A program made the position numbers and the translations under genes. The notes beneath the pieces were generated by a model that searched no databases, was not told the DNA's origin, and saw only the letters and a list, made by a program, of their open reading frames with translations. Shown one piece after another: positions 1-64,000 of a stretch of 64,000 nucleotides of DNA; position 1 is the stretch's first letter; each line of letters begins with the position of its first letter. Origin of the DNA: Rhizobium sp. Pop5 (lineage in GTDB: Bacteria > Pseudomonadota > Alphaproteobacteria > Rhizobiales > Rhizobiaceae); NCBI RefSeq assembly GCF_024721175.1, contig NZ_CP099399.1, positions 930,001-994,000 of the forward strand. Reading direction: 5' to 3'.

Positions 1-982
1 GAACCACAAGCAAGGTCTGGTGCAGCACTCCTTCGGCTGGCCGCTCGGCATGAAGACCGGCGGTGGCTCCTTCCTTTATCACCTGGAAGACAATCTGGTG
101 GCCGTCGGTTTCGTCGTCCACCTGAACTACAAGAACCCCTATCTCTATCCCTTCGAGGAATTCCAGCGCTTCAAGACCCATCCTGCGATCCGCACCACCT
201 TCGAGGGCGGCAAGCGGCTCTCCTATGGCGCGCGCGCCATCACCGAGGGCGGCTACCAGTCGGTGCCGAAGCTGTCCTTCCCGGGCGGCGCGCTGATCGG
301 CTGTTCGGCCGGTCTCGTCAACGTGCCGCGCATCAAGGGCAGCCACAATGCGGTTCTGTCGGGAATGATGGCGGCAGACCGGATCGCTGCGGCGATTGCT
401 GCCGGTCGCGCCAATGACGAGGTGGTCGAGATCGAGAACGACTGGCGCTCAAGCGACATCGGCAAGGATTTGAAGCGGGTTCGCAACGTCAAGCCGCTGT
501 GGTCGAAGTTCGGCACCGCGATTGGCGTCGCGCTTGGCGGTCTCGACATGTGGACGAATACGCTGTTCGGCTTCTCTTTCTTCGGCACGCTGAAGCACGG
601 CAAGACCGATGCACAGTCGCTCGAGCCGGCCTCGCAGCATAAGCCGATCGCCTACCCGAAGCCGGACGGCGTCCTGACCTTCGACCGGCTGTCCTCGGTG
701 TTCCTGTCGAACACCAACCATGAGGAGGACCAGCCGGTGCATCTGCAGGTCAAGGACATGGGCCTGCAGAAGCGCTCCGAACATGACATCTATGCTGGCC
801 CGTCGACTCGTTACTGTCCGGCCGGCGTTTATGAATGGGTGGAGAAGGACGGCAAGGACGTCTTCGTCATCAACGCCCAGAACTGCGTGCACTGCAAGAC
901 CTGCGACATCAAGGACCCCAACCAGAACATCAACTGGGTGCCGCCGCAGGGCGGCGAAGGACCGGTCTATCCGAATATGTGA
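1..982 (+). CDS. Electron transfer flavoprotein-ubiquinone oxidoreductase, C-terminal part
   Basis: This membrane-associated flavoprotein passes electrons from reduced electron transfer flavoprotein to ubiquinone. Only the last ~326 residues are present; the reading frame enters at base 2 with NHKQGLVQHSFGWPL, a hallmark stretch of the family, so the 5' end lies outside the window. The C-terminus has the ferredoxin-like cluster ligands, YCPAGVYEW followed by NCVHCKTCDIKDP, which bind the single 4Fe-4S cluster, and ends in PPQGGEGPVYPNM as usual. No partner ETF genes are visible. The gene is complete at its 3' end and looks functional. Confidence 0.95.
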   Translation, partial: NHKQGLVQHSFGWPLGMKTGGGSFLYHLEDNLVAVGFVVHLNYKNPYLYPFEEFQRFKTHPAIRTTFEGGKRLSYGARAITEGGYQSVPKLSFPGGALIGCSAGLVNVPRIKGSHNAVLSGMMAADRIAAAIAAGRANDEVVEIENDWRSSDIGKDLKRVRNVKPLWSKFGTAIGVALGGLDMWTNTLFGFSFFGTLKHGKTDAQSLEPASQHKPIAYPKPDGVLTFDRLSSVFLSNTNHEEDQPVHLQVKDMGLQKRSEHDIYAGPSTRYCPAGVYEWVEKDGKDVFVINAQNCVHCKTCDIKDPNQNINWVPPQGGEGPVYPNM

Positions 983-1117
983 GGCGGATCGGCACCGCAG
1001 CCGGCAATTTCACGAGCGGAGGCGTTCGTGATCGCCTGCCGGCGGCGGTTCTTAGCCATTCGTTAACCATAAATTCCTTAGCTTGCGACATCTTCTCGAC
1101 GCACTAAGGACACTTTC

Positions 1118-1738
1118 ATGACGATCTCCCGCCGGGGCTTTCTGATTGCTCTGCCCCTTGTCGTGGCCGGCTGCTCTTCGACAGGTTTGAACAGCCAAAC
1201 GAATTACGCCGCACTTCCTGATGAGAAGTTTCCACTGCGGCAGGTGCCGATCGACAAGATCAAGCCGGAGCTCCGTCGCCAGGAAGTGGCCTACGAAACC
1301 ATTCATGCAACGGGCACCATCGTCGTCGATACGCCGGCGCGTCGCGCCTATTACGTCCTCGGCGATAACAGAGCGATGCGGTATGGCGTCGGTGTCGGCC
1401 GCGAGGGGCTGGCCTTTGCCGGTGATGCCTATATCGGCCGCAAGGCCGAGTGGCCGAGCTGGACGCCGACCGAAAACATGCAGCGCCGCGAAGAGCGCTA
1501 TCGCAAGCTTGCCGGCGGTATGCCGGGCGGCCCGAACAACCCGCTCGGCGCACGCGCGATGTATCTCTATCGCGGCGGCAACGATACGCATTTCCGCATT
1601 CACGGCACGAACCAGCCGGAATCGATCGGCCTCGCCATGTCGAGCGGCTGCATCCGCATGATGAACCACGACGTAATCGATCTCTACAGCCGCGTCGATG
1701 TCGGCGCCAGGGTTGTCGTCATCCAGGCTACGGCCTAA
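1118..1738 (+). CDS. Lipoprotein L,D-transpeptidase (YkuD/ErfK family)
   Basis: This is a predicted periplasmic L,D-transpeptidase, which makes 3-3 peptidoglycan cross-links or attaches proteins to the wall. It is 206 residues long. The N-terminus has an RR pair and a lipobox (LVVAGC, lipidated Cys19), so a lipoprotein is expected. The catalytic signature is present: HGTN at about residue 162 and SSGCIRM with Cys178. The region between them (NPLGARAMYLY) is typical. A second, closely similar L,D-transpeptidase without the lipobox is encoded inside the pilus operon at 17138. The gene stands alone, with ~135 bp separating it from the gene before it. Confidence 0.92.
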   Translation: MTISRRGFLIALPLVVAGCSSTGLNSQTNYAALPDEKFPLRQVPIDKIKPELRRQEVAYETIHATGTIVVDTPARRAYYVLGDNRAMRYGVGVGREGLAFAGDAYIGRKAEWPSWTPTENMQRREERYRKLAGGMPGGPNNPLGARAMYLYRGGNDTHFRIHGTNQPESIGLAMSSGCIRMMNHDVIDLYSRVDVGARVVVIQATA

Positions 1739-1806
1739 GCCCTAGGGCCGAAAGAAAAGCGATGCCCTCAGGGAGAGCAGGGGCGGACATCGTTGATGAA
1801 AGTGAA

Positions 1807-1838
1807 TTGACGAACGGGACAAGTGTGCTCAGTATACT
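1807..1838 (+). promoter_or_regulatory. Possible sigma-70 promoter for the small secreted protein gene
   Basis: TTGACG (1807-1812) and TATACT (1833-1838) resemble -35 and -10 boxes, 28 bases ahead of the start codon at 1866. The spacer is 20 nt, longer than the optimum of 17, so this is a weak call based on sequence only. Confidence 0.3.
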
Positions 1839-1865
1839 GCGATCTATTCATAGATGGAGGCCGAA

Positions 1866-2096
1866 ATGCGTAGTATAAGCATAATAGTTTCTATCGTGGC
1901 ACTTTCTACGTTTGCCAGTGCTTTACCGGCACTGGCGGCCATCAAGACCGTTACGCAGAGGCCGACAACTCAGTCATTGCCGGCGGGACAAGCGGTGCTT
2001 TTTAATGACGGGCAGTGTCCTGCAGGGCAGATTGCCAAATTCGTGCATAAAGAGAAGTCGGGTCAACTCAAAAAATCCTGCGTTCATTCAAACTGA
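1866..2096 (+). CDS. Small secreted protein, unknown function
   Basis: This 76-residue product has an N-terminal signal peptide (MRSISIIVSIVALSTFASALPALA) followed by a ~52-residue mature part rich in Gln, Thr and Lys, with two cysteines (QCPAG and KKSCVHS) that could form a disulfide in the periplasm. The start at 1866 is chosen because GGAGG lies at 1856-1860, five bases upstream; an in-frame ATG at 1854 overlaps that site. The DNA is less GC-rich than its neighbours. I do not recognise a characterised family; rhizobia carry many such short secreted proteins. Confidence 0.7.
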   Translation: MRSISIIVSIVALSTFASALPALAAIKTVTQRPTTQSLPAGQAVLFNDGQCPAGQIAKFVHKEKSGQLKKSCVHSN

Positions 2097-2143
2097 ACCG
2101 CCGCAGCATATCGCTGACGGCGGCTCTTGATTGATCGAAACGT

Positions 2144-3049
2144 TCAGCGACGCTTGGCGGCAATGCCGGTCGAAAGCGCCACGCCGATGCCGGTGATGAC
2201 AGCGGCGCTGATTTCGGCAAGCCCCGTCTGCTCGCCGAGCAGGAAGCCGCCGCCGAGCGTCGCGAGCACCGGCGTCAGCGCCGTGAAGGCCGCAGCCTGC
2301 GTTCCGCCGAGCGTGCGCACCGCTGTGCCATAGGCCACCATGGCTACGAGGCCGGAAAGAATCCCCTGGCTCAGCACCTGCAGGCCGACTTCCGGGAGCG
2401 GAGCCTGCGGCAGCGAAATACCGAAGGCGAGAGCAAGCGCAGCGATGATCAGGAAAGACCAGACGGCAATCAGCGCGCTGGCCTGAACAGCGGTCAGACC
2501 CGAGCGGCGAAAGGCATGGGTATAGCTTGCCCAGAGCACGGCACCGGCCGGCAGCATGACAAAGCTCGTCCAGGGCAGGGAGGCATCGGCAAGGCTGCGG
2601 CCCAGCAGGATCAGCACACCTCCAACGATCGCCGCCAGCCCGGCGATGCGCGTGACATCAGGCCGTTCCCGAAACAGCAGAATGCCGATCAGTGCGGTGG
2701 CCAGCGGCATCGAGCCGCCGAGCAGAATACCCGATGAGGCGGCCGGTGTGGAGTGAATGGCAAGCGTCGTCACCAGGAAGAAGATCGCGCCGCAGCCGGC
2801 GACCATGATCGCCAGCAGATGAAGCGGCAGTCCCTTTGGCAAGAGCCCGATACGCAGCCAGACCGGCGAGAGAACCAGCGCCGGAATGCCGAAACGGATG
2901 AGCCCGATATCGACTGGGCCAAGCGACGTCGCGGCACTGTGGCGGGTTGCCAGAAACCAGGTCGACCAGATCAGCACGGTGATCGTGCCGGCGGCATAAC
3001 CCAGCGTCTGTGACGGCGATTTTTCATTTGAAAATGCAATCGTGCTCAT
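2144..3049 (-). CDS. EamA/DMT-family transporter
   Basis: This 301-residue inner-membrane protein has about ten hydrophobic segments in two repeated EamA halves, as in drug/metabolite exporters of the RhaT/YdcZ type. A ligand cannot be read from sequence. It is divergent from an Lrp/AsnC regulator starting at 3196, an arrangement often seen when the regulator controls an amino-acid exporter, so amino-acid or metabolite efflux is a reasonable inference. The start ATG at 3049 is followed by ~18 polar residues before the first membrane segment. Confidence 0.88.
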   Translation of the reverse strand: MSTIAFSNEKSPSQTLGYAAGTITVLIWSTWFLATRHSAATSLGPVDIGLIRFGIPALVLSPVWLRIGLLPKGLPLHLLAIMVAGCGAIFFLVTTLAIHSTPAASSGILLGGSMPLATALIGILLFRERPDVTRIAGLAAIVGGVLILLGRSLADASLPWTSFVMLPAGAVLWASYTHAFRRSGLTAVQASALIAVWSFLIIAALALAFGISLPQAPLPEVGLQVLSQGILSGLVAMVAYGTAVRTLGGTQAAAFTALTPVLATLGGGFLLGEQTGLAEISAAVITGIGVALSTGIAAKRR

Positions 3050-3195
3050 CGTCCTAATCCCTACCCTTCATCCGGATCTTGTCCGGTCGAAGAGAAGATT
3101 AGCGCGAGATGCCGAGGCACGTCCTTGCTATCTGTGGCTCGAAAATCGTATCATGCGCAATCTTCTGCCAATTGACGCCAGCGGTGATCGCGAAA

Positions 3196-3669
3196 ATGCC
3201 AAATCTCGATAAATTCGATATTGCCATCCTGAGGTGCCTGCAGGAGGATGCCCGGGCCACCAATGTCGAGATCGCCGAGAAGGTCAATCTCTCGCCGTCG
3301 CCCTGTCTGCGCCGCATCCGCAATCTCGAACGGACGGGTATCATTCGCGGGTACACCGCCGATATCGATCGCAAGGAGGTTGGTCTCGGCCTGACGGTCT
3401 TCGTGGAATTCAAGGTGGTCCATCACAGCCGCGAGAATTCGGAGGCGCAGCAGAAGGCGCTGCTTGCCATTCCTGAGATCGTTTCCTGTTTTCTGATTTC
3501 GGGCACGGCCGATTTCCTCGCCGAAGTGGTGGTGGAGGATCTCGCCGCCTATGACCGGCTTCTGACGGAAACGCTGCTGACCCTGCCGAATGTCAGCGAC
3601 ATTCGCTCCAACTTCGCCATCCGCAGCGTCAAGACGCATGGACCGTTGAAGTTGCCCGAGGGAAAATAA
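3196..3669 (+). CDS. Lrp/AsnC family transcriptional regulator
   Basis: This is a 157-residue regulator. An N-terminal winged helix (LDKFDIAILRCLQEDARATN, then a SPSPCLRRIRNLE recognition helix) is followed by a RAM ligand-binding domain (GLGLTVFVEFKV to LPNVSDIRSNFAIR). The start at 3196 gives the standard family length; the frame continues upstream to 3109 but adds unrelated residues. It is divergent from the EamA exporter and probably controls it in response to an amino acid. A strong hairpin overlaps its stop codon. Confidence 0.9.
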   Translation: MPNLDKFDIAILRCLQEDARATNVEIAEKVNLSPSPCLRRIRNLERTGIIRGYTADIDRKEVGLGLTVFVEFKVVHHSRENSEAQQKALLAIPEIVSCFLISGTADFLAEVVVEDLAAYDRLLTETLLTLPNVSDIRSNFAIRSVKTHGPLKLPEGK

Positions 3670-3680
3670 TCCCCTCGGGC
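3654..3680 (+). terminator. Hairpin terminator overlapping the Lrp-family stop codon
   Basis: Perfect 9-bp arms GCCCGAGGG (3654-3662) and CCCTCGGGC (3672-3680) surround the TAA stop. The hairpin also faces the convergent mgtE end at 3697, so it may serve both strands. There is no long T run. Confidence 0.6.
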
Positions 3681-3696
3681 CTGTGGCATGCGTGTT

Positions 3697-5070
3697 CTAC
3701 AGCAGCGTGCCGCTGAGGATGAGCAGCGCCACCGAGAAGTAGATGACGAGCCCTGTGACGTCGACCAGCGTGGCGACGAAGGGGGCCGAGGCGCTGGCCG
3801 GATCGAGCCGGAGCTTCTGCAGCACGAAGGGCAGCATCGAACCGCAGATCGAGCCGAAGGTGACGATGCCGATCAGGGCGGCAAACACCGTGATGGCGAC
3901 CATCTGCCAGTGCGGGCCGTAATCGTAAAGCCCGGCCGACTGCCAGAAGACGATGCGCATGAAGCCGACGAGGCCGAGGATCGCGCCGAGCACGATGCCG
4001 GTCGGCAATTCGCGGAACAACACCTTCCACCAGTCCGAAAGCTTCAATTCGCCGAGCGCCAGTGCCCGGATGATCAGCGAGGTCGCCTGCGAGCCAGAAT
4101 TGCCGCCGGAGCTCATGATCAGCGGGATGAACAGCGTCAGCACCACGGCCTTCTCAAGCTCGCCTTCGAAATGCTGCATGGCGCTTGCCGTCAGCATCTC
4201 GCCGAGGAACAGGGCAGCCAGCCATCCGGCGCGCTTGCGGATCATGCCGGCGAAGCTGATCTTCATGTAGGGCTGGCCGAGCGCTTCCATGCCGCCGAAC
4301 TTCTGGGCCGCTTCCGTCGTGTCCGAGATCATCGTATCAATCACGTCGTCGACGGTGACGATGCCGAGCACCTGCCCATGTTGGTCGGTCACCGGTAGTG
4401 CGAGCAGATCGTGCTTGCGGATCAGGCGGGCGACATCTTCCTGCTTCATCAGCGGATCGGCCGAAACCGGGGTTCCCTTCTGGGCCACAGAGAGGATGGA
4501 TGCATCGGGCTCGCCGGTGATGAGACGGCGCAGCGTCACCACATGCATCAGCGCATGGCTCGCCTCGTCGAGCACGTAGATGGCATAGACGGTTTCGCGC
4601 GAGCGTTCGACCTGGCGCACATGGTCGAGCGTCTGGGCGACGGTCCAGCTGCCAGGCACGCTGACGAACTCCGTCGTCATGATGCCGCCCGCCGTGCGCG
4701 GCGGATAGCCCATCAGGTGCTGGATCGCGATGCGTACCGGCTCGTCGAGGCTGGCGAACAGTCGGGCGCGGGTCTCGCCGTCGAGTTCGAGCAACACGTC
4801 GGCGACGCGGTCATTGGACATGCCGTGCAGCAACCGTGCAGCATCTTCGGCGCCCATCAGCGCGAGGATCTGTGCGGCGTTGCGAAGTTCCGGCCGGTCG
4901 AGAATGTTGACGGCATAATCCAGCGGCATGCCTGCCAGTACGTGCCCGGCGTCATGGACGGTCAGCGCATTCAACGCATCGACATGTTCGGCGATCGTTG
5001 CGCTACGGCTGTTGTTGATGAAGGCACGGGCGGCATGGCCTGCCCGAAGTGGGAAGCGATTGATGTTCAT
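3697..5070 (-). CDS. mgtE: Magnesium transporter MgtE
   Basis: MgtE is a Mg2+-selective channel gated by its own cytoplasmic domains. The 457-residue product has the expected order: MgtE N domain (~residues 40-140, with DAARLLHGMSNDRVADVLLE), a pair of CBS domains (~150-270, with GYPPRTAGGIMT and GIVTVDDVIDT), and a C-terminal five-helix membrane domain (~300-457, with MSSGGNSGSQATSLIIRALALGE, the pore signature). The length matches family members. The upstream 180 bases form a hairpin-rich leader that could regulate it. Confidence 0.95.
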   Translation of the reverse strand: MNINRFPLRAGHAARAFINNSRSATIAEHVDALNALTVHDAGHVLAGMPLDYAVNILDRPELRNAAQILALMGAEDAARLLHGMSNDRVADVLLELDGETRARLFASLDEPVRIAIQHLMGYPPRTAGGIMTTEFVSVPGSWTVAQTLDHVRQVERSRETVYAIYVLDEASHALMHVVTLRRLITGEPDASILSVAQKGTPVSADPLMKQEDVARLIRKHDLLALPVTDQHGQVLGIVTVDDVIDTMISDTTEAAQKFGGMEALGQPYMKISFAGMIRKRAGWLAALFLGEMLTASAMQHFEGELEKAVVLTLFIPLIMSSGGNSGSQATSLIIRALALGELKLSDWWKVLFRELPTGIVLGAILGLVGFMRIVFWQSAGLYDYGPHWQMVAITVFAALIGIVTFGSICGSMLPFVLQKLRLDPASASAPFVATLVDVTGLVIYFSVALLILSGTLL

Positions 5071-5250
5071 TAAGGCTCGCCTTTCCGTCGATCCGCCGTA
5101 GCGTCCGACGAGCGAGCCGACAGGAGTCGGTCAGCGCACGAAGGCCGCGTACGGCAAAGGCAATCGACTGCTACTGTCGCTTGGCATCGTTAAGATGGCT
5201 CCGTTGAAATCCGTGACCGACAGGTGTCGCTCACGTGCTTTGCTAGGTGG
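5071..5250 (-). promoter_or_regulatory. Structured mgtE leader with tandem similar hairpins
   Basis: On the minus strand, the ~180 nt before mgtE contain two hairpins with near-identical cores: CGAC-ACCT-GTCG inside outer GTGA/TCAC arms, and CCGAC-TCCT-GTCGG about 100 nt later. Immediately before the ATG, AAGG-CGAG-CCTT can fold over the AAGG part of the Shine-Dalgarno sequence. This suggests a cis-acting regulatory RNA, perhaps Mg2+ responsive. It does not match the M-box consensus that I know. Confidence 0.4.
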
Positions 5251-5339
5251 TCCCGAATTCGGAAAAAGTCAAGCAGGGTAAATGCTTAACGCCAGAATGT
5301 CGCACCCCACGCCTTGCAGACGTGGGTGCTTCAGCCGGC

Positions 5340-6578
5340 CTACGCGCTCCGGCTGCGGCGTTCCAGGCGGAACGAAGCTGCAAAGACGAAGAGTCCAAGG
5401 AAGGAGAGCGCCGCGCCGACATAACCGGTCGCCGCAAAACCGTAGCCCCAGGCGATGACGAGCCCGCCGAGCCAGGCGCCGATCGCGTTGGCGATATTGA
5501 AGGCGGAATGGTTGGAAGCGGCCGCAAGCGTCTGCGCATCCGCGGCGACATCCATCAGCCGCGTCTGCAGCGCCGGACCGGCGGCAAAACCGCAGCCGAC
5601 GAGGAACACGCAGAGGCCGAGCATATAAGGATTGGCGGCCGTCAGCGAGAAGGTGGTCAACACGACGATATTATAGACGAGCGAGCCGCCGATCGTGCCG
5701 AGCAGCGACTTGTCGGCGAGCCACGAGCCGATGAAATTGCCGGCATTCATGCCGACGCCGAAGAGAACAAGCATGATCGGAACCGCACTTGCCGGCAGCA
5801 TGGCCACCTCGGTCGTTGTCGAGGCGATGTAGCTGAACATCGCGAACATTCCGCCATAGCCGACAGCGGCGATGCCGAGGGTCAGCCACACCTGAGGCCG
5901 GCGGAACGCGCCAAGCTCGCGGAGGAAGCTCGCCTCCGAGGAAACCCTGTCCCTTGGAACGTAAATCCAGATCAATGCCACCGTCAGCAAACCGACGGCG
6001 CCGACCGAGAAAAAAGCCACCTGCCAGTCGAGCGACTGGCCGAAGAACGTCGTCAGCGGCGTGCCGAGAAGGGTGGCGACCGTCAAGCCGAGCATGACGC
6101 GGCCGACCGCGCGTGCACGCCGATGCACCGGCACCATAGAGGCGGCGACGAGGGCCGCAACGCCGAAATAAGCCCCATGCGGCAGGCCGCTGATGAAGCG
6201 CAGGACGGTGAAGGTCTCGAAGGTCGGAGCCACGGCGCTTGCTATATTGCCGATGGCAAAGACCAGCATCAGCGTCAAAAGCAGCGTGCGGCGCGCCATC
6301 TTGGCGGCGAGCACGGCGATAACGGGCGCGCCGACGACGACGCCGAGCGCATAGGCGCTGATGACGTAGCCCGCCTGCGGCGTGGTGACCGAAAAGGTAT
6401 CGGCGACATTCGGTAGCAGTCCCATGATCGCGAACTCGCCGGTGCCTATGCCGAAGCCGCCGCAGGCAAGCGCCAGTTGAACCAGCGCCACTGTCGTCGC
6501 CGACGGCAGCTCGTCGTCCGGTTGGCTCTCGATGGAGTCCCGGGTGACGACGGAAACATTGGCGGCGATCTCAGACAT
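5340..6578 (-). CDS. MFS transporter, AraJ/YdhP-like sugar or drug efflux
   Basis: This 412-residue major facilitator has twelve predicted membrane segments after a ~30-residue cytoplasmic N-terminus. The first helix carries GIGTGEFAIMGLLPNVA, and loop regions ARRTLLL and GLPHGAYFGVAALVAASMVP are typical of the DHA1 group with AraJ, YdhP and related arabinose-efflux permeases. Residues 240-412 form the second six-helix bundle. The substrate cannot be assigned from sequence. It is a single gene, with the upstream 300 bases empty of convincing genes. Confidence 0.9.
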   Translation of the reverse strand: MSEIAANVSVVTRDSIESQPDDELPSATTVALVQLALACGGFGIGTGEFAIMGLLPNVADTFSVTTPQAGYVISAYALGVVVGAPVIAVLAAKMARRTLLLTLMLVFAIGNIASAVAPTFETFTVLRFISGLPHGAYFGVAALVAASMVPVHRRARAVGRVMLGLTVATLLGTPLTTFFGQSLDWQVAFFSVGAVGLLTVALIWIYVPRDRVSSEASFLRELGAFRRPQVWLTLGIAAVGYGGMFAMFSYIASTTTEVAMLPASAVPIMLVLFGVGMNAGNFIGSWLADKSLLGTIGGSLVYNIVVLTTFSLTAANPYMLGLCVFLVGCGFAAGPALQTRLMDVAADAQTLAAASNHSAFNIANAIGAWLGGLVIAWGYGFAATGYVGAALSFLGLFVFAASFRLERRSRSA

Positions 6579-6880
6579 GAGAGCTCCTTGAGGCGGTTTT
6601 ATGCTTGGCTAAAGGCCCTGGCGCAGGTGCTGCCGTGAGCCGATCGTTCGAAATGGCGGGATGTGGAGACGATCTCTCCGATATCTGATCTATCCGTGAT
6701 ATACCGGCAGGCGTCGAGTGCGTTTTTCGCAGTGCAGCGTCGTGTTATGTGCATATGTCCGTTGCAATATTTGCATTTCTGTCCTTTCTGGGGAGGAGCG
6801 CCGGCGCTTGAAATCGCCGATACCGCAACCATCTCAGGGGTAAAGGCAGGATTATTTCCGCGCCAGAGACGGGAGCCCTC
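6579..6880. other. Intergenic gap between divergent MFS and lipid-kinase genes
   Basis: This is 302 bases without a convincing gene. It must hold the promoters of both divergent genes. A stretch around 6740-6800 is less GC-rich than the coding regions. The open frame on the minus strand (6599-6985) runs into the kinase gene and has no recognisable domain. Confidence 0.5.
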
Positions 6881-7828
6881 ATGAAGCTTGTAGGCTTTTT
6901 CAATCGCGACGGCGGCACCTTCAAGACCACCGACATGTCGGCCTACGAGAAGAGGGCGGAAGCAGCTTTCCGCGAAGCAGGGCACGATTTCGACGCCATC
7001 GTTTTCTCAGGAAAGGAAATCATTCCCGCCATGGAGCGGGCCGCCAAACGCGACGATATCGACGGTATCGTCGCCGGGGGCGGCGACGGCACGATTTCGG
7101 CGGCGGCCTCGATCGCCTGGAAGAACGGCATTGCCCTTGGTGTCGTGCCTGCCGGCACGATGAACCTCTTTGCCCGTTCGCTGCGCGTGCCGCTCGATAT
7201 CTGGCAGGCGCTCGATGTGCTGGCTACCGGCGAGATCGACAATGTCGATATCGCCAGCGCCAACGGCCGGCCTTTCATTCACCAGTTTTCCGCCGGTCTG
7301 CACGCCCGCATGGTGCGCTACCGCAATGCCTACAGCTATCGTTCCCGGCTGGGCAAGATCAGGGCGAGCACGAAGGCTGCTCTCGGCGTGGTGTTCAATC
7401 CGCCGGAATTTGAGGTCGAGTTCGAGGCGGCCGGCATGCGGGAGCGCCGCAGGGTGTCGGCGATCTCGGTCTCCAACAATCCCTTCGGCGAGAATGCGCT
7501 GCTGCTTTACGCCGATAATCTCAGAAGCGGCGAACTCGGCTTCTACACGGCAAATCCGCTGAAGCCCCTCGGTGTCGCCCGTCTCGCCATAGACATGTTG
7601 CGCGGCAAGGTCCGCGAGAATGCCGACGTCATGGTGATGCATCCGGCTGAAGTGCATCTCCATTTCCCCAAACTGCGCTCCAAGGCCAATTGTGTCATGG
7701 ACGGCGAACTCCTGCCGCTCCAACGCGACGTTTCCATCCGGCTGCATCCAGGCGAATTGAAGGTCCTGGTCAAGCAGGGTCTCGCTGCTCAGGTGGACGC
7801 CAGCGAACGCCGCGAGCCGGCCGCGTAA
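6881..7828 (+). CDS. Diacylglycerol/sphingosine kinase-like lipid kinase
   Basis: This 315-residue protein has the diacylglycerol-kinase catalytic fold: VAGGGDGTISAAA at about residues 64-76 is the ATP-binding GGGDGT motif, followed by PAGTMNLFARSLRVP, and a C-terminal beta-sandwich with CVMDGELL. YegS/DgkB-like proteins phosphorylate lipid substrates at the inner membrane; the exact lipid is unknown. The start MKLVGFFNRDGG is the usual beginning of the fold. It converges with the glutamine synthetase gene 17 bases after its stop. Confidence 0.88.
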   Translation: MKLVGFFNRDGGTFKTTDMSAYEKRAEAAFREAGHDFDAIVFSGKEIIPAMERAAKRDDIDGIVAGGGDGTISAAASIAWKNGIALGVVPAGTMNLFARSLRVPLDIWQALDVLATGEIDNVDIASANGRPFIHQFSAGLHARMVRYRNAYSYRSRLGKIRASTKAALGVVFNPPEFEVEFEAAGMRERRRVSAISVSNNPFGENALLLYADNLRSGELGFYTANPLKPLGVARLAIDMLRGKVRENADVMVMHPAEVHLHFPKLRSKANCVMDGELLPLQRDVSIRLHPGELKVLVKQGLAAQVDASERREPAA

Positions 7829-7845
7829 GGCAGTTCCGCCTGATT

Positions 7846-9198
7846 TCAGAGCCGCGGCAGATAGGTGCGGTAGTCGAAATCCGAAACCGTGCGCAGATGC
7901 GCGAGCGCTTCCTTGCGCTTGGTGTCGCCATAGAGCGCCTGATAGCGTGCGCCGAAGATATCGGCGATGAAGCGCGAACCGCGGAAAGCCTCGACGGCGC
8001 TCAGGAAATCATGCGTCAGCCGCGGCGTATTCGCAGGCGTATGCGAGGGCGTCGTCTCCTCGCCGGGATCGAGCTCGCCATCGAGACCGATGAGCATGCC
8101 GCCAAGGATTGCAGCCAGCAGCAGATAGGGATTGGTGTCGGCGCCCGCGACGCGATGCTCGATGCGCGCGGCTGGTCCGTCCTTATCGGGTATGCGGATC
8201 GCCGTACCGCGATGGCCGGTGCCCCAGGTGAGATCAACGGGTGCAAAGGAACCCGGCTGAAAGCGCCGGTAGGAATTGGCGAACGGGGCGAAGATCAGCT
8301 GCGCCTCGCGCATGGTATCGAGCAGGCCTGCCGTGACCGATTTGATGAGCTTCGGCTCACCGCCCTTGGCATCGAGGATGTTGCGGCCTTGTCCGTCGAT
8401 GATGCTCGCATGAACATGCAGGCCGGAGCCGGCATGTTCGGAATAGGGCTTGGCCATGCAGGTCGATTTCAGTCCGTGGCGTCGCGCCGCCTGCTCGGCG
8501 ACGCGCTTGAGATAGAGACAGTCGTCGGCCGCTGCCAACGCGTCGGGACGGTGCGTAAGGTTGACCTCGAACTGGCCGGGGCCGAACTCCGCGGTCGTCG
8601 CGTCCGCCGGCAGACCCTGCGCCCTGGCATAGGCTCTGAGTGTCCGGAGATAGCCATCGAGCGCATCGACGGCGCTCATGTCGTAAAGCTGGAAGCCGTT
8701 CGGTTCGCCGCGATAGGTGAGGCTTTCGGGCGGGGAGGGGCGCCCGGTTTCACGCCAGTTGCCTGCCATGATATAGAATTCCAGCTCGGTCGCGACAACA
8801 GGGGTCAACCCGCGCGCGGCATAACGTTCGAGCACCGAAGCGAGGATGGCGCGCGGATCCATGAAGCTCGGGCTGCCGTCGAATTCATGCATGGTGGCGA
8901 GCACCTGCATCGAGCCTTCCGGCGCCCAGGGCATCGGCACGAGGCTGCGCCGATCCGCAATGAGCTTGCCGTCGGGATCGCCGATCGTCAGCGACACGCC
9001 GGTGATATCGTCATTGTCGTCGCCCCAGATATCGAGCGATTGCGTCGAGGTCGGCAGGCGGGTTTCTCCGGCCCAGACCTTGTCTTCGGCGCCCGAGGGA
9101 AGCTGTTTGCCGCGCAGGTCGCCGTTCATGCCGACGAGCAGGATTTCAAAACGCGGGTCGCCGCCTTCGGTTTTACCGTCCATCCTGTCGCTCGCCAT
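7846..9198 (-). CDS. Glutamine synthetase family protein, PuuA-like
   Basis: This is a glutamine-synthetase-fold ligase of the gamma-glutamylputrescine synthetase group, which ligates glutamate to an amine such as putrescine. The 450-residue form starts at ATG 9198, 12 bases after GGAGG; a TTG at 9228 is possible. Metal and ATP-site motifs are visible: ELEFY at ~130, AEFGPGQFEVN, GSGLHVHASI, and YRRFQPGSFAP with GHRGTAIRIP. The typical neighbour, a class III polyamine aminotransferase, now lies 15 kb away at 24569, beyond the pilus island. Its first codons are part of the flanking direct repeat. Confidence 0.9.
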   Translation of the reverse strand: MASDRMDGKTEGGDPRFEILLVGMNGDLRGKQLPSGAEDKVWAGETRLPTSTQSLDIWGDDNDDITGVSLTIGDPDGKLIADRRSLVPMPWAPEGSMQVLATMHEFDGSPSFMDPRAILASVLERYAARGLTPVVATELEFYIMAGNWRETGRPSPPESLTYRGEPNGFQLYDMSAVDALDGYLRTLRAYARAQGLPADATTAEFGPGQFEVNLTHRPDALAAADDCLYLKRVAEQAARRHGLKSTCMAKPYSEHAGSGLHVHASIIDGQGRNILDAKGGEPKLIKSVTAGLLDTMREAQLIFAPFANSYRRFQPGSFAPVDLTWGTGHRGTAIRIPDKDGPAARIEHRVAGADTNPYLLLAAILGGMLIGLDGELDPGEETTPSHTPANTPRLTHDFLSAVEAFRGSRFIADIFGARYQALYGDTKRKEALAHLRTVSDFDYRTYLPRL

Positions 9199-9310
9199 GA
9201 CCTTGAAAATCCTCCGGGACAAGGCCAAGCTCCTATCTCATCGCCAGCAGCCTTTCAATCTGCGGGCCTCTTTTGCCAGTCATGCCCGACACTTGCCCGC
9301 CCTCCAACCA
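9187..9310. repeat. Left copy of ~120-bp direct repeat flanking the Tad island
   Basis: This segment aligns without gaps to 24474-24597 at roughly 84% identity over the best ~117 positions. It spans the first codons of the glutamine synthetase gene, the short intergenic spacer and a dead copy of the aminotransferase start (9282, MPDTCPPSN against MPDTYPLSN at 24569). The remnant frame ends after 22 codons at 9350. This is the expected scar if the island was inserted between the two genes by recombination within their spacer. Confidence 0.85.
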
Positions 9311-9350
9311 GTGGGGCTCTTGTCGATGCGGTTACCGTAGCTGCTGTTGA
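9282..9350 (+). pseudogene. Remnant 5' end of the class III aminotransferase
   Basis: The frame reads MPDTCPPSNQWGSC and stops at 9348-9350. Its first nine residues match the intact aminotransferase at 24569 except for two changes, and the homology extends upstream through the spacer. Nothing beyond codon nine is related. It is a leftover of the ancestral divergent gene pair, not a working gene, and overlaps the 3' end of the prepilin peptidase gene on the other strand. Confidence 0.7.
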
Positions 9351-9871
9351 ATAAGGGGCAAAGCCATGGTGACGAGCGCGGCGAAAACCATGACGACACC
9401 ATAAGGTACCTTCCGGCTCGCCCGGATTTCCTCGACGCGCATGAAAAAGGCGAGATGTGCGACGGGCAGCGGCACCGGCAGCCTGAGGACCAGGAGCGTC
9501 ACGATGCCGAAGACGAGGAGCAAAAACGAAAACGGCAGCATTCCGTGCCACCCGACAAAAAGGCCGATCGGCAGGAAAAGCTTGGCGTCTCCTGCGCCAA
9601 ACAGCCGGAACGTCCAGAGAATCACCCCAAGCATGAACATCAACAGACCGGCCCCGAGGTCGCCGCCAATTCCGCTCGACGCAAACAGCGCAGCGCCGAC
9701 ATCCTCGGAGCCAAGCATCACGGCCACCGCGCGCAATGCATAAAGTGCCACGAGCGCAAGCACGACCGAGTTGGGGATCTTCCATGCGCGGAAATCGGTC
9801 CAGGCGGCGTAGAGAAAAAGGAATACCGAAAGCGAGCTAATAACATCGATCATTTTCAGCATAATATTCAA
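9332..9871 (-). CDS. cpaA: Prepilin peptidase CpaA/TadV (A24 family)
   Basis: This integral membrane aspartic peptidase cleaves and may methylate the Flp pilin and pseudopilins. It has 179 residues with about five to six membrane segments. The two catalytic aspartates of the A24 family are visible in YAAWTDFRAWKIPN (~residue 26) and FGAGDAKLF (~residue 90). It is transcribed divergently from the pilin gene across a 250-bp gap, the order also known from the Agrobacterium ctp and Caulobacter cpa loci. Confidence 0.92.
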   Translation of the reverse strand: MNIMLKMIDVISSLSVFLFLYAAWTDFRAWKIPNSVVLALVALYALRAVAVMLGSEDVGAALFASSGIGGDLGAGLLMFMLGVILWTFRLFGAGDAKLFLPIGLFVGWHGMLPFSFLLLVFGIVTLLVLRLPVPLPVAHLAFFMRVEEIRASRKVPYGVVMVFAALVTMALPLIQQQLR

Positions 9872-10121
9872 CCTTTTGGGTTATTGTTGCCTGATTTTCA
9901 AGTTCTGCTCAAGTAAATAATTGGCGAGCGAGCCAATTTCTACGACTGGAACCGGGACTTTCGTCTTAACCATAAAGTATAGATGTCGGGAGCCTATGTA
10001 TAAATCGGTTGACTAAATTAGAATTAAGAGATTATTAATATTCCCAGTCGAAGAGGCGGTCTCGACGACAAGGGGGCCGGGGGGAAATACGGCGCACCAC
10101 TTATCTCGGAGGAAATTCTCG
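9872..10121. other. AT-rich divergent promoter region of the pilus locus
   Basis: About 250 bases separate the prepilin peptidase from the pilin gene. The part at 9880-10050 is clearly AT-richer than its surroundings, for example around 9990-10045, and must carry the promoters for both directions. AGGAGG-like GGAGG at 10111-10115 precedes the pilin start. I could not define -35/-10 boxes with confidence. Confidence 0.5.
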
Positions 10122-10325
10122 ATGAAAGCCTTTGTAAATAGCGTACGCGCTTTCGCGCGGGAAGAAGACGGCGTCGCACTTACTGAATACCTCATTCTGC
10201 TTGCCTTGCTGGTTGGCGGCGTGATCGCGGCGGTGACATTGGCCGGCACCAATCTGGCTACCGTTTGGAACGGCTGGGCAGGGTGGTTTACGACCAAGCT
10301 GAGCGCCCCAGCAGCCGCAGGCTGA
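10122..10325 (+). CDS. pilA: Flp/Fap type IVb pilin PilA
   Basis: This is the major subunit of the Tad pilus. The 67-residue precursor has a short leader ending EEDG, then VALTEYLILLALLVGG: cleavage after Gly gives Glu at +5 and Tyr at +6, the Flp motif. The hydrophobic helix follows and the mature protein ends in a short Ala/Pro-rich tail. GGAGG lies seven bases before the ATG. It is the only major pilin in the locus, and is separated from cpaB by a hairpin. Confidence 0.95.
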   Translation: MKAFVNSVRAFAREEDGVALTEYLILLALLVGGVIAAVTLAGTNLATVWNGWAGWFTTKLSAPAAAG

Positions 10326-10344
10326 TAATAGCGTTCGAAGAAGC

Positions 10345-10366
10345 GAGGGGTTTTTATTAACCCCTC
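10345..10366 (+). terminator. Hairpin between pilA and cpaB (partial terminator)
   Basis: GAGGGGTT (10345-10352) and AACCCCTC (10359-10366) form an 8-bp stem with a TTTATT loop. No long T run follows, so it may act as an attenuator or as a 3' stabiliser of the pilin message, allowing more pilin than assembly machinery to be made. Confidence 0.6.
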
Positions 10367-10424
10367 TCTCCTAAATTAGCATCAATGAATGGATGCGCTC
10401 CGTCCAGTGTAGCGAGTAACCGCG

Positions 10425-11342
10425 ATGCGTTCATCAACGATTTTAAGTCTCGTTATTGCGTTTGTGCTCGCAGCAGCAGCAGTCTTCGGCATGCGCGAGT
10501 ATCTCTCCGATCAGAAGGCCCGGCTGTTGGCGATGAACGGCATGAAGGCCGAGGAAAGAACACTCATTGTCGCCGCCAAGCCGATGCGCTTCGGCGACCG
10601 GATCCGAGCCGAAAATCTCAGAGCCATTCCGTGGCCCTCGAATGAAACACCCGCAGGCTCGTTCGTCAGCATCGAAGCGGTCGTTGGCAGCGATGCCCAG
10701 CCGCGCTATGCCATGGCGGCGATCGACCCTGGCGAGCCGGTGCTATCCTCGAAAATCACTGGTGCCGGCGAACGCGCCACGCTGTCGGCGGCCCTCGACC
10801 AAGGCATGAAGGCGATTTCCATCCGCGTCAACGACGTGCTTGGCGTTGCCGGGTTCGTAAGGCCTTCCGATCGCGTCGACGTGCTTCTGACGCGGGTCGT
10901 GCGCGGACCGGCAGGCAACGATCAGACCTTCGTTGACGTGCTGCTGCAAGGCGTCAAGGTGCTGGCGGTGGACCAGACGGCAGACGAGCGCAAGGACGAG
11001 CCGTCCGTCGTGAAAACCGTGACCTTTGAGGTGACGACCGATGAGGCGCAGCGCCTCACCCTCGGCTCCAGTATCGGCACGCTCTCGCTGGCGCTTCGCA
11101 ATATTGCCTCTTCCTCTGTCGAGCAAACCCGTCCGATCACCGTCGCCGACCTCGGTGGTGGGGCGATGGCGACGGAGCTCGGCCAAGATCTGGAAAAGAA
11201 TGAGTTGCCAGAACCTGAAAAACAAGTGCAGATTGTGGAGCAAAAGGTCGAGCCGGTATTGCCGGTCGAGCCGAAGTGGGTAACGGTAGGGGTCTGGAAT
11301 ACGACGACGCGCGAGGAGCACCGAGTCGGTCTGGTCCAGTGA
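10425..11342 (+). CDS. cpaB: Flp pilus assembly protein CpaB/RcpC
   Basis: CpaB is a periplasmic, membrane-anchored protein of the Tad machine, probably linked to the secretin. The 305-residue protein has one N-terminal membrane helix (ILSLVIAFVLAAAAVFGM) and an SAF-like domain (~45-110, LIVAAKPMRFGDRI) followed by the conserved RcpC region with MKAISIRVNDVLGVAGFVRPSDRVDVLLTR. Its TGA overlaps an ATG by one base, with the cpaC product following. It is the first gene of a long co-directional operon after pilA. Confidence 0.93.
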   Translation: MRSSTILSLVIAFVLAAAAVFGMREYLSDQKARLLAMNGMKAEERTLIVAAKPMRFGDRIRAENLRAIPWPSNETPAGSFVSIEAVVGSDAQPRYAMAAIDPGEPVLSSKITGAGERATLSAALDQGMKAISIRVNDVLGVAGFVRPSDRVDVLLTRVVRGPAGNDQTFVDVLLQGVKVLAVDQTADERKDEPSVVKTVTFEVTTDEAQRLTLGSSIGTLSLALRNIASSSVEQTRPITVADLGGGAMATELGQDLEKNELPEPEKQVQIVEQKVEPVLPVEPKWVTVGVWNTTTREEHRVGLVQ

Positions 11343-11398
11343 TGTTTATGCGGCCTGCCGCGGGTGCGGCCAGCCGAACGAGGGGGGCTAACGCAGGC

Positions 11399-12886
11399 AT
11401 GGCGAACGGCAAGAGAAGAATCGCAAGGACGAAAAGCCTTGCGGCATTGGCGGCAGTGTTTTCGGCCTGTGTATGTTTAGGGCCTGGATTTGCCGGCTGC
11501 GCCAACGCGCAGGAAAAGTCGGTCACCTTAGGCAAATCGGTCCAGCGTGTGACCTTGCCTCCGAACGCGACGCTGACGCTCAATACCGGCCAGACCTTCG
11601 GCGATCTCGTCATCGGCAACGCCGAAATGATCGACGTGGTGCCGCTTTCCGACAAATCGCTTTTCATTCGCGGCAAGAAGATCGGCGCCACCAATATCTC
11701 GGTCTATGGCGACGACAAATCGCTTCTCGGTGTCATCGACATCCGCGTTGCCAGCGATTTCACCGAAGTCGCCTCCGCTATTCGCTCCGCCGCGCCCTCG
11801 GCCCGGGTTACCGTCGTCAACTCCAACGATCGCATTCGCCTGACAGGCATCGTCCGTGACGGCGTCGAATTGCAGCGGGTGATGGAAATCGCCCAGTCCT
11901 ATTCCGATCAACCGGTGCTGAACCAACTGCGCGTCAGCGACAGCCAGCAAGTGATGCTGGAGGTCCGTGTCATTGAAGCCTCACGCCAGACGGGTCGTGA
12001 CCTCGGGATCGGTTGGTCCGGGCACGGCAACAACGGCATCGGCAAGGCAACGACCAGCCAGGGGATCACCGTGGACGATAACGGCAACCTGGCCCGTACC
12101 CTCCTTGACCCCAAGGGTGCGGCAACGGGCATGCTGCCCTTCGGCCAGTTGATCGCCAAGGTTCTGGAAATTTCGGGCGGCCGCATCGATGTCGTCATCA
12201 ACGCGCTCGAGCAGAAGGGATTGGTGCGTCGTCTGGCTCAGCCGAATCTCATCGCAATGAGCGGCTCGACCGCCAGCTTCCATGCCGGCGGTGAGGTGCC
12301 GATCCTGAAGACGACGAACAACGGCACGACGGTCGCCACCGAGACGGACTATCGCCCCTTTGGTGTGCGGCTGACCTTCAAGCCGGTGGTGCTTGACGAC
12401 GGCGTCATCAATTTGGAGATCGAGCCTGAGGTATCCGAGCTTGATCCCTCGATCAACGTCAACGGCAATCCGGGTTTCATCTCCCGCGCGGCCAGCACCA
12501 CGGTAGCGCTTCGCGACGGCCAGAGTTTTGCCATGGCGGGCCTGCTGCAGTCGATCAATGCCAAGGACATCCAGCAATTGCCAGGCCTCGGGCAGATACC
12601 GGTTCTCGGCGCACTGTTCCGTTCGACGAGTTTCCAGAAGAAAGAATCCGACCTCGTTATCGTGGTCACGCCGCACATTGTGCGACCGTCCCGCCCGGGC
12701 GAGGACCTCTACAGTCCGCTCGATCAGACGCGCTCGTCCAACGATGTCGAGCTTTTCGCTCTCGGTGTCTTGGAAGTCGACAAGGACATGCTCCGACGCT
12801 TTCGCAATGGCGAAGGTGTGACTGGGCCCTATGGCCATCGTCTCGATCTGAACCAGGGAGGCCAGGTTGTTGTTACAAAACGCTAA
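11399..12886 (+). CDS. cpaC: Outer-membrane secretin CpaC/RcpA
   Basis: This is the outer-membrane channel through which the Flp pilus emerges. It has 495 residues from ATG 11399, with a basic signal peptide ending ANAQ. An N-terminal pilus-secretin domain (KSVTLGKSVQRVTLPPNATL), a BON-like middle region and a C-terminal secretin domain follow; VPILKTT, VGVRLTFKPVV-like FGVRLTFKP and VIVVTPHIVRP are secretin signatures. ATG 11342, overlapping the cpaB stop, is an alternative start that would add 19 residues before the signal peptide. AGGGGGG precedes 11399. Confidence 0.93.
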   Translation: MANGKRRIARTKSLAALAAVFSACVCLGPGFAGCANAQEKSVTLGKSVQRVTLPPNATLTLNTGQTFGDLVIGNAEMIDVVPLSDKSLFIRGKKIGATNISVYGDDKSLLGVIDIRVASDFTEVASAIRSAAPSARVTVVNSNDRIRLTGIVRDGVELQRVMEIAQSYSDQPVLNQLRVSDSQQVMLEVRVIEASRQTGRDLGIGWSGHGNNGIGKATTSQGITVDDNGNLARTLLDPKGAATGMLPFGQLIAKVLEISGGRIDVVINALEQKGLVRRLAQPNLIAMSGSTASFHAGGEVPILKTTNNGTTVATETDYRPFGVRLTFKPVVLDDGVINLEIEPEVSELDPSINVNGNPGFISRAASTTVALRDGQSFAMAGLLQSINAKDIQQLPGLGQIPVLGALFRSTSFQKKESDLVIVVTPHIVRPSRPGEDLYSPLDQTRSSNDVELFALGVLEVDKDMLRRFRNGEGVTGPYGHRLDLNQGGQVVVTKR

Positions 12887-13175
12887 GCGTCTCCTTCTCG
12901 TCCTTGCAGCCGCCGGCCTGGTTTCCGGCTGCGCCGACTACATGAACCATCGCGACTCGATCACCTTCGGGCTCGGGAACGCCATGGAAGCAAACAAGGC
13001 CATCCATACCGAGGACCCGTTCCCGCCGGAAGCTCAGCGAACTCGTATCGCAAGCGACGGCAAGGTGATCCGCAGGGTGGTCACTCAGTACCAGAATGGC
13101 GGGGCGGGCGTTGTTGAGCCGTCGCCGGCCATGGAGGCCAACGGGGCGTCCAGCGGGGCGACTGTTAGCCAGTAG
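12867..13175 (+). CDS. Small Tad-locus lipoprotein (CpaD position)
   Basis: This 102-residue lipoprotein has a signal peptide and lipobox (AGLVSGC, Cys22). The mature part begins ADYMNHRDSITFGLGNAMEANKAIH, a pattern shared by short lipoproteins in the CpaD place of rhizobial pilus loci. The start is the TTG at 12867, seven bases after GGGAGG, overlapping the cpaC end by 20 bases, which suggests translational coupling. It is much shorter than the Caulobacter CpaD protein, so it may replace CpaD as the secretin-associated pilotin; that role is inferred. Confidence 0.78.
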   Translation: MLLQNAKRLLLVLAAAGLVSGCADYMNHRDSITFGLGNAMEANKAIHTEDPFPPEAQRTRIASDGKVIRRVVTQYQNGGAGVVEPSPAMEANGASSGATVSQ

Positions 13176-13269
13176 CAGTTCGAAAGGCATGAACGGCGGC
13201 AGCGCGCCGGAAGGGAAAATACACGAAGTTGGGTCGTCACGGCGATAGCGCCGTGATGGGGGTATACCA

Positions 13270-14874
13270 ATGCTGAACAGGGTTGTCAGACGGTTCTGGA
13301 ACGATCATCGCGGCTATGTCATCGCCTTGACGCTCATCGCCATGCCAATGCTTCTCGGCTTTTCGCTGCTGATCATCGATGTCGGTCGCAGCGGCAACCT
13401 GCATACTGATCTCCAGAACGCGGTCGATGCGATGGCTCTGGCCGGAGCCCGCGAACTCGATGGCCGCGATGATGCCATTTCGAGGGCTCAGACGGCGATC
13501 GGGAAAATCGCCAATAGCGCGGCCTTTTCCGGGGGCGGGACCGGCATGTCGCTTGGCTCGCATATTACCGTCACCTACGACGCCGGAAACGATGCCGCGA
13601 GCACTGTCACCGTGCTTTTTCTGAAGAGCATCCCGGCGGACGACGATACGCCCATCCCGTCTTCGATGGAAACGACGGACGCCAGCGAAGCTTCCTACGC
13701 CTGGGTCATCGCCAAGCCGCAGGCGATGCAGACGATCTTTCCGATCCCGGTTGGCTTTACCCGCAATACAATCAACATCGCTGCCGACGCCGTGGCGGTA
13801 TACCACGCCAGCGCCTGCGACGTGACGCCGATCTTTATCTGCAATCCGTACGAGCCAGCAGGGAACACGAGCGAAAGCGCCAGTGAAGTTGCAGCTGCGG
13901 CCTTGCACACCAATTTTGCGGCCGGCAATCTCTACGGGCGACAGATCGAGCTTCACAGCACTTCGGCGTCCAATCCCGGTCCCGGCAATTTCGGGTTCCT
14001 GCGGACCCCCTTGGGCAATGGTGCCTCTGTGCTGGCGGAGGCTCTTGCCACCGGCAATCCCGGTACCTGCTACACACAGGACAACCTCGATACGGAGACC
14101 GGCGCAAAGGCAGGGCCGGTCGAGGATGGCGTGAATACGCGCTTCGGCTTTTACTCCTCGTCGTTCAACAAGGTGAACGGCGATTATCGTTATCGACCGG
14201 CGCAAAACACACGCTCCGCCCAAACGATCACCGGCAAGGGAAACAAGGCCTGCGATAGCTACAATCCGGTCATGACAGGAGCCGTTGTCGGCGATGCCGC
14301 AAAGGCTGTGCCGCTCGGCTATGGAGCATCCATGACCTCGCTTTCCGGCGGCAAGATCAGCAGCGGCAATAATTGGCAGTATACGACCTATTGGAACGTC
14401 GCGCAGGGAACGGTTGCGCCCTCGGTGAGCACTGTTCTCAGCAACTATTCCAGTTATCCCGCGCAGGCGACAGGAACGCCAAATCAGCCCTCCGCTTACG
14501 ATGTCTATCGTTACGAGCTTGCGAACGCGGCTCTCATCAACCATGCCTCGGCGAATGGTGAGACTGGAAAACCGGCAACTGGCGGCCAGTGCTATACCGG
14601 CCCGGACCTTTCGAACTATACGGCGGCCGAATACGGTGATCGCCGCGAGATCTTCTCAGCCATTGTCAATTGCGGCTATGAAGCCTCGGTCGGCCATTTG
14701 AACGGTCACAAGGCCACCCGCGCCGTGGCCTTCGCGCGCATGTTCCTGACCAAGCCGGCGATAAAGGATTCCAGCGAACGATACCTTTCCCTGGAGATGA
14801 TCGACATATCAGGCAAGGGTGGTCGCGGAACGCTGGACGAATTCTTGCGGGAAGAAGCGGAGCTGGTCAGATGA
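13270..14874 (+). CDS. TadG-like pilus assembly protein
   Basis: This 534-residue protein has an N-terminal hydrophobic segment (YVIALTLIAMPMLLGFSLLI) directly after HRG, followed by DVGRSGNLHTDLQNAVDAMALAGARELDG, the TadG-like N-terminal signature. The remaining ~450 residues are a large periplasmic region rich in Asn, Ser and Thr with paired cysteines. TadG-type proteins are assembly factors exposed to the periplasm or outer membrane. It overlaps the next gene by the ATGA at 14871. I see no clear von Willebrand MIDAS motif. Confidence 0.85.
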   Translation: MLNRVVRRFWNDHRGYVIALTLIAMPMLLGFSLLIIDVGRSGNLHTDLQNAVDAMALAGARELDGRDDAISRAQTAIGKIANSAAFSGGGTGMSLGSHITVTYDAGNDAASTVTVLFLKSIPADDDTPIPSSMETTDASEASYAWVIAKPQAMQTIFPIPVGFTRNTINIAADAVAVYHASACDVTPIFICNPYEPAGNTSESASEVAAAALHTNFAAGNLYGRQIELHSTSASNPGPGNFGFLRTPLGNGASVLAEALATGNPGTCYTQDNLDTETGAKAGPVEDGVNTRFGFYSSSFNKVNGDYRYRPAQNTRSAQTITGKGNKACDSYNPVMTGAVVGDAAKAVPLGYGASMTSLSGGKISSGNNWQYTTYWNVAQGTVAPSVSTVLSNYSSYPAQATGTPNQPSAYDVYRYELANAALINHASANGETGKPATGGQCYTGPDLSNYTAAEYGDRREIFSAIVNCGYEASVGHLNGHKATRAVAFARMFLTKPAIKDSSERYLSLEMIDISGKGGRGTLDEFLREEAELVR

Positions 14875-15350
14875 TCGCGCTCCGCAACTTTATCAGGCAT
14901 CGGCTTTGCCTCGGCTTCTGGCGGCGGGAGGAAGGCGCGGTGCTTGCCGAAGCGCTGCTCGCCATCCCCTTTGTGACAATCTTTGCGGCGGGCATACTGG
15001 AGTTTGGCAGCATCTTCTGGCAGCGTATGCAGATCGACGCAGGCTTGCGCGATGCGGGGCGTTACCTTTCGCGATGCCGACCGGTGTCGGGAACCTACGT
15101 GCCGACCTGTAATCAGGCGACTGCGAAGACGATCGCCTTTTACGGAACGCAAACACCTGCGGCAAACGCCACACCCCGTGTACCCGGCTGGAAGAACGCT
15201 GCCGATATCACCATCACGGCACCCGATGCAGACGGGAACATCACCATTTCCACAGCTCATCTCTACCAGACTTCGCCGGTCTTCGGCTTTCTGGGAATTG
15301 GTGCAATCACGATCAGTTCCTACCATGAAGAGAGGTACATCGGATGGTGA
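14871..15350 (+). CDS. TadE-like pseudopilin
   Basis: This 159-residue protein has a short basic leader, then EEGAVLAEALLAIPFVTIFAAGILEFG. Cleavage after Gly would leave Glu at +5, so it should be processed by the prepilin peptidase like other TadE pseudopilins. A ~110-residue periplasmic domain with four cysteines follows. It starts within the tadG stop (ATGA) and overlaps the next gene by 7 bases, so the three genes are translationally coupled. Confidence 0.87.
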   Translation: MIALRNFIRHRLCLGFWRREEGAVLAEALLAIPFVTIFAAGILEFGSIFWQRMQIDAGLRDAGRYLSRCRPVSGTYVPTCNQATAKTIAFYGTQTPAANATPRVPGWKNAADITITAPDADGNITISTAHLYQTSPVFGFLGIGAITISSYHEERYIGW

Positions 15351-15970
15351 CCTCTAGGGCGATCAAGGCATTCTGGCAGGATAGCAGTGGTGCCAGCCTT
15401 GTCGAAGCACTGCTGACCTTTCCGATCGTCATGCTGGTGTTTGCCGCCTTCATCGAGTTCGGCTATGCGATGTCGCAGTGGAACCAGACGGTCAAGGCAC
15501 TGCAATATGGTGCCCGCCTGGCGGCCGTATCCGATCCGTTGACGACGAATTTCAATGCCGTTTTCCCAACCGACGCTGCCGATCCGCTCAACAACGGCAA
15601 AGCGGCGCCGAACGATGCGACGATATCTTCGACCTGCGGACCGGCTCTTGCGAACTGCAGCACGGCGGCATTGAACCGGATTGTGCTCGGAAGCGACGGC
15701 GTCTGCAACGCCGGAACCGATCCTCACCCCGGCATTTGCGACCTCAACTGGCGCATCACCCCGGATAAGCTGATGGTCACTTATCAGCGGTCGGGGCTCG
15801 GCTATTGGGGCCGGCCGGACGGGCCTGTGCTGACGATGCGGCTGGAGGTGCGCAACATCACCTTCGATCTGCCGGTCCTCGGCGGCCTGTTGGGACTGAA
15901 CGACGTCACCATCCCGGCCCATCCGGTGACGATCACGACGGAAGATCTAAAGACGTGCTCAACCTGCTGA
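15344..15970 (+). CDS. TadE/TadF-like pseudopilin
   Basis: This 208-residue protein has the pseudopilin N-terminus SSGASLVEALLTFPIVMLVFAAFIEFGYAMSQW, with Glu at +5 after the predicted cleavage site. The periplasmic part carries several cysteines (TCGPALANCS, GVCNAG, PGICDLNW, and a C-terminal KTCSTC), so disulfides are likely. It sits directly behind the first TadE-like gene, overlapping by 7 bases. TadE and TadF pairs are minor pilins needed for pilus assembly. Confidence 0.86.
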   Translation: MVTSRAIKAFWQDSSGASLVEALLTFPIVMLVFAAFIEFGYAMSQWNQTVKALQYGARLAAVSDPLTTNFNAVFPTDAADPLNNGKAAPNDATISSTCGPALANCSTAALNRIVLGSDGVCNAGTDPHPGICDLNWRITPDKLMVTYQRSGLGYWGRPDGPVLTMRLEVRNITFDLPVLGGLLGLNDVTIPAHPVTITTEDLKTCSTC

Positions 15971-15998
15971 CTCCTTAAATTACGCGTAGGAAAGCGAA

Positions 15999-17141
15999 AT
16001 GACAGCTCACATGAACATAGTCGCATCCACCAAGATCCTGGTCCTTTCCGACGATGCGGCTGCAGCGAGCTTGATGCTCGATACGTTCGGGTCGCTTTCC
16101 CGTTACGATGTCCGCCATCTGGCGTTGAAGGCGCTCGCAGAAAAAGGCCGGTTCGACCCGACGCAGTTCGACCTGATCGTTCTCGACGTCGACAACGGGA
16201 AATTGCTGCATCAGCCGGAGCTTTTCGCGTTTCGCACCAGCTATCGGGACATTCCGCTCGTCGTCGTTTCCGAAGACCTGCCGGACGACATGCTGCGGCT
16301 GCTCTTCCGCCTGAACGGCAATGACTGGCTGAAGAAGCCGCTCGAGCGCCGCGCACTGATCGACATGATTTCGACCCATGCGCCAGGCACTGGGGCGAGC
16401 GACAGCAGGGTGCATGCCGTGGTCTCGGCCGTCGGTGGCGCGGGCGCCAGCATGATCGCTTCGTCGCTTGCGCATGTGCTGGCCCAGCCGACCAAGAATT
16501 CCACGCCGCGGATCGACTTGTTCGACACGGATTTTTGCTCCGGGACGCTTGGTTACTATCTCAACCTCGTCAATGACTACGACTTGAAACCAGTCATCGC
16601 CAATCCTTCCCGGGTCGATCTGGAATTCATCGATCTGGTCCGAAAGCGTCATTCGGGGGGCTTTTCACTGCTTTCCTTCAAGCAGCCATCGGTTCTTCTG
16701 GCGCCGAAGGGCCGTGAACTCGTGCTGCGCATGCTCGACGTGGCCGCGTTCGAGAGCGATCACACGATCATCGACGTTCCCTATTATGACACGCCGTGGA
16801 AATACGAAGTGCTCACCTCGGTCAACAGCGTCTGCATCGTCACCGAAATGACGGTCCCTGCGCTTTCTCAAGCCAAGGATCTGTTTGCCAATCTGGTGCG
16901 GCTGCGTGGCAGTGCGGATCAGATATTCATCGTCATCAACAAATATCGCTCCAAGCTTTTCGGCCTCGGCCTGCGCCGGCAACAAACGGAAAAGATATTC
17001 AAGGAGATCCCGACGCATGTCATCGGGGATGACTGGGAGACTTTGAGCGAGGCGGTCAACCGGGGCGTGCTGCCATTTCAAGTGAATTCCCGGGCGCGCT
17101 TCTGCGGCGCGGTCGGTAAACTTGGAGCACTGGTGCGATGA
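15999..17141 (+). CDS. cpaE: Pilus localisation protein CpaE/TadZ
   Basis: CpaE/TadZ proteins place the Tad machine at the cell pole. The 380-residue protein has an atypical receiver domain (~1-125; ILVLSDDAAAASLMLDTFG, LIVLDVDNG) and a ParA/MinD-like ATPase domain (~140-380). The P-loop reads VVSAVGGAGASMIASSLAH: the lysine of the deviant Walker A motif is absent, so ATP hydrolysis may be lost or changed. Later elements are recognisable (LFDTDFCSGTLGYYL, IIDVPYYDTPW). Its TGA overlaps the next ATG (ATGA). Confidence 0.88.
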   Translation: MTAHMNIVASTKILVLSDDAAAASLMLDTFGSLSRYDVRHLALKALAEKGRFDPTQFDLIVLDVDNGKLLHQPELFAFRTSYRDIPLVVVSEDLPDDMLRLLFRLNGNDWLKKPLERRALIDMISTHAPGTGASDSRVHAVVSAVGGAGASMIASSLAHVLAQPTKNSTPRIDLFDTDFCSGTLGYYLNLVNDYDLKPVIANPSRVDLEFIDLVRKRHSGGFSLLSFKQPSVLLAPKGRELVLRMLDVAAFESDHTIIDVPYYDTPWKYEVLTSVNSVCIVTEMTVPALSQAKDLFANLVRLRGSADQIFIVINKYRSKLFGLGLRRQQTEKIFKEIPTHVIGDDWETLSEAVNRGVLPFQVNSRARFCGAVGKLGALVR

Positions 17142-17689
17142 CGGCGATCCGCGCCGCCGATGTCGGCTTTGCAGTTTTGGCAATTCTGGCCGCTGTCGGG
17201 GATGCCGCGGCAGGCGGGCTTGTCCCGCGAAGCCTTGGGCCGACGACAAGCGCCGTGGTGGCGATCGAGAAAAGCTACGCGGCTGGGACAATCGTCATCG
17301 TCAGCGGCAATCGTACGCTGGATCTCGTCATCTCCGAAGGACGGGCGATCCGTTACAAAATTGGCGTCGGACGAGACGGATTTCGGTGGAGCGGTACCGT
17401 CAAGGTGGGGCGGAAGGCAGAGTGGCCTGACTGGCGCCCGCCTGCTGAGATGAAGGCGCGCTCGGCTGGACTTCCGGACCTGGTACCTGCAGGGCCGCTC
17501 AATCCCTTGGGTGCTCGCGGGATCTATCTCTACAAGGGCGGGACCGACACGCTCTACCGCATTCATGGAACGAACGAGCAGTCGACGGTCGGTGGCTTCG
17601 CGTCATCGGGCTGTTTTCGCATGAGCAATGCCGACGTCATCGATCTCTATGAGAGGGTGAAAGTCGGTTCCACGGTCATTGTAAAGTAA
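17138..17689 (+). CDS. L,D-transpeptidase embedded in the Tad operon
   Basis: This 183-residue YkuD-family enzyme is predicted to act on peptidoglycan. It has a cleavable or anchoring hydrophobic N-terminus (VGFAVLAILAAVGDAAAG), no lipobox, and the catalytic motif HGTN (His143) with SSGCFRM (Cys159). It resembles the lipoprotein enzyme at 1118 throughout (RKAEWPDWRP, NPLGARGIYLYKGG). It starts in the cpaE stop (ATGA) and ends 19 bases before cpaF, so it is clearly part of the operon. Local wall remodelling for pilus passage is a plausible, unproven role. Confidence 0.9.
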   Translation: MTAIRAADVGFAVLAILAAVGDAAAGGLVPRSLGPTTSAVVAIEKSYAAGTIVIVSGNRTLDLVISEGRAIRYKIGVGRDGFRWSGTVKVGRKAEWPDWRPPAEMKARSAGLPDLVPAGPLNPLGARGIYLYKGGTDTLYRIHGTNEQSTVGGFASSGCFRMSNADVIDLYERVKVGSTVIVK

Positions 17690-17708
17690 CAGTTGAGGGG
17701 TGGGACGC

Positions 17709-19154
17709 ATGGCGAACGGTATCATCGGGCGCTTCTACAAGCGGGAGCCGGAAAACCAGGAACATCTGGAGGCCGCCGAACTGTCCGTGGTCGGCGCACT
17801 TCAGAGCATGCCTGCCCAGCCGGCCTCTGACAGCGCCGCGGCGAGAGACGAGGAGGCTTCGCTCGGGCCGGACATGGTTTCGGAGCGGGTCAATCTGCAC
17901 CGCTACCTGCTCGATCGCATCAACCTCGGGATCCTCGACACACTCGACAACGAGGAGATCGCCACCGAGATCCGGCCGTTGGTCAAGGACTATATCCGGA
18001 GTAACAACTTTCCGCTGAATGCCAAGGAAATCAACGATCTGATCCGCGATATCACCGACGAGATGCTCGGGCTGGGACCGATCGAGCCGCTGCTGGCCGA
18101 CGACACAATCGCAGATATTCTCATCAACGGCTACAACAGCGTCTATGTCGAGCGGAGCGGCAAGCTCGAGAGCACCGCCGTGCGGTTCAAAGACGAGGAT
18201 CATCTCCTTCGGGTGATCAACAAGATCGTCTCGGCGGTTGGCCGCCGCGTCGACGAGTCAACGCCGATGGTTGACGCCCGCCTCAAGGATGGCTCGCGTG
18301 TCAACGTCGCCATCCGGCCGATCTCGGTCGATGGACCGCTCGTTTCCATCCGCAAATTCACGCGCAAGCCGCTGACATTGGAGCGCCTGGTGCAATATGG
18401 CGCCATGGCCGATGCGATGCGCATCCTTCTGAGCGCCGCGGTCAAGGGCAAGGTGTCCATGGTCATTTCAGGCGGCACCGGTTCCGGCAAGACCACCTTG
18501 CTGAACGCGCTCTCGTCGCAGATTTCCCCAAAGGAGCGCCTGATCACCATCGAGGATGCGGCCGAGCTTCAACTGCAGCAGCCACATGTCGGGCGTTTGG
18601 AAACCCGACCGCCGACACTCGACGGACGCAACGAGATCCGTCAACGCGAACTCTTGAAAAACGCCCTGCGCATGCGTCCCGACCGCATCATCGTCGGCGA
18701 AGTACGCGGCGACGAGGCGTTCGACATGCTGCAGGCGATGAACACCGGCCACGAGGGGTCGATGACGACCATTCACGCCAACACGCCGCGCGATGCCGTC
18801 GGCCGGCTTGAGCAGATGGTCGGCATGGCAGGGATGCCGATGTCGCAGTTGAGTATTCGCTCGCAGATCTCGTCCGCCATCACCATGATCGTGCAGGTCC
18901 AGCGCCTGAGCGACGGCAGCCGCAAGATCGTCTCGATTTCGGAGATCACCGGCATGGAGGGCGAAGTCGTGCAGATGCAGGAGATTATGAAATTCAAGAA
19001 AATCGGCACCGATGAAGGCGGGCGGATCCATGGAGAATTCCGCGCCACCGGCATCCGGCCGCGGTTCGTCGAAGAATTCGCCGAACTCGGGATCGAGATC
19101 CCTTTGACGATTTTTGATCCCGGCAAACCGCTGCAGACGGGACCCGTTCAATGA
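17709..19154 (+). CDS. cpaF: Tad pilus secretion ATPase CpaF/TadA
   Basis: CpaF/TadA is the hexameric cytoplasmic ATPase that powers pilus extension and retraction. The 481-residue protein has the GSPII_E fold: Walker [17 protein letters not shown] (~residues 256-271), the Asp box [20 protein letters not shown], Walker [13 protein letters not shown] and the His box [16 protein letters not shown] 17709 is preferred because GAGGGG is eight bases before it; GTG 17700 is also in frame. The variable N-terminal ~60 residues are charged. It overlaps tadB by 4 bases. Confidence 0.95.
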
Positions 19155-20104
19155 CCCTGACACTCCTTTACGCGGCCGTTTTCACCGCGGCCCTTGTCGC
19201 AGTCGAAGCGATCATGCGCGGCTATTTCAGGACATCCGAACGCCACCGCGCTGTGAACCATCGGCTGAGCCTGCTCGAGGTCAGCGATGATCATCGCAAG
19301 ACCTATAGCGATATGCTGAAGGAGCGCGGTGCCGCAAGCAGTTGGCGGCAAGTCGCCATGATGCAGCGGCTGTTGCGGTTCTACGCCCAGTCGGGGATCA
19401 AGTTCGATGCCAGGCGATTTGCTCTCTTCGCGATCGCGGGCGCACTATTGACCTGGCTGGTCGTTCAGTTCCTCGTGCCGAGCACTCTGTTCAGGATCCC
19501 CGTCTTTCTCCTCGTCTGCCTCTTCATCCCGGCACTGGTCGTCTGGCGCGCCCGGGCGCGGCGCATGAGGAAATTCGAACAGAAGCTTCCGGAAGCGCTC
19601 GATGTCGCCAATCGCAGCTTGGCCGCCGGCCATCCGCTGCCGGCGGCGATTTCTTTGGTGGCACGCGAGATGCCTGATCCGATCGGCACCGAGTTCGGTC
19701 TCCTCTCGGACGAACTCACCTACGGCGTGACGCTGGACGACGCCCTCGTCAATTTGGCGGACCGGGTCGGCGTCGAGGATCTGAACCTGCTTGCGATATC
19801 GCTGAGCGTACAGGCAGGCACCGGTGGAAATCTCGTAGAGATCCTGCAGAACCTTTCGAAGACGCTGCGAGACCGATCGATGCTGAAGGCAAAGGTCAAG
19901 GCGATTTCCTCGGAAGGACGCATCACCGCGATCTTCATGTCGATGTATCCGTTTCTGCTCTACGCGATGATCAAGGCGTTGTCGCCGACCTACTTCGATC
20001 CCGTCTGGGATAGCGGCCACGGCACCGTCTTGGTGTGCGTGCTGCTGGCCGTCATGGCGATCGGGAATGTCATTCTCTACAAGATGGTCAACTTCGAGTA
20101 CTGA
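19151..20104 (+). CDS. tadB: Tad pilus inner-membrane platform protein TadB
   Basis: This 317-residue type II secretion F-domain protein forms part of the inner-membrane platform. An N-terminal membrane helix, a pair near 95-140 (FALFAIAGALLTWLVVQFLV) and two C-terminal helices (FMSMYPFLLYAMIKAL; TVLVCVLLAVMAIGNVIL) enclose a cytoplasmic T2SF domain with FEQKLPEALDVANRSLAAG and VQAGTGGNLVEILQNLSKTLRDR. The start overlaps the cpaF stop (ATGA), and tadC follows after 7 bases. Confidence 0.93.
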   Translation: MTLTLLYAAVFTAALVAVEAIMRGYFRTSERHRAVNHRLSLLEVSDDHRKTYSDMLKERGAASSWRQVAMMQRLLRFYAQSGIKFDARRFALFAIAGALLTWLVVQFLVPSTLFRIPVFLLVCLFIPALVVWRARARRMRKFEQKLPEALDVANRSLAAGHPLPAAISLVAREMPDPIGTEFGLLSDELTYGVTLDDALVNLADRVGVEDLNLLAISLSVQAGTGGNLVEILQNLSKTLRDRSMLKAKVKAISSEGRITAIFMSMYPFLLYAMIKALSPTYFDPVWDSGHGTVLVCVLLAVMAIGNVILYKMVNFEY

Positions 20105-20111
20105 GGCGGTC

Positions 20112-21056
20112 ATGTCGAGTGAGTATGGAATTTACCTCATCGTCTTCTTTGCAGTACTGATCTTTTCTGCAGCGGCATCAGAGTTGTTTTTTCGGCAGCG
20201 CGAGGTTTCGGTGCGGGTGTCGAAGAGCTCGACGGCAACAGGCGAGGAGTTCCACCTTGGCGATACGACCATTGCCGACCTCGGCGAGGCAGAAAACCGC
20301 CTCATCCGTCGCTATTTCGAGATTACTCGACGTGACACCAATGCGAACTCCACCCAGAACCGGCTGATCCGGGCGGGGTATTTCGCTGCCGGCGCCGTCA
20401 CCACCTTCCAGGTGGTTCGCGCGGTGGTCTGTGTCAGCGTGCTGGTCGCGGCGGTCTGGGTTTTAAACAGGGTCGCGCCTGATATGTCACAGCTGGCGAC
20501 GCTGATTGTTGCCATGTTCGCTGCGGGTGTAACCTTTATTCTGGTCAATATCTATATCGACCGGCGTGGCGCCGCCAAGGAGAGGGAGTATCGCCGCCTC
20601 TTTCCCGATTTCATGGATATGCTGATCGTCTGCCTCGATGCGGGGATGAGCATCGAGGCGGCGGCCAACCGTGTTGCCCGGGAGTTCGTCGACAAGCGGC
20701 AGGATTTCGGCCTGCATCTCTCGATCATGATGCTGGAAGTGCGGGGCGGCCGGCGATTGCGCGAGGCGCTCGCCAACCTTGCCACCCGCCTCAGGATTGA
20801 CGAGGCCCGGGCCCTTTCCGTTCTGTTCCGCCAATCAGAGGAACTCGGGACCAGCGTAACGCAGACGTTGCGAGTCTACTGCAAGGAAATGCGCGATCTC
20901 CGTATTGTTCGCGCGGAGGAAAAGGCAAACGCCCTGCCGGTCAAAATGCTGCTGCCGCTTGGCGCGTTCCTTTTTCCGGTAAGCCTCATCATCGTTCTCG
21001 TTCCCGTAGTTATCCGCGTTGTGGATCTTTTGATCAGCATGAAACCCGGCGGTTGA
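20112..21056 (+). CDS. tadC: Tad pilus inner-membrane platform protein TadC
   Basis: This 314-residue T2SF-domain protein is the partner of TadB in the platform. Membrane helices lie at the N-terminus (IYLIVFFAVLIFSAAAS), near 100-150 and at the C-terminus. The conserved domain has FPDFMDMLIVCLDAGMSIEAA, and RQSEELGTSVTQTLRVYCKEMRDLRIVRAEEKA. The start at 20112, 7 bases after tadB, is preferred to the upstream in-frame codon at 20067, which lies inside tadB. It precedes an AAA+ gene by 15 bases. Confidence 0.92.
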   Translation: MSSEYGIYLIVFFAVLIFSAAASELFFRQREVSVRVSKSSTATGEEFHLGDTTIADLGEAENRLIRRYFEITRRDTNANSTQNRLIRAGYFAAGAVTTFQVVRAVVCVSVLVAAVWVLNRVAPDMSQLATLIVAMFAAGVTFILVNIYIDRRGAAKEREYRRLFPDFMDMLIVCLDAGMSIEAAANRVAREFVDKRQDFGLHLSIMMLEVRGGRRLREALANLATRLRIDEARALSVLFRQSEELGTSVTQTLRVYCKEMRDLRIVRAEEKANALPVKMLLPLGAFLFPVSLIIVLVPVVIRVVDLLISMKPGG

Positions 21057-21071
21057 GCCAAGCGAGGTCGT

Positions 21072-22376
21072 ATGCAGTATTCGCTCGAACAGGATCGTAA
21101 GGAAGCCATCATTTCCCTCGATCCGCGTATGCCAATGGCACCGGCAGGCATAGACCAAGCCGGGCTGGATCCGTCATTCCTGCTTCGGCTGGCGTCAAAA
21201 TGTGCGGCCGAGCAGGATACAACCACGGCCTCGTATCTGGCTGACCGGATGAAATTGCCGAAGGTGATCGTCAATATCCTGATCAAGGAACTTGTGAAAC
21301 TCGCATACCTCGAGGCTCGCGGCCTGGCTGGTGAGGATGTGAGATCCGATATTCGATATGCGCTTTCAATGAAGGGGCTCGAATATGCCCACGCGGCGTC
21401 GCGTCAATGCCAATATATCGGCCCGGCGCCGGTGTCGCTGGAGGCGTTCTGCCGGCAAATAGGTTTGCAGTCGATCCATCACGAGCGCGTGACCCCAGAG
21501 CGGCTGACCGACAGCCTTGACGGGTTGGTGCTCTCAGGGGCTCTGGTCGAAAAGCTCGGCCCGGCCATCAATTCCGGCCGCTCGATCCTGCTTTACGGGC
21601 CACCCGGAAACGGAAAGACGAGCATTGCCGAGCGGACGTCGCAACTGTTTTGCCAGACGATCTGGGTGCCCTACGCCATCGAGGTCGGCGGCCATGTCAT
21701 CAGTTTCTATGACGAAGCCGTGCATCACTCCGTATCGGAGGCTGACGCGGGCTCTCATCCGAAAGCGGATCAACGATGGATCGAATGCCGGCGTCCGGTG
21801 ATCAAGACGGGCGGGGAATTGACCCTCGATCAGCTCGATCTCACCTTCAACGCAGGGCCAAATGTCTATGAGGCGCCCATCCACTTGAAGGCATCGGGCG
21901 GTGTTTTCATCATCGATGACTTCGGGCGCCAACAGGTGGCGCCGCAGGCGCTGATCAATCGCTGGATTGTGCCGCTCGAGCGCGGATATGACTTCCTGAC
22001 GCTGCACACCGGCAAGAAGTTCAAGGTTCCCTTTGACGAGCTGGTGGTATTTTCGACGAATATCGCACCGAAGGATCTTTCCGACGAGGCCGGCTTGCGG
22101 CGCTTGAAATACAAGATCTTTGTGAACACGCCGTCGCGCGACGAATATCTCAGAATCTTCAAATCCTATGCCGGCGGCACCGGATTGGTTGTCAGTGATC
22201 CAGACCTGAACCTGTTCTACGATCGTAAGTACAGCGGTAATGTGCCGGCGTCCTGCTATCATCCGAAATATCTTCTGGATTTCGTCGGTTCCTACTGTGA
22301 TTTCAACGGCATAGATAGAAACGCATCGCTCGACATGCTCGAACGGGCATGGGAAGGTGTGTTTACATCGGAATGA
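21072..22376 (+). CDS. AAA+ ATPase appended to the Tad operon, function unknown
   Basis: This 434-residue cytoplasmic protein has an N-terminal region resembling a winged helix (~30-105; KVIVNILIKELVKLAYLEARG) and an AAA+ domain: Walker A LLYGPPGNGKTS (~174-185), Walker B VFIIDDFGRQQ (~277), a sensor-like VVFSTN (~328), and a C-terminal helical lid. The second Walker B acidic residue is Asp rather than Glu. It follows tadC by 15 bases in the same direction, so it is probably co-transcribed. It is not one of the classical Tad components; it may regulate or remodel the machine. Confidence 0.75.
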   Translation: MQYSLEQDRKEAIISLDPRMPMAPAGIDQAGLDPSFLLRLASKCAAEQDTTTASYLADRMKLPKVIVNILIKELVKLAYLEARGLAGEDVRSDIRYALSMKGLEYAHAASRQCQYIGPAPVSLEAFCRQIGLQSIHHERVTPERLTDSLDGLVLSGALVEKLGPAINSGRSILLYGPPGNGKTSIAERTSQLFCQTIWVPYAIEVGGHVISFYDEAVHHSVSEADAGSHPKADQRWIECRRPVIKTGGELTLDQLDLTFNAGPNVYEAPIHLKASGGVFIIDDFGRQQVAPQALINRWIVPLERGYDFLTLHTGKKFKVPFDELVVFSTNIAPKDLSDEAGLRRLKYKIFVNTPSRDEYLRIFKSYAGGTGLVVSDPDLNLFYDRKYSGNVPASCYHPKYLLDFVGSYCDFNGIDRNASLDMLERAWEGVFTSE

Positions 22377-22436
22377 TTGCGGACTTGGCGCTGACCGCGG
22401 CCAACGCAGACTTAACGACTTACGGGGAGTAAACGA

Positions 22437-23009
22437 ATGACCAGCATTCCAAGTATCGAGGTCGAAGCAGAACACCCAAAACCAAGCAATTTGCGGGCCA
22501 TAGAGCCGAAAGGCTCAAAAAGCCCGCTCCTCGTCGGTTTGCTCCTGATGCTTCTGCCTGTGAATGCCGGCGTTCTCATCTATACCGCCAAGAACTCAGC
22601 GGATGTTCGCGAGAGCCGCGAGACGATCGCCGCGCTGAAAAGGTCCATCGATGGTCTGAGAGGACAGATCGAAAAGCAGTCGAGCAAGATCGCGGATAAT
22701 GCCAAGGCCGACGAAGTCGCACTTATCCACCAAGAGATGGGTGACCTGCAAAAGGCTATCTCGTCGATCAACGAACAGCGCAACGACACAAGCGGTCTAC
22801 GCATGGGTTCAGCTTTGGTCCTGAGCGCGCCCGGCAAGGAACCAGCACAATTTTTCGCTCCGCCGCCCCGCGCCCTGGCAGCGGAAACTCAAACTCCGGA
22901 TAGCACTCTTGCATCCATCGAAGCCGGGGGCATTTCAGTGAACAACCTGCCGCATTACGAACGAACACTCTCGCCGGAAGGCCAGCTCATACTTCGGAAG
23001 GCACGGTAA
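22437..23009 (+). CDS. Coiled-coil single-pass membrane protein at the Tad operon end
   Basis: This 190-residue protein is of unknown function. A ~28-residue cytoplasmic N-terminus precedes one membrane helix (LLVGLLLMLLPVNAGVLIYTA), then a predicted coiled coil at ~50-115 (ETIAALKRSIDGLRGQIEKQ and heptads beyond) and a low-complexity, Pro/Ala-rich tail. GGGGAG lies before the ATG. It follows the AAA+ gene by 60 bases. The layout suggests an inner-membrane scaffold with a periplasmic coiled coil working with the pilus machine. Confidence 0.7.
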   Translation: MTSIPSIEVEAEHPKPSNLRAIEPKGSKSPLLVGLLLMLLPVNAGVLIYTAKNSADVRESRETIAALKRSIDGLRGQIEKQSSKIADNAKADEVALIHQEMGDLQKAISSINEQRNDTSGLRMGSALVLSAPGKEPAQFFAPPPRALAAETQTPDSTLASIEAGGISVNNLPHYERTLSPEGQLILRKAR

Positions 23010-23123
23010 ACAAAGACGTCACCGAAATCTCCAAAGCAATGGCTGCCAGGAGGCGCCGCGCCGATGCTCGCAATGCAGCAAGGGCGCTCTCATCCCGACG
23101 CAGATTGCCGATCGCTGAAGGGC

Positions 23124-23654
23124 CTATCCCCGCTGAGCGTAATTCACACTGTTCTTCATCAATTCGAGATTGCGGGCAGTGATTTCGTTTCCTGGATCAA
23201 GCTCGTAGGCTTTCAGGAAATACCGTCTGGCAGTGCGCAAATCACCGCGTAATAGGTGGGAATAGCCGAGATTGTTGTAGTAGACCGGGGTGTTGCCGAT
23301 CATTCGAGAGAGTTGCTGGTAGGCGCGATCGGAAGTGTCGAAGCGGGCAACCATGTCGGCTGAGGCCGCCAAGCCTAGCCAAGCGGCCGGATCCTGCGGA
23401 AAAACGTCAACCGCTCGCTTGTAAATGGCGTAGGATTTTCCGTAGTTCTTTTCCTGAAACTGCAGTTTGCCGTTGGTTATCAACTCGTCGTTCTTATAGA
23501 AGGCGACGGCTGAGTCATCCTCGAGAGTTTTTGCACTGTCGCCATAAGCAGCCAGACCATCAACGCCGGATGACTGGCACCCAGCTAAGATCGCTCCAGC
23601 CGCTATCAAAAACGCAATGCATTTAGTTCCAGCTCTGATCTGCATCATCGGCAA
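23124..23654 (-). CDS. tadD: TPR lipoprotein TadD
   Basis: TadD is an outer-membrane-facing lipoprotein needed for secretin assembly in other Tad systems. The 176-residue protein has a lipobox (GAILAGC) and then two to three TPR-like repeats (GKSYAIYKRAVDVFPQDPAA; VYYNNLGYSHLLRGDLRTAR). It is on the minus strand and converges with the coiled-coil gene. The TTG at 23654 is about five bases after a GGGGGA sequence; ATG codons at 23648 and 23645 are alternatives. Confidence 0.88.
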   Translation of the reverse strand: MPMMQIRAGTKCIAFLIAAGAILAGCQSSGVDGLAAYGDSAKTLEDDSAVAFYKNDELITNGKLQFQEKNYGKSYAIYKRAVDVFPQDPAAWLGLAASADMVARFDTSDRAYQQLSRMIGNTPVYYNNLGYSHLLRGDLRTARRYFLKAYELDPGNEITARNLELMKNSVNYAQRG

Positions 23655-23895
23655 CTTGATCCCCCATCAGACATTCATACCTAAGACTCGGATCTGTTCA
23701 CCGGAAATCATCGTAAAAAAAAGCTAACAACTCAAGAATTTGAGCAAATAGTCGCAAAAAAGCGACAGATGCGGCCTTCGCCGGAATGCGAGAGCGTGAT
23801 AAAATGCCTGCTATCCAAAGTAGGCATGCTGTGCCACCCATGACTCCTTGAGTTGAAATCGATCAACGTCGCCTATCCTGCTCTGAGGTGAAAGG
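23655..23895. other. Divergent intergenic region, AT-rich
   Basis: This is 241 bases between tadD and the orphan membrane-protein gene. The stretch 23690-23770 is AT-rich with A-tracts (around 23710 and 23755) and is probably the tadD promoter region. I see no defined operator or RNA here. Confidence 0.4.
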
Positions 23896-24411
23896 ATGGA
23901 ACGCCGCATGCGGATCGCTATTTTCACGCTGATGCGACTTGGGCCATCACTGGCTTACGCGATAGCATCGAACTTTGTTCTCAGCATACCGCTCCTGGAA
24001 AGCCACCCCTCAAGTGCGTTCGCATGGTGGCTGCATATGACACTGCTTCCGGTCATGCGCGAGCCCATCTATCTGCTTTTGGCGGTACCTGGCGTTGGAA
24101 TTTGGAGCGCCGCGGTCCTGTTGACGCTTGCATCGATTTTCGGGATTCGAGTGGCCATGCAGCCGCAAAGACACCGCCGTTCGGGGTTCATTCATGCCCA
24201 TATCGCGCTGATCGCGACCGGTCTGCCTATGGGGCGGGGAGCGGTTGCGCAAGCCGGGCTTTCCGAGTTTGCGTTGCCTCAATTTCAACAAGGCGACTGG
24301 TCGTTTCTGCCGCTGTCTCATTCACCGCTTGGGACCTTCCTTTTCATATCGGTGTTTTTGGCTTGCATTTGTAGCCATTTAACAGTCATCAAGCGTGCAA
24401 TATCGGCGTGA
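23896..24411 (+). CDS. Orphan membrane protein, unknown function
   Basis: This 171-residue protein has about four hydrophobic segments (LAYAIASNFVLSIPLLE; WWLHMTLLPVM to LLLAVPGVGIWSAAVLLTLA; FIHAHIALIATGLPM; FLFISVFLACICSHLTVI). It lies just inside the right boundary of the pilus island, ending 62 bases before the right direct repeat. I do not recognise a family and codon use is less biased than in neighbouring genes, so it may be young, acquired or spurious. Of the alternative starts, ATG 23908 is also possible. Confidence 0.5.
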   Translation: MERRMRIAIFTLMRLGPSLAYAIASNFVLSIPLLESHPSSAFAWWLHMTLLPVMREPIYLLLAVPGVGIWSAAVLLTLASIFGIRVAMQPQRHRRSGFIHAHIALIATGLPMGRGAVAQAGLSEFALPQFQQGDWSFLPLSHSPLGTFLFISVFLACICSHLTVIKRAISA

Positions 24412-24473
24412 TGGAAAAGGGTTGAGCCGCCCCCGCCAAAGGCGCCGCAACACGTACCTCGAGTCGCGGCAGC

Positions 24474-24597
24474 GTCGCTCGCCAAGACCTTGAATATCCT
24501 CCGGAACAAGGCCAAGCTGCCATTTCATCGCCAGCAGCCTTTCAATCCATGAGGGTCTTTCACCAGCCATGCCCGATACTTACCCGCTCTCGAATCT
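24474..24597. repeat. Right copy of ~120-bp direct repeat flanking the Tad island
   Basis: This segment aligns to 9187-9310. Here the aminotransferase start (24569) is intact, while the other side is a dead glutamine synthetase start: on the minus strand it reads MALFRRIFKVLASD, against MALSRRIFKVMASD at the intact gene, and all similarity ends after GCGAGCGAC. Each copy thus preserves the opposite half of an ancestral divergent pair. Confidence 0.85.
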
Positions 24598-25936
24598 CGC
24601 CGCGATCGACGCCGCGCACCACCTGCATCCCTTCGCCGATATGAAGAAGTTGAATGCCGAAGGCACGCGCGTCATCCAGCGCGGCGAGGGTGTCTACATC
24701 TTCGACAATCACGGCAGGAAATACCTCGACGGCTTCGCCGGCCTCTGGTGCGTCAATATCGGTTATGGCCGCCGGGAGATCACGGAAGCCGTCGCGCGTC
24801 AGATGAACGAACTGCCCTATTACAACACCTTCTTCGGCACGACCTCGACGCCGACGGCGCTGCTTGCCGAGAAGGTCACCTCACATGCCGGCGGGCGGTT
24901 CAACCATATCTTCTTCACCGGCTCCGGCTCTGAAGCGAACGACACATGGTTCCGCATGGCCCGCGTTTATTGGAGCGCCGTCGGCAAGCCGTCGAAGAAG
25001 ATCGTCATTGCGCGAAAGAACGGCTATCACGGCTCGACCGTCGCCGGCGCCAGCCTCGGCGGCATGAAATACATGCACGAACAGGGCGACCTGCCGATCC
25101 CGGGTATTGTTCATATCGGCCAGCCCTATTGGTATGGCGAGGGCGGTGATCTCTCGCCTGCTGAGTTCGGTCTCAAGGTCGCTCGCGAACTCGAAGCTAA
25201 GATCGACGAACTGGGCGAGGAAAATGTCGCTGCCTTCGTCGCGGAGCCGGTACAAGGCGCAGCCGGCGTCATCATCCCGCCCGAAACCTATTGGCCGGAG
25301 ATCGACCGCATCTGCAAGGCGCGCAATATCCTGCTCGTGTCCGACGAAGTGATCTGCGGTTTCGGCCGTCTGGGCGTCTGGTTCGGCCATCAGCATTATG
25401 GCGTCGAGCCGGATCTTGCGCCGATCGCCAAGGGTCTTTCCTCAGGCTATCTGCCGATCGGCGGCGTGCTCGTCAGCGACCGCATCGCCGATGTGCTGAT
25501 CAACGACGTCGGCGACTTCAATCACGGCTTCACCTATTCCGGTCACCCGGTCTGCGCTGCCGCCGCACTCGAAAACCTGCGCATCATCGAGGAGGAACGG
25601 CTGGTCGAGCGCGTGCGCGACGATATCGGGCCGTATTTCGGCAAGGCCTGGGCAGCGCTGGCGGAGCATGATCTTGTCGGCGGGGCTGATAGTATCGGGC
25701 TGATGGGTGGCCTGCAGCTTGCCGCTGAGAAGAGCACGCGCACCCGTTACGAAAAGCCAGATCAGGTCGGCTCGCTGGTGCGTAACTACGCGCTGGCGAA
25801 CGGCCTCGTCCTGCGCGCCACCGGTGACCGCATGCTCGCCTCGCCGCCGCTCGTCATCAGCCACGCGGAAGTGGATGAGATGGCGAGAATCACGAAGCTG
25901 GCGCTGGATGCGGCATGGAAGGAACTGAAATCCTGA
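24569..25936 (+). CDS. Class III aminotransferase, polyamine/omega-amino acid type
   Basis: This 455-residue PLP enzyme resembles SpuC-type putrescine-pyruvate and beta-alanine-pyruvate aminotransferases. Motifs include TSGSEA-like FTGSGSEANDTWFRMARVYW, GYHGSTVAGASLGG, FVAEPVQGAAGVIIPP, LLVSDEVICGFGRLG and the PLP-lysine motif LAPIAKGLSSGYLPIGGV. With the PuuA-like glutamine synthetase at 7846 it would form a polyamine degradation pair; the two are separated by the pilus island. The start lies in the right direct repeat. Confidence 0.92.
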   Translation: MPDTYPLSNLAAIDAAHHLHPFADMKKLNAEGTRVIQRGEGVYIFDNHGRKYLDGFAGLWCVNIGYGRREITEAVARQMNELPYYNTFFGTTSTPTALLAEKVTSHAGGRFNHIFFTGSGSEANDTWFRMARVYWSAVGKPSKKIVIARKNGYHGSTVAGASLGGMKYMHEQGDLPIPGIVHIGQPYWYGEGGDLSPAEFGLKVARELEAKIDELGEENVAAFVAEPVQGAAGVIIPPETYWPEIDRICKARNILLVSDEVICGFGRLGVWFGHQHYGVEPDLAPIAKGLSSGYLPIGGVLVSDRIADVLINDVGDFNHGFTYSGHPVCAAAALENLRIIEEERLVERVRDDIGPYFGKAWAALAEHDLVGGADSIGLMGGLQLAAEKSTRTRYEKPDQVGSLVRNYALANGLVLRATGDRMLASPPLVISHAEVDEMARITKLALDAAWKELKS

Positions 25937-25942
25937 CGTCGT

Positions 25943-27431
25943 TCAAGCCGGCGGGTTGATCCAGGCGTAGCCGAAACGAAAGCTATCGTCACCGCGCCCA
26001 TAGAAATAGGGCACGTCGATCACCGACGCATCAGGCGCGGTGACGCCGAGATTTGCCTGGAGCCATGCGGCCATGGCCGCGGGAAGCGCTTCGTTTTCTC
26101 CCTTGCGCGGGATGAGCCACACGAGGAGAAGCGGCCGCCGGTCGGAGAGATCCGGCTTGAAGCCCGGATAATCCATGGAAACGACCGGTACGCCGGGAAT
26201 ATCCTGCCGCAGATTGCCGGCAAGCAGACTGTCACCGGCAAGGATAGCCGCCGGTTCGGCCTGTTTTCGCAGGACTTCGAGCATGCCGGCGTAAGGTCGG
26301 TTCAGTCGCTCGTAATGACCTGGAGAAGCGTGCCGTGGCCACACTGCCGTAAAGAACGGCCGGCACGCCGATCATGATGACGGCGACAACCGGGATGAAG
26401 CGCCGGAAAGCCTTGCCTGTCTCCACGCCCGCCGCCTCGATCTTCAGGCAGAGATAGAGCGGCAGGATGAAGAGCATCGGCACCAGCCAGCGATCCTTGA
26501 TGCCGGCAGCACCCCCGAAGACGATCAACAGCAGAATGCCGATGACGAAAACGAGCATCATCCGCTCGAGGAGCAGCGTCCATTCGGAATGGGCGGCGAG
26601 TGCTGCGCGCAGGCTCTTGCCGAAGACGACCGCAAACACTGCGACCGTCAATCCGGCAAAACCGATAATGGCGAGAGCGAACGAGCCGACGCCCATCGCC
26701 ACTTGCATCAGATAGCTCGCATTGTCGCTCGACGTCATCTTTTCCAGGGTTCGCGCGGTCGCGAAATGGAGATTGTCCTTGAGCCAGAAGAGATGCGGCA
26801 GGGTAATAACGAGCGCCACCACTGCGGTCAGCGCGAGCCGCCAATCGAAGATCCGTGGCCGCAGGCGCTGATCCGCCAGCGCTGCAATCAGAGCGGCGGC
26901 CGGCAGGATCGCGAAATTGTATTTGGCAAGCAAGCCGAAACCGATGCCAATGCCTGCGATTGCGTAGGAGCCGAGGCTCGGCTGCTTCAGGCTGCGAACG
27001 AAGCCGTAGAAGAAAACCGTGGCCGAAAAGAACACGGCGACAGTATGCGTCAGGTCGCGCTGCATCTCGAAGACCATCTGCGGGATCGTCAGCAGCCCGA
27101 GCGTTGCGACCGCGGCGAGCGCCTTGTCGCGCAGGATAAGGCGTGCGGTCAGGCCGTAGAGCACATAGGAGGTGAAGAGCAGAAGGTTCTTCACCACAGA
27201 AAGGGCGGCAAGCGAAACGCCGGTAAACTGGAAGACGGTGTATTGCAGCCAGTTGTAGAAAGGCGGCTGCGGGCCGTAACCCGCGGCGAGCCATTGCGAT
27301 CGGAAGACCTGTTCGGCCTCGTCGAGATCGAGCGAATGCGAGGTTGCCAGCCGCACGCCGAATTGAAGCGCGAAATAGGCGGCCAGCAGGACGAAGATCC
27401 ATCGCATGTCGCGAGGGCCGGTTTCGGTCAT
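25943..27431 (-). pseudogene. GT39 (ArnT/Rgt-like) glycosyltransferase with a frameshift
   Basis: This is a membrane glycosyltransferase that would use a dodecaprenyl-phosphate sugar donor. The first frame (27431 to ~26320) has the catalytic loop [11 protein letters not shown] and ~10 membrane segments. The last ~120 residues (PYAGMLEVLRKQAEPAAILA to the end) continue in another frame. The total of 1489 bases is one more than a multiple of three, and the two intact paralogues downstream are about 495-500 residues, so a single inserted base near 26319-26325 explains it. Its ATG overlaps the preceding stop (ATGA). By order it may correspond to rgtB. Confidence 0.8.
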
Positions 27432-28930
27432 TTACCGGTCCCCGCCTGAGCCCAGGCATAACCGAGCGAAAAATTGTCACCCTGGCGGCCGAAATAATAG
27501 GGAAGCGACAGCGAACCGATCGCCTGCGGCACGACACCGGCCGCCGTCAGCGCCGATGAAAGCCGCTCCGGCATCACCGCATCCGCGGCCGTCTCCGTCT
27601 TTTTACCGCGCCAGGCGATGAGTACGGGGCCACCGGCAGACGCATAGGATGGGATGCCGGTCACAGGGAAATCCGGGATGACGACGGGCACATCGGGAAA
27701 CTGCAGCCGCATGTTGCCGCCGACATAGGTATCCGAGGCGATGATGAGGGCGGGTTGAGCCTGCCGCATCATTTCGCGCGCGAGGCCGGCCATTGGCACG
27801 TTCGGTCGGCTGTAGGTGCCGATCAGCCCGGCGCCGACGACGCGGAAGCCGAGCGCGATCAGCACGCATGCCATCAGCACCGGCACGACAGGCCGGAAGC
27901 GGCGCAATCCGGCAGAAAGGTCAAACCTGGCTGCCTGCATCTTCGCCAGGAAATAGATCGGCAACACGAGCAGGAACGGATCGAGCCAGCGCTCGCGGAC
28001 CATGGTGGAGCCGGTGAGGAGTACGATGAGGGCGATCCCGGCGAGGCTTGCAAGCATCATCCGTTCCATCATCCCAGTCCAGCGGTTTCCCGCCGAAAAT
28101 GCCCGGGAGAAATCCCGGCGGAAGGCGGCGGCGAAGGCCGCAACGGGCAATGCTGCAAAAGCGATGATGGCGACGAGAAAGGCGAGAAGGCCTTTGCCGA
28201 TCCGCGACGCGCTTGCGGGCTCACTGCCGGCGGCCATCTTGCCCAGAGTGTCGGAGGAGGCGAATTCGAGATTGTTCCGCAGCCAGTTCGCATGCGGCAG
28301 GACGATGACGAGCGCGATGGCGACTGCGACGAGCAGCCGCCAGTCGAGCACTCTCCGCCGCCATTCCGCATCGGGCAAGATGGCGATCAGCGCGACGACG
28401 GGCATCAGGGCGAAGTTATATTTCGAGATCAGCCCGATGCCGGTCGCAAGCCCGAGCAGGAGGTAACTGTCGATACCGGGCCGGTTGAGCGTGCGGAAGA
28501 AGCCGTAAAGGAACAGCGAGCTGGCAAAGAGCAGTGCGGTCGTATGGGTCAGATCCTGCTGGGCCATGTAGGAGACCTGGGGCAGGGTGATCAGCGCCAG
28601 CATGCCGACGGCGGCAAGCGTCTGGTCTTTCAACGCTTCGCGTCCGGCAAGACCGTAGAAGAGGTAACACAGGAAGAGCAGGATGTTCTTCGGAACGATC
28701 AGCGCGCCCATCGACATGCCCGCCACCGAAACGATGGCATATTGCATCCAGTTGTAAAAGGGCGGCTGCGGGCCGTAGCCCGCCAGCAGATATTGCGAGA
28801 AGAAGGATTGCTCGGCCTCGTCGAGTTCCAGCGAATGCGGAAGCGCGATGCGCAGCGCGACGTTCAGCACGAAATAGGCTGCAAGCAGCAGGCTTGCGGT
28901 TCCAATCGTCTTCGTCGCGCGCTCCAGCAT
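27428..28930 (-). CDS. GT39 family glycosyltransferase, galacturonosyltransferase-like
   Basis: This is a 500-residue ArnT/PMT-type membrane enzyme predicted to transfer a sugar from a dodecaprenyl-phosphate donor to LPS in the periplasm. It has the acidic catalytic loop [22 protein letters not shown] after the first membrane helix, ~11 membrane segments and a ~110-residue C-terminal periplasmic domain. With its paralogues and the GT2 gene it resembles the rhizobial rgt cluster, where RgtA/B act on Kdo and RgtC on mannose. It lies 12 bases behind the GT2 stop. Which Rgt it is cannot be told from sequence alone. Confidence 0.86.
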   Translation of the reverse strand: MLERATKTIGTASLLLAAYFVLNVALRIALPHSLELDEAEQSFFSQYLLAGYGPQPPFYNWMQYAIVSVAGMSMGALIVPKNILLFLCYLFYGLAGREALKDQTLAAVGMLALITLPQVSYMAQQDLTHTTALLFASSLFLYGFFRTLNRPGIDSYLLLGLATGIGLISKYNFALMPVVALIAILPDAEWRRRVLDWRLLVAVAIALVIVLPHANWLRNNLEFASSDTLGKMAAGSEPASASRIGKGLLAFLVAIIAFAALPVAAFAAAFRRDFSRAFSAGNRWTGMMERMMLASLAGIALIVLLTGSTMVRERWLDPFLLVLPIYFLAKMQAARFDLSAGLRRFRPVVPVLMACVLIALGFRVVGAGLIGTYSRPNVPMAGLAREMMRQAQPALIIASDTYVGGNMRLQFPDVPVVIPDFPVTGIPSYASAGGPVLIAWRGKKTETAADAVMPERLSSALTAAGVVPQAIGSLSLPYYFGRQGDNFSLGYAWAQAGTGK

Positions 28931-28942
28931 CGTGCTGCCGGC

Positions 28943-29959
28943 TTACGCTTTGGTTTGATCGTCGAAGATCTGCCGGACGATATAGTTCGGGGAGGCGTCG
29001 TCGCGGTAATAGGTGCGCGCGATCATTTCCGCCAGGATGCCTGTTGTGATCATCTGTACCGAAGACAGCAGAAGCACGACGCCGACCATCAGCATCGGGC
29101 GCGTCCCGATGTCATTGCCCATGATGAACTTGTCGAAACCGAGATAGAGCAAGATCAGCATCGCGATCGCGCCAAGTCCGAGGCCGAGCGAACCGAAGAA
29201 ATGTCCCGGCCGCGCCTTGTAGCGCATGAAGAACATCACCGACAGAAGATCGAGGATGACGCGGAAGGTGCGCGAAATCCCGTATTTCGAAACGCCGTGC
29301 TCGCGGGCATGATGGGTAACGGCCATCTCGCCGATGCGCGAGCTCGGGACGACGCCGGCAACCCAAGCCGGGATGAAGCGGTGCATCTCGCCCATCAGCT
29401 TCACCTGCTTGATGATCGAGGCGCGATAGATCTTCAGGCTGCAGCCATAGTCGTGCAGTTTGACGCCGGTGATGCGGCCGATCAGGTAGTTGGCGCACCA
29501 GGAAGGGATCTTGCGCAAGAACAGCCCGTCCTTGCGGTTCTTGCGCCAGCCGACCAGGAGGTCGAGTTCGCGCCGTTCCAGTTCGGCGACCATCGCGGGA
29601 ATGTCCTTCGGGTCGTTCTGCAGATCGCCGTCCATCGTCGCGATCAGGCGGCCCTGAGCAGTATCGATGCCGGCCTGCATGGCGGCAGTCTGGCCGAAAT
29701 TACGCTGCAGCTCGACGATTCTGAGCGCCAGCCCTGCGCGTCCGACGAATTTGCGGGCGTTGACAAGCGTCGCATCCGTGCTGCCGTCATCGACGAGGAT
29801 CAGTTCCCAGCGATTGGTGTATCCGGCCATCGCCGAGACGATGCGCTCGACCAGCGGGCCGACGCTTTCCTCTTCGTTGAAAACGGGCACGACCAGCGAC
29901 AGTTCGAGCGATTGTACCGGATCATTCGCACCGCGAATGGTTTCTACCGTTGTCTGCAA
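28943..29959 (-). CDS. rgtE: GT2 polyprenyl-phosphate glycosyltransferase, RgtE-like
   Basis: This ArnC/DPM1-type enzyme charges a polyprenyl phosphate with a nucleotide sugar on the cytoplasmic face. The ~338-residue protein has SLVVPVFNEEESVGPLVER, LVDDGSTDATLV, the DGDLQNDP metal-binding motif and two C-terminal membrane helices (FGSLGLGLGAIAMLILLYL; GVVLLLSSVQMITTGI). In Rhizobium leguminosarum RgtE makes the dodecaprenyl-phosphate galacturonate used by GT39 partners, which fits the neighbours. The TTG at 29959 follows GGAG by eight bases; the frame remains open to 30061. Confidence 0.82.
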   Translation of the reverse strand: MQTTVETIRGANDPVQSLELSLVVPVFNEEESVGPLVERIVSAMAGYTNRWELILVDDGSTDATLVNARKFVGRAGLALRIVELQRNFGQTAAMQAGIDTAQGRLIATMDGDLQNDPKDIPAMVAELERRELDLLVGWRKNRKDGLFLRKIPSWCANYLIGRITGVKLHDYGCSLKIYRASIIKQVKLMGEMHRFIPAWVAGVVPSSRIGEMAVTHHAREHGVSKYGISRTFRVILDLLSVMFFMRYKARPGHFFGSLGLGLGAIAMLILLYLGFDKFIMGNDIGTRPMLMVGVVLLLSSVQMITTGILAEMIARTYYRDDASPNYIVRQIFDDQTKA

Positions 29960-29964
29960 CTCTT

Positions 29965-30080
29965 GATCTCCAAAAGGCCGTCGGGCGGAACGGCTTCCAT
30001 AGCCGCCGCAGCACTTGGGGAAGCCTACTACATGAAGTGTTCGCCCGTTGCCAGCCGCCAATGCCGGTTTCCCGCAATCG
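29965..30080. repeat. Left copy of diverged direct repeat flanking a GT39 gene
   Basis: This region aligns to 31704-31820 at roughly 70% with small gaps. Here the GT2 5' end (minus strand) is intact, and a dead copy of the flippase start is visible at 30032 (MKCSPVASRQ against MKSSIVESRQ at 31772). The minus-strand upstream frame also matches (RTLHVVGFP against RTLHVLGNP). Confidence 0.65.
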
Positions 30081-30107
30081 GCCGATATGGCACCGACTGT
30101 TCATATC

Positions 30108-31595
30108 CTATTTCGCGCCGCCCTCGACCCAGGAATAACCGATCGAGAAGGGGTGTTTGTCGTCACCAAAGAGATAGGGCAGTGTCAGCGTGTTCAACTC
30201 TTGCAGATGGATGCCCGATGCTTCGAGATCGGCAGCGAAGTCTGGCGGGATGGCTGCATCATCAGCCGTCTTTCCGCGCCAGACGACCAGCACCGGCCCT
30301 TTCGCCCGCGCGTATTCGGGAACGCCGGGACCGGCGAAGAACGGCATTGCGCTCGGAACATCAAGCTCCAGCCTCAGATTGCCGGCAAGATACTTGTCCG
30401 ATGCCACGATGAGAACGGGCTTGCGGGACGCGGTCAATTCGGCCGCGAAGCCGGAGAAGGGCGCGTTCGCCCTTGTATAGCCGACATATTGCACGCCGAT
30501 GATCCGGATCAGCAGGACCAGCAGGATGACGACCATGAAGACCGGCACCACGGGCCGGAAGCGCGCAAGGCCGGCGGAAAGGTCGAAGCCCGCCGTTTCG
30601 AGTTTCAGGAACAGATAAAGCGGCAGGACGAGCAGGAACGGGTCCAGCCAGCGCTCATGGATATCGCTGGCGCCGCCGATGAAGACCAGGCTCACGACCG
30701 CAAACAGGCTGATGGCCATCATCCGTTCGATCACCCGTATCATCGGGCCGGAGGAGGAGAGTGCGCGAAAGAAATCCCGCCGGAAGGCGGCCGCGAAAAG
30801 AACGATCGGCAGTGCGACAAAGCCGAGGACCGCGATGATGAAGGAGAGCAGCCCCTGTCCCATCCGAGGAAGGCCGGCGGCGGCCTCGTCCTTGGCGGCC
30901 ATCCGCTTCAGCGTCGAGGCGGAGGCGCGGGCGAGATTATCAGGCAGCCAGAGCGCATGTGGCAACACAATCAGAATGGCGACGACGATCGCCGCCAGCA
31001 GGCGCCAGTCGAAGAGACGGCTGCGCCATTCCCGGTTCGGCAGCACGGCAATGAGGGCGGCAAACGGCAAAATGACGAAATTATACTTCGAGATCAGGCC
31101 GATGCCGGTGGCGATACCGATGACGAGGTAGCTTCCGAGCGACGGCCGTTGCAGCGTACGGAAGAAGCCGAAAAGGAAAAGCGACGTGGCAAACAGCAGC
31201 GCCACAGTGTGGGTGAGCTCCCTCTGTGCCAGGAACCCTACCTGCGGCAGGGTGATGAGGCTCAACATGGCGACGGCGGCGATCGACCGGCTTTTCAGCA
31301 CTTCGCGGGCGGCAAGGCCGTAAAAGAGGTAGCATGAGAACAGCAGGACGTTCTTCGGAATCGAAATCGCCGCCATCGATATGCCGGTCACCGAGACGAC
31401 GGCATATTGCATCCAGTTGTAGAAAGGCGGCTGTTCGTTGTAGCCCGCCAGCAGATATTGCGAAAAGAACGACTGTTCCGCTTCGTCGAGATCAAGAGTG
31501 TGCGGCAATGCCAGCCGTAGCGCGATATTCAGCAGGAAATAGCATGCCAGAAAAATGCTTGCGCCCGTAATGCCTTTGGTAATCCGCTCCAACAT
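30108..31595 (-). CDS. GT39 family glycosyltransferase, RgtA-like
   Basis: This is a 495-residue paralogue of the gene at 27428, with the same start (MLER-TK), catalytic loop [22 protein letters not shown], ~11 membrane segments and C-terminal periplasmic domain. ATG 31595 is chosen because GGAG lies four bases before it; the TTG at 31610 is upstream and in frame. It should transfer a sugar, probably galacturonic acid, to the LPS core. Repeats on both sides suggest it arose by duplication or insertion between the GT2 gene and the flippase-like gene. By gene order it may be rgtA. Confidence 0.85.
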
Positions 31596-31703
31596 CGATC
31601 TCCACGTCAAGCCGGCAAGGCGCCATCATCTACCCGTCGGTCGCCTGCGTGGAAGCGAGTCCACCGCCATCGCCGTCAACTCCGGCGTTGTGCGCAACCT
31701 TCA

Positions 31704-31820
31704 TTTCTCCTAAAAGGCCGGGCGACGGAACCGGAGCCCCAAGCCGACGCCAAGCGAGGATTGCCTAGTACATGAAGAGTTCGATCGTTGAAAGCCGGCA
31801 GTCCTGGTTTATGCGCAATC
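31704..31820. repeat. Right copy of diverged direct repeat flanking a GT39 gene
   Basis: This is the counterpart of 29965-30080. It contains the intact start of the flippase-like gene and, on the minus strand, a decayed GT2 leader: TTTTAGGAGA followed by TTGCGCACAACG, against TTGCAGACAACG at the intact GT2 start. Confidence 0.65.
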
Positions 31821-32734
31821 GCATGACTGTGCTGACGGTCGTCATAGTCGCAGCCTATGCGCTCTTCGTGCAATGGTTCTGGGGCTGGCCCGTCATCATC
31901 AAACAGTGGGCCGATGTCGGCGCAGGCCCCGTAATCGGCGCGCTGGTGGCGCTGACGAGCACCTATTTCCTGCGCACCTGGCGCATCTACGATTATTTCC
32001 CGAAGGAAACGGCGGGCCGTTTCACGACGCTCTTCCGCGTCACGCAGATCCACAATCTGCTGAACATCATGCTGCCTTTCCGCACCGGCGAGACCAGTTT
32101 TCCCCTCTTGATGCGCACCGAGTTCGGCATTCCGCTGACGCGGGGAACCTCGGCGCTCTTCGTCATGCGGCTGCTCGACCTGCATGCGCTTCTGGCCGCC
32201 GCCGGCATCGGCTTTGCGCTCGCGGCCGCCAACATGGTGGCTGCCTGGTTGCTCTGGACGGCCTTCCTGCTTTTGCCTGTTGCGTGTTTTGCTGCCCGCA
32301 AGCCGTTGCTGCGCCTTGCCGCCAGGCTTCTGCCCGCCAAGGCGCAGAAATTCGTCGTGGAGATCGAAAACGGCTTGCCGCTCGATGCCGTCGCCTTTGC
32401 GCGCGCCTGGGCGATGACGATCGTCAACTGGCTGGTGAAAGTGGTCGTCCTTGCCTGGGCGCTCGGCCTGATGGGGGTGCTGCCGATGGCGGCAAGCTTT
32501 GGCGGCGCGCTCGGCGGTGAGCTCTCTTCCGTGCTGCCCGTGCATGCGCCCGGCGGTGTCGGCACCTATCCGGCCGGAATCACCGCAGGTGCCATTGCTC
32601 TCGGAGCGTCGAGCGAGCGGGCAGCTCTCGCCGCGCTGGCGCAGGCGAGCGTCAATGCCCATCTGCTGATCATTGTCTCGGCGCTCACCGGCACGGCGAT
32701 CTCACTGCCGCTCGGACGTCGCGGCAAGCTCTGA
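31772..32734 (+). CDS. Flippase-like membrane protein (UPF0104/LPG synthase TM region)
   Basis: This 320-residue membrane protein of the lysylphosphatidylglycerol synthetase transmembrane / GT-associated flippase-like family has about eight helices. Family landmarks include TYFLRTWRIYDYFP, LNIMLPFRTGETSFPLLMR and the C-terminal PVHAPGGVGTYPAGITAGAIALG. It lacks the synthetase domain. The position next to a GT2 and GT39 genes suggests transport of a lipid-linked sugar across the inner membrane, as an inference. Its end overlaps the sigma factor gene by 33 bases, convergently. Confidence 0.85.
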   Translation: MKSSIVESRQSWFMRNRMTVLTVVIVAAYALFVQWFWGWPVIIKQWADVGAGPVIGALVALTSTYFLRTWRIYDYFPKETAGRFTTLFRVTQIHNLLNIMLPFRTGETSFPLLMRTEFGIPLTRGTSALFVMRLLDLHALLAAAGIGFALAAANMVAAWLLWTAFLLLPVACFAARKPLLRLAARLLPAKAQKFVVEIENGLPLDAVAFARAWAMTIVNWLVKVVVLAWALGLMGVLPMAASFGGALGGELSSVLPVHAPGGVGTYPAGITAGAIALGASSERAALAALAQASVNAHLLIIVSALTGTAISLPLGRRGKL

Positions 32735-33943
32735 AATCCGTTTTCTCAGAAACGCCTGCTCCGGCTCCTGCCGGCAGAGCGACAGCGCTGTTTCATAGGC
32801 CGCGATCGCCTCTTCTCTCCGGTCGAGGCGACGCAGGAAATCGGCGCGCGCCGAATGGGCGAGGTGATAAGCCTGCAGCTCCCGACGGCCCAGAATGGCA
32901 TCGATCAGGTCCAGGCCCTTTTCCGGCCCTTCCGCCATCGCGACCGCAACCGCGCGATTGAGCTCGACGATCGGGGAGGGCTGGGCCGCCAGAAGCAGAT
33001 CGTAATAGAAGGCGATCTGCCGCCAGTTGGTTTCTTCAGTCCCCGGTGCCTGGGCATGTTCGGCGGCAATCGCTGCTTGCAGCGTATAGGTGCTGATCTC
33101 TCCCGCTCGCATCGCCTCGGCAAGCAGCGCCAGGCCTTCCGAGATCTTCTCATTGTCCCAGAGCGAGCGGTCCTGATCCGCAAGCAGCACCAGCGATCTC
33201 TGCTCGCCGCGGCGGGCGTGGCGGCGGGAGTCCTGCAGCAGCATCAGGGCCAGCAGGCCGGAAACATCGGGATGCGGGAGAAGCGTCAGAAGCAGTCGCG
33301 CCAGCCGTATCGCCTCTGCGGTCAGGTCGGCGCGGACGACCTCTTCGCCCGAGGAGGCTGAATAGCCTTCGTTGAAGACGAGGTAAATGACGTGCAGCAC
33401 CCGGTCGAGCCGCTCCGGCAACGCCTCGCGGCCCGGCACTTCATAGGGAATTTTCGCCGCCCGGATCCTGCCCTTGGCGCGCACGATCCGCTGGGCCACC
33501 GTCGGCGCCGGAATGAGGAAGGCATGGGCGATCTCTTCGGTGGTCAATCCGCAGATTTCCCGAAGCGCCATCGCCGTCTGCGCGTCGGCTGGTATAGCGG
33601 GATGGCAGCAGGTGAAGATCAGCCGCAGCATGTCGTCTTCGATCGCTTCCATATCGCCGATCTCCGTTTCGTCGACCGTGTATAGGCTGTCCTCGATGTG
33701 CTGCTGCGAGGCGTCGAAGCGCGCCCGGCGCCGGATCGTATCGATCGCCTTGAAGCGTCCCGCCGAAACGAGCCATGCGAAAGGGTTGCCGGGAATGCCG
33801 TCCGCCGGCCATGTCCGGGCGGCTGCGGCAAAGGCATCGTGGAGGGCTTCCTCTGCCCGGTCGAAATCGCCGAGAAGGCGGATCAGCGTTGCGAGCACCC
33901 GGCGCGATTGCGTTCGGTAGATCTCCTCGATCACGTTTTCCAA
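32702..33943 (-). CDS. ECF42-type RNA polymerase sigma factor
   Basis: This 413-residue sigma factor is longer than common ECF factors. A sigma2 region (~10-75; DRAEEALHDAFAAAARTWP), a sigma4 HTH (~110-165; LREICGLTTEEIAHAFLIP) and a ~230-residue C-terminal DUF6596/TPR-like extension (YNEGYSASSG-like FNEGYSASSGEEVVRADL onward) define the ECF42 group. No anti-sigma gene is present; in this group the extension is thought to control activity. Three DGPF/YciI genes lie directly upstream, the usual partners, and should be co-transcribed or regulated by it. Confidence 0.9.
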   Translation of the reverse strand: MENVIEEIYRTQSRRVLATLIRLLGDFDRAEEALHDAFAAAARTWPADGIPGNPFAWLVSAGRFKAIDTIRRRARFDASQQHIEDSLYTVDETEIGDMEAIEDDMLRLIFTCCHPAIPADAQTAMALREICGLTTEEIAHAFLIPAPTVAQRIVRAKGRIRAAKIPYEVPGREALPERLDRVLHVIYLVFNEGYSASSGEEVVRADLTAEAIRLARLLLTLLPHPDVSGLLALMLLQDSRRHARRGEQRSLVLLADQDRSLWDNEKISEGLALLAEAMRAGEISTYTLQAAIAAEHAQAPGTEETNWRQIAFYYDLLLAAQPSPIVELNRAVAVAMAEGPEKGLDLIDAILGRRELQAYHLAHSARADFLRRLDRREEAIAAYETALSLCRQEPEQAFLRKRISELAATSERQ

Positions 33944-33952
33944 AGGCGCACC

Positions 33953-34312
33953 TCAATCCGGCAGGGTCAGCGTCCGCACCGGCCTCAGCTCGACCGCGCC
34001 GAAACGAGCCGAAGGAATCCGTGCGGCAATCTCCTTCGCCTTCGCCATGTCCGGCGCCTCGATGACGTAGAAGCCCGCCAAATATTCCTTCGTCTCGACA
34101 TAGGGTCCGTCGGTGGCCGAAAGCGTGTTGTTGCGAACGCGCAGCACCATCGCCGTATCAGGCGTCTCCAGCGCATCGGAATGGATCATGATGCCGTCGC
34201 GGAGCAGCTCCTCGTCGAAGGCGAAATGGGCTTTGATCAGCTCATTGCCTTCATCAGGCGTCAGCGTGCCATCGATGTCGGTGGAATTATAGATCAGGCA
34301 GAGGTAACGCAT
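33953..34312 (-). CDS. YciI/DGPF family protein 1
   Basis: This is a 119-residue YCII-related protein with MRYLCLIYNS, ATDGPYVETKEYLAGFYVIEAPDMAKAKEIAARIP and a C-terminal RP. DGPF proteins adopt a ferredoxin-like fold; their biochemical role is unknown. It is one of three related genes upstream of the ECF42 sigma factor, 9 bases before it. The ATG follows a purine-rich site in the preceding gene's end. Confidence 0.9.
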   Translation of the reverse strand: MRYLCLIYNSTDIDGTLTPDEGNELIKAHFAFDEELLRDGIMIHSDALETPDTAMVLRVRNNTLSATDGPYVETKEYLAGFYVIEAPDMAKAKEIAARIPSARFGAVELRPVRTLTLPD

Positions 34313-34314
34313 GG

Positions 34315-34674
34315 CTATTTCCCATCCTGAATCGCGTAAGTCGGGCGCACTTCGATTGAGGCATATCTGAGGATCGGAAAACTCGACGCGATCGTCTTCG
34401 CCTCCTCGATATTTTCGGCTTCTACAAGCACAAAACCGCCGAGGTGCTCTTTGATTTCGGCAAATGGGCCATCGGTCGCGGAGGCTTCGCCATTGCGCAG
34501 GCGGACGGTAATCGCAGTTGACGGTTCATGCAGGGCGAGCGCCACCAATAGGTGACCGCTTTCGCGCCAGCGATTGTCGCTGATGATGCACTCTTGCGTG
34601 AGCGCATCCCATTCGCTCTGAGGGACCAGCTTGCTTTTTTCCGTGTCGAACCAGATCTGGCATAGAAATTTCAT
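34315..34674 (-). CDS. YciI/DGPF family protein 2
   Basis: This 119-residue paralogue of its neighbours has MKFLCQIWFD, SATDGPFAEIKEHLGGFVLVEA and a final EVRPTYAIQDGK. The start at 34674 matches the family; the frame continues to 34758 without support. It lies 2 bases before DGPF protein 1 and 10 bases after DGPF protein 3, forming a tight operon with the sigma factor. Confidence 0.9.
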   Translation of the reverse strand: MKFLCQIWFDTEKSKLVPQSEWDALTQECIISDNRWRESGHLLVALALHEPSTAITVRLRNGEASATDGPFAEIKEHLGGFVLVEAENIEEAKTIASSFPILRYASIEVRPTYAIQDGK

Positions 34675-34684
34675 CGCTCTTTCC

Positions 34685-35041
34685 TCATTTGGCTCCGAAT
34701 TCGTGGATTGGCCGCACCTCGATCGCGCCGAGCTTGGCAAGCGGGATACCGGCGGCAATACGGATCGCGTCGTTAAGATCCTTGGCTTCGATCAGAATGA
34801 AGCCGCCTAGTGCCTCCTTCGTCTCTGTGAAGGGGCCGTCCGTCACCGACATCTCGCCGTTGCGCACCCGGACGGTCACGGCCGATTTCGGCGGTTGCAG
34901 CGCTTTGGAGATGATCATATGCCCGCTTTCGGCGAGATGCCTGTCATAGTTGAGGCAATTCGTGTCGAATCCGGCTTTCGCCTCTTTCGTCATGGCGTCG
35001 AGTATCGCGCCATCGAACCAGACCTGGCAAAGGTATTTCAT
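34685..35041 (-). CDS. YciI/DGPF family protein 3
   Basis: This 118-residue protein is the first gene of the ECF42 operon. The signature SVTDGPFTETKEALGGFILIEA is complete, with MKYLCQVWFDGA at the start and EVRPIHEFGAK at the end. GGAGG (rc of 35047-35051 region) lies a few bases before the ATG. The upstream 150 bases, up to the divergent small membrane gene, should hold the operon promoter. Confidence 0.9.
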   Translation of the reverse strand: MKYLCQVWFDGAILDAMTKEAKAGFDTNCLNYDRHLAESGHMIISKALQPPKSAVTVRVRNGEMSVTDGPFTETKEALGGFILIEAKDLNDAIRIAAGIPLAKLGAIEVRPIHEFGAK

Positions 35042-35196
35042 CGCAGGCAGCCTCCTTGCGGGGTATCAATACTCCTGGACGAACGGTCTCCACGCATTTC
35101 GACATCGACGAGAAAAAATCTTTTTACCGGTCCGGTGTCGATACCGCAGGACAGCACTCGACAAGGCTTCGTCGAAACCTGTCGAGGAGAATGGCA

Positions 35197-35412
35197 ATGA
35201 ATATTCTTGAAATTGCGGTGGCAAGCCAGATCTGGGCACGCCGCCATGAAAAACGTGAAATGGAGTACCTCGAAAGCGATGGGCTGAAAGTTCTTCTGCG
35301 CGTCGCTTTTACCTTCCTCGCCTTCACGCTGTTGATCGCAGGACTGAACATTGCCGCCGACAGGCCGCAGATGCTTGCACAGCAGGCGGCACCTGTCGTG
35401 ACGGATCGATGA
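35197..35412 (+). CDS. Small single-pass membrane protein, unknown
   Basis: This 71-residue protein has a polar N-terminus (MNILEIAVASQIWARRHEKR), one membrane helix (VAFTFLAFTLLIAGLNIAA) and a short tail. ATG 35197 is spaced 8-9 bases from AGGAG (35184-35188); the ATG at 35191 is too near. No family is recognised. A bidirectional hairpin follows its stop. Confidence 0.65.
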   Translation: MNILEIAVASQIWARRHEKREMEYLESDGLKVLLRVAFTFLAFTLLIAGLNIAADRPQMLAQQAAPVVTDR

Positions 35413-35413
35413 G

Positions 35414-35439
35414 GAAACGGCCTATTGGAAGGCCGTTTC
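35414..35439. terminator. Bidirectional hairpin between small membrane gene and amn
   Basis: GAAACGGCC (35414-35422) pairs with GGCCGTTTC (35431-35439). It sits two bases after the plus-strand stop and overlaps the amn stop codon, so it can serve both convergent genes. Confidence 0.65.
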
Positions 35440-36924
35440 GAAGAAGCTGCGCAGCTTGCGTGAATGCAAAGCTTCCGGCGGCATGGCGGCAAGCTTTTGC
35501 ACGGCGCGGATGCCGATCTGCAGATGCTGGTTGACCTGTGTGCGGTAGAAGGCCGTCGCCATGCCCGGCAGCTTCAATTCGCCATGCAGCGGCTTGTCGG
35601 AGACGCAGAGCAGCGTGCCGTAGGGCACGCGGAAGCGGAAGCCGTTGGCGGCGATCGTGGCCGATTCCATGTCGAGCGCGATCGCGCGCGCCTGGGAGAG
35701 CCGCTTCACCGGCCCGCGCTGATCACGCAGTTCCCAGTTGCGGTTGTCGATCGTGCCGACGGTGCCGGTGCGCATGATGCGCTTCAGCTCGAAGCCCTCG
35801 TAACCGGTGATTTCGGCAACGGCCGCTTCCAGCGCCACCTGCACTTCGGCGAGCGCCGGGATCGGCACCCAGACCGGCAGGTCGTCATCGAGAACATGGT
35901 CCTCGCGCATATAGGCATGGGCGAGAACATAGTCGCCGAGACGCTGGCTGTTGCGAAGACCGGCACAATGGCCGAGCATCAGCCAGGCATGCGGGCGCAG
36001 CACGGCGACGTGGTCGGTGATCGTCTTGGCGTTGGAAGGCCCGACGCCGATATTGATCATGGTGATGCCGGCATGGCCCTTCTTCTTCAGATGGTAGGCC
36101 GGCATCTGCGGCAGGCGGGCGAGTGTGGCATCCGTTTCCGGCACGTTCGAGCCTGGCAGAGTGACGATGTTGCCCGGTTCGACGAAGGCTGTATAGCCGT
36201 CGCCGCCCTCTGCCATCAGCTTGCGCGCCCAGCTGCAGAACTCGTCGATGTAGAACTGGTAGTTCGTGAACAACACGAAATTCTGGAAATGCTCGGCATG
36301 CGTCGCCGTATAATGCGACAGGCGGGCGAGCGAATAGTCGATCCGCTGCGCGGTGAACGGCGCAAGCGGCGAAGGTTCTCCCGGCGGCGGGATATATTCG
36401 CCATTGGCGATCTCGTCGTCGGTGGTGTTGAGATCCGGCGTGTCGAAAATATCGCGCAGCGGAATGTCGACGAAGGCGGCTGCCGATGCTTCCACATGCG
36501 CGCCCTCGCCGAAGGCGAAGTGCAGCGGGATCGGCGTCGTCGATTCCGAAACGACGACGGGGACATTGTGGCTCTTCATCAGGAGCGTCAGCTGCTCCTT
36601 CAGATAATGCTTGAAGAGCTTCGGCCGGGTGACGGTCGTCGTATAGATGCCTGGCGCCGTGACATGACCATAGGAAAGGCGCGAATCGATGTGGCCGAAG
36701 CTCGTCGTCTCGATGCTGACCTGCGGATAGAAAGCGCGGTAGCGCGAAGTGATCTCAGCACCCTGCGCAAGTTCGGTGAAACTCTGGATGAGGAACGCCG
36801 TATTACGCTCGTAAAGCGCCGTCAGCGTCTCCACAGCCTTGGCGGGATCATCGAAGCTCTGAGGCTGGAAATGTGCAGGGGAGGATATGTCGAGGGGCGA
36901 TAAAGGGGAGATTCGTTTGCTCAT
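35422..36924 (-). CDS. amn: AMP nucleosidase
   Basis: This enzyme hydrolyses AMP to adenine and ribose 5-phosphate in purine salvage. The 500-residue protein has the N-terminal AMP nucleosidase domain (~25-180, with IDSRLSYGHVTAPGIYTTTVTRP) and a C-terminal phosphorylase-fold domain (~290-480, with INIGVGPSNAKTITDHVAVLRPHAWLMLGHCAGLR and ALDMESATIAANGFRFRVPYGTLLCVSDKPLHGE). The length is close to the E. coli enzyme. It is a single gene. Confidence 0.95.
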   Translation of the reverse strand: MSKRISPLSPLDISSPAHFQPQSFDDPAKAVETLTALYERNTAFLIQSFTELAQGAEITSRYRAFYPQVSIETTSFGHIDSRLSYGHVTAPGIYTTTVTRPKLFKHYLKEQLTLLMKSHNVPVVVSESTTPIPLHFAFGEGAHVEASAAAFVDIPLRDIFDTPDLNTTDDEIANGEYIPPPGEPSPLAPFTAQRIDYSLARLSHYTATHAEHFQNFVLFTNYQFYIDEFCSWARKLMAEGGDGYTAFVEPGNIVTLPGSNVPETDATLARLPQMPAYHLKKKGHAGITMINIGVGPSNAKTITDHVAVLRPHAWLMLGHCAGLRNSQRLGDYVLAHAYMREDHVLDDDLPVWVPIPALAEVQVALEAAVAEITGYEGFELKRIMRTGTVGTIDNRNWELRDQRGPVKRLSQARAIALDMESATIAANGFRFRVPYGTLLCVSDKPLHGELKLPGMATAFYRTQVNQHLQIGIRAVQKLAAMPPEALHSRKLRSFFETAFQ

Positions 36925-37009
36925 GACGCATTATAGAGAGTCGTTCTTGACAAGCAAACGACGCGCCGACGGAATCAGATTATTTTATCCTCTTCCGTGT
37001 CTGAGGCCG

Positions 37010-37189
37010 TTACTGCACCGATGGCGCGCAGAAGCTGCCCTTCGTTTCCAGGCAGGTATAACTCGCCCCGAAATGCGACTGCGTGCCGCCGCCGCCGTTC
37101 CGGACCACCGCCGCCGAAAATGTGATCGCGAAAATCGCGGCGAACAGTGTGATGATGCTAAGGCGTCTTGCCAGAATATAGATGTTCAT
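37010..37189 (-). CDS. Small exported or membrane protein, unknown
   Basis: This 59-residue protein starts MNIYILARRLSIITLFAAIF, a signal-peptide or anchor-like N-terminus, followed by a glycine-rich, two-cysteine tail (YTCLETKGSFCAP). An AAGG lies just before ATG 37189; the in-frame codon at 37210 is less likely. No recognised family, and coding status is tentative. Confidence 0.5.
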   Translation of the reverse strand: MNIYILARRLSIITLFAAIFAITFSAAVVRNGGGGTQSHFGASYTCLETKGSFCAPSVQ

Positions 37190-37401
37190 TGCCTTGCCCC
37201 CGATACGCAACTCTATCGTGGGAAGAGTTTTGCCATAGGGCGGCTGAACGAGTGCTGAGATGCCGGTTCATCCGCCGTTCAGCTTGCGGGGCAGGCTCGG
37301 GGGGCAATGGGAGGATCGAAAGGTCCTCCACGAGGCTTCGAGCATGCCGATGTTTCGGCATGCTTCTGCGTTTGAGAAATCGTTGAATAGGGGCTGCGGC
37401 G

Positions 37402-37740
37402 TCAGAGCCGCGTCCAGGTCTGCGTCTTGCAGAGGACCTTCATCACGCAGCCCTGCATCTTCAGGGAATTGCCGGAAACCTTGCCCGAGCCGCTATAGGT
37501 CTTGTCGGCGGCGGGATCGGTAATTTCGCCGGCATAGCTGCCGGCGGTTCCCGCAAGCGTGCCGATCTTGCGGCCAGCATATTTACCGGTCTTCAACGTC
37601 ACGCAGTAACTGCCGCCGCAGGATGCGATCACCGCCGTATCGCCGGCGGCCGTCTTCCAGTTGCCGACGATCGGCTCCTCGGCGTGTGCGATACCCGCGA
37701 CCAGTGCAATAGTGCCGGCGAGAACGAAGCTGCGGATCAT
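37402..37740 (-). CDS. DUF2147-type small periplasmic protein
   Basis: This 112-residue secreted protein has a signal peptide (MIRSFVLAGTIALVAGIAHA) and a mature part beginning EEPIVGNWKTAAGDTAVI, with CGGSYCVTLKTGKYAG and a C-terminal MQGCVMKVLCKTQTWTRL. This is the lipocalin-like DUF2147 pattern: the protein is folded in the periplasm, with probable disulfides, and its function is unknown. GGAGG precedes the ATG on the minus strand. Confidence 0.8.
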   Translation of the reverse strand: MIRSFVLAGTIALVAGIAHAEEPIVGNWKTAAGDTAVIASCGGSYCVTLKTGKYAGRKIGTLAGTAGSYAGEITDPAADKTYSGSGKVSGNSLKMQGCVMKVLCKTQTWTRL

Positions 37741-38183
37741 CTTTTCCTCCCTGATGTCCTTGTCGGTCGCGAAAATAGCTGACGCGAACGTAAAGGTAAA
37801 TAAGCCTGATGACTGTTCTGCGGATCGGATGAAAACGAGAGAAAAAAGCCATGCGGCGGGCTTGTAAATACATAGCCTGCTGATTTCATGATGAACGATC
37901 CCTTTATTTTCAAATCTGAATTTTTCGTAAAATCCAAGCGAAAATCCTTAAAATGCAGGCAATCCGATGTTTAACAAAAATCCAATTTTACCAAGCATTT
38001 GCACTTTGTTTGTCGCAAATTAATCATGCATTTTAGGCGTTTTTTGAAAGCCGTTTGGCATAGTGAACCCATCAAACGAGCGGGGCAAACCCGCCGGACC
38101 GGAAGGGCCGAAAGCTGCGATAGACGGCAAGGCCAGAAGGTAAAACAGGGTAAGTCATAAACAGGCTAACAGGGATAAAACCG
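37741..38183. other. 443-bp AT-rich gap upstream of the Sel1 gene
   Basis: No gene is supported here. Bases 37890-38050 are strikingly AT-rich for this genome, with repeated A/T tracts (around 37925-37950 and 37975-38030). They probably hold the promoter of the small Sel1-type gene, and perhaps a nucleoid-protein or RNA element. Confidence 0.4.
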
Positions 38184-38453
38184 ATGGCACGCTTTGAAAT
38201 GCATAATGCTGAAACGGCCACCATGGGTGGCGACAACAACAGCGCCGATATCTTCTGCGAAATGGGTCTGATGTATGCGACCGGCCGCGGCTGCGACGTC
38301 GATCTGGTTGCCGCCCACAAGTGGCTGAACATCGCCGCGATCAAGGGCAACGACCGCGCCGCCGAGCTTCGCGCCGACGTGGCCGCTGCCATGAACAAGA
38401 TGCAGCTCGCAGCAGCGCTGCGTGCCGCCCGCGAATGGATGACGGTTCACTGA
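38184..38453 (+). CDS. Small Sel1-repeat protein
   Basis: This 89-residue cytoplasmic protein consists of one to two Sel1-like repeats: FCEMGLMYATGRGCDVDLVAAHKWLNIAAIKGNDRAAE. Sel1 repeats are alpha-helical protein-binding units. It has no signal peptide. AGGG lies ten bases before the ATG. Short stand-alone Sel1 proteins like this are common in Rhizobiales; the partner is unknown. Confidence 0.82.
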   Translation: MARFEMHNAETATMGGDNNSADIFCEMGLMYATGRGCDVDLVAAHKWLNIAAIKGNDRAAELRADVAAAMNKMQLAAALRAAREWMTVH

Positions 38454-38540
38454 GACCGTCTCCTGCCGACAATTCGAAGAAATAACAACCTCGAAAGAGG
38501 GGGTTGGCGGGCGCTTGAAGAGGGCCGATGCCGGGAGAAG

Positions 38541-38576
38541 AGAACCGCGGCCGGATCCTCCACCGGGCGCGGTTCT
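38541..38576. terminator. Bidirectional hairpin between Sel1 and aminotransferase genes
   Basis: AGAACCGCG (38541-38549) pairs with CGCGGTTCT (38568-38576), with an inner CCGG/CCGG pairing. It lies between convergent genes and ends four bases before the minus-strand stop at 38581. Confidence 0.65.
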
Positions 38577-38580
38577 TCTG

Positions 38581-39696
38581 TTATCGGCCGATCTTTTTCA
38601 GCACCTGCGGCAACGTTTCTTCGAGAAGCGCCAGATCAGCCTCTGGCCCGACGCTGACGCGGATGCAGCGGTTGAGCGGCGCGATGCCCGGCATGCGGAT
38701 GAAGACGCCATGCTCCATCAGGCCATCGACGATCGCCTTAGCATAGACGCCGTCGCGTCCGGCATCGATCGCCACGAAATTCGTCGCCGACGGCAGCGGC
38801 TGGAGACCGTTCGCCCGGGCGATGCCGGCGATCCGATCCCGCGCCGCGTGGATTTTGCTGACCACTTCGACCAGATAGGCCTGATCCTCCAGGGCGGCGA
38901 GCGCTGCGGCCGTCGCCAGCCGGTTCATGCCGAAATGATTGCGGATCTTGTCGAAGGCCTGCGCGGTGCCCGCCGTCGAGATCACATAACCGGTGCGTGA
39001 TCCGGCAAGGCCGTAGGCCTTGGAGAAAGTACGGGTGCGAACGATATTCGGCAGGTCGATGAGCGAGGCGATCGAAGGCAGCGAATTTGCCGGTCCGGTC
39101 TCGCTATAGGCCTCGTCCAGCACCATCAGCGTCGTTTCGGGCAGCCCCCGGGCAAAGGCGACGATCCTGTCGGCATCCCACCAGCTTCCCATCGGATTGT
39201 CGGGATTGGCGAAATAGATGAGCGGCGCGTTTTCGCGCTTGACGGCATCGAGCAGCCCGTCGAGATCCTCGCGGTCGTTTGCGTAGGGAACGGTCACCAG
39301 CCGGCCGCCGAAGCCGGCGACATGGAAATTGAAGGTCGGATAGGCGCCGAGAGAGGTGACGACAGGCCCGCCAGGCTCGATCACCAGCCGGACGATCTGG
39401 CCGAGCAATTCATCGATGCCGCTGCCGATGGCAATATTAGCGGCCGGAACGCCGAGATGGACGCCCAGCGCTTCCCTGAGCGCGAAGTTTTCCGGATCAT
39501 TGTATTTCCAGATATTGCCGGCCTCCTTGCGCATCGCCGCAAGGACGGAAGGGGCCGGGCCGAAGCCGTTCTCATTGGCGCCGATACGGGCCAGAACGGC
39601 AAGCCCGCGCTGGCGCTCGATCGCCTCGGGACCGACGAAGGGAACTGTGGAGGGCAGGGCGCTGGCAAGAGGCGTAAAGCGCGAAAAAGCGGACAT
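38581..39696 (-). CDS. Histidinol-phosphate aminotransferase-like PLP enzyme
   Basis: This 371-residue fold-type I aminotransferase shows IGANENGFGPAPSVLAAM near the N-terminus, NPDNPMGSWW, VLDEAYSETGP and the PLP lysine in RTFSKAYGLAGSRTGYVIS (~residue 230). It belongs to the HisC group, but it stands outside any histidine operon, so its substrate could be another aromatic or amino acid. The start at 39696 matches family length; the upstream frame to 39762 is unsupported. Confidence 0.87.
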   Translation of the reverse strand: MSAFSRFTPLASALPSTVPFVGPEAIERQRGLAVLARIGANENGFGPAPSVLAAMRKEAGNIWKYNDPENFALREALGVHLGVPAANIAIGSGIDELLGQIVRLVIEPGGPVVTSLGAYPTFNFHVAGFGGRLVTVPYANDREDLDGLLDAVKRENAPLIYFANPDNPMGSWWDADRIVAFARGLPETTLMVLDEAYSETGPANSLPSIASLIDLPNIVRTRTFSKAYGLAGSRTGYVISTAGTAQAFDKIRNHFGMNRLATAAALAALEDQAYLVEVVSKIHAARDRIAGIARANGLQPLPSATNFVAIDAGRDGVYAKAIVDGLMEHGVFIRMPGIAPLNRCIRVSVGPEADLALLEETLPQVLKKIGR

Positions 39697-39800
39697 GCGA
39701 AGGCGATTTCCCGGGCATATTGACGATTGGCGCAACAATAGGCCCGGGCACGGCCAAGGCAAGCAAGATTATTTCCGCAGCCGGGCTATCGCCTGCCTGT

Positions 39801-40202
39801 TCACGCGCGGAAAATGGGTGCCCGCCGGGCGGCGATCGCTTCCGTGTTGCCGACGAGGAAGTCGGTGCGCACGACGCGGCGCAGAACCTCAGGATCCAGG
39901 ATGTTGATGAACCGCACCCCGATGCGTTCCTTGTGGCGATAGACCTCGGCGCAGCCTATGCGATAGGCCAGACCGAGAATGTTGAGATAATAGTGTTTCG
40001 GCAGGCCGGCGGTAGTCGACACGATGAAGGTGGCGCCGCCCTGCGAGATATCGATGATCTCGGCGCTTCGCATGGAGACGCCGGTGAGGCACGGCCGGAC
40101 GGCAACGATACGGGCGGGCCGTTTAACGTTGAATTCCTCCCAGCGCAGGTCGTAGATGGCGGATTTGACCGTGGCAAGGTGTGTGGCGCGGAGCATAGTC
40201 AT
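39801..40202 (-). CDS. PilZ-like single-domain protein
   Basis: This 133-residue protein has a PilZ-type barrel: VKRPARIVAVRP, EIIDISQGGATFIVS and YYLNILGLAYRIGCAEVYRHKERIGVRFIN. The D-S-GG-A part of the c-di-GMP signature is present, while the RxxxR part is only approximate (RPARIVAVR). A paralogue at 42654 is more degenerate. It may sense c-di-GMP or be a structural adaptor. The preceding 220 bases contain an AT-rich stretch around 40315-40350. Confidence 0.8.
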   Translation of the reverse strand: MTMLRATHLATVKSAIYDLRWEEFNVKRPARIVAVRPCLTGVSMRSAEIIDISQGGATFIVSTTAGLPKHYYLNILGLAYRIGCAEVYRHKERIGVRFINILDPEVLRRVVRTDFLVGNTEAIAARRAPIFRA

Positions 40203-40422
40203 CTCACATTCTCCGTCAGACAGGGCACATTCGGGGTCTTGATCTCAAGCAGGGGCATCTTGATCTCATTCAAGCGGGTCTTGCTCGAACCAAGGTCACA
40301 TGAATGTTTTGCGCATTCGTCAAATATAAAATTACAATTTTAACGAGTTTAAACTTTGTTTCCAAGCGGGACGCCCGGATGTCCATTATCGGGACGCGGG
40401 ATCTTCGCCTCGGGCTCTCGTT

Positions 40423-40824
40423 TCAGCCGATAAATCTGACGGCGAAATATCCGCCGGCGGCGGTCAGCGCTGTCAGAGCCGTGCCCCAGGCCATGTCGAT
40501 CAGGCTCATGGCGAGCGGCCAGCTCCGGAGCGTGGCGAGATTTGTGATGTCGTAGGTCCCATAAGCCGCCAGTCCCAGAATGGCACCGTAGGCAAGCGCG
40601 GTTGTGATCGAGCCGGCCGACAGCGCCGGCTGCACGGCTAGCACGACCACCGCGGCGGTAAAGAACAGATAGAATAGCGCGGCGACCGCAAGATTGGGCG
40701 AGGGCAGCATCAGCGCCCCCAACTGCTGGCGATAGAAGCTGCGGGCGATGAGGCCGAGCCAAATCCCGTCGCAGACAAGAAGGGTGAGGAAGGCGCCGGC
40801 ATAGGCGAGCAGGGCTGTCTTCAT
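40423..40824 (-). CDS. DUF2177 membrane protein
   Basis: This 133-residue protein has four membrane helices, with LLVCDGIWLGLIARSFYRQQLGALM in the first loop and GAILGLAAYGTYDITNLATLRSWPLAMSLIDMAWGTALT, both typical of DUF2177 (the YBL-type membrane proteins of proteobacteria). The start at 40824 follows GGGAG by seven bases. Function is unknown. It is divergent from the host-attachment gene. Confidence 0.85.
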   Translation of the reverse strand: MKTALLAYAGAFLTLLVCDGIWLGLIARSFYRQQLGALMLPSPNLAVAALFYLFFTAAVVVLAVQPALSAGSITTALAYGAILGLAAYGTYDITNLATLRSWPLAMSLIDMAWGTALTALTAAGGYFAVRFIG

Positions 40825-40985
40825 CGTCAATCTCCCGAACAAGTCCTTCTACGCAGCAACGGCCGGTCGGATCGCCGCCCGATCGATTTCGACGCAATTT
40901 TCCGAACTCTTTCAATGGCCGGGCGTTCTGCCTTAACCGATGACGCGGGGCGCGCGCTTCGAATGACGACAGCGAGGAGTTGAAG

Positions 40986-41432
40986 ATGACCGATGTCAGA
41001 GTCCCTTGGGAATCATGGGTCGTGGTCTGCAACGGAGCCAAGGCTCTGATCATGCAGAATGCCGGCGATGCCCAATCGATGAACCTGAAGGTGCTGGAAA
41101 CCCTGAAACAGCCGAGCGAGCCCGATCGTGAGATCGGCACCGACAAGCCCGGCCGCAGCCACGCCGCCGATGGCCTCAGCCGAAGTGCCGTCGAGGAGAC
41201 CAGTTGGCAGGACCAGGCCGAAGCGCAATTTCTGAAACAAGTGGCGGAGAGGCTGGACGAACTGGTGCACGAAAAGGACGCTCGCCGCATCGTCATCGTT
41301 GCGCCGCCGAAAGCGCTCGGCGTATTGCGACCCGCGCTCGGGGCCGAGACGCAGTCGGTGATCTCGGCCGAATTGGCGAAGGACTATACCAATATGCCGG
41401 TCGATGAGATCGAACGGCATCTCGCCGCCTGA
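40986..41432 (+). CDS. Host attachment family protein
   Basis: This 148-residue protein resembles the host-attachment family first named from Agrobacterium. It has WVVVCNGAKALIMQN, HAADGLSRSAVEETSWQDQAEAQFLKQVAERLDELV and RIVIVAPPKALGVLRPAL, ending in MPVDEIERHLAA. The fold resembles eRF1/Pelota-like domain 3, and the true role is not settled. ATG 40986 follows GAGGAG by about seven bases. A terminator hairpin follows. Confidence 0.88.
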   Translation: MTDVRVPWESWVVVCNGAKALIMQNAGDAQSMNLKVLETLKQPSEPDREIGTDKPGRSHAADGLSRSAVEETSWQDQAEAQFLKQVAERLDELVHEKDARRIVIVAPPKALGVLRPALGAETQSVISAELAKDYTNMPVDEIERHLAA

Positions 41433-41454
41433 AACGGCTGCGACAAACCGAGGG

Positions 41455-41478
41455 AACGCGGGCCGATCGCCCCGCGTT
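41455..41478. terminator. Hairpin terminator after host-attachment gene
   Basis: AACGCGGG (41455-41462) pairs with CCCGCGTT (41471-41478) and is followed by TTCTGTG. It faces the convergent LysR gene ending at 41494. Confidence 0.7.
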
Positions 41479-41493
41479 TTCTGTGTCGATAGG

Positions 41494-42360
41494 TCACGTT
41501 GCCGTTTTTTGCCCGGCAAACAAATCTTCATGATCGCCAAAGAGCGCCGCCAGGCGGTCGATAACAGTCCTGACCTCCGGCCGTTGCCGTTCGTCATCAT
41601 GTGCGACGATCCACATGTCGTAGGTCAGCTCATCGATTACAGGGCCGGCGCGGACGAGTTCGCGCTCCCGATCGCCGATGAAACAGGGAAGTATGCCACG
41701 ACCGGCACCACCTCGGATGAGGTAAAAGAGCATATGTGGCGTGTTCGTCCAGCTGGTGATCCAATAATCCGGCTGTTCGAAAGTCCATTTGTCCGCCGGC
41801 GTGATGGCGATATCGGTGCCGAGCGAGATCCAGTTGCAGTTGGTCTCGTCGTAGCGGGCCGACTGGTAAGCCGCATGCGCTACAGTGACCGACCGGCGGA
41901 TCGCGACGTTGCCGCTATCGGGTCGGCCGTGGCGAATGGCGACATGGGCCTCCCGATAGGTGAAATCGACGCTCACATCGCGGGTCTTGTAGCACATGCG
42001 GAAGCTGTCCCTCGGTGTCCAGACGCTGGCCAGATGGTCGGCGATGAAGCGCGAGGTCCAGCTGTCGGCGGCGGTCGAGACGATTGGCAGCGTTAGCACA
42101 TCGCCGCGCCAATCGGAGATTGCGCTCGCCGCCTCCTGCATCAGCCGGACGCGATCGAGCAGTTCTTGCCCATCCTTTGCCAGCACATAGCCGGTCGGGC
42201 CGCGACTGAACAGCGAGCGACCCGTCACCCGTTCGAGCGCCAACATGCGCCGGCCGATCGTCGGCGCGCTGAGCCCGGTGCGCGATGCCGCCGCCGAAAG
42301 TCCACCGCCGGTCGCGACATGGAAGAAAAGTTGAAGGTCGTCCCAGCTCGCGTCTTTCAT
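41494..42360 (-). CDS. LysR family transcriptional regulator
   Basis: This 288-residue regulator has the N-terminal HTH (WDDLQLFFHVATGGGLSAAASRTGLSAPTIGRRMLALE) and a LysR substrate domain of rather unusual sequence. The start at 42360 fits the family; the frame is open to 42399. No obvious target is adjacent, although the small reading frame at 42452 is divergent from it. The inducer is unknown. Confidence 0.88.
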   Translation of the reverse strand: MKDASWDDLQLFFHVATGGGLSAAASRTGLSAPTIGRRMLALERVTGRSLFSRGPTGYVLAKDGQELLDRVRLMQEAASAISDWRGDVLTLPIVSTAADSWTSRFIADHLASVWTPRDSFRMCYKTRDVSVDFTYREAHVAIRHGRPDSGNVAIRRSVTVAHAAYQSARYDETNCNWISLGTDIAITPADKWTFEQPDYWITSWTNTPHMLFYLIRGGAGRGILPCFIGDRERELVRAGPVIDELTYDMWIVAHDDERQRPEVRTVIDRLAALFGDHEDLFAGQKTAT

Positions 42361-42451
42361 GGATGAAAACCCCCTTTCCCCCGCGCCTCTACATAGCAAG
42401 GGCGTGACGCCTTAGCTCAACTACTCCAGCAAATAGATGGAGGACGGAGCA

Positions 42452-42703
42452 ATGCTTCTCAACTGGGTTGTTCTCTTCAACGAATTGAAAGTCCACGATC
42501 GCCGGGAGCGCCGCGATCCTTTTGCCGATCCGCTTGACCGGCCGGAGTGGCGCGGATTTCTCTGGGTCATTCCTGCTATTGCGCGTCTCACCGCAAGGCG
42601 GGGCGCCGAAACAAGGGTACCGCGCGGTGACGAATCACGGATCGCAGCAGGCCTCAGGTTTCGAAGCTCAGCCGCAGCACATGGTGCAGGAATTCCGGAT
42701 TGA
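42452..42703 (+). CDS. Small hypothetical protein, doubtful
   Basis: An 83-residue frame begins MLLNWVVLFNELKVHDRRER after GGAGG (42438-42442) and GGAG (42446-42449). The first ~45 residues look protein-like, the rest is Arg/Ala-rich and overlaps the convergent PilZ gene by 50 bases. Possibly a shorter real gene with a frameshift; no family recognised. Confidence 0.3.
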   Translation: MLLNWVVLFNELKVHDRRERRDPFADPLDRPEWRGFLWVIPAIARLTARRGAETRVPRGDESRIAAGLRFRSSAAAHGAGIPD

Positions 42704-42986
42704 TCAGCATGTTGAAGCTGATCGTTACCAATTCGCCTTCGCGCTTGACCACGGTCGCGCCGATCTCGTCATGGATACCGAGGATCTCGAGGAAGAAATG
42801 GCTTGGCATTTCCAGGCTCGGGCTCACTTCGAGCAGTGCGCCGGCAAGGGTGATTGTACGGATCAGGCAGCGTACCTGCGTTCCGGTGCTGAGGTGATGG
42901 CCGACGAAGATGATGTTGCCGGGTCTGTCGAGATTGAATTCTCTGTAAGCACGTTCCGGCTTGGGGTGTTCGGTGTCGAGGTGCAT
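42654..42986 (-). CDS. Degenerate PilZ-like protein
   Basis: This 110-residue protein aligns over its length with the PilZ-like protein at 39801 (REFNLDRPGNIIFV, HFFLEILGIHDEIGATVVKREGELVTISFNMLINPEFLHHVLR). The usual D-S-GG motif is replaced by TITLAGALLEV and the RxxxR motif is missing, so c-di-GMP binding is unlikely. It may be a non-binding partner or a diverged duplicate. Confidence 0.7.
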   Translation of the reverse strand: MHLDTEHPKPERAYREFNLDRPGNIIFVGHHLSTGTQVRCLIRTITLAGALLEVSPSLEMPSHFFLEILGIHDEIGATVVKREGELVTISFNMLINPEFLHHVLRLSFET

Positions 42987-43341
42987 CTGAAAGGCCCTTT
43001 TAGCCTCCGCTCATTGTATGACAGGATTATAACGCGGGAGTGCTGACAATTGCTGAAGAGCATCGTTAAGATTGAAGCTTTCTGCAAAGGCTATAGGCGA
43101 ATCGCCCCGATTTTGTGCAGTTCTGCCCCAAATTTGCTCATTCGTAGCGCGGGTGCGTCATTCTTGACATGGAGGCGGCATTCGCGCATACAGACGGCCG
43201 GTTCGAGGCACCGGCCGCTCGCGGATGAAAATCCATGGTGAAGTCCTCGCGATCATGGTCACGGCCCTTTGTGCATGCTGACTGGCGGCAATGCGAGCTC
43301 CCATCCGCAGTCGAAGAGCATGCCTTTTGAAGGCTCACGCC
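42987..43341. other. 355-bp gap without a convincing gene
   Basis: Between the PilZ-like gene and the glyoxalase-like gene. The only structure noticed is CGGCCGGT at 43195-43202, with ACCGGCCG at 43219-43226 as an inverted repeat. A frame in phase with the next gene is open from 43291 but its first 17 residues do not match the family. Confidence 0.4.
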
Positions 43342-43782
43342 ATGACGACGACCTATCCCGGTATTGAAGAACTGAAGGCCCAGGCCAAGCGCCTGCGCCA
43401 GGCGATGAACGATCGCGGCACTGCGCTGACCCACAGCGCGGCCCTGGAACTGATTGCTCGCCAGCATGGCGCGCGTGACTGGAATACGCTCTCTGCCCTT
43501 GCGGCAAAACCCAATGCCAGTCCGAAGACGTCACTTTTCGTCGGCGCGCATATTCGCGGCCGTTACCTCAATCAGCCGTTCACCGGCGAAATTCTGGCGC
43601 TTTCGGCTCTGCCGGGCGGTGATCTTCACAAGATCACCATCCATTTCGACGAGCCGGTCGATGTCGTGACTTTCGAAAGCTTTTCCGCCTTTCGCCGGCG
43701 CGTGACAGCGCAGATCGATGCCGATGGGGTCTCGCCGAGGAAGACCTCCAACGGCCTGCCGCACCTGGTACTCGACCTCTAG
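43342..43782 (+). CDS. Glyoxalase-superfamily-type small protein
   Basis: This 146-residue protein begins MTTTYPGIEELKAQAKRLRQAM, then GTALTHSAALELIARQHGARDWNTLSALAA. This N-terminal helical region is annotated in rhizobia as a glyoxalase-related domain. The rest is beta-rich (FVGAHIRGRYLNQPFTGEILALSAL) without visible metal ligands of true glyoxalases, so enzymatic activity is doubtful. The start at 43342 matches the conserved region. Confidence 0.75.
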   Translation: MTTTYPGIEELKAQAKRLRQAMNDRGTALTHSAALELIARQHGARDWNTLSALAAKPNASPKTSLFVGAHIRGRYLNQPFTGEILALSALPGGDLHKITIHFDEPVDVVTFESFSAFRRRVTAQIDADGVSPRKTSNGLPHLVLDL

Positions 43783-43868
43783 ATTGTTTTTCTTCTTCTT
43801 CGAGGCGCCCGAATCCGGATCATTTCAAGCCGGGGTCGGAGCCCGCCCGATATTGCACGGATTTCACC

Positions 43869-45236
43869 ATGACCGATCTTTCCGAAGGCAATGCCTTTCT
43901 CACCGGCTGGCTGCCGGGCGTTTTCCTCTGGACGGCAGCGCCGATCATTGCGATCACCACCGTCAACGGCCTCTTCACTGTGGTCGACGCCTATTTCCTC
44001 GGCGCCTATGTCGGCCCGGACGCGCTTTCCGCCGTCAGCTTGATTTTCCCCGGGCTGATGCTGCTGGTTGCGCTGCAATCGCTCGTTTCGAACGGCATGG
44101 CGAGCATTCTCGCCCGGCGGCTCGGTGCCGGCGATCGCCAGGGCGCGCGACAGCTATTTGCCGGCGCCCATACGCTGGCGCTTGCGGTTATCTTGATCCT
44201 CAATACGGTCTATTGGACCCTGGGGCGGCAGATCATCGATGCAGGCGCTGCCGGAAACGTGGCTGTTAGTCATAACGCCATGCTGTTCATGGGGGTGATG
44301 ATCGCCTTTGCACCGGTCAGCTTCTTCCTGTCGCTGCATCTCGTCGGGCTGCGTTGCGAAGGCAAGATCGGTTTCATGACGCTGGTGACGCTGTCGGCCT
44401 CGCTGCTCAACATCCTTGCCAACTGGCTGTTCATGGCGGTGATGCATTGGGGTGTGCTCGGTTCGGCAATGGGCTCCATCGCATCGCAATTCGTCTGTCT
44501 TACAGCCGTGCTCGCCTATCGTTGGCGCCGGCCGACGGCGCTCAAGTCCTCCCGGGGATTGGCGTTTGCCGAATGGCGCGCCATCATCGCCTTCGGCGCG
44601 CCCATGAGCCTTGGCTTCATCGGCATCTCGCTGGCTTCCGCCGCTATTCTCCTCAACGTCTCGTTCTGGAGCGAGCATGACTATGTCGCGACTGTTGCCG
44701 CCTACGGCATCATCACGCGGATCATGACCTTCACCTATCTGCCGCTGCTCGGTCTCAGCATTGCGCTGCAGACGATCGTCGGCAACAATCACGGCGCCGG
44801 TCTCGGTCTCCGCGTCGGCCGCAGCCTGCAGATCGCGATGGGCGCAGCGCTCGTCTATTGCACTCTGGTGGAGATCGCCGTCGAGCTGTCGGCAAGCCGT
44901 CTCGGCGCCGTCTTCGTCGCCGACCCCGCTATCATCGCCGAAGTCAGGCGAATCCTGCCATGGACGATCGGCGCCTATTTCCTCTTCGGGCAGATGTTGA
45001 TTCTCTCGTCCTATTTCCAGTCGATCGGCGATGCTCCGCGCGCCGCGATCTTCGGCCTGTCGCGGCCCTATCTGCTGACCCTGCCGCTCACCTTTCTCTT
45101 GCCTCTGATCTTTGGCGAGCAGGGGATATGGATGGTGCCGGTCTTTGCTGAGGCGGGAATGCTCGTGCTTGCCTTTCTGGTGCTGTCGCAGAACGCCAAA
45201 CGCCGCGGCTGGCGCTATGGGCTTCTGCCCGCCTGA
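43869..45236 (+). CDS. MATE family efflux transporter
   Basis: This 455-residue protein has twelve membrane segments in two six-helix lobes, as in MATE multidrug exporters driven by Na+ or H+. It includes NGLFTVVDAYFLGAYVGPDALSAVSLIFP in the first lobe, GDRQGARQLFAGA, and PLLGLSIALQTIVGNNHGAGLGLRVGRSLQ in the second, the conserved repeat of the family. Substrate unknown. A strong bidirectional terminator follows the stop. Confidence 0.92.
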   Translation: MTDLSEGNAFLTGWLPGVFLWTAAPIIAITTVNGLFTVVDAYFLGAYVGPDALSAVSLIFPGLMLLVALQSLVSNGMASILARRLGAGDRQGARQLFAGAHTLALAVILILNTVYWTLGRQIIDAGAAGNVAVSHNAMLFMGVMIAFAPVSFFLSLHLVGLRCEGKIGFMTLVTLSASLLNILANWLFMAVMHWGVLGSAMGSIASQFVCLTAVLAYRWRRPTALKSSRGLAFAEWRAIIAFGAPMSLGFIGISLASAAILLNVSFWSEHDYVATVAAYGIITRIMTFTYLPLLGLSIALQTIVGNNHGAGLGLRVGRSLQIAMGAALVYCTLVEIAVELSASRLGAVFVADPAIIAEVRRILPWTIGAYFLFGQMLILSSYFQSIGDAPRAAIFGLSRPYLLTLPLTFLLPLIFGEQGIWMVPVFAEAGMLVLAFLVLSQNAKRRGWRYGLLPA

Positions 45237-45241
45237 CATGG

Positions 45242-45268
45242 AAAAGCCGCGCTCCCGGCGCGGCTTTT
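45242..45268. terminator. Bidirectional intrinsic terminator after MATE gene
   Basis: AAAAGCCGCG (45242-45251) pairs with CGCGGCTTTT (45259-45268), with a short loop. It has A and T runs on both sides, so it works for the convergent genes on either strand. Confidence 0.85.
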
Positions 45269-45279
45269 GCTCATATCTT

Positions 45280-45441
45280 CTATTCCTTGTCACTCGAAGC
45301 GGCCGATGTCGCGGCGTCGGCCTCGTTCAGCGCCTTGGCGCATTCCTCGCAGCAAACCTCGACGGTCTTGCCGCCGAGCTTGACGGTGATGGTCTCTGCG
45401 CCGAGTTCACAGTCGCAGGCAGCGCATGTGGTCTTCTTCAT
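45280..45441 (-). CDS. Small metal-binding (TRASH/YHS-like) protein
   Basis: This 53-residue cytoplasmic protein begins MKKTTCAACDCELGAETI and contains VEVCCEECAKALNEA; six cysteines in CxxCxC and CCxxC arrangement suggest binding of zinc or another metal. A GGAGG sits eight bases before the ATG at 45441. The C-terminal ~12 residues are a disordered Ser/Ala-rich tail. Its role, perhaps metal handling, is inferred. Confidence 0.75.
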   Translation of the reverse strand: MKKTTCAACDCELGAETITVKLGGKTVEVCCEECAKALNEADAATSAASSDKE

Positions 45442-45542
45442 CTGGTGATCCTCCGTTTGATGGTCCCGGGATCGGGGCAGGCTCATAAGATCACCGACGA
45501 TCACATCGCCGCTGTCGAAATCTTTAGCGATGTGGCGGACCT

Positions 45543-46379
45543 TTACCTGCGGCGCAATTGCGCCGAGCGCTGGAATTCGGCTGGGCTCTGCCCGAAGGCC
45601 TTTTTGAAGGAAGCGCTGAAATGGCTGTGGCTGGAAAAACCGAGATCGAGCCCGAGTGCGGTCAGATCGTCATACCGGCTGAGCAGATCGAGCGCGCGGG
45701 CAAGCCGCAGTCTGAGCTGATAGCGGTAAAGCGGTGTCGCCTCGACCTGCTGGAAGACCTGGGTAAGATAAACGGGTGAAACACCCACTTCGGAGGCGAT
45801 TTCTCCAAGTGTCCAGCGCCGCGCGAGATCGGAGGAAAGCACCAGCTTCGCCCGGTCGACTAGCTTCTGCCGGCCGGTGCTCGCGCCTGCCGCATGTGAC
45901 GTGCGTTCGCCGAGAGAGCGGCGCACGAGCGTCAGCGCCAGTGTTTCCGCCTCCAGCGTTTCGGCGATGTTGCGGCTGAGACCATGACGCAGAAGAGCGA
46001 CCAATGCCTGCGCACGCGGATCGATCCGCCGGCGCTGGCGACGGAAGGAAAATGATGGGCCGGCCTGTATCTGCTCCTTCGGCGCCAGCTCTTCGAGCAG
46101 GGATTCGTCGATCGCGAGATCGATACAGGCATCGCCGCCCTCGATGGGATGGCTGATGCGGTAGCCCTGGCTGGCGTTGAAAAACAGCATTTGATTGGCT
46201 TCGGCGACCGTATCGTTGCGGCCGACATGACGCATGAAAACGCCGCGATAGGGATAGACGAGGCTCGTCTTGTGGGCGCACTCCTCGTCGCTCTTATGGC
46301 GGCATTCGCCATTGCAGACGATGTCACGAATCGTGACGGTCTTTGTTTTCAGAAGCAGTGCTATTGAAAACTGCGACAT
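45543..46379 (-). CDS. AraC family transcriptional regulator
   Basis: This 278-residue regulator has an N-terminal cupin-like sensor domain (~1-150) with several cysteines (CNGECRHKSDEECAH) and a C-terminal double HTH (~170-275; WTLGEIASEVGVSPVYLTQVFQQ, DLGFSSHSHFSASFKKAFGQSPAEF). The N-terminal cysteine/histidine cluster is unusual and could bind a metal. Targets are not evident; a hairpin lies 20 bases upstream. Confidence 0.88.
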   Translation of the reverse strand: MSQFSIALLLKTKTVTIRDIVCNGECRHKSDEECAHKTSLVYPYRGVFMRHVGRNDTVAEANQMLFFNASQGYRISHPIEGGDACIDLAIDESLLEELAPKEQIQAGPSFSFRRQRRRIDPRAQALVALLRHGLSRNIAETLEAETLALTLVRRSLGERTSHAAGASTGRQKLVDRAKLVLSSDLARRWTLGEIASEVGVSPVYLTQVFQQVEATPLYRYQLRLRLARALDLLSRYDDLTALGLDLGFSSHSHFSASFKKAFGQSPAEFQRSAQLRRR

Positions 46380-46399
46380 CAGAGGTTCCTGATCAGACA

Positions 46400-46418
46400 G
46401 GCCGCCGATAAGGCGGCC
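46400..46418 (-). terminator. Hairpin between DUF1127 and AraC genes
   Basis: GGCCGCC (46400-46406) pairs with GGCGGCC (46412-46418) over a five-base loop. It follows the DUF1127 stop and lies 21 bases before the AraC start on the same strand, so it can terminate the former. Confidence 0.55.
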
Positions 46419-46451
46419 CGTAGGGACACTATCACAAATGAGGCGGATGTT

Positions 46452-46679
46452 TCAGTAGCGACTATAGACATGGACGTCGCTTTCCGTTTGCCCCCGGGAA
46501 AGGCCGATATCCTTCAACTGATCGTCGGAAAGTTCCATCAGCGCATTGCGGTTGCGCCGTTCGCTGATCTTGCGCGCCAGCCAGCGGACTGCCGCGATTG
46601 CCTGAGGAAGCACGCCGGATCTGATATCGCGCGAAGAGCGAAGATGGTCGGCCGGTACGGTGAAATTCGAGCTATGCAT
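46452..46679 (-). CDS. DUF1127 (YjiS-like) small protein
   Basis: This 75-residue protein has the DUF1127 core WLARKISERRNRNALMELSDDQLKDIGLSRGQ at ~32-64. Such small arginine-rich proteins are common in alphaproteobacteria, and some take part in phosphate or RNA metabolism; this one is not characterised. GGAGG lies six bases before the ATG. It is followed by a hairpin. Confidence 0.88.
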   Translation of the reverse strand: MHSSNFTVPADHLRSSRDIRSGVLPQAIAAVRWLARKISERRNRNALMELSDDQLKDIGLSRGQTESDVHVYSRY

Positions 46680-46768
46680 GATGATCCTCCATCCTTGTTT
46701 GGATGGAGGCAGTGAACCATCAGCGGCGGATTTGCGCTGTCAGATTATTTAGCAATCGAACTCGGCTC

Positions 46769-47566
46769 TCACGCCTTCAGCAGCCACTCGTGTTCCGGAG
46801 CATTGTGGAACTTCCAGATCCGCTTTGGGCCTGCCATGACGTTGAGATAATAGAGATCATAACCGTGTGTTGCCGCGCAAGGATGATAGCCCTTCGGCAC
46901 CAGCGTCACATCGCCATCCTCGATCGCCATCGCCTCGTCGAGCGAGCGGTCATCGGTATAGACGCGCTGGAAACCGAAACCCTGCGGCGGGTTGAGACGA
47001 TGGTAATAGGTCTCTTCCAGGAAGCTTTCGTTCGGCAGGTCGTCCTGGTCGTGCTTGTGCGGCGGATAGGAGGAGGTGTGGCCGCCTGGCGTGATCACCT
47101 CGACGACGAGCAGCGAATGCGCCGAGCTGTCATCCTCGGGCATGATATTGTTGACGTAGCGAACATTCGTGCCCTTGCCGCGCGTCACCTGCGGATGCGT
47201 GCCGGGCGGAATCGCCTTCGCCTCATAGGCGCCGCCGCCGGGCGCCGAGCAGACGGCAAGTTCCAGTTCGGTCTCCGCCGTGACTGACCAAGTCGATTCC
47301 ATCGGGATATAAAGCGCATGCGGCGCGCCGTCGAAGGGGTTCATACGCTCGCCGAGCGTGCCGAAATCACGGGTGCCGGCCGAAGCCTTGCCCTTGCCGG
47401 TCACCCAGACCAGGCAGACTTCCCGATCACCCGTCTCTCCCGAAATGGTCTCGCCCGGCTTGATCCGGTGCAGATCGAAGCCGACATAGGTCCAACCGGC
47501 ATTTTCCGGGGTGACATGCGTGACGCGGCCATGTGTGCCGGACGGTTTGACCTTGAGGTTTGGCAT
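46769..47566 (-). CDS. iolB: 5-deoxy-glucuronate isomerase IolB
   Basis: IolB converts 5-deoxy-glucuronate to 2-deoxy-5-keto-gluconate in myo-inositol breakdown. The 265-residue protein is a double cupin with SYPPHKHDQDDLPNESFLEETYYHRLNPPQGFGFQRVYTDD (metal-binding histidines in the second cupin) and PKGYHPCAATHGYDLYYLNVMAGPKR near the end. It is the last gene of the iolCDEB row on the minus strand; a RIME element separates it from iolE. Confidence 0.95.
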   Translation of the reverse strand: MPNLKVKPSGTHGRVTHVTPENAGWTYVGFDLHRIKPGETISGETGDREVCLVWVTGKGKASAGTRDFGTLGERMNPFDGAPHALYIPMESTWSVTAETELELAVCSAPGGGAYEAKAIPPGTHPQVTRGKGTNVRYVNNIMPEDDSSAHSLLVVEVITPGGHTSSYPPHKHDQDDLPNESFLEETYYHRLNPPQGFGFQRVYTDDRSLDEAMAIEDGDVTLVPKGYHPCAATHGYDLYYLNVMAGPKRIWKFHNAPEHEWLLKA

Positions 47567-47599
47567 CGGTGTTTCTCCTCGTAAGTTGGTGGGCGCGGC

Positions 47600-47710
47600 C
47601 CCCTCATCCTGCTGCCGCCACCTTCTCCCCGAGGGGAGAAGGGATGTGCCGCGCCGCCTCTATTCCCCTTCTCCTCAGCGGGAGAAGGTGCCCGGATGGC
47701 GGATGAGGGG
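47600..47710. repeat. RIME1-type palindromic repeat
   Basis: This 111-bp element between iolB and iolE is bounded by inverted arms CCCCTCATCC (47600-47609) and GGATGAGGGG (47701-47710) and has two inner hairpins: CCTTCTCCCC/GAGGGGAGAAGG around 47621-47642 and CCTTCTC/GGAGAAGG around 47667-47690. The arrangement and sequence match the Rhizobium-specific intergenic mosaic element RIME1. Confidence 0.85.
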
Positions 47711-47743
47711 CTGCTTGCTCCAGCGGTCCGGCAGATCTTGCCT

Positions 47744-48661
47744 TTATCCCTTGGGAAAGCCTTCCGTTTCAACGGTATAGCCCGCGGCCGTCATGACACG
47801 CATCAGTTCGGCATGGCCGATCTCCGCCATCTTCTGCGGCGGCGCCTTACGCGGATCCTGTTCGGCCTCGACGACGAACCAGCCTTCATAGCCGTGATCG
47901 GCGAAGCGCTGGACGATGGCGCCGAAATCGAGCGAGCCGTCGCCGGGAACCGTGAAGGCGCCAAGCGCCACAGCATCGAGGAAGGATTGGCGGCTGCGGT
48001 CGAGCCCATCCACCACGGACTTGCGGATGTCCTTGACGTGGACGTGGTTGATGCGGGCGTGGTGATTGTCGATGGCGCGCAGCACATCGCCGCCGGCAAA
48101 GGCGAGATGCCCGGCGTCGAGCAGCAGAGGGATGCCTTCGCCCGAATTACGCATGAAGGCGTCGAGTTCCGGTTCGGTTTCGACTACGGCCGCCATGTGG
48201 TGATGATAGGAGAGCGGCATGCCCTGTTCGGCGCACCATTCGCCGAATTCGGTGACGCGGCGCGCATAGGCCTTCATCTCGTCATCGGAAAGGCGCGGCT
48301 TGGTCGCGAGCGGCTTGGAGCGGTCACCCTGGATGGAACGGCCGACTTCGCCATAGACGATGCAGGGCGCGTTGACCGCCTTGAACAGTTCGATCATCGG
48401 CGCAATGCGGTCCTTGTTGGCTGCAAGCTCCTCATTGACAAGCGTGCCGGAGAACCAGCCACCGCACAGCGTCACGTCGGCGGCGCGCAGGATCGGCAGC
48501 ATTTCTTCCGGATTGCTGGGGAAACGGCGGCCTTGCTCCATGCCGGTGAAACCGGCGCCGCGCGACTGCCGCAGGCATTCCTCGAGGGAGACATCGTCGC
48601 TGAGTTCAGGAAGGTCGTCGTTCCACCACGCGATGGGCGACATGCCGAGTTTGGCCTTCAT
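47744..48661 (-). CDS. iolE: myo-Inosose-2 dehydratase IolE
   Basis: IolE dehydrates 2-keto-myo-inositol to the trihydroxycyclohexane-dione used by IolD. The 305-residue protein is a xylose-isomerase-like TIM barrel beginning MKAKLGMSPIAWWNDDLPEL, with YHHHMAAVVETEPELDAFM and INHVHVKDIRKSVVDGL providing metal ligands, and DGSLDFGAIVQRFADHGYEGW. Start 48661 is the family start, preceded by AAGGAGAA; the frame is open further upstream into the iolD 3' end but without support. Confidence 0.95.
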   Translation of the reverse strand: MKAKLGMSPIAWWNDDLPELSDDVSLEECLRQSRGAGFTGMEQGRRFPSNPEEMLPILRAADVTLCGGWFSGTLVNEELAANKDRIAPMIELFKAVNAPCIVYGEVGRSIQGDRSKPLATKPRLSDDEMKAYARRVTEFGEWCAEQGMPLSYHHHMAAVVETEPELDAFMRNSGEGIPLLLDAGHLAFAGGDVLRAIDNHHARINHVHVKDIRKSVVDGLDRSRQSFLDAVALGAFTVPGDGSLDFGAIVQRFADHGYEGWFVVEAEQDPRKAPPQKMAEIGHAELMRVMTAAGYTVETEGFPKG

Positions 48662-48685
48662 CAATATTCTCCTTAAAGACATTGC

Positions 48686-48707
48686 GGAGGAGCGATTCCG
48701 CTCCTCC
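48686..48707 (-). other. Intercistronic hairpin between iolD and iolE
   Basis: GGAGGAGCG (48686-48694) and CGCTCCTCC (48699-48707) form a 9-bp stem with an ATTC loop in the 67-base gap between iolD and iolE. There is no T run; it may modulate mRNA stability or relative expression. Confidence 0.55.
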
Positions 48708-48728
48708 CGAAAATTGGCGATAACCTGT

Positions 48729-50579
48729 TCAGCCGATGCGCTGGGAAGCGCGGGCTTCGACGTAGCCCTTGCGCGCCTGGTTGACTTCTTCGCGCGGGCT
48801 GACTTCCGGCACCGCGACATCCCACCAGTGACCGCCGGCCTCGGTGGTAACAAGCGGATCGGTGTCGATCACGAAGACTGACGTGCGGTCGTTCTTCTTG
48901 GAATCGACGATCGCCTGCTCGAGTTCTGCGATGGAACTGACTTTGACGGCGATGGCGCCCATGCTTTCGGCGTGCGCGCGGAAATCGATCTCCGGCATCA
49001 CCTCGTAATAGGAGTCCTTCAGCAGATTGTTGAAGTTCGCGCCGCCGGTGCCCATCTGCAATCGATTGATGCAGCCATAGCCGCGATTGTCGAGCACGAC
49101 GATATTGACCTTGAGGCCGAGCATGACCGAGGTCGCAAGCTCGGAATTCATCATCATGTACGAGCCGTCGCCGACCATGACGACGACATCGCGCTCGGGA
49201 TGCGCCATCTTGGCGCCGAGCCCGCCGGCGATCTCGTAGCCCATGCAGGAGAAGCCGTACTCCATGTGATAGCTACCCGGCGCCGTTGCCGGCCAGAGCT
49301 TGTGCAATTCGCCCGGCAGGCCGCCCGCAGCGCAAAGCAGTGTCGTGTTATCGCCGCCGATCGTACGCACGACCGCACCGATTACCTGCGCATCGGAGGG
49401 CAGGGCGGCATTGGTGGTCGCCATCGCCTTGGCCGCAGCCTCCATCCAGACTTTCTTTTCAGCGGCGGCCTTCTCGGCGAGTGCCGCCGGTGCCTTCCAG
49501 CCGGAAAGGCCCGAGGAAAGCGCCTTCAGACCCTCGCGGGCATCGGCCACCAGCGGGTGGCTGTCGTGTTTCACCGCGTCATAGGCGGCGATATTGAGGC
49601 CGACCATCTTCAGGCTATCGTTCTTGAAGAGTGCCCAGGAGCCGGTGGTGAAATCCTGGCAGCGCGTGCCGACGGCGATCACCAGATCCGTCTCTTCGGC
49701 AATCGCATTCGCAGCCGAAGTGCCGGTGACGCCGACCGAGCCGAGCGCCAGCGGATGGGTCTCGTTGATCGACGACTTGCCGGCCTGGGTGACGACGACG
49801 GGAATGGCATGGGCTTCGGCGAAGGCGGCAAGCTCCTTCGTCGCCTGCGAATAAAGCACGCCGCCGCCGGCAACGATCACTGGCTTCTGCGATGCCTTGA
49901 TCAGCGCGATGGCGTTCGCGAGTTCGTCCGCGTCCGGCTGCGGCCGGCGGGTCGTCCAGACCTTTTCCTCAAACAGGCTTTCCGGATAATCGAAGGCTTC
50001 CGCCTGAACGTCCTGGCAGAGCGACAGTGTCACCGGCCCGCAATCGAGCGGATCGGTCAACACCTGCATGGCACGTTTCAGCGCCGTGATGATCTGTTCT
50101 GGCCGGGTGATTCGGTCGAAGTAACGTGAAACAGGACGGAAGGCATCATTGGCGGACACCGTACCGTCGCCGAAATCCTCGATCTGCTGCAGCACCGGAT
50201 CGGGCGCACGGTTGGCGAAGACGTCGCCTGGCAGGAAGAGAACGGGAATGCGGTTGACATGCGCGACGCCTGCGGCCGTCACCATGTTCAACGCGCCGGG
50301 ACCGATGGAGGTCGTGCAGGCCATGAAGCGCTGGCGGAAGCTCGCCTTGGCATAGGCGATCGCGGCATGCGCCATGCCCTGCTCATTATGGGCGCGGTAG
50401 GTCGTCAATTCCTGGCGCACTTGATAGAGAGCCTCGCCGATGCCGGCGACGTTGCCATGGCCGAAGATCGCCCAGACACCGCCGAAGATCGGCACCTTTT
50501 TGCCGTCGACGATCGTCATCTGTACTTTCAGGAAATGCGCGACGGCCTGCGCCATCGTCAACCGTACTGTCTTGCCCAT
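48729..50579 (-). CDS. iolD: 3D-(3,5/4)-trihydroxycyclohexane-1,2-dione hydrolase IolD
   Basis: This thiamine-diphosphate enzyme opens the inositol-derived ring to give 5-deoxy-glucuronate. The 616-residue protein has the three acetolactate-synthase-type domains: N-terminal (MAQAVAHFLKVQMTIVDG, GPGALNMVTAAGVAHVNRIPVLFLPGD), middle (~200-340) and C-terminal ThDP-binding (GDGSYMMMNSELATSVMLGLKVNIVVLDNRGYGCINRLQ). It follows iolC across a palindromic repeat. Confidence 0.95.
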   Translation of the reverse strand: MGKTVRLTMAQAVAHFLKVQMTIVDGKKVPIFGGVWAIFGHGNVAGIGEALYQVRQELTTYRAHNEQGMAHAAIAYAKASFRQRFMACTTSIGPGALNMVTAAGVAHVNRIPVLFLPGDVFANRAPDPVLQQIEDFGDGTVSANDAFRPVSRYFDRITRPEQIITALKRAMQVLTDPLDCGPVTLSLCQDVQAEAFDYPESLFEEKVWTTRRPQPDADELANAIALIKASQKPVIVAGGGVLYSQATKELAAFAEAHAIPVVVTQAGKSSINETHPLALGSVGVTGTSAANAIAEETDLVIAVGTRCQDFTTGSWALFKNDSLKMVGLNIAAYDAVKHDSHPLVADAREGLKALSSGLSGWKAPAALAEKAAAEKKVWMEAAAKAMATTNAALPSDAQVIGAVVRTIGGDNTTLLCAAGGLPGELHKLWPATAPGSYHMEYGFSCMGYEIAGGLGAKMAHPERDVVVMVGDGSYMMMNSELATSVMLGLKVNIVVLDNRGYGCINRLQMGTGGANFNNLLKDSYYEVMPEIDFRAHAESMGAIAVKVSSIAELEQAIVDSKKNDRTSVFVIDTDPLVTTEAGGHWWDVAVPEVSPREEVNQARKGYVEARASQRIG

Positions 50580-50613
50580 CGGGGCCTCCCGAATCTTTTA
50601 ACTCTTTGTCTGT

Positions 50614-50770
50614 TCCCCTCCCCAACCCCTCGCCACAAGGGGAGGGGCTAACTTGCCGCGCCGTTCCACGCCTATTGTAGCGCTTCTCCCAGCAGGACGG
50701 CTGCCGCCTAGTTGCGAGGCGGTGCCCCAAGTTAAGTCCCTCTCCCTTGTGGGGAGGGGTTGGGGAGGGG
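50614..50770. repeat. RIME-like palindromic repeat between iolC and iolD
   Basis: Outer arms CCCCTCCCCAACCCCT (50614-50629) and AGGGGTTGGGGAGGGG (50755-50770) are perfect inverted repeats of 16 bp. Each arm also folds locally (CCCCTC/GAGGGG near 50624-50647; CCTCTCCC/GGGGAGGGG near 50739-50760). The ~90-bp centre is not coding. It is of the same general kind as RIME elements, though not RIME1. Confidence 0.75.
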
Positions 50771-50779
50771 TCTTAATTC

Positions 50780-52714
50780 TCAGTGAAGCCCGCGCGTCTT
50801 AAGCCAGGCTTCTGTCAACTGCCGGAAGCGGCCGGCCATATCAGCGATCGCCTCCTCGTCATTCATGTTGCCCGAGAGCCAGGCGCGCGCCGGATCGGCA
50901 AAGATCGTCCGACCGACGGCGAAGCCCTTCACCGAGGGAGCTGCCAGCGTCGCCTCGAAGCAGGAGATCAGCTCGTCGGCGGGCGCTTCGAGCCCGAGGA
51001 GCACGATACCACGGCACCATGGATCGTTTTTGGCGATCACCGCATCTATTTTCTTCCAGGCGTCGCGCGACGCCTGCGGCTCGAGCTTCCACCAATCCGG
51101 CTTGATGCCGAGCGCGTAGAGTTCTTCGAGCGCGGTTGCGATCGTATCGTCGGTGAGCGGGCCGTTCTTGCCGGCGATGATCTCCACCAGGAGTTCGCGG
51201 CCCACCTTGCGCGCGGCCTCGAAAAGCGTGCGCAGCTTCTCCTGCTGCTCCGTCTTCAAGTCGGCCGGATCATCGGGATGATAGAAGCACAGGCATTTGA
51301 TGCAATGTCCGAGCGGCCATTCCACAAGCTGCGAGCCGATATCCTGGCTGAATTCGAAGCGCAGCGGCTTCGAGCCCGGCAGTTCCACCGGCCGGCCGAT
51401 CCAGGAGAAATTCTTCGTCGCCGCATCGAAGAAGGCGTCGCGGCCGAATCGTTCGTCGATCAGCATGCCATAGCCATCGCGGCCGTTCGAAACCCGGGCC
51501 GCCGCCTCGACCGCCAGCCGCTTGAAGGCGACGATTCTGTCATGGCCAACGCCGAGTTCATCGGCGACGCTGACGAGCTGCGAACGGTGATCGATCGCCA
51601 GCGCCATCAACAGCGGGATTTCGCCGCGCCGGGTCGATGCCCAGTGGATATGGTTGATCGCCTCGTCCTTGCGAAGCGCGCGATGTTTGCTCCCGGTCTT
51701 GAGGAAGAAATCGAGTTCCGCCCAGGTCGGATATTCCGGCGAGCAGAGTAGGCGGGAGACAGCAAACGCACCGCAGGCATTGGCCCAGGTGGCGCAGGTT
51801 TTCAGCGGCTCGTCGCGCAGGAAGCCCCGCAGAAAGCCGGACATGAAGGCATCGCCGGCGCCGAGCACATTGAACACCTCGATCGGGAAACCCTGGCCAA
51901 CGATGCCGGCTTCGAGGTCGTCGGCGATCGGCCCGTCATAGACGATGCAGCCCATGGCGCCGCGTTTCAGGACGATCGTCGCCGGTGTCAGGCGGCGGAT
52001 CTCTTTCAGTGCGCCGAGCACGTCATCAGCGCCGGAAGCGATGAGAATTTCCTCTTCGGTGCCGACGATGAGATCGCAATCCGGCAGCGTTTCTTTCATC
52101 TTCGAGGAGACGCGGTCGGATTTCACATAGCGCTCGAAGCCTTCTGCATGACCGGCAAGGCCCCAGAGATTCGGCCGGTAGTCGATGTCGAAGATGACTT
52201 TGCGGCCGTTTGCCTTGGCGATGCGGATCGCCTTGCGCTGTGCGGCCTCGGTATTCGGCCTTGAGAAATGCGTGCCGGAAACGAGAACGGCGCGCGAGGA
52301 TTTGATGAAGTTTTCGTCGATATCGCTTTCTTCGAGCGCCATATCGGCGCAGTCGGAGCGATAGAAGATCATTGGCGACACGCCCTCGGCCTCGACCGCA
52401 AGCAGCACCAGCGCCGTCAGCCGTTCCTTGTCGGTGACGATGCCGTCCGTAGCGACACCTTCGCGCGCCGCCTGCTCGCGGATGAAGCGTCCCATCTGCT
52501 CGTCGCCGACGCGAGTGATGAGACCGGACTTGAGGCCGAGCCGCGCCGTGCCGATGGCGATGTTTGATGGACAGCCGCCGACGGATTTGGCGAAGGAGGC
52601 GATATCCTCCAATCGCGACCCGATCTGCTGGCCATAAAGATCGACCGATGAGCGGCCGATGGTGATTACATCAAGCGCCGGCTCCGGCTGTATGCCCGGA
52701 TTCGATTGTACCAT
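50780..52714 (-). CDS. iolC: 5-dehydro-2-deoxygluconokinase IolC fused to a DUF2090 domain
   Basis: IolC phosphorylates 2-deoxy-5-keto-gluconate. The 644-residue protein is a fusion. Residues ~15-325 form a PfkB-type sugar kinase (VGGCPSNIAIGTARLGLKSGLITRVGDEQMG, and GAGDAFMSGFLRGFL with the catalytic Asp). Residues ~335-640 form the DUF2090 domain (LLMALAIDHRSQLV, ECL-like KCLCFYHPDDP, GFAVGRTIFADPARAWL), an aldolase-like barrel that may carry out the next step. This fusion is usual in rhizobia. It is the first gene of the iolCDEB operon. Confidence 0.94.
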   Translation of the reverse strand: MVQSNPGIQPEPALDVITIGRSSVDLYGQQIGSRLEDIASFAKSVGGCPSNIAIGTARLGLKSGLITRVGDEQMGRFIREQAAREGVATDGIVTDKERLTALVLLAVEAEGVSPMIFYRSDCADMALEESDIDENFIKSSRAVLVSGTHFSRPNTEAAQRKAIRIAKANGRKVIFDIDYRPNLWGLAGHAEGFERYVKSDRVSSKMKETLPDCDLIVGTEEEILIASGADDVLGALKEIRRLTPATIVLKRGAMGCIVYDGPIADDLEAGIVGQGFPIEVFNVLGAGDAFMSGFLRGFLRDEPLKTCATWANACGAFAVSRLLCSPEYPTWAELDFFLKTGSKHRALRKDEAINHIHWASTRRGEIPLLMALAIDHRSQLVSVADELGVGHDRIVAFKRLAVEAAARVSNGRDGYGMLIDERFGRDAFFDAATKNFSWIGRPVELPGSKPLRFEFSQDIGSQLVEWPLGHCIKCLCFYHPDDPADLKTEQQEKLRTLFEAARKVGRELLVEIIAGKNGPLTDDTIATALEELYALGIKPDWWKLEPQASRDAWKKIDAVIAKNDPWCRGIVLLGLEAPADELISCFEATLAAPSVKGFAVGRTIFADPARAWLSGNMNDEEAIADMAGRFRQLTEAWLKTRGLH

Positions 52715-52769
52715 GATGTCCTCCCGCTAGATTTTGCGCGGCTTCCAGTGCCTGCGAATTTTCAATAAT

Positions 52770-52783
52770 GAAACATTGGTTCC
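52770..52783. promoter_or_regulatory. Candidate IolR operator upstream of iolC
   Basis: GAAA-CATTGG-TTCC lies 56 bases before the iolC start. It differs at one position from GGAA-N6-TTCC, the IolR motif reported for rhizobia. Confidence 0.5.
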
Positions 52784-52799
52784 ACAAAATTGTCAATTC

Positions 52800-52813
52800 G
52801 GAATGTTTATTCC
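52800..52813. promoter_or_regulatory. Candidate IolR operator, perfect GGAA-N6-TTCC
   Basis: GGAA-TGTTTA-TTCC lies between iolR and iolC and overlaps the last codons of iolR. With the site at 52770 it makes a pair 30 bases apart in the iolC promoter region. Confidence 0.6.
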
Positions 52814-53682
52814 ATTTTCACTTTTGCGGGTTTTGAGTGCTGACGCTTGCGGCGCCGCTCGGCGATGGCAACAGGCAGCGCCATGGTGAGCGCCATCGAG
52901 GCCGAAAGTGAACGGAAGCCGGCGAAATCGGCTTCTGCGACTTCGAACCAATGCGTGGCGCAGGCGGCAAGGGGCGAGAAGGCCGAATCGGTGATCGCGA
53001 TGACGGGCACGCCGCGATCGGCAAGCTCCTGGCTCTGGGTGAGGCTGTCGGCCGCATAGGGCGAGAAGCTCGCCGCGATCGCCGCATCCTTGGGCGTTGC
53101 GAACTGCACCATCTCAGGATCGACGCCGTTCGGCGAGGCGACGATCTGGTGACGGATGTTGAGCTTGGAAAAAGCGTAGGTCATATGCGCCGTCAGCGGA
53201 TAGGAGCGTCGCTTGGCAATCAGATAGATCGTTTCGGCGCTGGCTAGGATATTCACCGCTTTGGTAAAAGTGTCGCTCTGCACTGTCGCCGCCAACCGAT
53301 TGACCGACTGGTTTGCCGCGGCAATGAAGCCAGAAAGCAGATTGGCGTCCTCGTCGTCGCCGCTCGACTGCTCCAGCGTAACCAGGCGCTCTTCATAGCT
53401 CAGTGTCCGGTCGCGCAGCCTTTCGCGGAAGATGCTCTGAAGATCGGAGAAGCCCTCATAGCCCAGATGATGTGCCAGCCGCACCAATGTCGAAGGCTGG
53501 ACGTCGGAAGCGGCCGCGATACTCGCCGTCGTGCCGAAGGCGATCTCATCGGGATTGCCGAGCGCAAAGGCGGCGACCTGCGCCAACCGCTTCGGCATGC
53601 TCGCCTTGCGCTCGATGATGGTGCTGCGCAGACTTTCGAAATCGCGCGGCACACGCGCGTGCCTCGGAGAATCGTTATCCAT
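52807..53682 (-). CDS. iolR: MurR/RpiR-family regulator IolR
   Basis: IolR represses inositol genes until an inositol-derived ligand appears. The 291-residue protein has the RpiR HTH (~10-85; DEIAFGTTASIAAASDVQPSTLVRLAHHLGYEGFSDLQSIF) and a SIS sugar-phosphate domain (~130-260; AETIYLIAKRRSYPLTAHMTYAF, ITDSAFSPLA). It lies between iolC and the divergent dehydrogenase. Operator-like sites lie on both sides, consistent with self-regulation. Confidence 0.93.
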   Translation of the reverse strand: MDNDSPRHARVPRDFESLRSTIIERKASMPKRLAQVAAFALGNPDEIAFGTTASIAAASDVQPSTLVRLAHHLGYEGFSDLQSIFRERLRDRTLSYEERLVTLEQSSGDDEDANLLSGFIAAANQSVNRLAATVQSDTFTKAVNILASAETIYLIAKRRSYPLTAHMTYAFSKLNIRHQIVASPNGVDPEMVQFATPKDAAIAASFSPYAADSLTQSQELADRGVPVIAITDSAFSPLAACATHWFEVAEADFAGFRSLSASMALTMALPVAIAERRRKRQHSKPAKVKME

Positions 53683-53700
53683 GCTTGCGGCTCACCAGAT

Positions 53701-53714
53701 GAAACAAATATTCC
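53701..53714. promoter_or_regulatory. Candidate IolR operator upstream of iolR
   Basis: GAAA-CAAATA-TTCC lies 19 bases before the iolR start, with one mismatch to GGAA-N6-TTCC. It shares the CAAATATTCC core with the site at 53848-53857. Confidence 0.5.
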
Positions 53715-53843
53715 ATAATTGCCGAGCATAGACGATTTCAAACGGCTCGCCTAATTGTTTTTAATCTCCTGTAATTGAAGGGTTTTGAACAGTTTATCCG
53801 GCTGAAGGCCGGAAAAGCTCCGCCAGTAGTCTCTTGTCAAAAT

Positions 53844-53857
53844 GATCCAAATATTCC
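53844..53857. promoter_or_regulatory. Weak IolR operator candidate upstream of the Gfo/Idh gene
   Basis: GATC-CAAATA-TTCC lies 36 bases before the dehydrogenase start. Two mismatches to the motif, but the half TTCC and the core are identical to the iolR site. Confidence 0.35.
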
Positions 53858-53892
53858 AAAAATCCGCGGCATAGCTCTGGAGGAGACGGAAA

Positions 53893-55008
53893 ATGAAGCC
53901 ACTCGGCATCGGTTTGATCGGCACCGGTTATATGGGCAAGTGCCACGCCCTGGCGTGGAATGCGGTGAAGACGGTCTTCGGCGATGTCGAGCGTCCGCGT
54001 CTCGTGCATCTTGCGGAAGCCAATGCCGGGCTCGCTGAGGCGCGGGCTGGTGAATTCGGCTTTGAGAAGGCCACGGCCGACTGGAAGGCATTGATCGCTG
54101 ACCCCGATGTCGACGTCGTCTCCGTCACCACGCCCAACCAGTTCCATGCCGAGATGGCGATTGCTGCCCTGGAGGCCGGCAAGCATGTCTGGTGCGAAAA
54201 GCCGATGGCGCCGGCGTATGCCGATGCCGAGCGCATGCTTGAAACGGCAAAGAAATCCGGCAAGGTCGCCGCCCTTGGCTACAACTACATCCAGAATCCG
54301 GTCATGCGGCACATCAAGACGCTCGTCGGCGAGGGCGCCATCGGCGTGGTCAATCATATCCGCGTCGAGATGGACGAGGATTTCATGGCCGATCCCGACG
54401 CCTTCTTCTATTGGAAGAGCGAGCTTTCCGCCGGCTACGGCGCGCTCGACGATTTCGCCGTGCACCCGCTGTCGCTGCTCTGGTATCTTTTCGGTCATGT
54501 CGAAGCTGTCATAACGGATATGGCAAAGCCTTATCCGGATCGCCCTTTGAGCGAGGGGGGCCGCCGCGCGGTCGAAAACCATGATGCCGCCAATGTGCTG
54601 ATGCGGCTTGGCGGCGGTATTTCCGCGGTGTTGATGGCGAATCGGGCCGCCTGGGGACGCAAGGGCCGCATCGCTCTGCAGATTTTCGGCTCGAAAGGCT
54701 CGATCGTTTACGATCAGGAGCGCATGAACGAATTCGAACTCTATCAGGCCGAGGGGCGTGGCTCCGAACAGGGCTTCCGCAAGATACTGGCGGCACCTGC
54801 CCATCGGCCTTATGATCGCTTCATTCCGGCGCCCGGCCATGGACTCGGTTTCAACGATCTGAAGATCATCGAATGCCGCGAGTTGATTCGGGCAATATCG
54901 GGCGAGCCGTCGTCGATCGTGACATTCGAAGACGGTCTCAGGATAGAGAAGTCGGTGCATGCCATGGCACAGTCCTTCCACGAGCGTCGCTGGATCGAGA
55001 TAGGCTGA
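53893..55008 (+). CDS. Gfo/Idh/MocA oxidoreductase, probable inositol-type dehydrogenase
   Basis: This 371-residue NAD(P)-dependent sugar/polyol dehydrogenase has the N-terminal Rossmann motif GLIGTGYMGKCHA and the family EKP motif WCEKPMAPAYADAERML, followed by GYNYIQNPVMRHIKTLVGEG and a C-terminal beta-sheet domain. GGAGG (53879-53883) lies nine bases before the ATG. Its place next to iolR and an operator-like site suggests oxidation of myo- or scyllo-inositol or a relative, as an inference. Confidence 0.9.
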   Translation: MKPLGIGLIGTGYMGKCHALAWNAVKTVFGDVERPRLVHLAEANAGLAEARAGEFGFEKATADWKALIADPDVDVVSVTTPNQFHAEMAIAALEAGKHVWCEKPMAPAYADAERMLETAKKSGKVAALGYNYIQNPVMRHIKTLVGEGAIGVVNHIRVEMDEDFMADPDAFFYWKSELSAGYGALDDFAVHPLSLLWYLFGHVEAVITDMAKPYPDRPLSEGGRRAVENHDAANVLMRLGGGISAVLMANRAAWGRKGRIALQIFGSKGSIVYDQERMNEFELYQAEGRGSEQGFRKILAAPAHRPYDRFIPAPGHGLGFNDLKIIECRELIRAISGEPSSIVTFEDGLRIEKSVHAMAQSFHERRWIEIG

Positions 55009-55096
55009 ATGTAAGATGCCGCTTTCCGTTGACGGCGCGCGGAGCAGGGGATAGGCCTCGGCAAGGTTGTCGGGCTCAGGTTTCGGGAGTGATATC

Positions 55097-56314
55097 GTGA
55101 CGGATAGATTGGTGATCATCGGCGCGGGACAGGCCGGTTTCGCATTGGCGGCCAAGCTGCGTGCGTTGAAGGATACGCGCCCGATCAGCCTTATCGGGGC
55201 AGAAGACGTCGCTCCCTATCAGCGTCCGCCGCTTTCGAAAAAATATCTGCTCGGCGAAATGAGTTTCGACCGCCTGCTGTTCCGCCCGGAGCACTGGTAT
55301 CCCGACAATGACGTCGACCTTCGTCTTTCGACCTGGGCCGAGCAGATCAGCCGAGACAACAAACAGGTCTTGCTGCAGGACGGCTCCGTTCTCGACTACG
55401 GCACACTTGTGCTCGCCACCGGCTCGACGCCTCGCCAACTGCCGGCCGCGATCGGCGGCGACCTCGAAGGCGTTTATGTCGCTCGCGACAAACGTGACGC
55501 CGATCTTCTGGCTGATGAAATGCGCCCCGGCCGCCGAGTGCTCATCATCGGCGGTGGTTATATCGGCCTTGAGGCGGCAGCCGTCGCACGCCACCGCGGC
55601 CTTGAGGTCACCGTCATCGAGATGGCCGACCGAATTCTGCAGCGGGTTGCGGCGAAGGAAACGGCCGACATCATGCGCGCGATCCATGAGACCCACGACG
55701 TCATGATTCGCGAGAAGACGGGCCTCAAGCATCTGATCGGCAAAGATGGCCGCGTCTCCGGTGCAGCGCTTTCCGACGGATCGGTCATTGATGTTGACTT
55801 CGTCGTCGTCGGAATCGGCGTCGTGCCGAACGACCAGCTCGCCAAGGAAGCCGGCCTTGAAGTCGCCAACGGCATCATCGTCGACGAATTCGCCCGCACC
55901 TCCGATCCGTCGATCTTCGCGGCGGGCGATTGCGCAGCGCTTCCCTGGCAGGGCGGCCGCATCAGGCTCGAATCGGTGCAGAACGCCGTCGACCAGGCCG
56001 AGGCGGCGGCGGCCGTCATCGCCGGCGGTAGCGAGCCTTATGAGCCCAAGCCGTGGTTCTGGTCCGACCAGTATGACGTCAAGCTGCAGATCGCCGGCTT
56101 CAATCTCGGTTATGACGAGACGTTGCAGCGCCCCGGCGCCCGAGAAGGTGCGCATTCGGTTTGGTACTTTAGGGAAGGGCAGTTGATCGCCGTCGACGCA
56201 ATCAACGACGCGAAAGCCTATGTCACAGGCAAGAAGCTGCTTGAATCGGGCATTAATCCCGACAAATCGATTCTCGCTGATCCTTCCGCGGATCTAAAGA
56301 GCCTGTTGGGCTAA
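55097..56314 (+). CDS. FAD-dependent ferredoxin/rubredoxin-type reductase
   Basis: This 405-residue flavoprotein transfers electrons from NAD(P)H to a ferredoxin-like partner. It has VIIGAGQAGFALAAKLR (FAD), PPLSKKYL, RVLIIGGGYIGLEAAAVAR (NAD), SIFAAGDCAALP and a C-terminal reductase domain (KPWFWSDQYDVKLQIAG). The GTG start at 55097 follows GGGAG by eight bases. No ferredoxin or oxygenase gene is adjacent, so the partner is unknown. It follows the dehydrogenase by 88 bases and may be co-expressed. Confidence 0.92.
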   Translation: MTDRLVIIGAGQAGFALAAKLRALKDTRPISLIGAEDVAPYQRPPLSKKYLLGEMSFDRLLFRPEHWYPDNDVDLRLSTWAEQISRDNKQVLLQDGSVLDYGTLVLATGSTPRQLPAAIGGDLEGVYVARDKRDADLLADEMRPGRRVLIIGGGYIGLEAAAVARHRGLEVTVIEMADRILQRVAAKETADIMRAIHETHDVMIREKTGLKHLIGKDGRVSGAALSDGSVIDVDFVVVGIGVVPNDQLAKEAGLEVANGIIVDEFARTSDPSIFAAGDCAALPWQGGRIRLESVQNAVDQAEAAAAVIAGGSEPYEPKPWFWSDQYDVKLQIAGFNLGYDETLQRPGAREGAHSVWYFREGQLIAVDAINDAKAYVTGKKLLESGINPDKSILADPSADLKSLLG

Positions 56315-56569
56315 GATAGGAAACGACCGGTGAAAAGGATCGTTGCCGATGGCACAGCCGCCTTGCCGATCCTTTCCCGGGAGCCTGACGGCCAGACTAG
56401 CCCTGTTTTTTTGTGACGGGGAACGAAGCGAGATCAATTTCCGCGGATCGGTGCTGCGGAACCAGGCCCGTTTGCACAGCCAGCTGGAAGACTGCCCGGA
56501 GTATTTCTTCTGGTGAAAGCTCAAAAAACCCTTGCATTCACAGACCGGTCACCATAGTTAGGCCGCACC

Positions 56570-56660
56570 GGAGAGGTGGCCGAGTGGTCGAAGGCGCTCC
56601 CCTGCTAAGGGAGTATACGTCAAAAGCGTATCGTGGGTTCGAATCCCATCTTCTCCGCCA
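56570..56660 (+). tRNA. tRNA-Ser(GCT)
   Basis: This 91-nt serine tRNA reads AGC/AGU codons. The acceptor GGAGAGG pairs with CTTCTCC, the anticodon loop is CTGCTAA (anticodon GCT) between CTCCC and GGGAG, and a long variable arm (TATACGTCAAAAGCGTA) follows. The T arm GTGGG-TTCGAAT-CCCAT is intact, and CCA is encoded. An IS481-type element starts 21 bases behind it. Confidence 0.95.
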
Positions 56661-56681
56661 TTTTGATTTCTGTCCAGCCCG

Positions 56682-57958
56682 GAGACATAGGTAACAGATC
56701 GTACCTAAGACATGGGTGACAACCTCGTGCCGAACGGGTTGTCGATGGTTTGTAAGGTCCTCTGCTCCAGGTCGATATATCCGAGATCATAGTGCATGAA
56801 GCTGACGAGCCAAATACCGTCGTCGACTTCCTTGATGCCGAGTTTCTGTCCGGCCAGCACGGTGGAGATATTGATCTTCTTGCGGTGCATGCAGATGCGG
56901 CCGCAATTGGTCACCAGTGCGTCACGGTCGTGGAACGGATAATCGATCTCCGGTAGCCCGTTATATCGGCGCGCCGATGGCGTGTAGAGATCGACCGGCA
57001 CCTTCATCGCCAGGGCTTCATGCGGCCGTTCGGTATTGAATTCGCTGACGAATGCATCGAAGCGGGCCTGCTGCTGTAGGATATTTTTGCCGGGTGGACG
57101 CGTCGCCTCTTTCTTCAGCGTCAGGTGCATGCGCTCATGCCGGCCATTCTCTTGCGGATGGCCCGGCCTGATGCGCTCGAGGCCGATGCCGAGCCGCAGC
57201 CACCAGACCGACAGCTTCGACAGATTGTAGAGGCCGTTGGGACTGGCGAATGGCAGGCCGTTGTCGCTGCGGATGGCATTCGGCAGACCGCGTTCGGCAA
57301 ACAATCGGCGGAACGCCTCGAACACACCCACCTCCTTTGTCGATTCGAAGGCCTCGCAGGCGAGCAGGAAGCGTGACATCTGGTCGGTGACCGTCAGCGG
57401 GTAACAGTATCGGCCGTCACCGAGCTTGAACTCGCCCTTGAAGTCGGCACACCACAGATCGTTCGGCAGCAATGCTTGCGATAGGGCCGTTCCCTCAGCC
57501 CGAAAGCGGTGTCGCCTGCGGGCATGAGCGACCAGCCCGTGCCGGTCGAGCACCGCGTGCACCGTGCTCTTGGCGGGAATGCGCACATCGCCGGCCAGGC
57601 GCTTGACCAGCAGTTCTCTGATCTTCCTGGCACCCCAATGCGGCTTGTTCTTCTTGCACGAGATGATCATCGCCTCGACCGGCTCAGGCAGTTGATTGGC
57701 GTAACGCACCGGCCGGCGAGACCGATCCGTCAGCGCCTCCAGGCCATCATCCTTGTAGCGGTTGAAGATCTTGTAACCGGTCTTGCGCGAGATGCCGAAC
57801 TCCCGGCACACATCGCTCATGCCTTCGCCCTCAAGCAGCCGGGCGACAAAACGTAGACGTTCCTCCATCACCGAAGTCTCTTTCCACGGCATCAACACCT
57901 CCCGCCAAAACCGAAAAGTGTTACCCATGTCTCCGGTACAAAACGTCACCTATGTCTC
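56682..57958. mobile_element. IS481-family insertion sequence
   Basis: This ~1277-bp element has ~41-bp imperfect terminal inverted repeats. The left end GAGACATAGGTAAC is at 56682, and the complement of 57958 reads GAGACATAGGTGAC. Each end contains a second related box (AGACATGGGTGAC at the left, AGACATGGGTAAC at the right). One transposase gene fills it. I could not find a convincing target-site duplication. It is inserted between tRNA-Ser and the porin region. Confidence 0.85.
56705..57892 (-). CDS. IS481-family DDE transposase
   Basis: This 395-residue transposase starts at 57892 (MPWKETSVMEERLRFVARLL), with an N-terminal HTH (MSDVCREFGISRKTGYKIFNRY), then DRSRRPVRYANQL and an integrase core: DLWCADFKGEF (first Asp), AIRSDNGLPFAS (second Asp) and RPGHPQENGRHERMHLTLK (Glu). 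All three catalytic residues are present, so it may be active. The in-frame sequence upstream to 57949 lies in the inverted repeat. Confidence 0.92.
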   Translation of the reverse strand: MPWKETSVMEERLRFVARLLEGEGMSDVCREFGISRKTGYKIFNRYKDDGLEALTDRSRRPVRYANQLPEPVEAMIISCKKNKPHWGARKIRELLVKRLAGDVRIPAKSTVHAVLDRHGLVAHARRRHRFRAEGTALSQALLPNDLWCADFKGEFKLGDGRYCYPLTVTDQMSRFLLACEAFESTKEVGVFEAFRRLFAERGLPNAIRSDNGLPFASPNGLYNLSKLSVWWLRLGIGLERIRPGHPQENGRHERMHLTLKKEATRPPGKNILQQQARFDAFVSEFNTERPHEALAMKVPVDLYTPSARRYNGLPEIDYPFHDRDALVTNCGRICMHRKKINISTVLAGQKLGIKEVDDGIWLVSFMHYDLGYIDLEQRTLQTIDNPFGTRLSPMS

Positions 57959-58527
57959 AGGTCGGGCATTCCCAACATATATCGGTCGTTAGCCCCTGAC
58001 GGAGAATCGTGTTCGCTTAGTCGGCTGTGCCCGACGGCTGAATGCTGGGAAGATCCTTCGCCTCGATCGAGGAGAATCGCCTGCGGGAATCATTCCCGCA
58101 CCCAGGATCAGACGGGCGGGCAAAAGCGGGTCCGTGAACGTTCGGTTACGCTTCCTGCGATCCGGATCTCGACGTCAAAGACGCGAACTTGTCCGAAAAG
58201 CGTCCCAAATGTGTCGTGAAGCGTAAGTCCAGCGCTTTGTCGATCTCGCCTAAGCAGCCGCAAAATCAGCGTTTTCTTAACAAAGCATAAAGGAAATCAG
58301 GCCCGCCTGCCCGACTTGTGTCCTTTCAGCAACAGGACGTCGGGAAGGCTCCGGTAAACCCCCCATCCGAGTAAGTTGGTGATTGCGTGACGGCTGCCGT
58401 CTTGTATTTTCAGCATCGGAAGCGAGGGCGACTGATCGTCCACTTCTTGAAACACGGGGATGGGGCAGGGAACGCTGCTCAGCGAAAGATCCCAAACCCG
58501 ATCGAAACTTTGAATTGGAGGTCATTT
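57959..58527. other. 569-bp gap upstream of the porin gene
   Basis: No gene is supported. Two perfect palindromes stand out: CCTCGATCGAGG (58061-58072) and TGCGGGAAT-C-ATTCCCGCA (58082-58100). They could be regulatory or mark an RNA structure. The porin promoter and leader must lie in the last ~150 bases. GGAGG (58517-58521) precedes the porin ATG. Confidence 0.5.
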
Positions 58528-59550
58528 ATGAACATCAAGAGCCTTCTTCTCGGCTCCGCTGCTGCTCTCGCAGTAGTATCCGGTGCTCAGGCTGCTGACG
58601 CTATTGTTGCTGCTGAGCCGGAACCGGTTGAATATGTTCGCGTCTGCGACGCTTACGGCACCGGCTACTTCTACATCCCGGGCACCGAAACCTGCCTCAA
58701 GATCGAAGGCTACATCCGTTTCCAGGTTAACGTTGGCGAAGACGTCGGCGGCGATTCTGACTGGGATGCAGTTACCCGCGGTCAGGTTCAGTTCACGGCC
58801 AAGAGCGATACCGAATACGGTCCGCTGACCGGCGTCATCGTCATGCAGTTCAATGCTGACAATGCCTCCAGCCAGGAAGCCAAGCTCGACTCCGCTTACC
58901 TCGACGTCGCGGGCTTCCGCGCCGGTCTCTTCTATAGCTGGTGGGACGATGGCCTCTCCGGCGAAACCGACGACATCGGTTCGGTCGAAACACTGCACAA
59001 CTCCATCCGTTATCAGTACGAAACCGGTGACTTCTACGCTGGTATCAGCGTCGACGAACTGGAAGACGGCGTTTACAAGGCTGGCGAAGGTCCGAACAAC
59101 TTCGGCGTTGCCGTTGGTCTCGGCGGAAAGGCTGGTATCTTCAGCTACCAGATCACTGCCGGCTACGACGCCGACAACGAAGACGGTGCTGTCCGCGCTA
59201 TGGGTACGGTTGACATCGGTCCCGGCACGCTCGGCCTCGCCGGCGTATATTCTTCCGGCCCGAACTCCTACTACTCTGCGGCTGAATGGGCTGTTGCTGC
59301 TGAATACGCCATCAAGGCGACTGACAAGCTGAAGATCACCCCGGCCGTTCAGTACTACGGCAACTACTTTGGCGGCGGCAAGGCTGTTCCGGACGACTTC
59401 GACGGTCTCGGCGATGCCTGGAAGGTCGGTCTGACGGTTGATTACCAGATCGTCGATAACTTCTACGCCAAGGCTTCGGTTCAGTACCTCGATCCGGATG
59501 ATGGCGACGACTCCACGACGGGTTACTTCCGTCTGCAGCGTTCGTTCTAA
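58528..59550 (+). CDS. RopA-type outer-membrane porin
   Basis: This 340-residue alpha-proteobacterial porin has a signal peptide (MNIKSLLLGSAAALAVVSGAQA) and a mature barrel beginning ADAIVAAEPEPVEYVRVCDAYGTGYFYIPGTETCLKIEGYIRFQ, with two conserved cysteines. It ends in FRLQRSF, with the C-terminal Phe typical of outer-membrane proteins. Codon use is strongly biased toward C-ending highly expressed codons. A strong terminator follows. RopA-like is the best match; several paralogues usually exist. Confidence 0.92.
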   Translation: MNIKSLLLGSAAALAVVSGAQAADAIVAAEPEPVEYVRVCDAYGTGYFYIPGTETCLKIEGYIRFQVNVGEDVGGDSDWDAVTRGQVQFTAKSDTEYGPLTGVIVMQFNADNASSQEAKLDSAYLDVAGFRAGLFYSWWDDGLSGETDDIGSVETLHNSIRYQYETGDFYAGISVDELEDGVYKAGEGPNNFGVAVGLGGKAGIFSYQITAGYDADNEDGAVRAMGTVDIGPGTLGLAGVYSSGPNSYYSAAEWAVAAEYAIKATDKLKITPAVQYYGNYFGGGKAVPDDFDGLGDAWKVGLTVDYQIVDNFYAKASVQYLDPDDGDDSTTGYFRLQRSF

Positions 59551-59573
59551 TCTGATTTGATTAGGCAATGAGG

Positions 59574-59599
59574 AAAGCCCGGCTCTTGAGCCGGGCTTT
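59574..59599. terminator. Strong bidirectional terminator after the porin gene
   Basis: AAAGCCCGGCTC (59574-59585) and GAGCCGGGCTTT (59588-59599) are perfect 12-bp arms with a TT centre, followed by CTGCTTTT. It also faces the convergent hydrolase gene. Confidence 0.9.
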
Positions 59600-59647
59600 C
59601 TGCTTTTCGGCCGCCGTTCCGACAAGTCGAGCACGAAAAGGTAACGC

Positions 59648-60544
59648 CTATCGGCAGCCGGTAAGAAAAGCCTGAATTGCGGTCGGAATGCTCCCCACGT
59701 GTAGAAGTGGCGCGTGTCCCTGATCTGAAGCGGCATGCAGAGCCAATCCCGAATGCCGTCGCGCCATTTCGTTCGCGGTTTCCTGTGAAAGCAGCAACGT
59801 ATTTTCGCCGCGGATCAACAAGAGCGGCAGCTGGTTCAGGCTTTCGAACTGCGCCCAAAGATCAGGCAGCGGTTGGCTGAAATCGACTGATTGAAGTGCC
59901 TCCGCGATGGCGGGGTCGAAATCGGCGACCGGCTTTCCGCTGACGTCACGGTAGAGAGCGTGCGCCATCTCGTGCCAATCTTGCTCTTCAAGTGCGGTAA
60001 ACGCCGCACGATGATTTTCCCTCAGTATCTCGGCCGCCTCGTTCCAGTCCGCTGGCCGCCTGCCATTGTTGAGGTAATCGCGGATCCGTACCAGCCCCTC
60101 CGCCTCGATTACAGGCCCGATATCGTTGAAGATGACGGCTTCGAGAAGATCCGGCCGCATCGCCGCAAGCAGATGCAAAATCAGCCCGCCCCGGGACGTG
60201 CCGATGAAGATTGCCCGCTCGATGCCGAGTGCAGCGCAAGCGGTAATAACGTCGCCTACTTCCATTGCGAGATTGTAGTTCGACTTGTTCTCGTCCCACG
60301 CCGAGTTTCCCCGTCCGCGAGAATCGAGCGCGATCACCCTGCGCGGCATGGCTTCGTCTTGAGAGAGAAGCAGCGCAAGCGGATGGAAATCCCGCGTATT
60401 GCGGGTGAGGCCCGCCAGACAGATCACCGGTAGCAGTCCCGTGGCTGCGGCTTCGCGGGGCCGGTAGTCACGAGCGTAAAGTTTCAGCCCATCGGAAGAA
60501 CTGTAGTATCGTTCCTGGAAGTCGGTTGCGTAAGTATCCGGCAT
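59648..60544 (-). CDS. Alpha/beta hydrolase
   Basis: This 298-residue alpha/beta-hydrolase-fold protein has the oxyanion region CLAGLTRNTRDFHPLA, RVIALDSRGRGNS, the nucleophile elbow FIGTSRGGLI (Ser ~residue 110) and the catalytic His in SDQGHAPLLH near the end. It has no signal peptide. Start 60544 is chosen from the family start; the frame continues upstream to 60802 through the next gene's 3' end without support. The ester or amide substrate is unknown. Confidence 0.9.
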   Translation of the reverse strand: MPDTYATDFQERYYSSSDGLKLYARDYRPREAAATGLLPVICLAGLTRNTRDFHPLALLLSQDEAMPRRVIALDSRGRGNSAWDENKSNYNLAMEVGDVITACAALGIERAIFIGTSRGGLILHLLAAMRPDLLEAVIFNDIGPVIEAEGLVRIRDYLNNGRRPADWNEAAEILRENHRAAFTALEEQDWHEMAHALYRDVSGKPVADFDPAIAEALQSVDFSQPLPDLWAQFESLNQLPLLLIRGENTLLLSQETANEMARRHSGLALHAASDQGHAPLLHVGSIPTAIQAFLTGCR

Positions 60545-60609
60545 CGCATCCCTCGAGATCTGTTGGGTCTCGAAGATGTAGCGTGCTTTTCGAGCCGCGC
60601 CAAACGGGT

Positions 60610-62685
60610 TCAGGAGGCGCTGCGTCCGCCAATGAGATCGCGCTCGATATCGGTCGGCTGACCCAGGCGGGCCTTGTAGACCTCGTAATTCTCCATCACC
60701 CGCTGCACGTAATTGCGCGTCTCGGGGAAGGGGATACGCTCGATCCAGTCGACGATTTCGTCGACCGGCTTGCCGCGCGGATCCCCGTAGCGGCCGATCC
60801 ATTCCGGCACCCGCTTCGGCCCGGCATTGTAGGCGATGAAGGTGAGGATATAGGAGCCGCCGAAGGCTTCGATCTGCTCTCCGAGATAATGCGCGCCGAG
60901 TGTCGCGTTATAGCCGGCATCGGCGGTCAGCTTGTCCTTCGAATAGGCGATGTTGTGGCGCTTGGCCACCGCCTGCGCCGTTCCCGGCAGAAGCTGCAGC
61001 AAGCCGCGCGCATTCGCTGCCGACACGGCCGCTGGGTTGAAGGCGCTCTCCTGCCGGGCGATGGCATAGGCAAGCGCCTTGCCGGAGCCGGAAATATTGG
61101 CGTTCGCAGGAATCACGCCGACGGGGAAGGCGAGTGCGGCCACATCGATGCCGCGCCCATAGGCGACCTTGCCGATCTGCAGGGAGAGATGATGATTACC
61201 CGATTGTTCGGCCTGTGTCGCAAGGATTGCCAGTTCACCGGGGCTTTGCAGTTGGTCGGCGAGCGCGAGATAGAGCGTGTCGGCCCGCCATCCATGGCCG
61301 GCAGCCTCCAGGCGTGCAATCGCCTGTACGGCTTCGCGGGCCTGTAGGCGTTGCCGGTCGGCCGCGCTTGGCGAGGGATAGGCGACATTCAAGGTCTTTC
61401 GCCCCAGTTTTTCGGCCGCGAGTTGTCCGTAGAACGTGCCGGGAAAATTCGCGGCCTTCGCATAGAATTCGCTTGATTTGCCGGGGCCGCCGGCCTCCGC
61501 AGCCCGCCCCAGCCAATACCAGGCGCGGGAAACCGAGATCGGCCCGTTGGACGTCTCGAGGATCTTGCGGAAATGCTTTTCCGCCGTTTCCGCGTCCTGC
61601 AGGCCGCGAAGCGCATACCACCCGGCGTGGAACTCCGCTTCGACGATGTCCGTCGGGCTCGTTGCGGCGTAGTTCGCGACGATGCGATAGGCGGGCTTGA
61701 ATTGCCCCTGGTCGACGAGACCGCGGCTGACGATGCGCTGTTCGTTCCACCATTCACCGGAATTGACGAGTTCGCTGCGCTCGCGTGGCATCTGCTCCAG
61801 AAGCGCCGCTGCCTCAACATATTTGTCCTGTTTGCGCAGATACTCGATTCGCGCAAACAGGAGGCCTGCATCGCCGCGCCATTTCGCGTCGATTGAATTG
61901 AGCAGCACCCCGGCATTGCCGGCCTTGGCATCGACGGCAGCCCAGGCCTTATAGAGCGACTGCGCCTGACCCATGTCGCCGAAGCGCTTGGCCTGCGCCA
62001 CCCGGCCGCGATACATCAGATAGTCCATCCGCGCCTTGTGATCGGCAGGCGTCAACAGAGCGGAAAACTCGAGGAGGATCTTGTCCTCCATCGGCTTGTC
62101 GAGAGCTTCTGCGCGCCAGATCTTGCGGATATATTTGGCTGCCTGCGCTTGGCTGCCTGTTGCAACCAGCGCTCGGCCGAGGATGACGGCGCCCTGTACC
62201 GTCTCGGGTGCCGTGTCACCGAAAGCGGCGAGCACGGCGGATGGAGCGGGGTTTTCATCATAGAGGGCACGTTCGGAATAGGCTCGCAGCCGAGAAAGAC
62301 CCGGCCAGCCCTTCAGCTCCTGCGAAGCGCTGGCGATTTCATAGGAAGGAACGCCCTTCAACCCGGAGACGGCGATCGCCCAGGTGAGGATATGGCGGTC
62401 GAGCGCATCGTCGCGCATGCTGTCGCGGATCGAAACCGCCAGCTGCGGGTTCTTGTCGGACAGCGCATCGAGGCCGGCTTTCAGGTCGCTGTTGACAGGA
62501 GCGATAGCCGGGCTGCGTGGAATAGCGCCGGTTGTGATCGATTCCGGCATGGCTGTCTCGGGAATGAAGCCAAGCGGCCTGACATCAGGCGCGGCAGTGC
62601 TTTCGCCGGGAAGCGGCGACGCAACGCTGCCCCACGCAGCGGCAACGAGGCCGAAGGCGGACAGAATCAGGACAGCTTTTTTCAT
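60610..62685 (-). CDS. Soluble lytic transglycosylase (Slt-type)
   Basis: This periplasmic murein hydrolase cleaves glycan strands. The ~690-residue protein has a signal peptide (KKAVLILSAFGLVAAAWGSVA), a long alpha-helical superhelix (~80-500) and a C-terminal SLT domain with AYAIARQESAFNPAAVSAANARGLLQLLPGTAQ (catalytic Glu), and YNAGPKRVPEWIGRYGDPRG. The start at 62685 is preferred because the signal peptide begins there; ATG 62718 adds 11 residues. Confidence 0.92.
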   Translation of the reverse strand: MKKAVLILSAFGLVAAAWGSVASPLPGESTAAPDVRPLGFIPETAMPESITTGAIPRSPAIAPVNSDLKAGLDALSDKNPQLAVSIRDSMRDDALDRHILTWAIAVSGLKGVPSYEIASASQELKGWPGLSRLRAYSERALYDENPAPSAVLAAFGDTAPETVQGAVILGRALVATGSQAQAAKYIRKIWRAEALDKPMEDKILLEFSALLTPADHKARMDYLMYRGRVAQAKRFGDMGQAQSLYKAWAAVDAKAGNAGVLLNSIDAKWRGDAGLLFARIEYLRKQDKYVEAAALLEQMPRERSELVNSGEWWNEQRIVSRGLVDQGQFKPAYRIVANYAATSPTDIVEAEFHAGWYALRGLQDAETAEKHFRKILETSNGPISVSRAWYWLGRAAEAGGPGKSSEFYAKAANFPGTFYGQLAAEKLGRKTLNVAYPSPSAADRQRLQAREAVQAIARLEAAGHGWRADTLYLALADQLQSPGELAILATQAEQSGNHHLSLQIGKVAYGRGIDVAALAFPVGVIPANANISGSGKALAYAIARQESAFNPAAVSAANARGLLQLLPGTAQAVAKRHNIAYSKDKLTADAGYNATLGAHYLGEQIEAFGGSYILTFIAYNAGPKRVPEWIGRYGDPRGKPVDEIVDWIERIPFPETRNYVQRVMENYEVYKARLGQPTDIERDLIGGRSAS

Positions 62686-62897
62686 CCGGGATCTCGCAAC
62701 GAAAACACGCCCTGCCATTTGGCTAGAGGCATCTTAACGAAACCTTACCAATGCAGGTAAATTTCATTCACATCTGCTATCGGAATTTGCCCTAAACCGA
62801 ACTCAGCGCGCTTGTCGTGATGATTTCGGCGCTCTATGGTGCGCAAAATATTCATGGAATGCGGCCGAAGCAAGGATTTGGTCGTGAGGAGCTTTGC

Positions 62898-63782
62898 ATG
62901 TTCAATGGGTCCATTCCCGCCCTCGTCACTCCCTTCACCGATGCCGGGCTGTTCGATGAAGACAGCTTCGCCGCGCATGTCGCCTGGCAGATCAAGGAAG
63001 GCAGCAGCGGTCTCGTTCCAGTCGGCACGACAGGCGAATCCCCGACGCTCTCGCATCCCGAGCACAAGCGGGTCGTGGAACTCTGCATCGAAGTCGCCGC
63101 CAAACGCGTTCCCGTCATGGCCGGCGCCGGTTCGAACAACACCCGCGAGGCGATCGAGCTTGCCCAGCATGCCGAAAAGGTCGGCGCAAACGCCGTGCTT
63201 GTTGTCACTCCCTATTACAACAAGCCGACGCAGAAGGGCCTGATCGCGCATTTTTCGGCGATTGCCGAAGCCGTCGATCTGCCGATTTATATCTACAACA
63301 TCCCCGGACGCTCGGTGGTCGACATGACGCCGGAAACCATGGGTGCGCTCGCCAAGGCGCACAAGAACATCGTCGGCGTCAAGGATGCGACGGGCAAGAT
63401 CGAGCGCGTCTCCGAACAGCGCATCACTTGCGGCAAGGATTTCCGGCAATTGTCCGGCGAGGATGCGACGGCGCTCGGCTTTAACGCCCATGGCGGCGTC
63501 GGCTGCATTTCGGTTACGGCCAATGTCGCCCCGCGCCTCTGCGCTGATTTCCAGGCGGCGACGCTGGCCGGCGATTATGCCCGCGCGCTGGACTATCAGG
63601 ACCGCCTGATGCCGCTGCACAAGGCGATCTTCATGGAGCCGGGACTTTGCGGCGCCAAATATGGCCTTTCCAAGCTCGGCCGCATGAGCCGCAACGTCCG
63701 CTCGCCGCTGCTTTCGACGCTGGAGCCGGCAACGGAATCGGCGATTGACGCAGCGCTGCGCCACTCCGGCCTGCTGAACTGA
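62898..63782 (+). CDS. dapA: 4-hydroxy-tetrahydrodipicolinate synthase DapA
   Basis: DapA condenses pyruvate with aspartate semialdehyde in lysine/diaminopimelate synthesis. The 294-residue TIM-barrel protein has [45 protein letters not shown] and the Schiff-base lysine in [14 protein letters not shown] (~residue 162). The start [13 protein letters not shown] is the family start at 62898; the open frame upstream to 62817 has no support. smpB follows, a common order in rhizobia. Confidence 0.96.
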
Positions 63783-63784
63783 AG

Positions 63785-63858
63785 AGACCGGCCGTCTTCA
63801 CAAGGCCGGGTCGTTCCCTTACATAGAGGCTAAGAAATGGGGCGCGCTCCTCGCGCCC
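63785..63858 (+). other. Two hairpins between dapA and smpB
   Basis: GACCGGCC with GGCCGGGTC (63785-63811) forms a stem with a bulge just after the dapA stop. GGGCGCG with CGCGCCC (63840-63846 and 63852-63858) forms a 7-bp stem with a CTCCT loop. Neither has a clean T run. They may terminate dapA or lie in the smpB leader. Confidence 0.5.
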
Positions 63859-63877
63859 TAAGCAATGGAATATCGTC

Positions 63878-64000
63878 ATGGCCCCCAAAGGCAGCCAGCG
63901 CGTGGTGAACAAGATCGTGGCCGAAAACCGCAAGGCCCGTTTCAACTACGAGATCATCGATACCTACGAGGCAGGTCTCGTGCTGAAGGGCACCGAGGTC
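63878..64000 (+). CDS. smpB: SsrA-binding protein SmpB, N-terminal part
   Basis: SmpB binds tmRNA and brings it to stalled ribosomes. Only the first 41 codons are in the window: [24 protein letters not shown], then [17 protein letters not shown], which is the conserved start of the oligonucleotide-binding fold. The rest lies beyond the right edge. dapA lies 95 bases upstream. Confidence 0.94.

Follow-up and report, generated by a model that had tools for sequence, protein, structure and literature searches.

How did a Tad/Flp pilus island come to lie between a glutamine synthetase-like gene (GS) and a class III aminotransferase gene (AT), with imperfect direct repeats at its two edges? The window, i.e., the whole stretch of 64,000 nt analyzed here, raises this question at the locus summarized in Table 1. 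The comparison set comprised 148 congener genomes, which are denoted by G-numbers, with G000 being the genome of the window.

Table 1. Features of the pilus island and its borders (positions in the window).
Feature	Coordinates	Strand	Basis
Full-length glutamine synthetase-like gene (GS)	7846..9228	-	ORF; Pfam Gln-synt_C above cut-off
Left repeat copy (GS 5′ end, spacer, AT 5′ scrap)	9187..9307	+	Ungapped comparison, BLAST
AT′ fossil (about nt 1-28 of AT)	9282..9309	+	ORF list, island-end comparison
Tad/Flp pilus island incl. non-coding ends	9310..24473	.	CpaF search and comparison of island ends
cpaA, prepilin peptidase	9332..9871	-	Pfam Peptidase_A24 above cut-off
Flp pilin-like small ORF, 67 aa	10122..10325	+	Named by position; present in mapped islands
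cpaB	10425..11342	+	TIGR03177 above cut-off; Pfam RcpC
cpaC, secretin (start chosen; ORF opens at 11276)	11354..12886	+	Pfam Secretin above cut-off
Small ORF, cpaD-like	12867..13175	+	Position only; no family match (Pfam, NCBIfam)
tadG-, tadE-, tadF-like genes	13270..15970	+	Pfam Tad and TadE above cut-off
cpaE-like gene	15999..17141	+	Named by position; no Pfam match
L,D-transpeptidase (YkuD)	17138..17689	+	Pfam YkuD
cpaF/tadA pilus ATPase	17700..19154	+	Pfam T2SSE above cut-off
tadB and tadC	19151..21056	+	Pfam T2SSF above cut-off in both
ATPase-like ORF	21072..22376	+	P-loop by eye; no Pfam match
ORF without assigned function	22437..23009	+	No Pfam match
TPR protein, tadD-like	23124..23654	-	Pfam TPR families above cut-off
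ORF at island right end	23896..24411	+	No Pfam match
Right repeat copy (GS 5′ scrap, spacer, start of full-length AT)	24474..24594	+	Ungapped comparison, BLAST
Full-length class III aminotransferase (AT)	24569..25936	+	NF005682 761 bits (cut-off 510); Pfam Aminotran_3

Profile searches characterized the island as a Tad/Flp pilus locus, with a prepilin peptidase, CpaB and TadE/G-like pseudopilins (Pfam, TIGR03177) as well as a pilus ATPase, a secretin and platform proteins (Pfam T2SSE, Secretin, T2SSF). The cpaF/tadA ORF reached 332 bits against the NCBIfam TadA model TIGR03819, under the cut-off of 373, and the 67-aa pilin-like ORF occupies the right place without a Pfam match. A Pfam scan of 17 island ORFs, six of which had no match at all, revealed no site-specific recombinase, transposase or integrase family. 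The GC comparison suggested by a sequence-only reading of the window was of little help (island 58.6%, flanks 62.1% and 60.8%).

Ungapped comparison of the borders yielded a 121-nt direct repeat with 84% identity and a spacing of 15,287 nt, in good agreement with the repeats of about 120 bp described in that reading; BLAST aligned the two copies over 123 columns at 85% (E 3.5e-34). When the whole 6.74-Mb genome was searched with a 141-nt repeat query, only the two border sites matched, ruling out a dispersed repeat present at many unrelated loci. At 39 other window positions (15.07 kb apart, 2- and 3-kb flanks), no direct match was obtained at E ≤ 1e-5. The left border combines the full-length GS ORF with an AT scrap and the right border the full-length AT with a GS scrap, confirming that the gene pair is split with one dead remnant per side. 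GS matched NCBIfam equivalogs only below cut-off, and inspection made the ATG at 9200 (MASDRMDGK) a more likely start than the TTG at 9228. This ATG has become TTG in the right GS scrap, and the same change is found in the right scrap of G146. Excision through the present-day repeats, which the sequence-only reading had considered feasible, is possible but unlikely, because the longest perfect run within the pair is only 23 nt.

A second tad cluster (CpaF at ≥91%) was detected in 35 of the 148 genomes searched; ten of these islands occupy the GS/AT locus and 25 lie away from AT. A second tad cluster besides a chromosomal one is also known from Sinorhizobium meliloti, where flp-1 and flp-2 are described as Tad/Flp (type IVc) clusters, the second being located on the megaplasmid pSymA; the available part of the source mentions neither scars nor mobility of that cluster (PMC10934763). 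The GS/AT junction itself was matched in 99 of the 148 congeners. It forms one contiguous copy reaching into AT in 94 of the 99 and two copies about 15.5 kb apart in three (G000, G031 and G146); in the other two, the matches end before reaching AT. Because the junction is contiguous in these 94 genomes, the comparison supports the contiguous order as ancestral, the split as derived and the island as an insertion, as had been proposed; a split shared by all relatives was not found. A 408-nt gap in the spacer of G053 was considered as an island scar but rejected: it contains an insertion that is bounded by 34-nt inverted ends and matched none of the island genes.

Three arrangements were observed at the AT locus. 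In G003, the island lies inside AT, the 5′ part of which ends at nt 760-771 (three references), while the 3′ piece beyond the island comprises nt 1238-1356; no AT at E ≤ 1e-150 was found in this genome. The second arrangement (state B) is the split of G000, G031 and G146, in which the left AT fossils (AT′) are unequal: about nt 1-28 in G000, the shortest of the three, about nt 1-59 in G146, and nt 1-90 plus 719-767 in G031, where the latter piece abuts the island and is identical to AT in 43 of 49 columns. G031 and G146 share their right junction between the island and a GS fragment (gs′; 84% over 159 columns), and the roughly 80 nt between island and gs′ had no match among the sequences compared. 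In the third arrangement (state A), seen in G058 and G006, the island is located downstream of AT, AT 3′ plus gt133 repeats take the place of the GS/AT repeat, and a gt1 piece joins an AT tail at GGCGCGC. These AT′ tails, too, end against the island at nt 767 (three AT references tried). Scored against the AT of G058, they reached 36 (G058) and 40 (G006), compared with a 99th percentile of 34 and a maximum of 38 for 1000 random island 43-mers; as the tails are short, the argument relies on their identical end point. Four further genomes share the state A position with fewer or no scraps, and no AT′ tail was recognized in G084, G039, G010 and G027.

Since AT pieces end near nt 767 in G003, G031, G058 and G006, a single insertion into AT was probably the first event. 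The segment originally duplicated would have measured at least about 0.85 kb and been mostly deleted since, because the fossil in G031 extends as far as AT nt 767 and the G003 island lies inside AT. The same two observations contradict the recombination within the spacer that the sequence-only reading had put forward. They also led us to reject the idea that the island entered the GS/AT spacer directly and duplicated about 120 nt of its target, a highly improbable history even though the split is derived and each edge of the island adjoins a repeat copy: AT nt 719-767 lies against the island in G031, states A and B have a common AT end at nt 767, and the island ORFs scanned hold no transposase or integrase family. 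A transposon with target duplication fails as well, given that repeat lengths vary between islands and that the G031 fossil extends to nt 767. AT nt 768-1237 was found beside no island in the genomes compared, and the first insertion may have removed it.

We consider it probable (about 0.7) that the island first hit AT, that disrupted and intact alleles were later joined as a partial duplication, and that the repeats are leftovers thereof. In the order that we infer, the island would have entered AT near nt 767 in an ancestor, of which G003 would retain an eroded form, although G003 could instead be a deletion product of state A or B. Disrupted and intact alleles would then have been united in one chromosome through a partial duplication, one end of which arose by homologous recombination in the GS/AT neighborhood, whereas an illegitimate join made the other. 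State B (GS, AT′ with nt 1-767, island, gs′, intact AT) would result if the alleles were joined on the right, and state A (intact AT, gt133′, gt1′/AT′ tail, island, AT 3′ scrap, gt133) if they were joined on the left. Finally, redundant fragments would have shrunk through separate deletions, leaving the 121-nt repeat of the window as a remainder. The junctions at GGCGCGC (G058, G006) and island/gs′ (G031, G146) are consistent with a partial duplication having one homologous and one illegitimate junction, and we infer from them which end was which. Homology-facilitated illegitimate recombination likewise joins one homologous to one illegitimate end; here, this combination is deduced from natural genomes and for one 15-kb cluster. 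A tandem duplication of the GS-AT region that preceded entry of the island into one AT copy would also leave an intact AT beside it. Yet a second substantial junction copy is confined to G000, G031 and G146 among the 99 junction-matched genomes, and states A and B would require different tandem orders, so that this sequence of events appears quite improbable.

The donor DNA may have been linear, which we favor, or an excised circle; both would leave the same structure. Campbell integration of a circle from the AT-disrupted state (gs′, spacer, AT′, island) at an intact locus by one crossover is a variant of the AT-first history, with an identical first insertion and another vehicle, and we give it somewhat less than an even chance. 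The Campbell-type event named in the sequence-only reading is thus retained as one of two routes, though not its placement within the spacer. NfeD and SPFH genes flank the island on its right side in 8 of 25 non-AT loci but separate AT from cpaA in G010 and G027, which amounts to a circular permutation. In G009, a 5′ fragment of NfeD lies to the left of cpaA and the complete gene on the right-hand side. However, NfeD-SPFH may have moved alone or derive from a tandem array, and no circle was seen in the genomes compared. Moreover, the borders of G031 have a foreign look, consisting of differences of about two points in three 500-nt windows, which weakly hints that the finished cassette entered via two homologous crossovers. 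Cattle color-sidedness reportedly arose by serial translocation via circular intermediates, with circular permutation and fragments of earlier neighbors carried along; that case differs in being an animal segmental duplication, and for the Rhizobium island the circle is putative.

Scars like those at GS/AT also occur at lpdV-, NfeD- and SDR-like genes, bringing the total to 10 of 35 islands; the repeats measure 31-488 nt, are 79-99% identical and fall at five kinds of site. These features do not fit an integrase-borne island, as the 17 island ORFs scanned against Pfam contain no recombinase family and the repeats are neither short identical att sites nor at one site. In empty-site comparisons, the left flank of G105 adjoins lpdV in 1 of 30 lpdV loci compared, G077 gave 0 of 30 loci, and G112 just one 96-nt match in one locus. 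For G024, 61 of 148 genomes matched, none but G024 itself covering both left flank and SDR contiguously; the match in G102 continues 87 nt past the repeat. In the mismatched-flank control, 20 of 234 pairs matched, four within 150 nt of the edge. All edge pairs involve G003, which is no valid control because its island lies at the AT locus, and in the remaining matches the left flank came from G010 or G027. Separately, inverted matches were noted 4-5 kb outside the island of G014. That the tad cluster is a wandering block without its own recombinase, moving repeatedly via a circle at these five kinds of site, with partial duplications sparing the genes hit, seems to us a doubtful generalization.

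The finished arrangement may have passed from species to species through homologous exchange, a proposal with modest support. G146 was nearest to G000 among nine genomes in 37 of 64 1-kb windows, regardless of distance from the island; where G146 and G080 both had coverage (46 windows), G146 was the closer one in 40. In rpoB, gyrB and dnaK combined (dnaK of G146, with two matches, left out), G080 was the sister of G000; rpoB of the latter carries an apparent frameshift. The 64 windows and nine genomes set no ends of an imported tract around G000. With the AT alignment, AU tests rejected neither G000 + G080 (p 0.19) nor G084 + G010 (p 0.21), groups picked after the trees had been seen.

Among the literature matches listed, no paper addressed this GS/AT-tad locus. 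Transformation merodiploids of Streptococcus pneumoniae similarly hold a cassette-inactivated and an intact gene copy in one chromosome after tandem duplication by recombination; in the part of that report available, the duplications span about 100-900 kb, the one studied is unstable, and IS repeats form the borders (PMC3784515). In contrast, the leftovers in Rhizobium are short, eroded pieces, and one of the junctions appears illegitimate. A gene cluster does not need a visible mobility gene in order to move, but the individual steps are rarely preserved. At this locus, different genomes retain the empty state, the disrupted state and two partially duplicated ones, so that a history is legible in the fossils and can be tested. 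Long imperfect direct repeats bordering an island do not necessarily represent attachment sites or an insertion footprint, and an apparent change in island position can reflect which gene copy was kept.

The two copies of the repeat that flank the tad pilus island lie where the sequence-only reading had placed them; they are direct repeats of 121 nt at 84%, 15,287 nt apart. A dispersed repeat, the alternative it had raised, was not borne out, as a search of the genome matched just these two copies. A 191-nt query across the junction of the glutamine synthetase-like gene (GS) and the class III aminotransferase gene (AT) found matches in 99 of 148 congeners. A single contiguous copy extended into AT in 94 of the 99 (two of these 94 carry an extra 28-nt match elsewhere), two copies about 15.5 kb apart occurred in three (the window's genome G000, G031 and G146), and in two the match ended before AT. 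The GS–AT gap measured 50–53 nt in 26 of 27 fetched unsplit loci and 408 nt in the remaining one (G053). Among 80 named loci, the distance was at most 120 nt in 65 and 133–408 nt in 12; GS was not found in three, two of which hold the island. Since contiguous junctions and short gaps prevail in congeners, GS/AT adjacency is the ancestral state, and strains without the island show the neighbouring genes predicted for them. Nine named loci (L379, L387, L391, L395, L396, L398, L400–L402) have a gap of 273–278 nt rather than ~53. The G053 spacer (L132) contains an insert of ~350 bp with 34-nt inverted ends, and part of its end also matches sequence immediately left of the G007 island. At L077 (G035) and L078 (G036), AT is incomplete and the sole CpaF found is ~51% identical.

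The island encodes a predicted Tad pilus machine (Pfam and NCBIfam profiles). In its 17 ORFs Pfam recognised no recombinase families, six having no Pfam match at all. Both tad clusters of S. meliloti GR4 are reported to act in pilus formation (PMC10934763). With one genome sampled per species, the pilus ATPase CpaF of this cluster was found at no less than 91% identity in 35 of 148 genomes; some CpaF match occurred in 147, the non-island ones being ~50% identical among the matches listed. All 35 island loci (the window and 34 fetched loci) were examined. Ten islands are located at the GS/AT locus, in three states, and 25 at other sites, many of them probably on plasmids.

Island states at the GS/AT locus and sites with flanking direct repeats (gene kinds at repeat sites assigned by Pfam)
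Feature	Position	Islands and repeats
Left repeat copy	9187-9307	G000
Right repeat copy	24474-24594	G000
State B	island between GS and AT	G000, G031, G146
State A	island between AT and glycosyltransferase genes	G084, G039, G058, G006, G010, G027
State D	island inside AT	G003
GS/AT repeat site		3 islands
AT/gt133 repeat site		2 islands
lpdV-like gene	3' end	G105 427 nt 96.7%; G077 139 nt 82%; G112 31 nt 87%
NfeD	5' end	G009 237 nt 81%
SDR gene		G024 488 nt 98.6%

Fossil pieces of AT beside the island connect these states. In G031 the left fossil comprises AT nt 1–90 followed by nt 719–767, directly abutting the island motif TTTGGCAATGGGGC. The left fossils of G146 and G000 are shorter; all are short, and with rpoB of the window's genome frameshifted, small sequence differences may be errors. 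That rpoB (G000:C2:1277488-1281538, outside the window) is split into two overlapping frames, indicating a sequencing or assembly error. G058 and G006 carry a different repeat, formed by the AT 3' end and the glycosyltransferase gene gt133 (207 nt at 87% and 166 nt at 79%, respectively). Their left fossil runs from a piece of the glycosyltransferase gene gt1 through GGCGCGC to an AT-like piece that ends at nt 767 and abuts the same motif, although such state A tails are short and exceed the random range only in part. In G003 the left AT piece ends at nt 760–771 and the right 3' piece spans nt 1238–1356; no AT was found in this genome at E ≤ 1e-150. Judging from these pieces ending at or near nt 767 in four genomes, a single junction in AT seems to underlie states A, B and D. 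In the simplest order, state D would have come first, and partial duplications that include an intact copy of AT would then have given rise to A and B. In state B the intact AT is at the right, and the illegitimate end would be marked by the GS 5' scrap, a junction common to G031 and G146; in state A the intact AT is at the left, and the GGCGCGC fusion would mark the illegitimate end. We consider this overall explanation likely (probability roughly 0.7). The same product is predicted whether the donor was a linear molecule homologous at a single end or an excised circle.

Direct repeats (E ≤ 1e-5) border 10 of the 35 islands versus none of 39 control positions within the window; 25 islands had no flanking direct repeat at this threshold. 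For the lpdV-like gene, one of 30 loci (G071) has an empty site that matches the flank of G105, none of 30 matched for G077, and for G112 one of 30 held a 96-nt match and nothing longer. No empty site was found for the G024 island, G102 carrying a match 87 nt beyond the repeat; the G024 repeat, 715 nt from the island gene cpaA, is a looser case than the others. Among the 25 island loci at sites other than AT, 8 (L129, L130, L254, L256–L260) carry NfeD and SPFH genes to the right of the island; in G010 and G027 (L121, L123) these genes are to its left. This placement on opposite sides hints at a circular form of the island. That the cluster is a wandering block without a recombinase, moving repeatedly via such a form and tolerated through partial duplications, appears doubtful.

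On rpoB+gyrB+dnaK, the state B genomes do not form a clade; the sister of G000 is G080, a genome whose GS/AT site is empty. AU tests on these genes, for groups picked after the trees had been viewed, rejected G000+G146 (p 1.1e-5), all three state B genomes (p 2.6e-6) and G000, G146, G058, G084 and G039 together (p 2.8e-40). A quick AT tree united these five (SH-aLRT 99); neither G000+G080 (p 0.19) nor G084+G010 (p 0.21) was rejected by AU tests on the AT alignment. For the G031 flanks, its own clade was closest in most windows, G084 in window 20501–21000 and G006 in the two AT 5' windows, the margin in each of these three being ~2 points. From these comparisons it is plausible that the finished arrangement was exchanged between species by homologous recombination.
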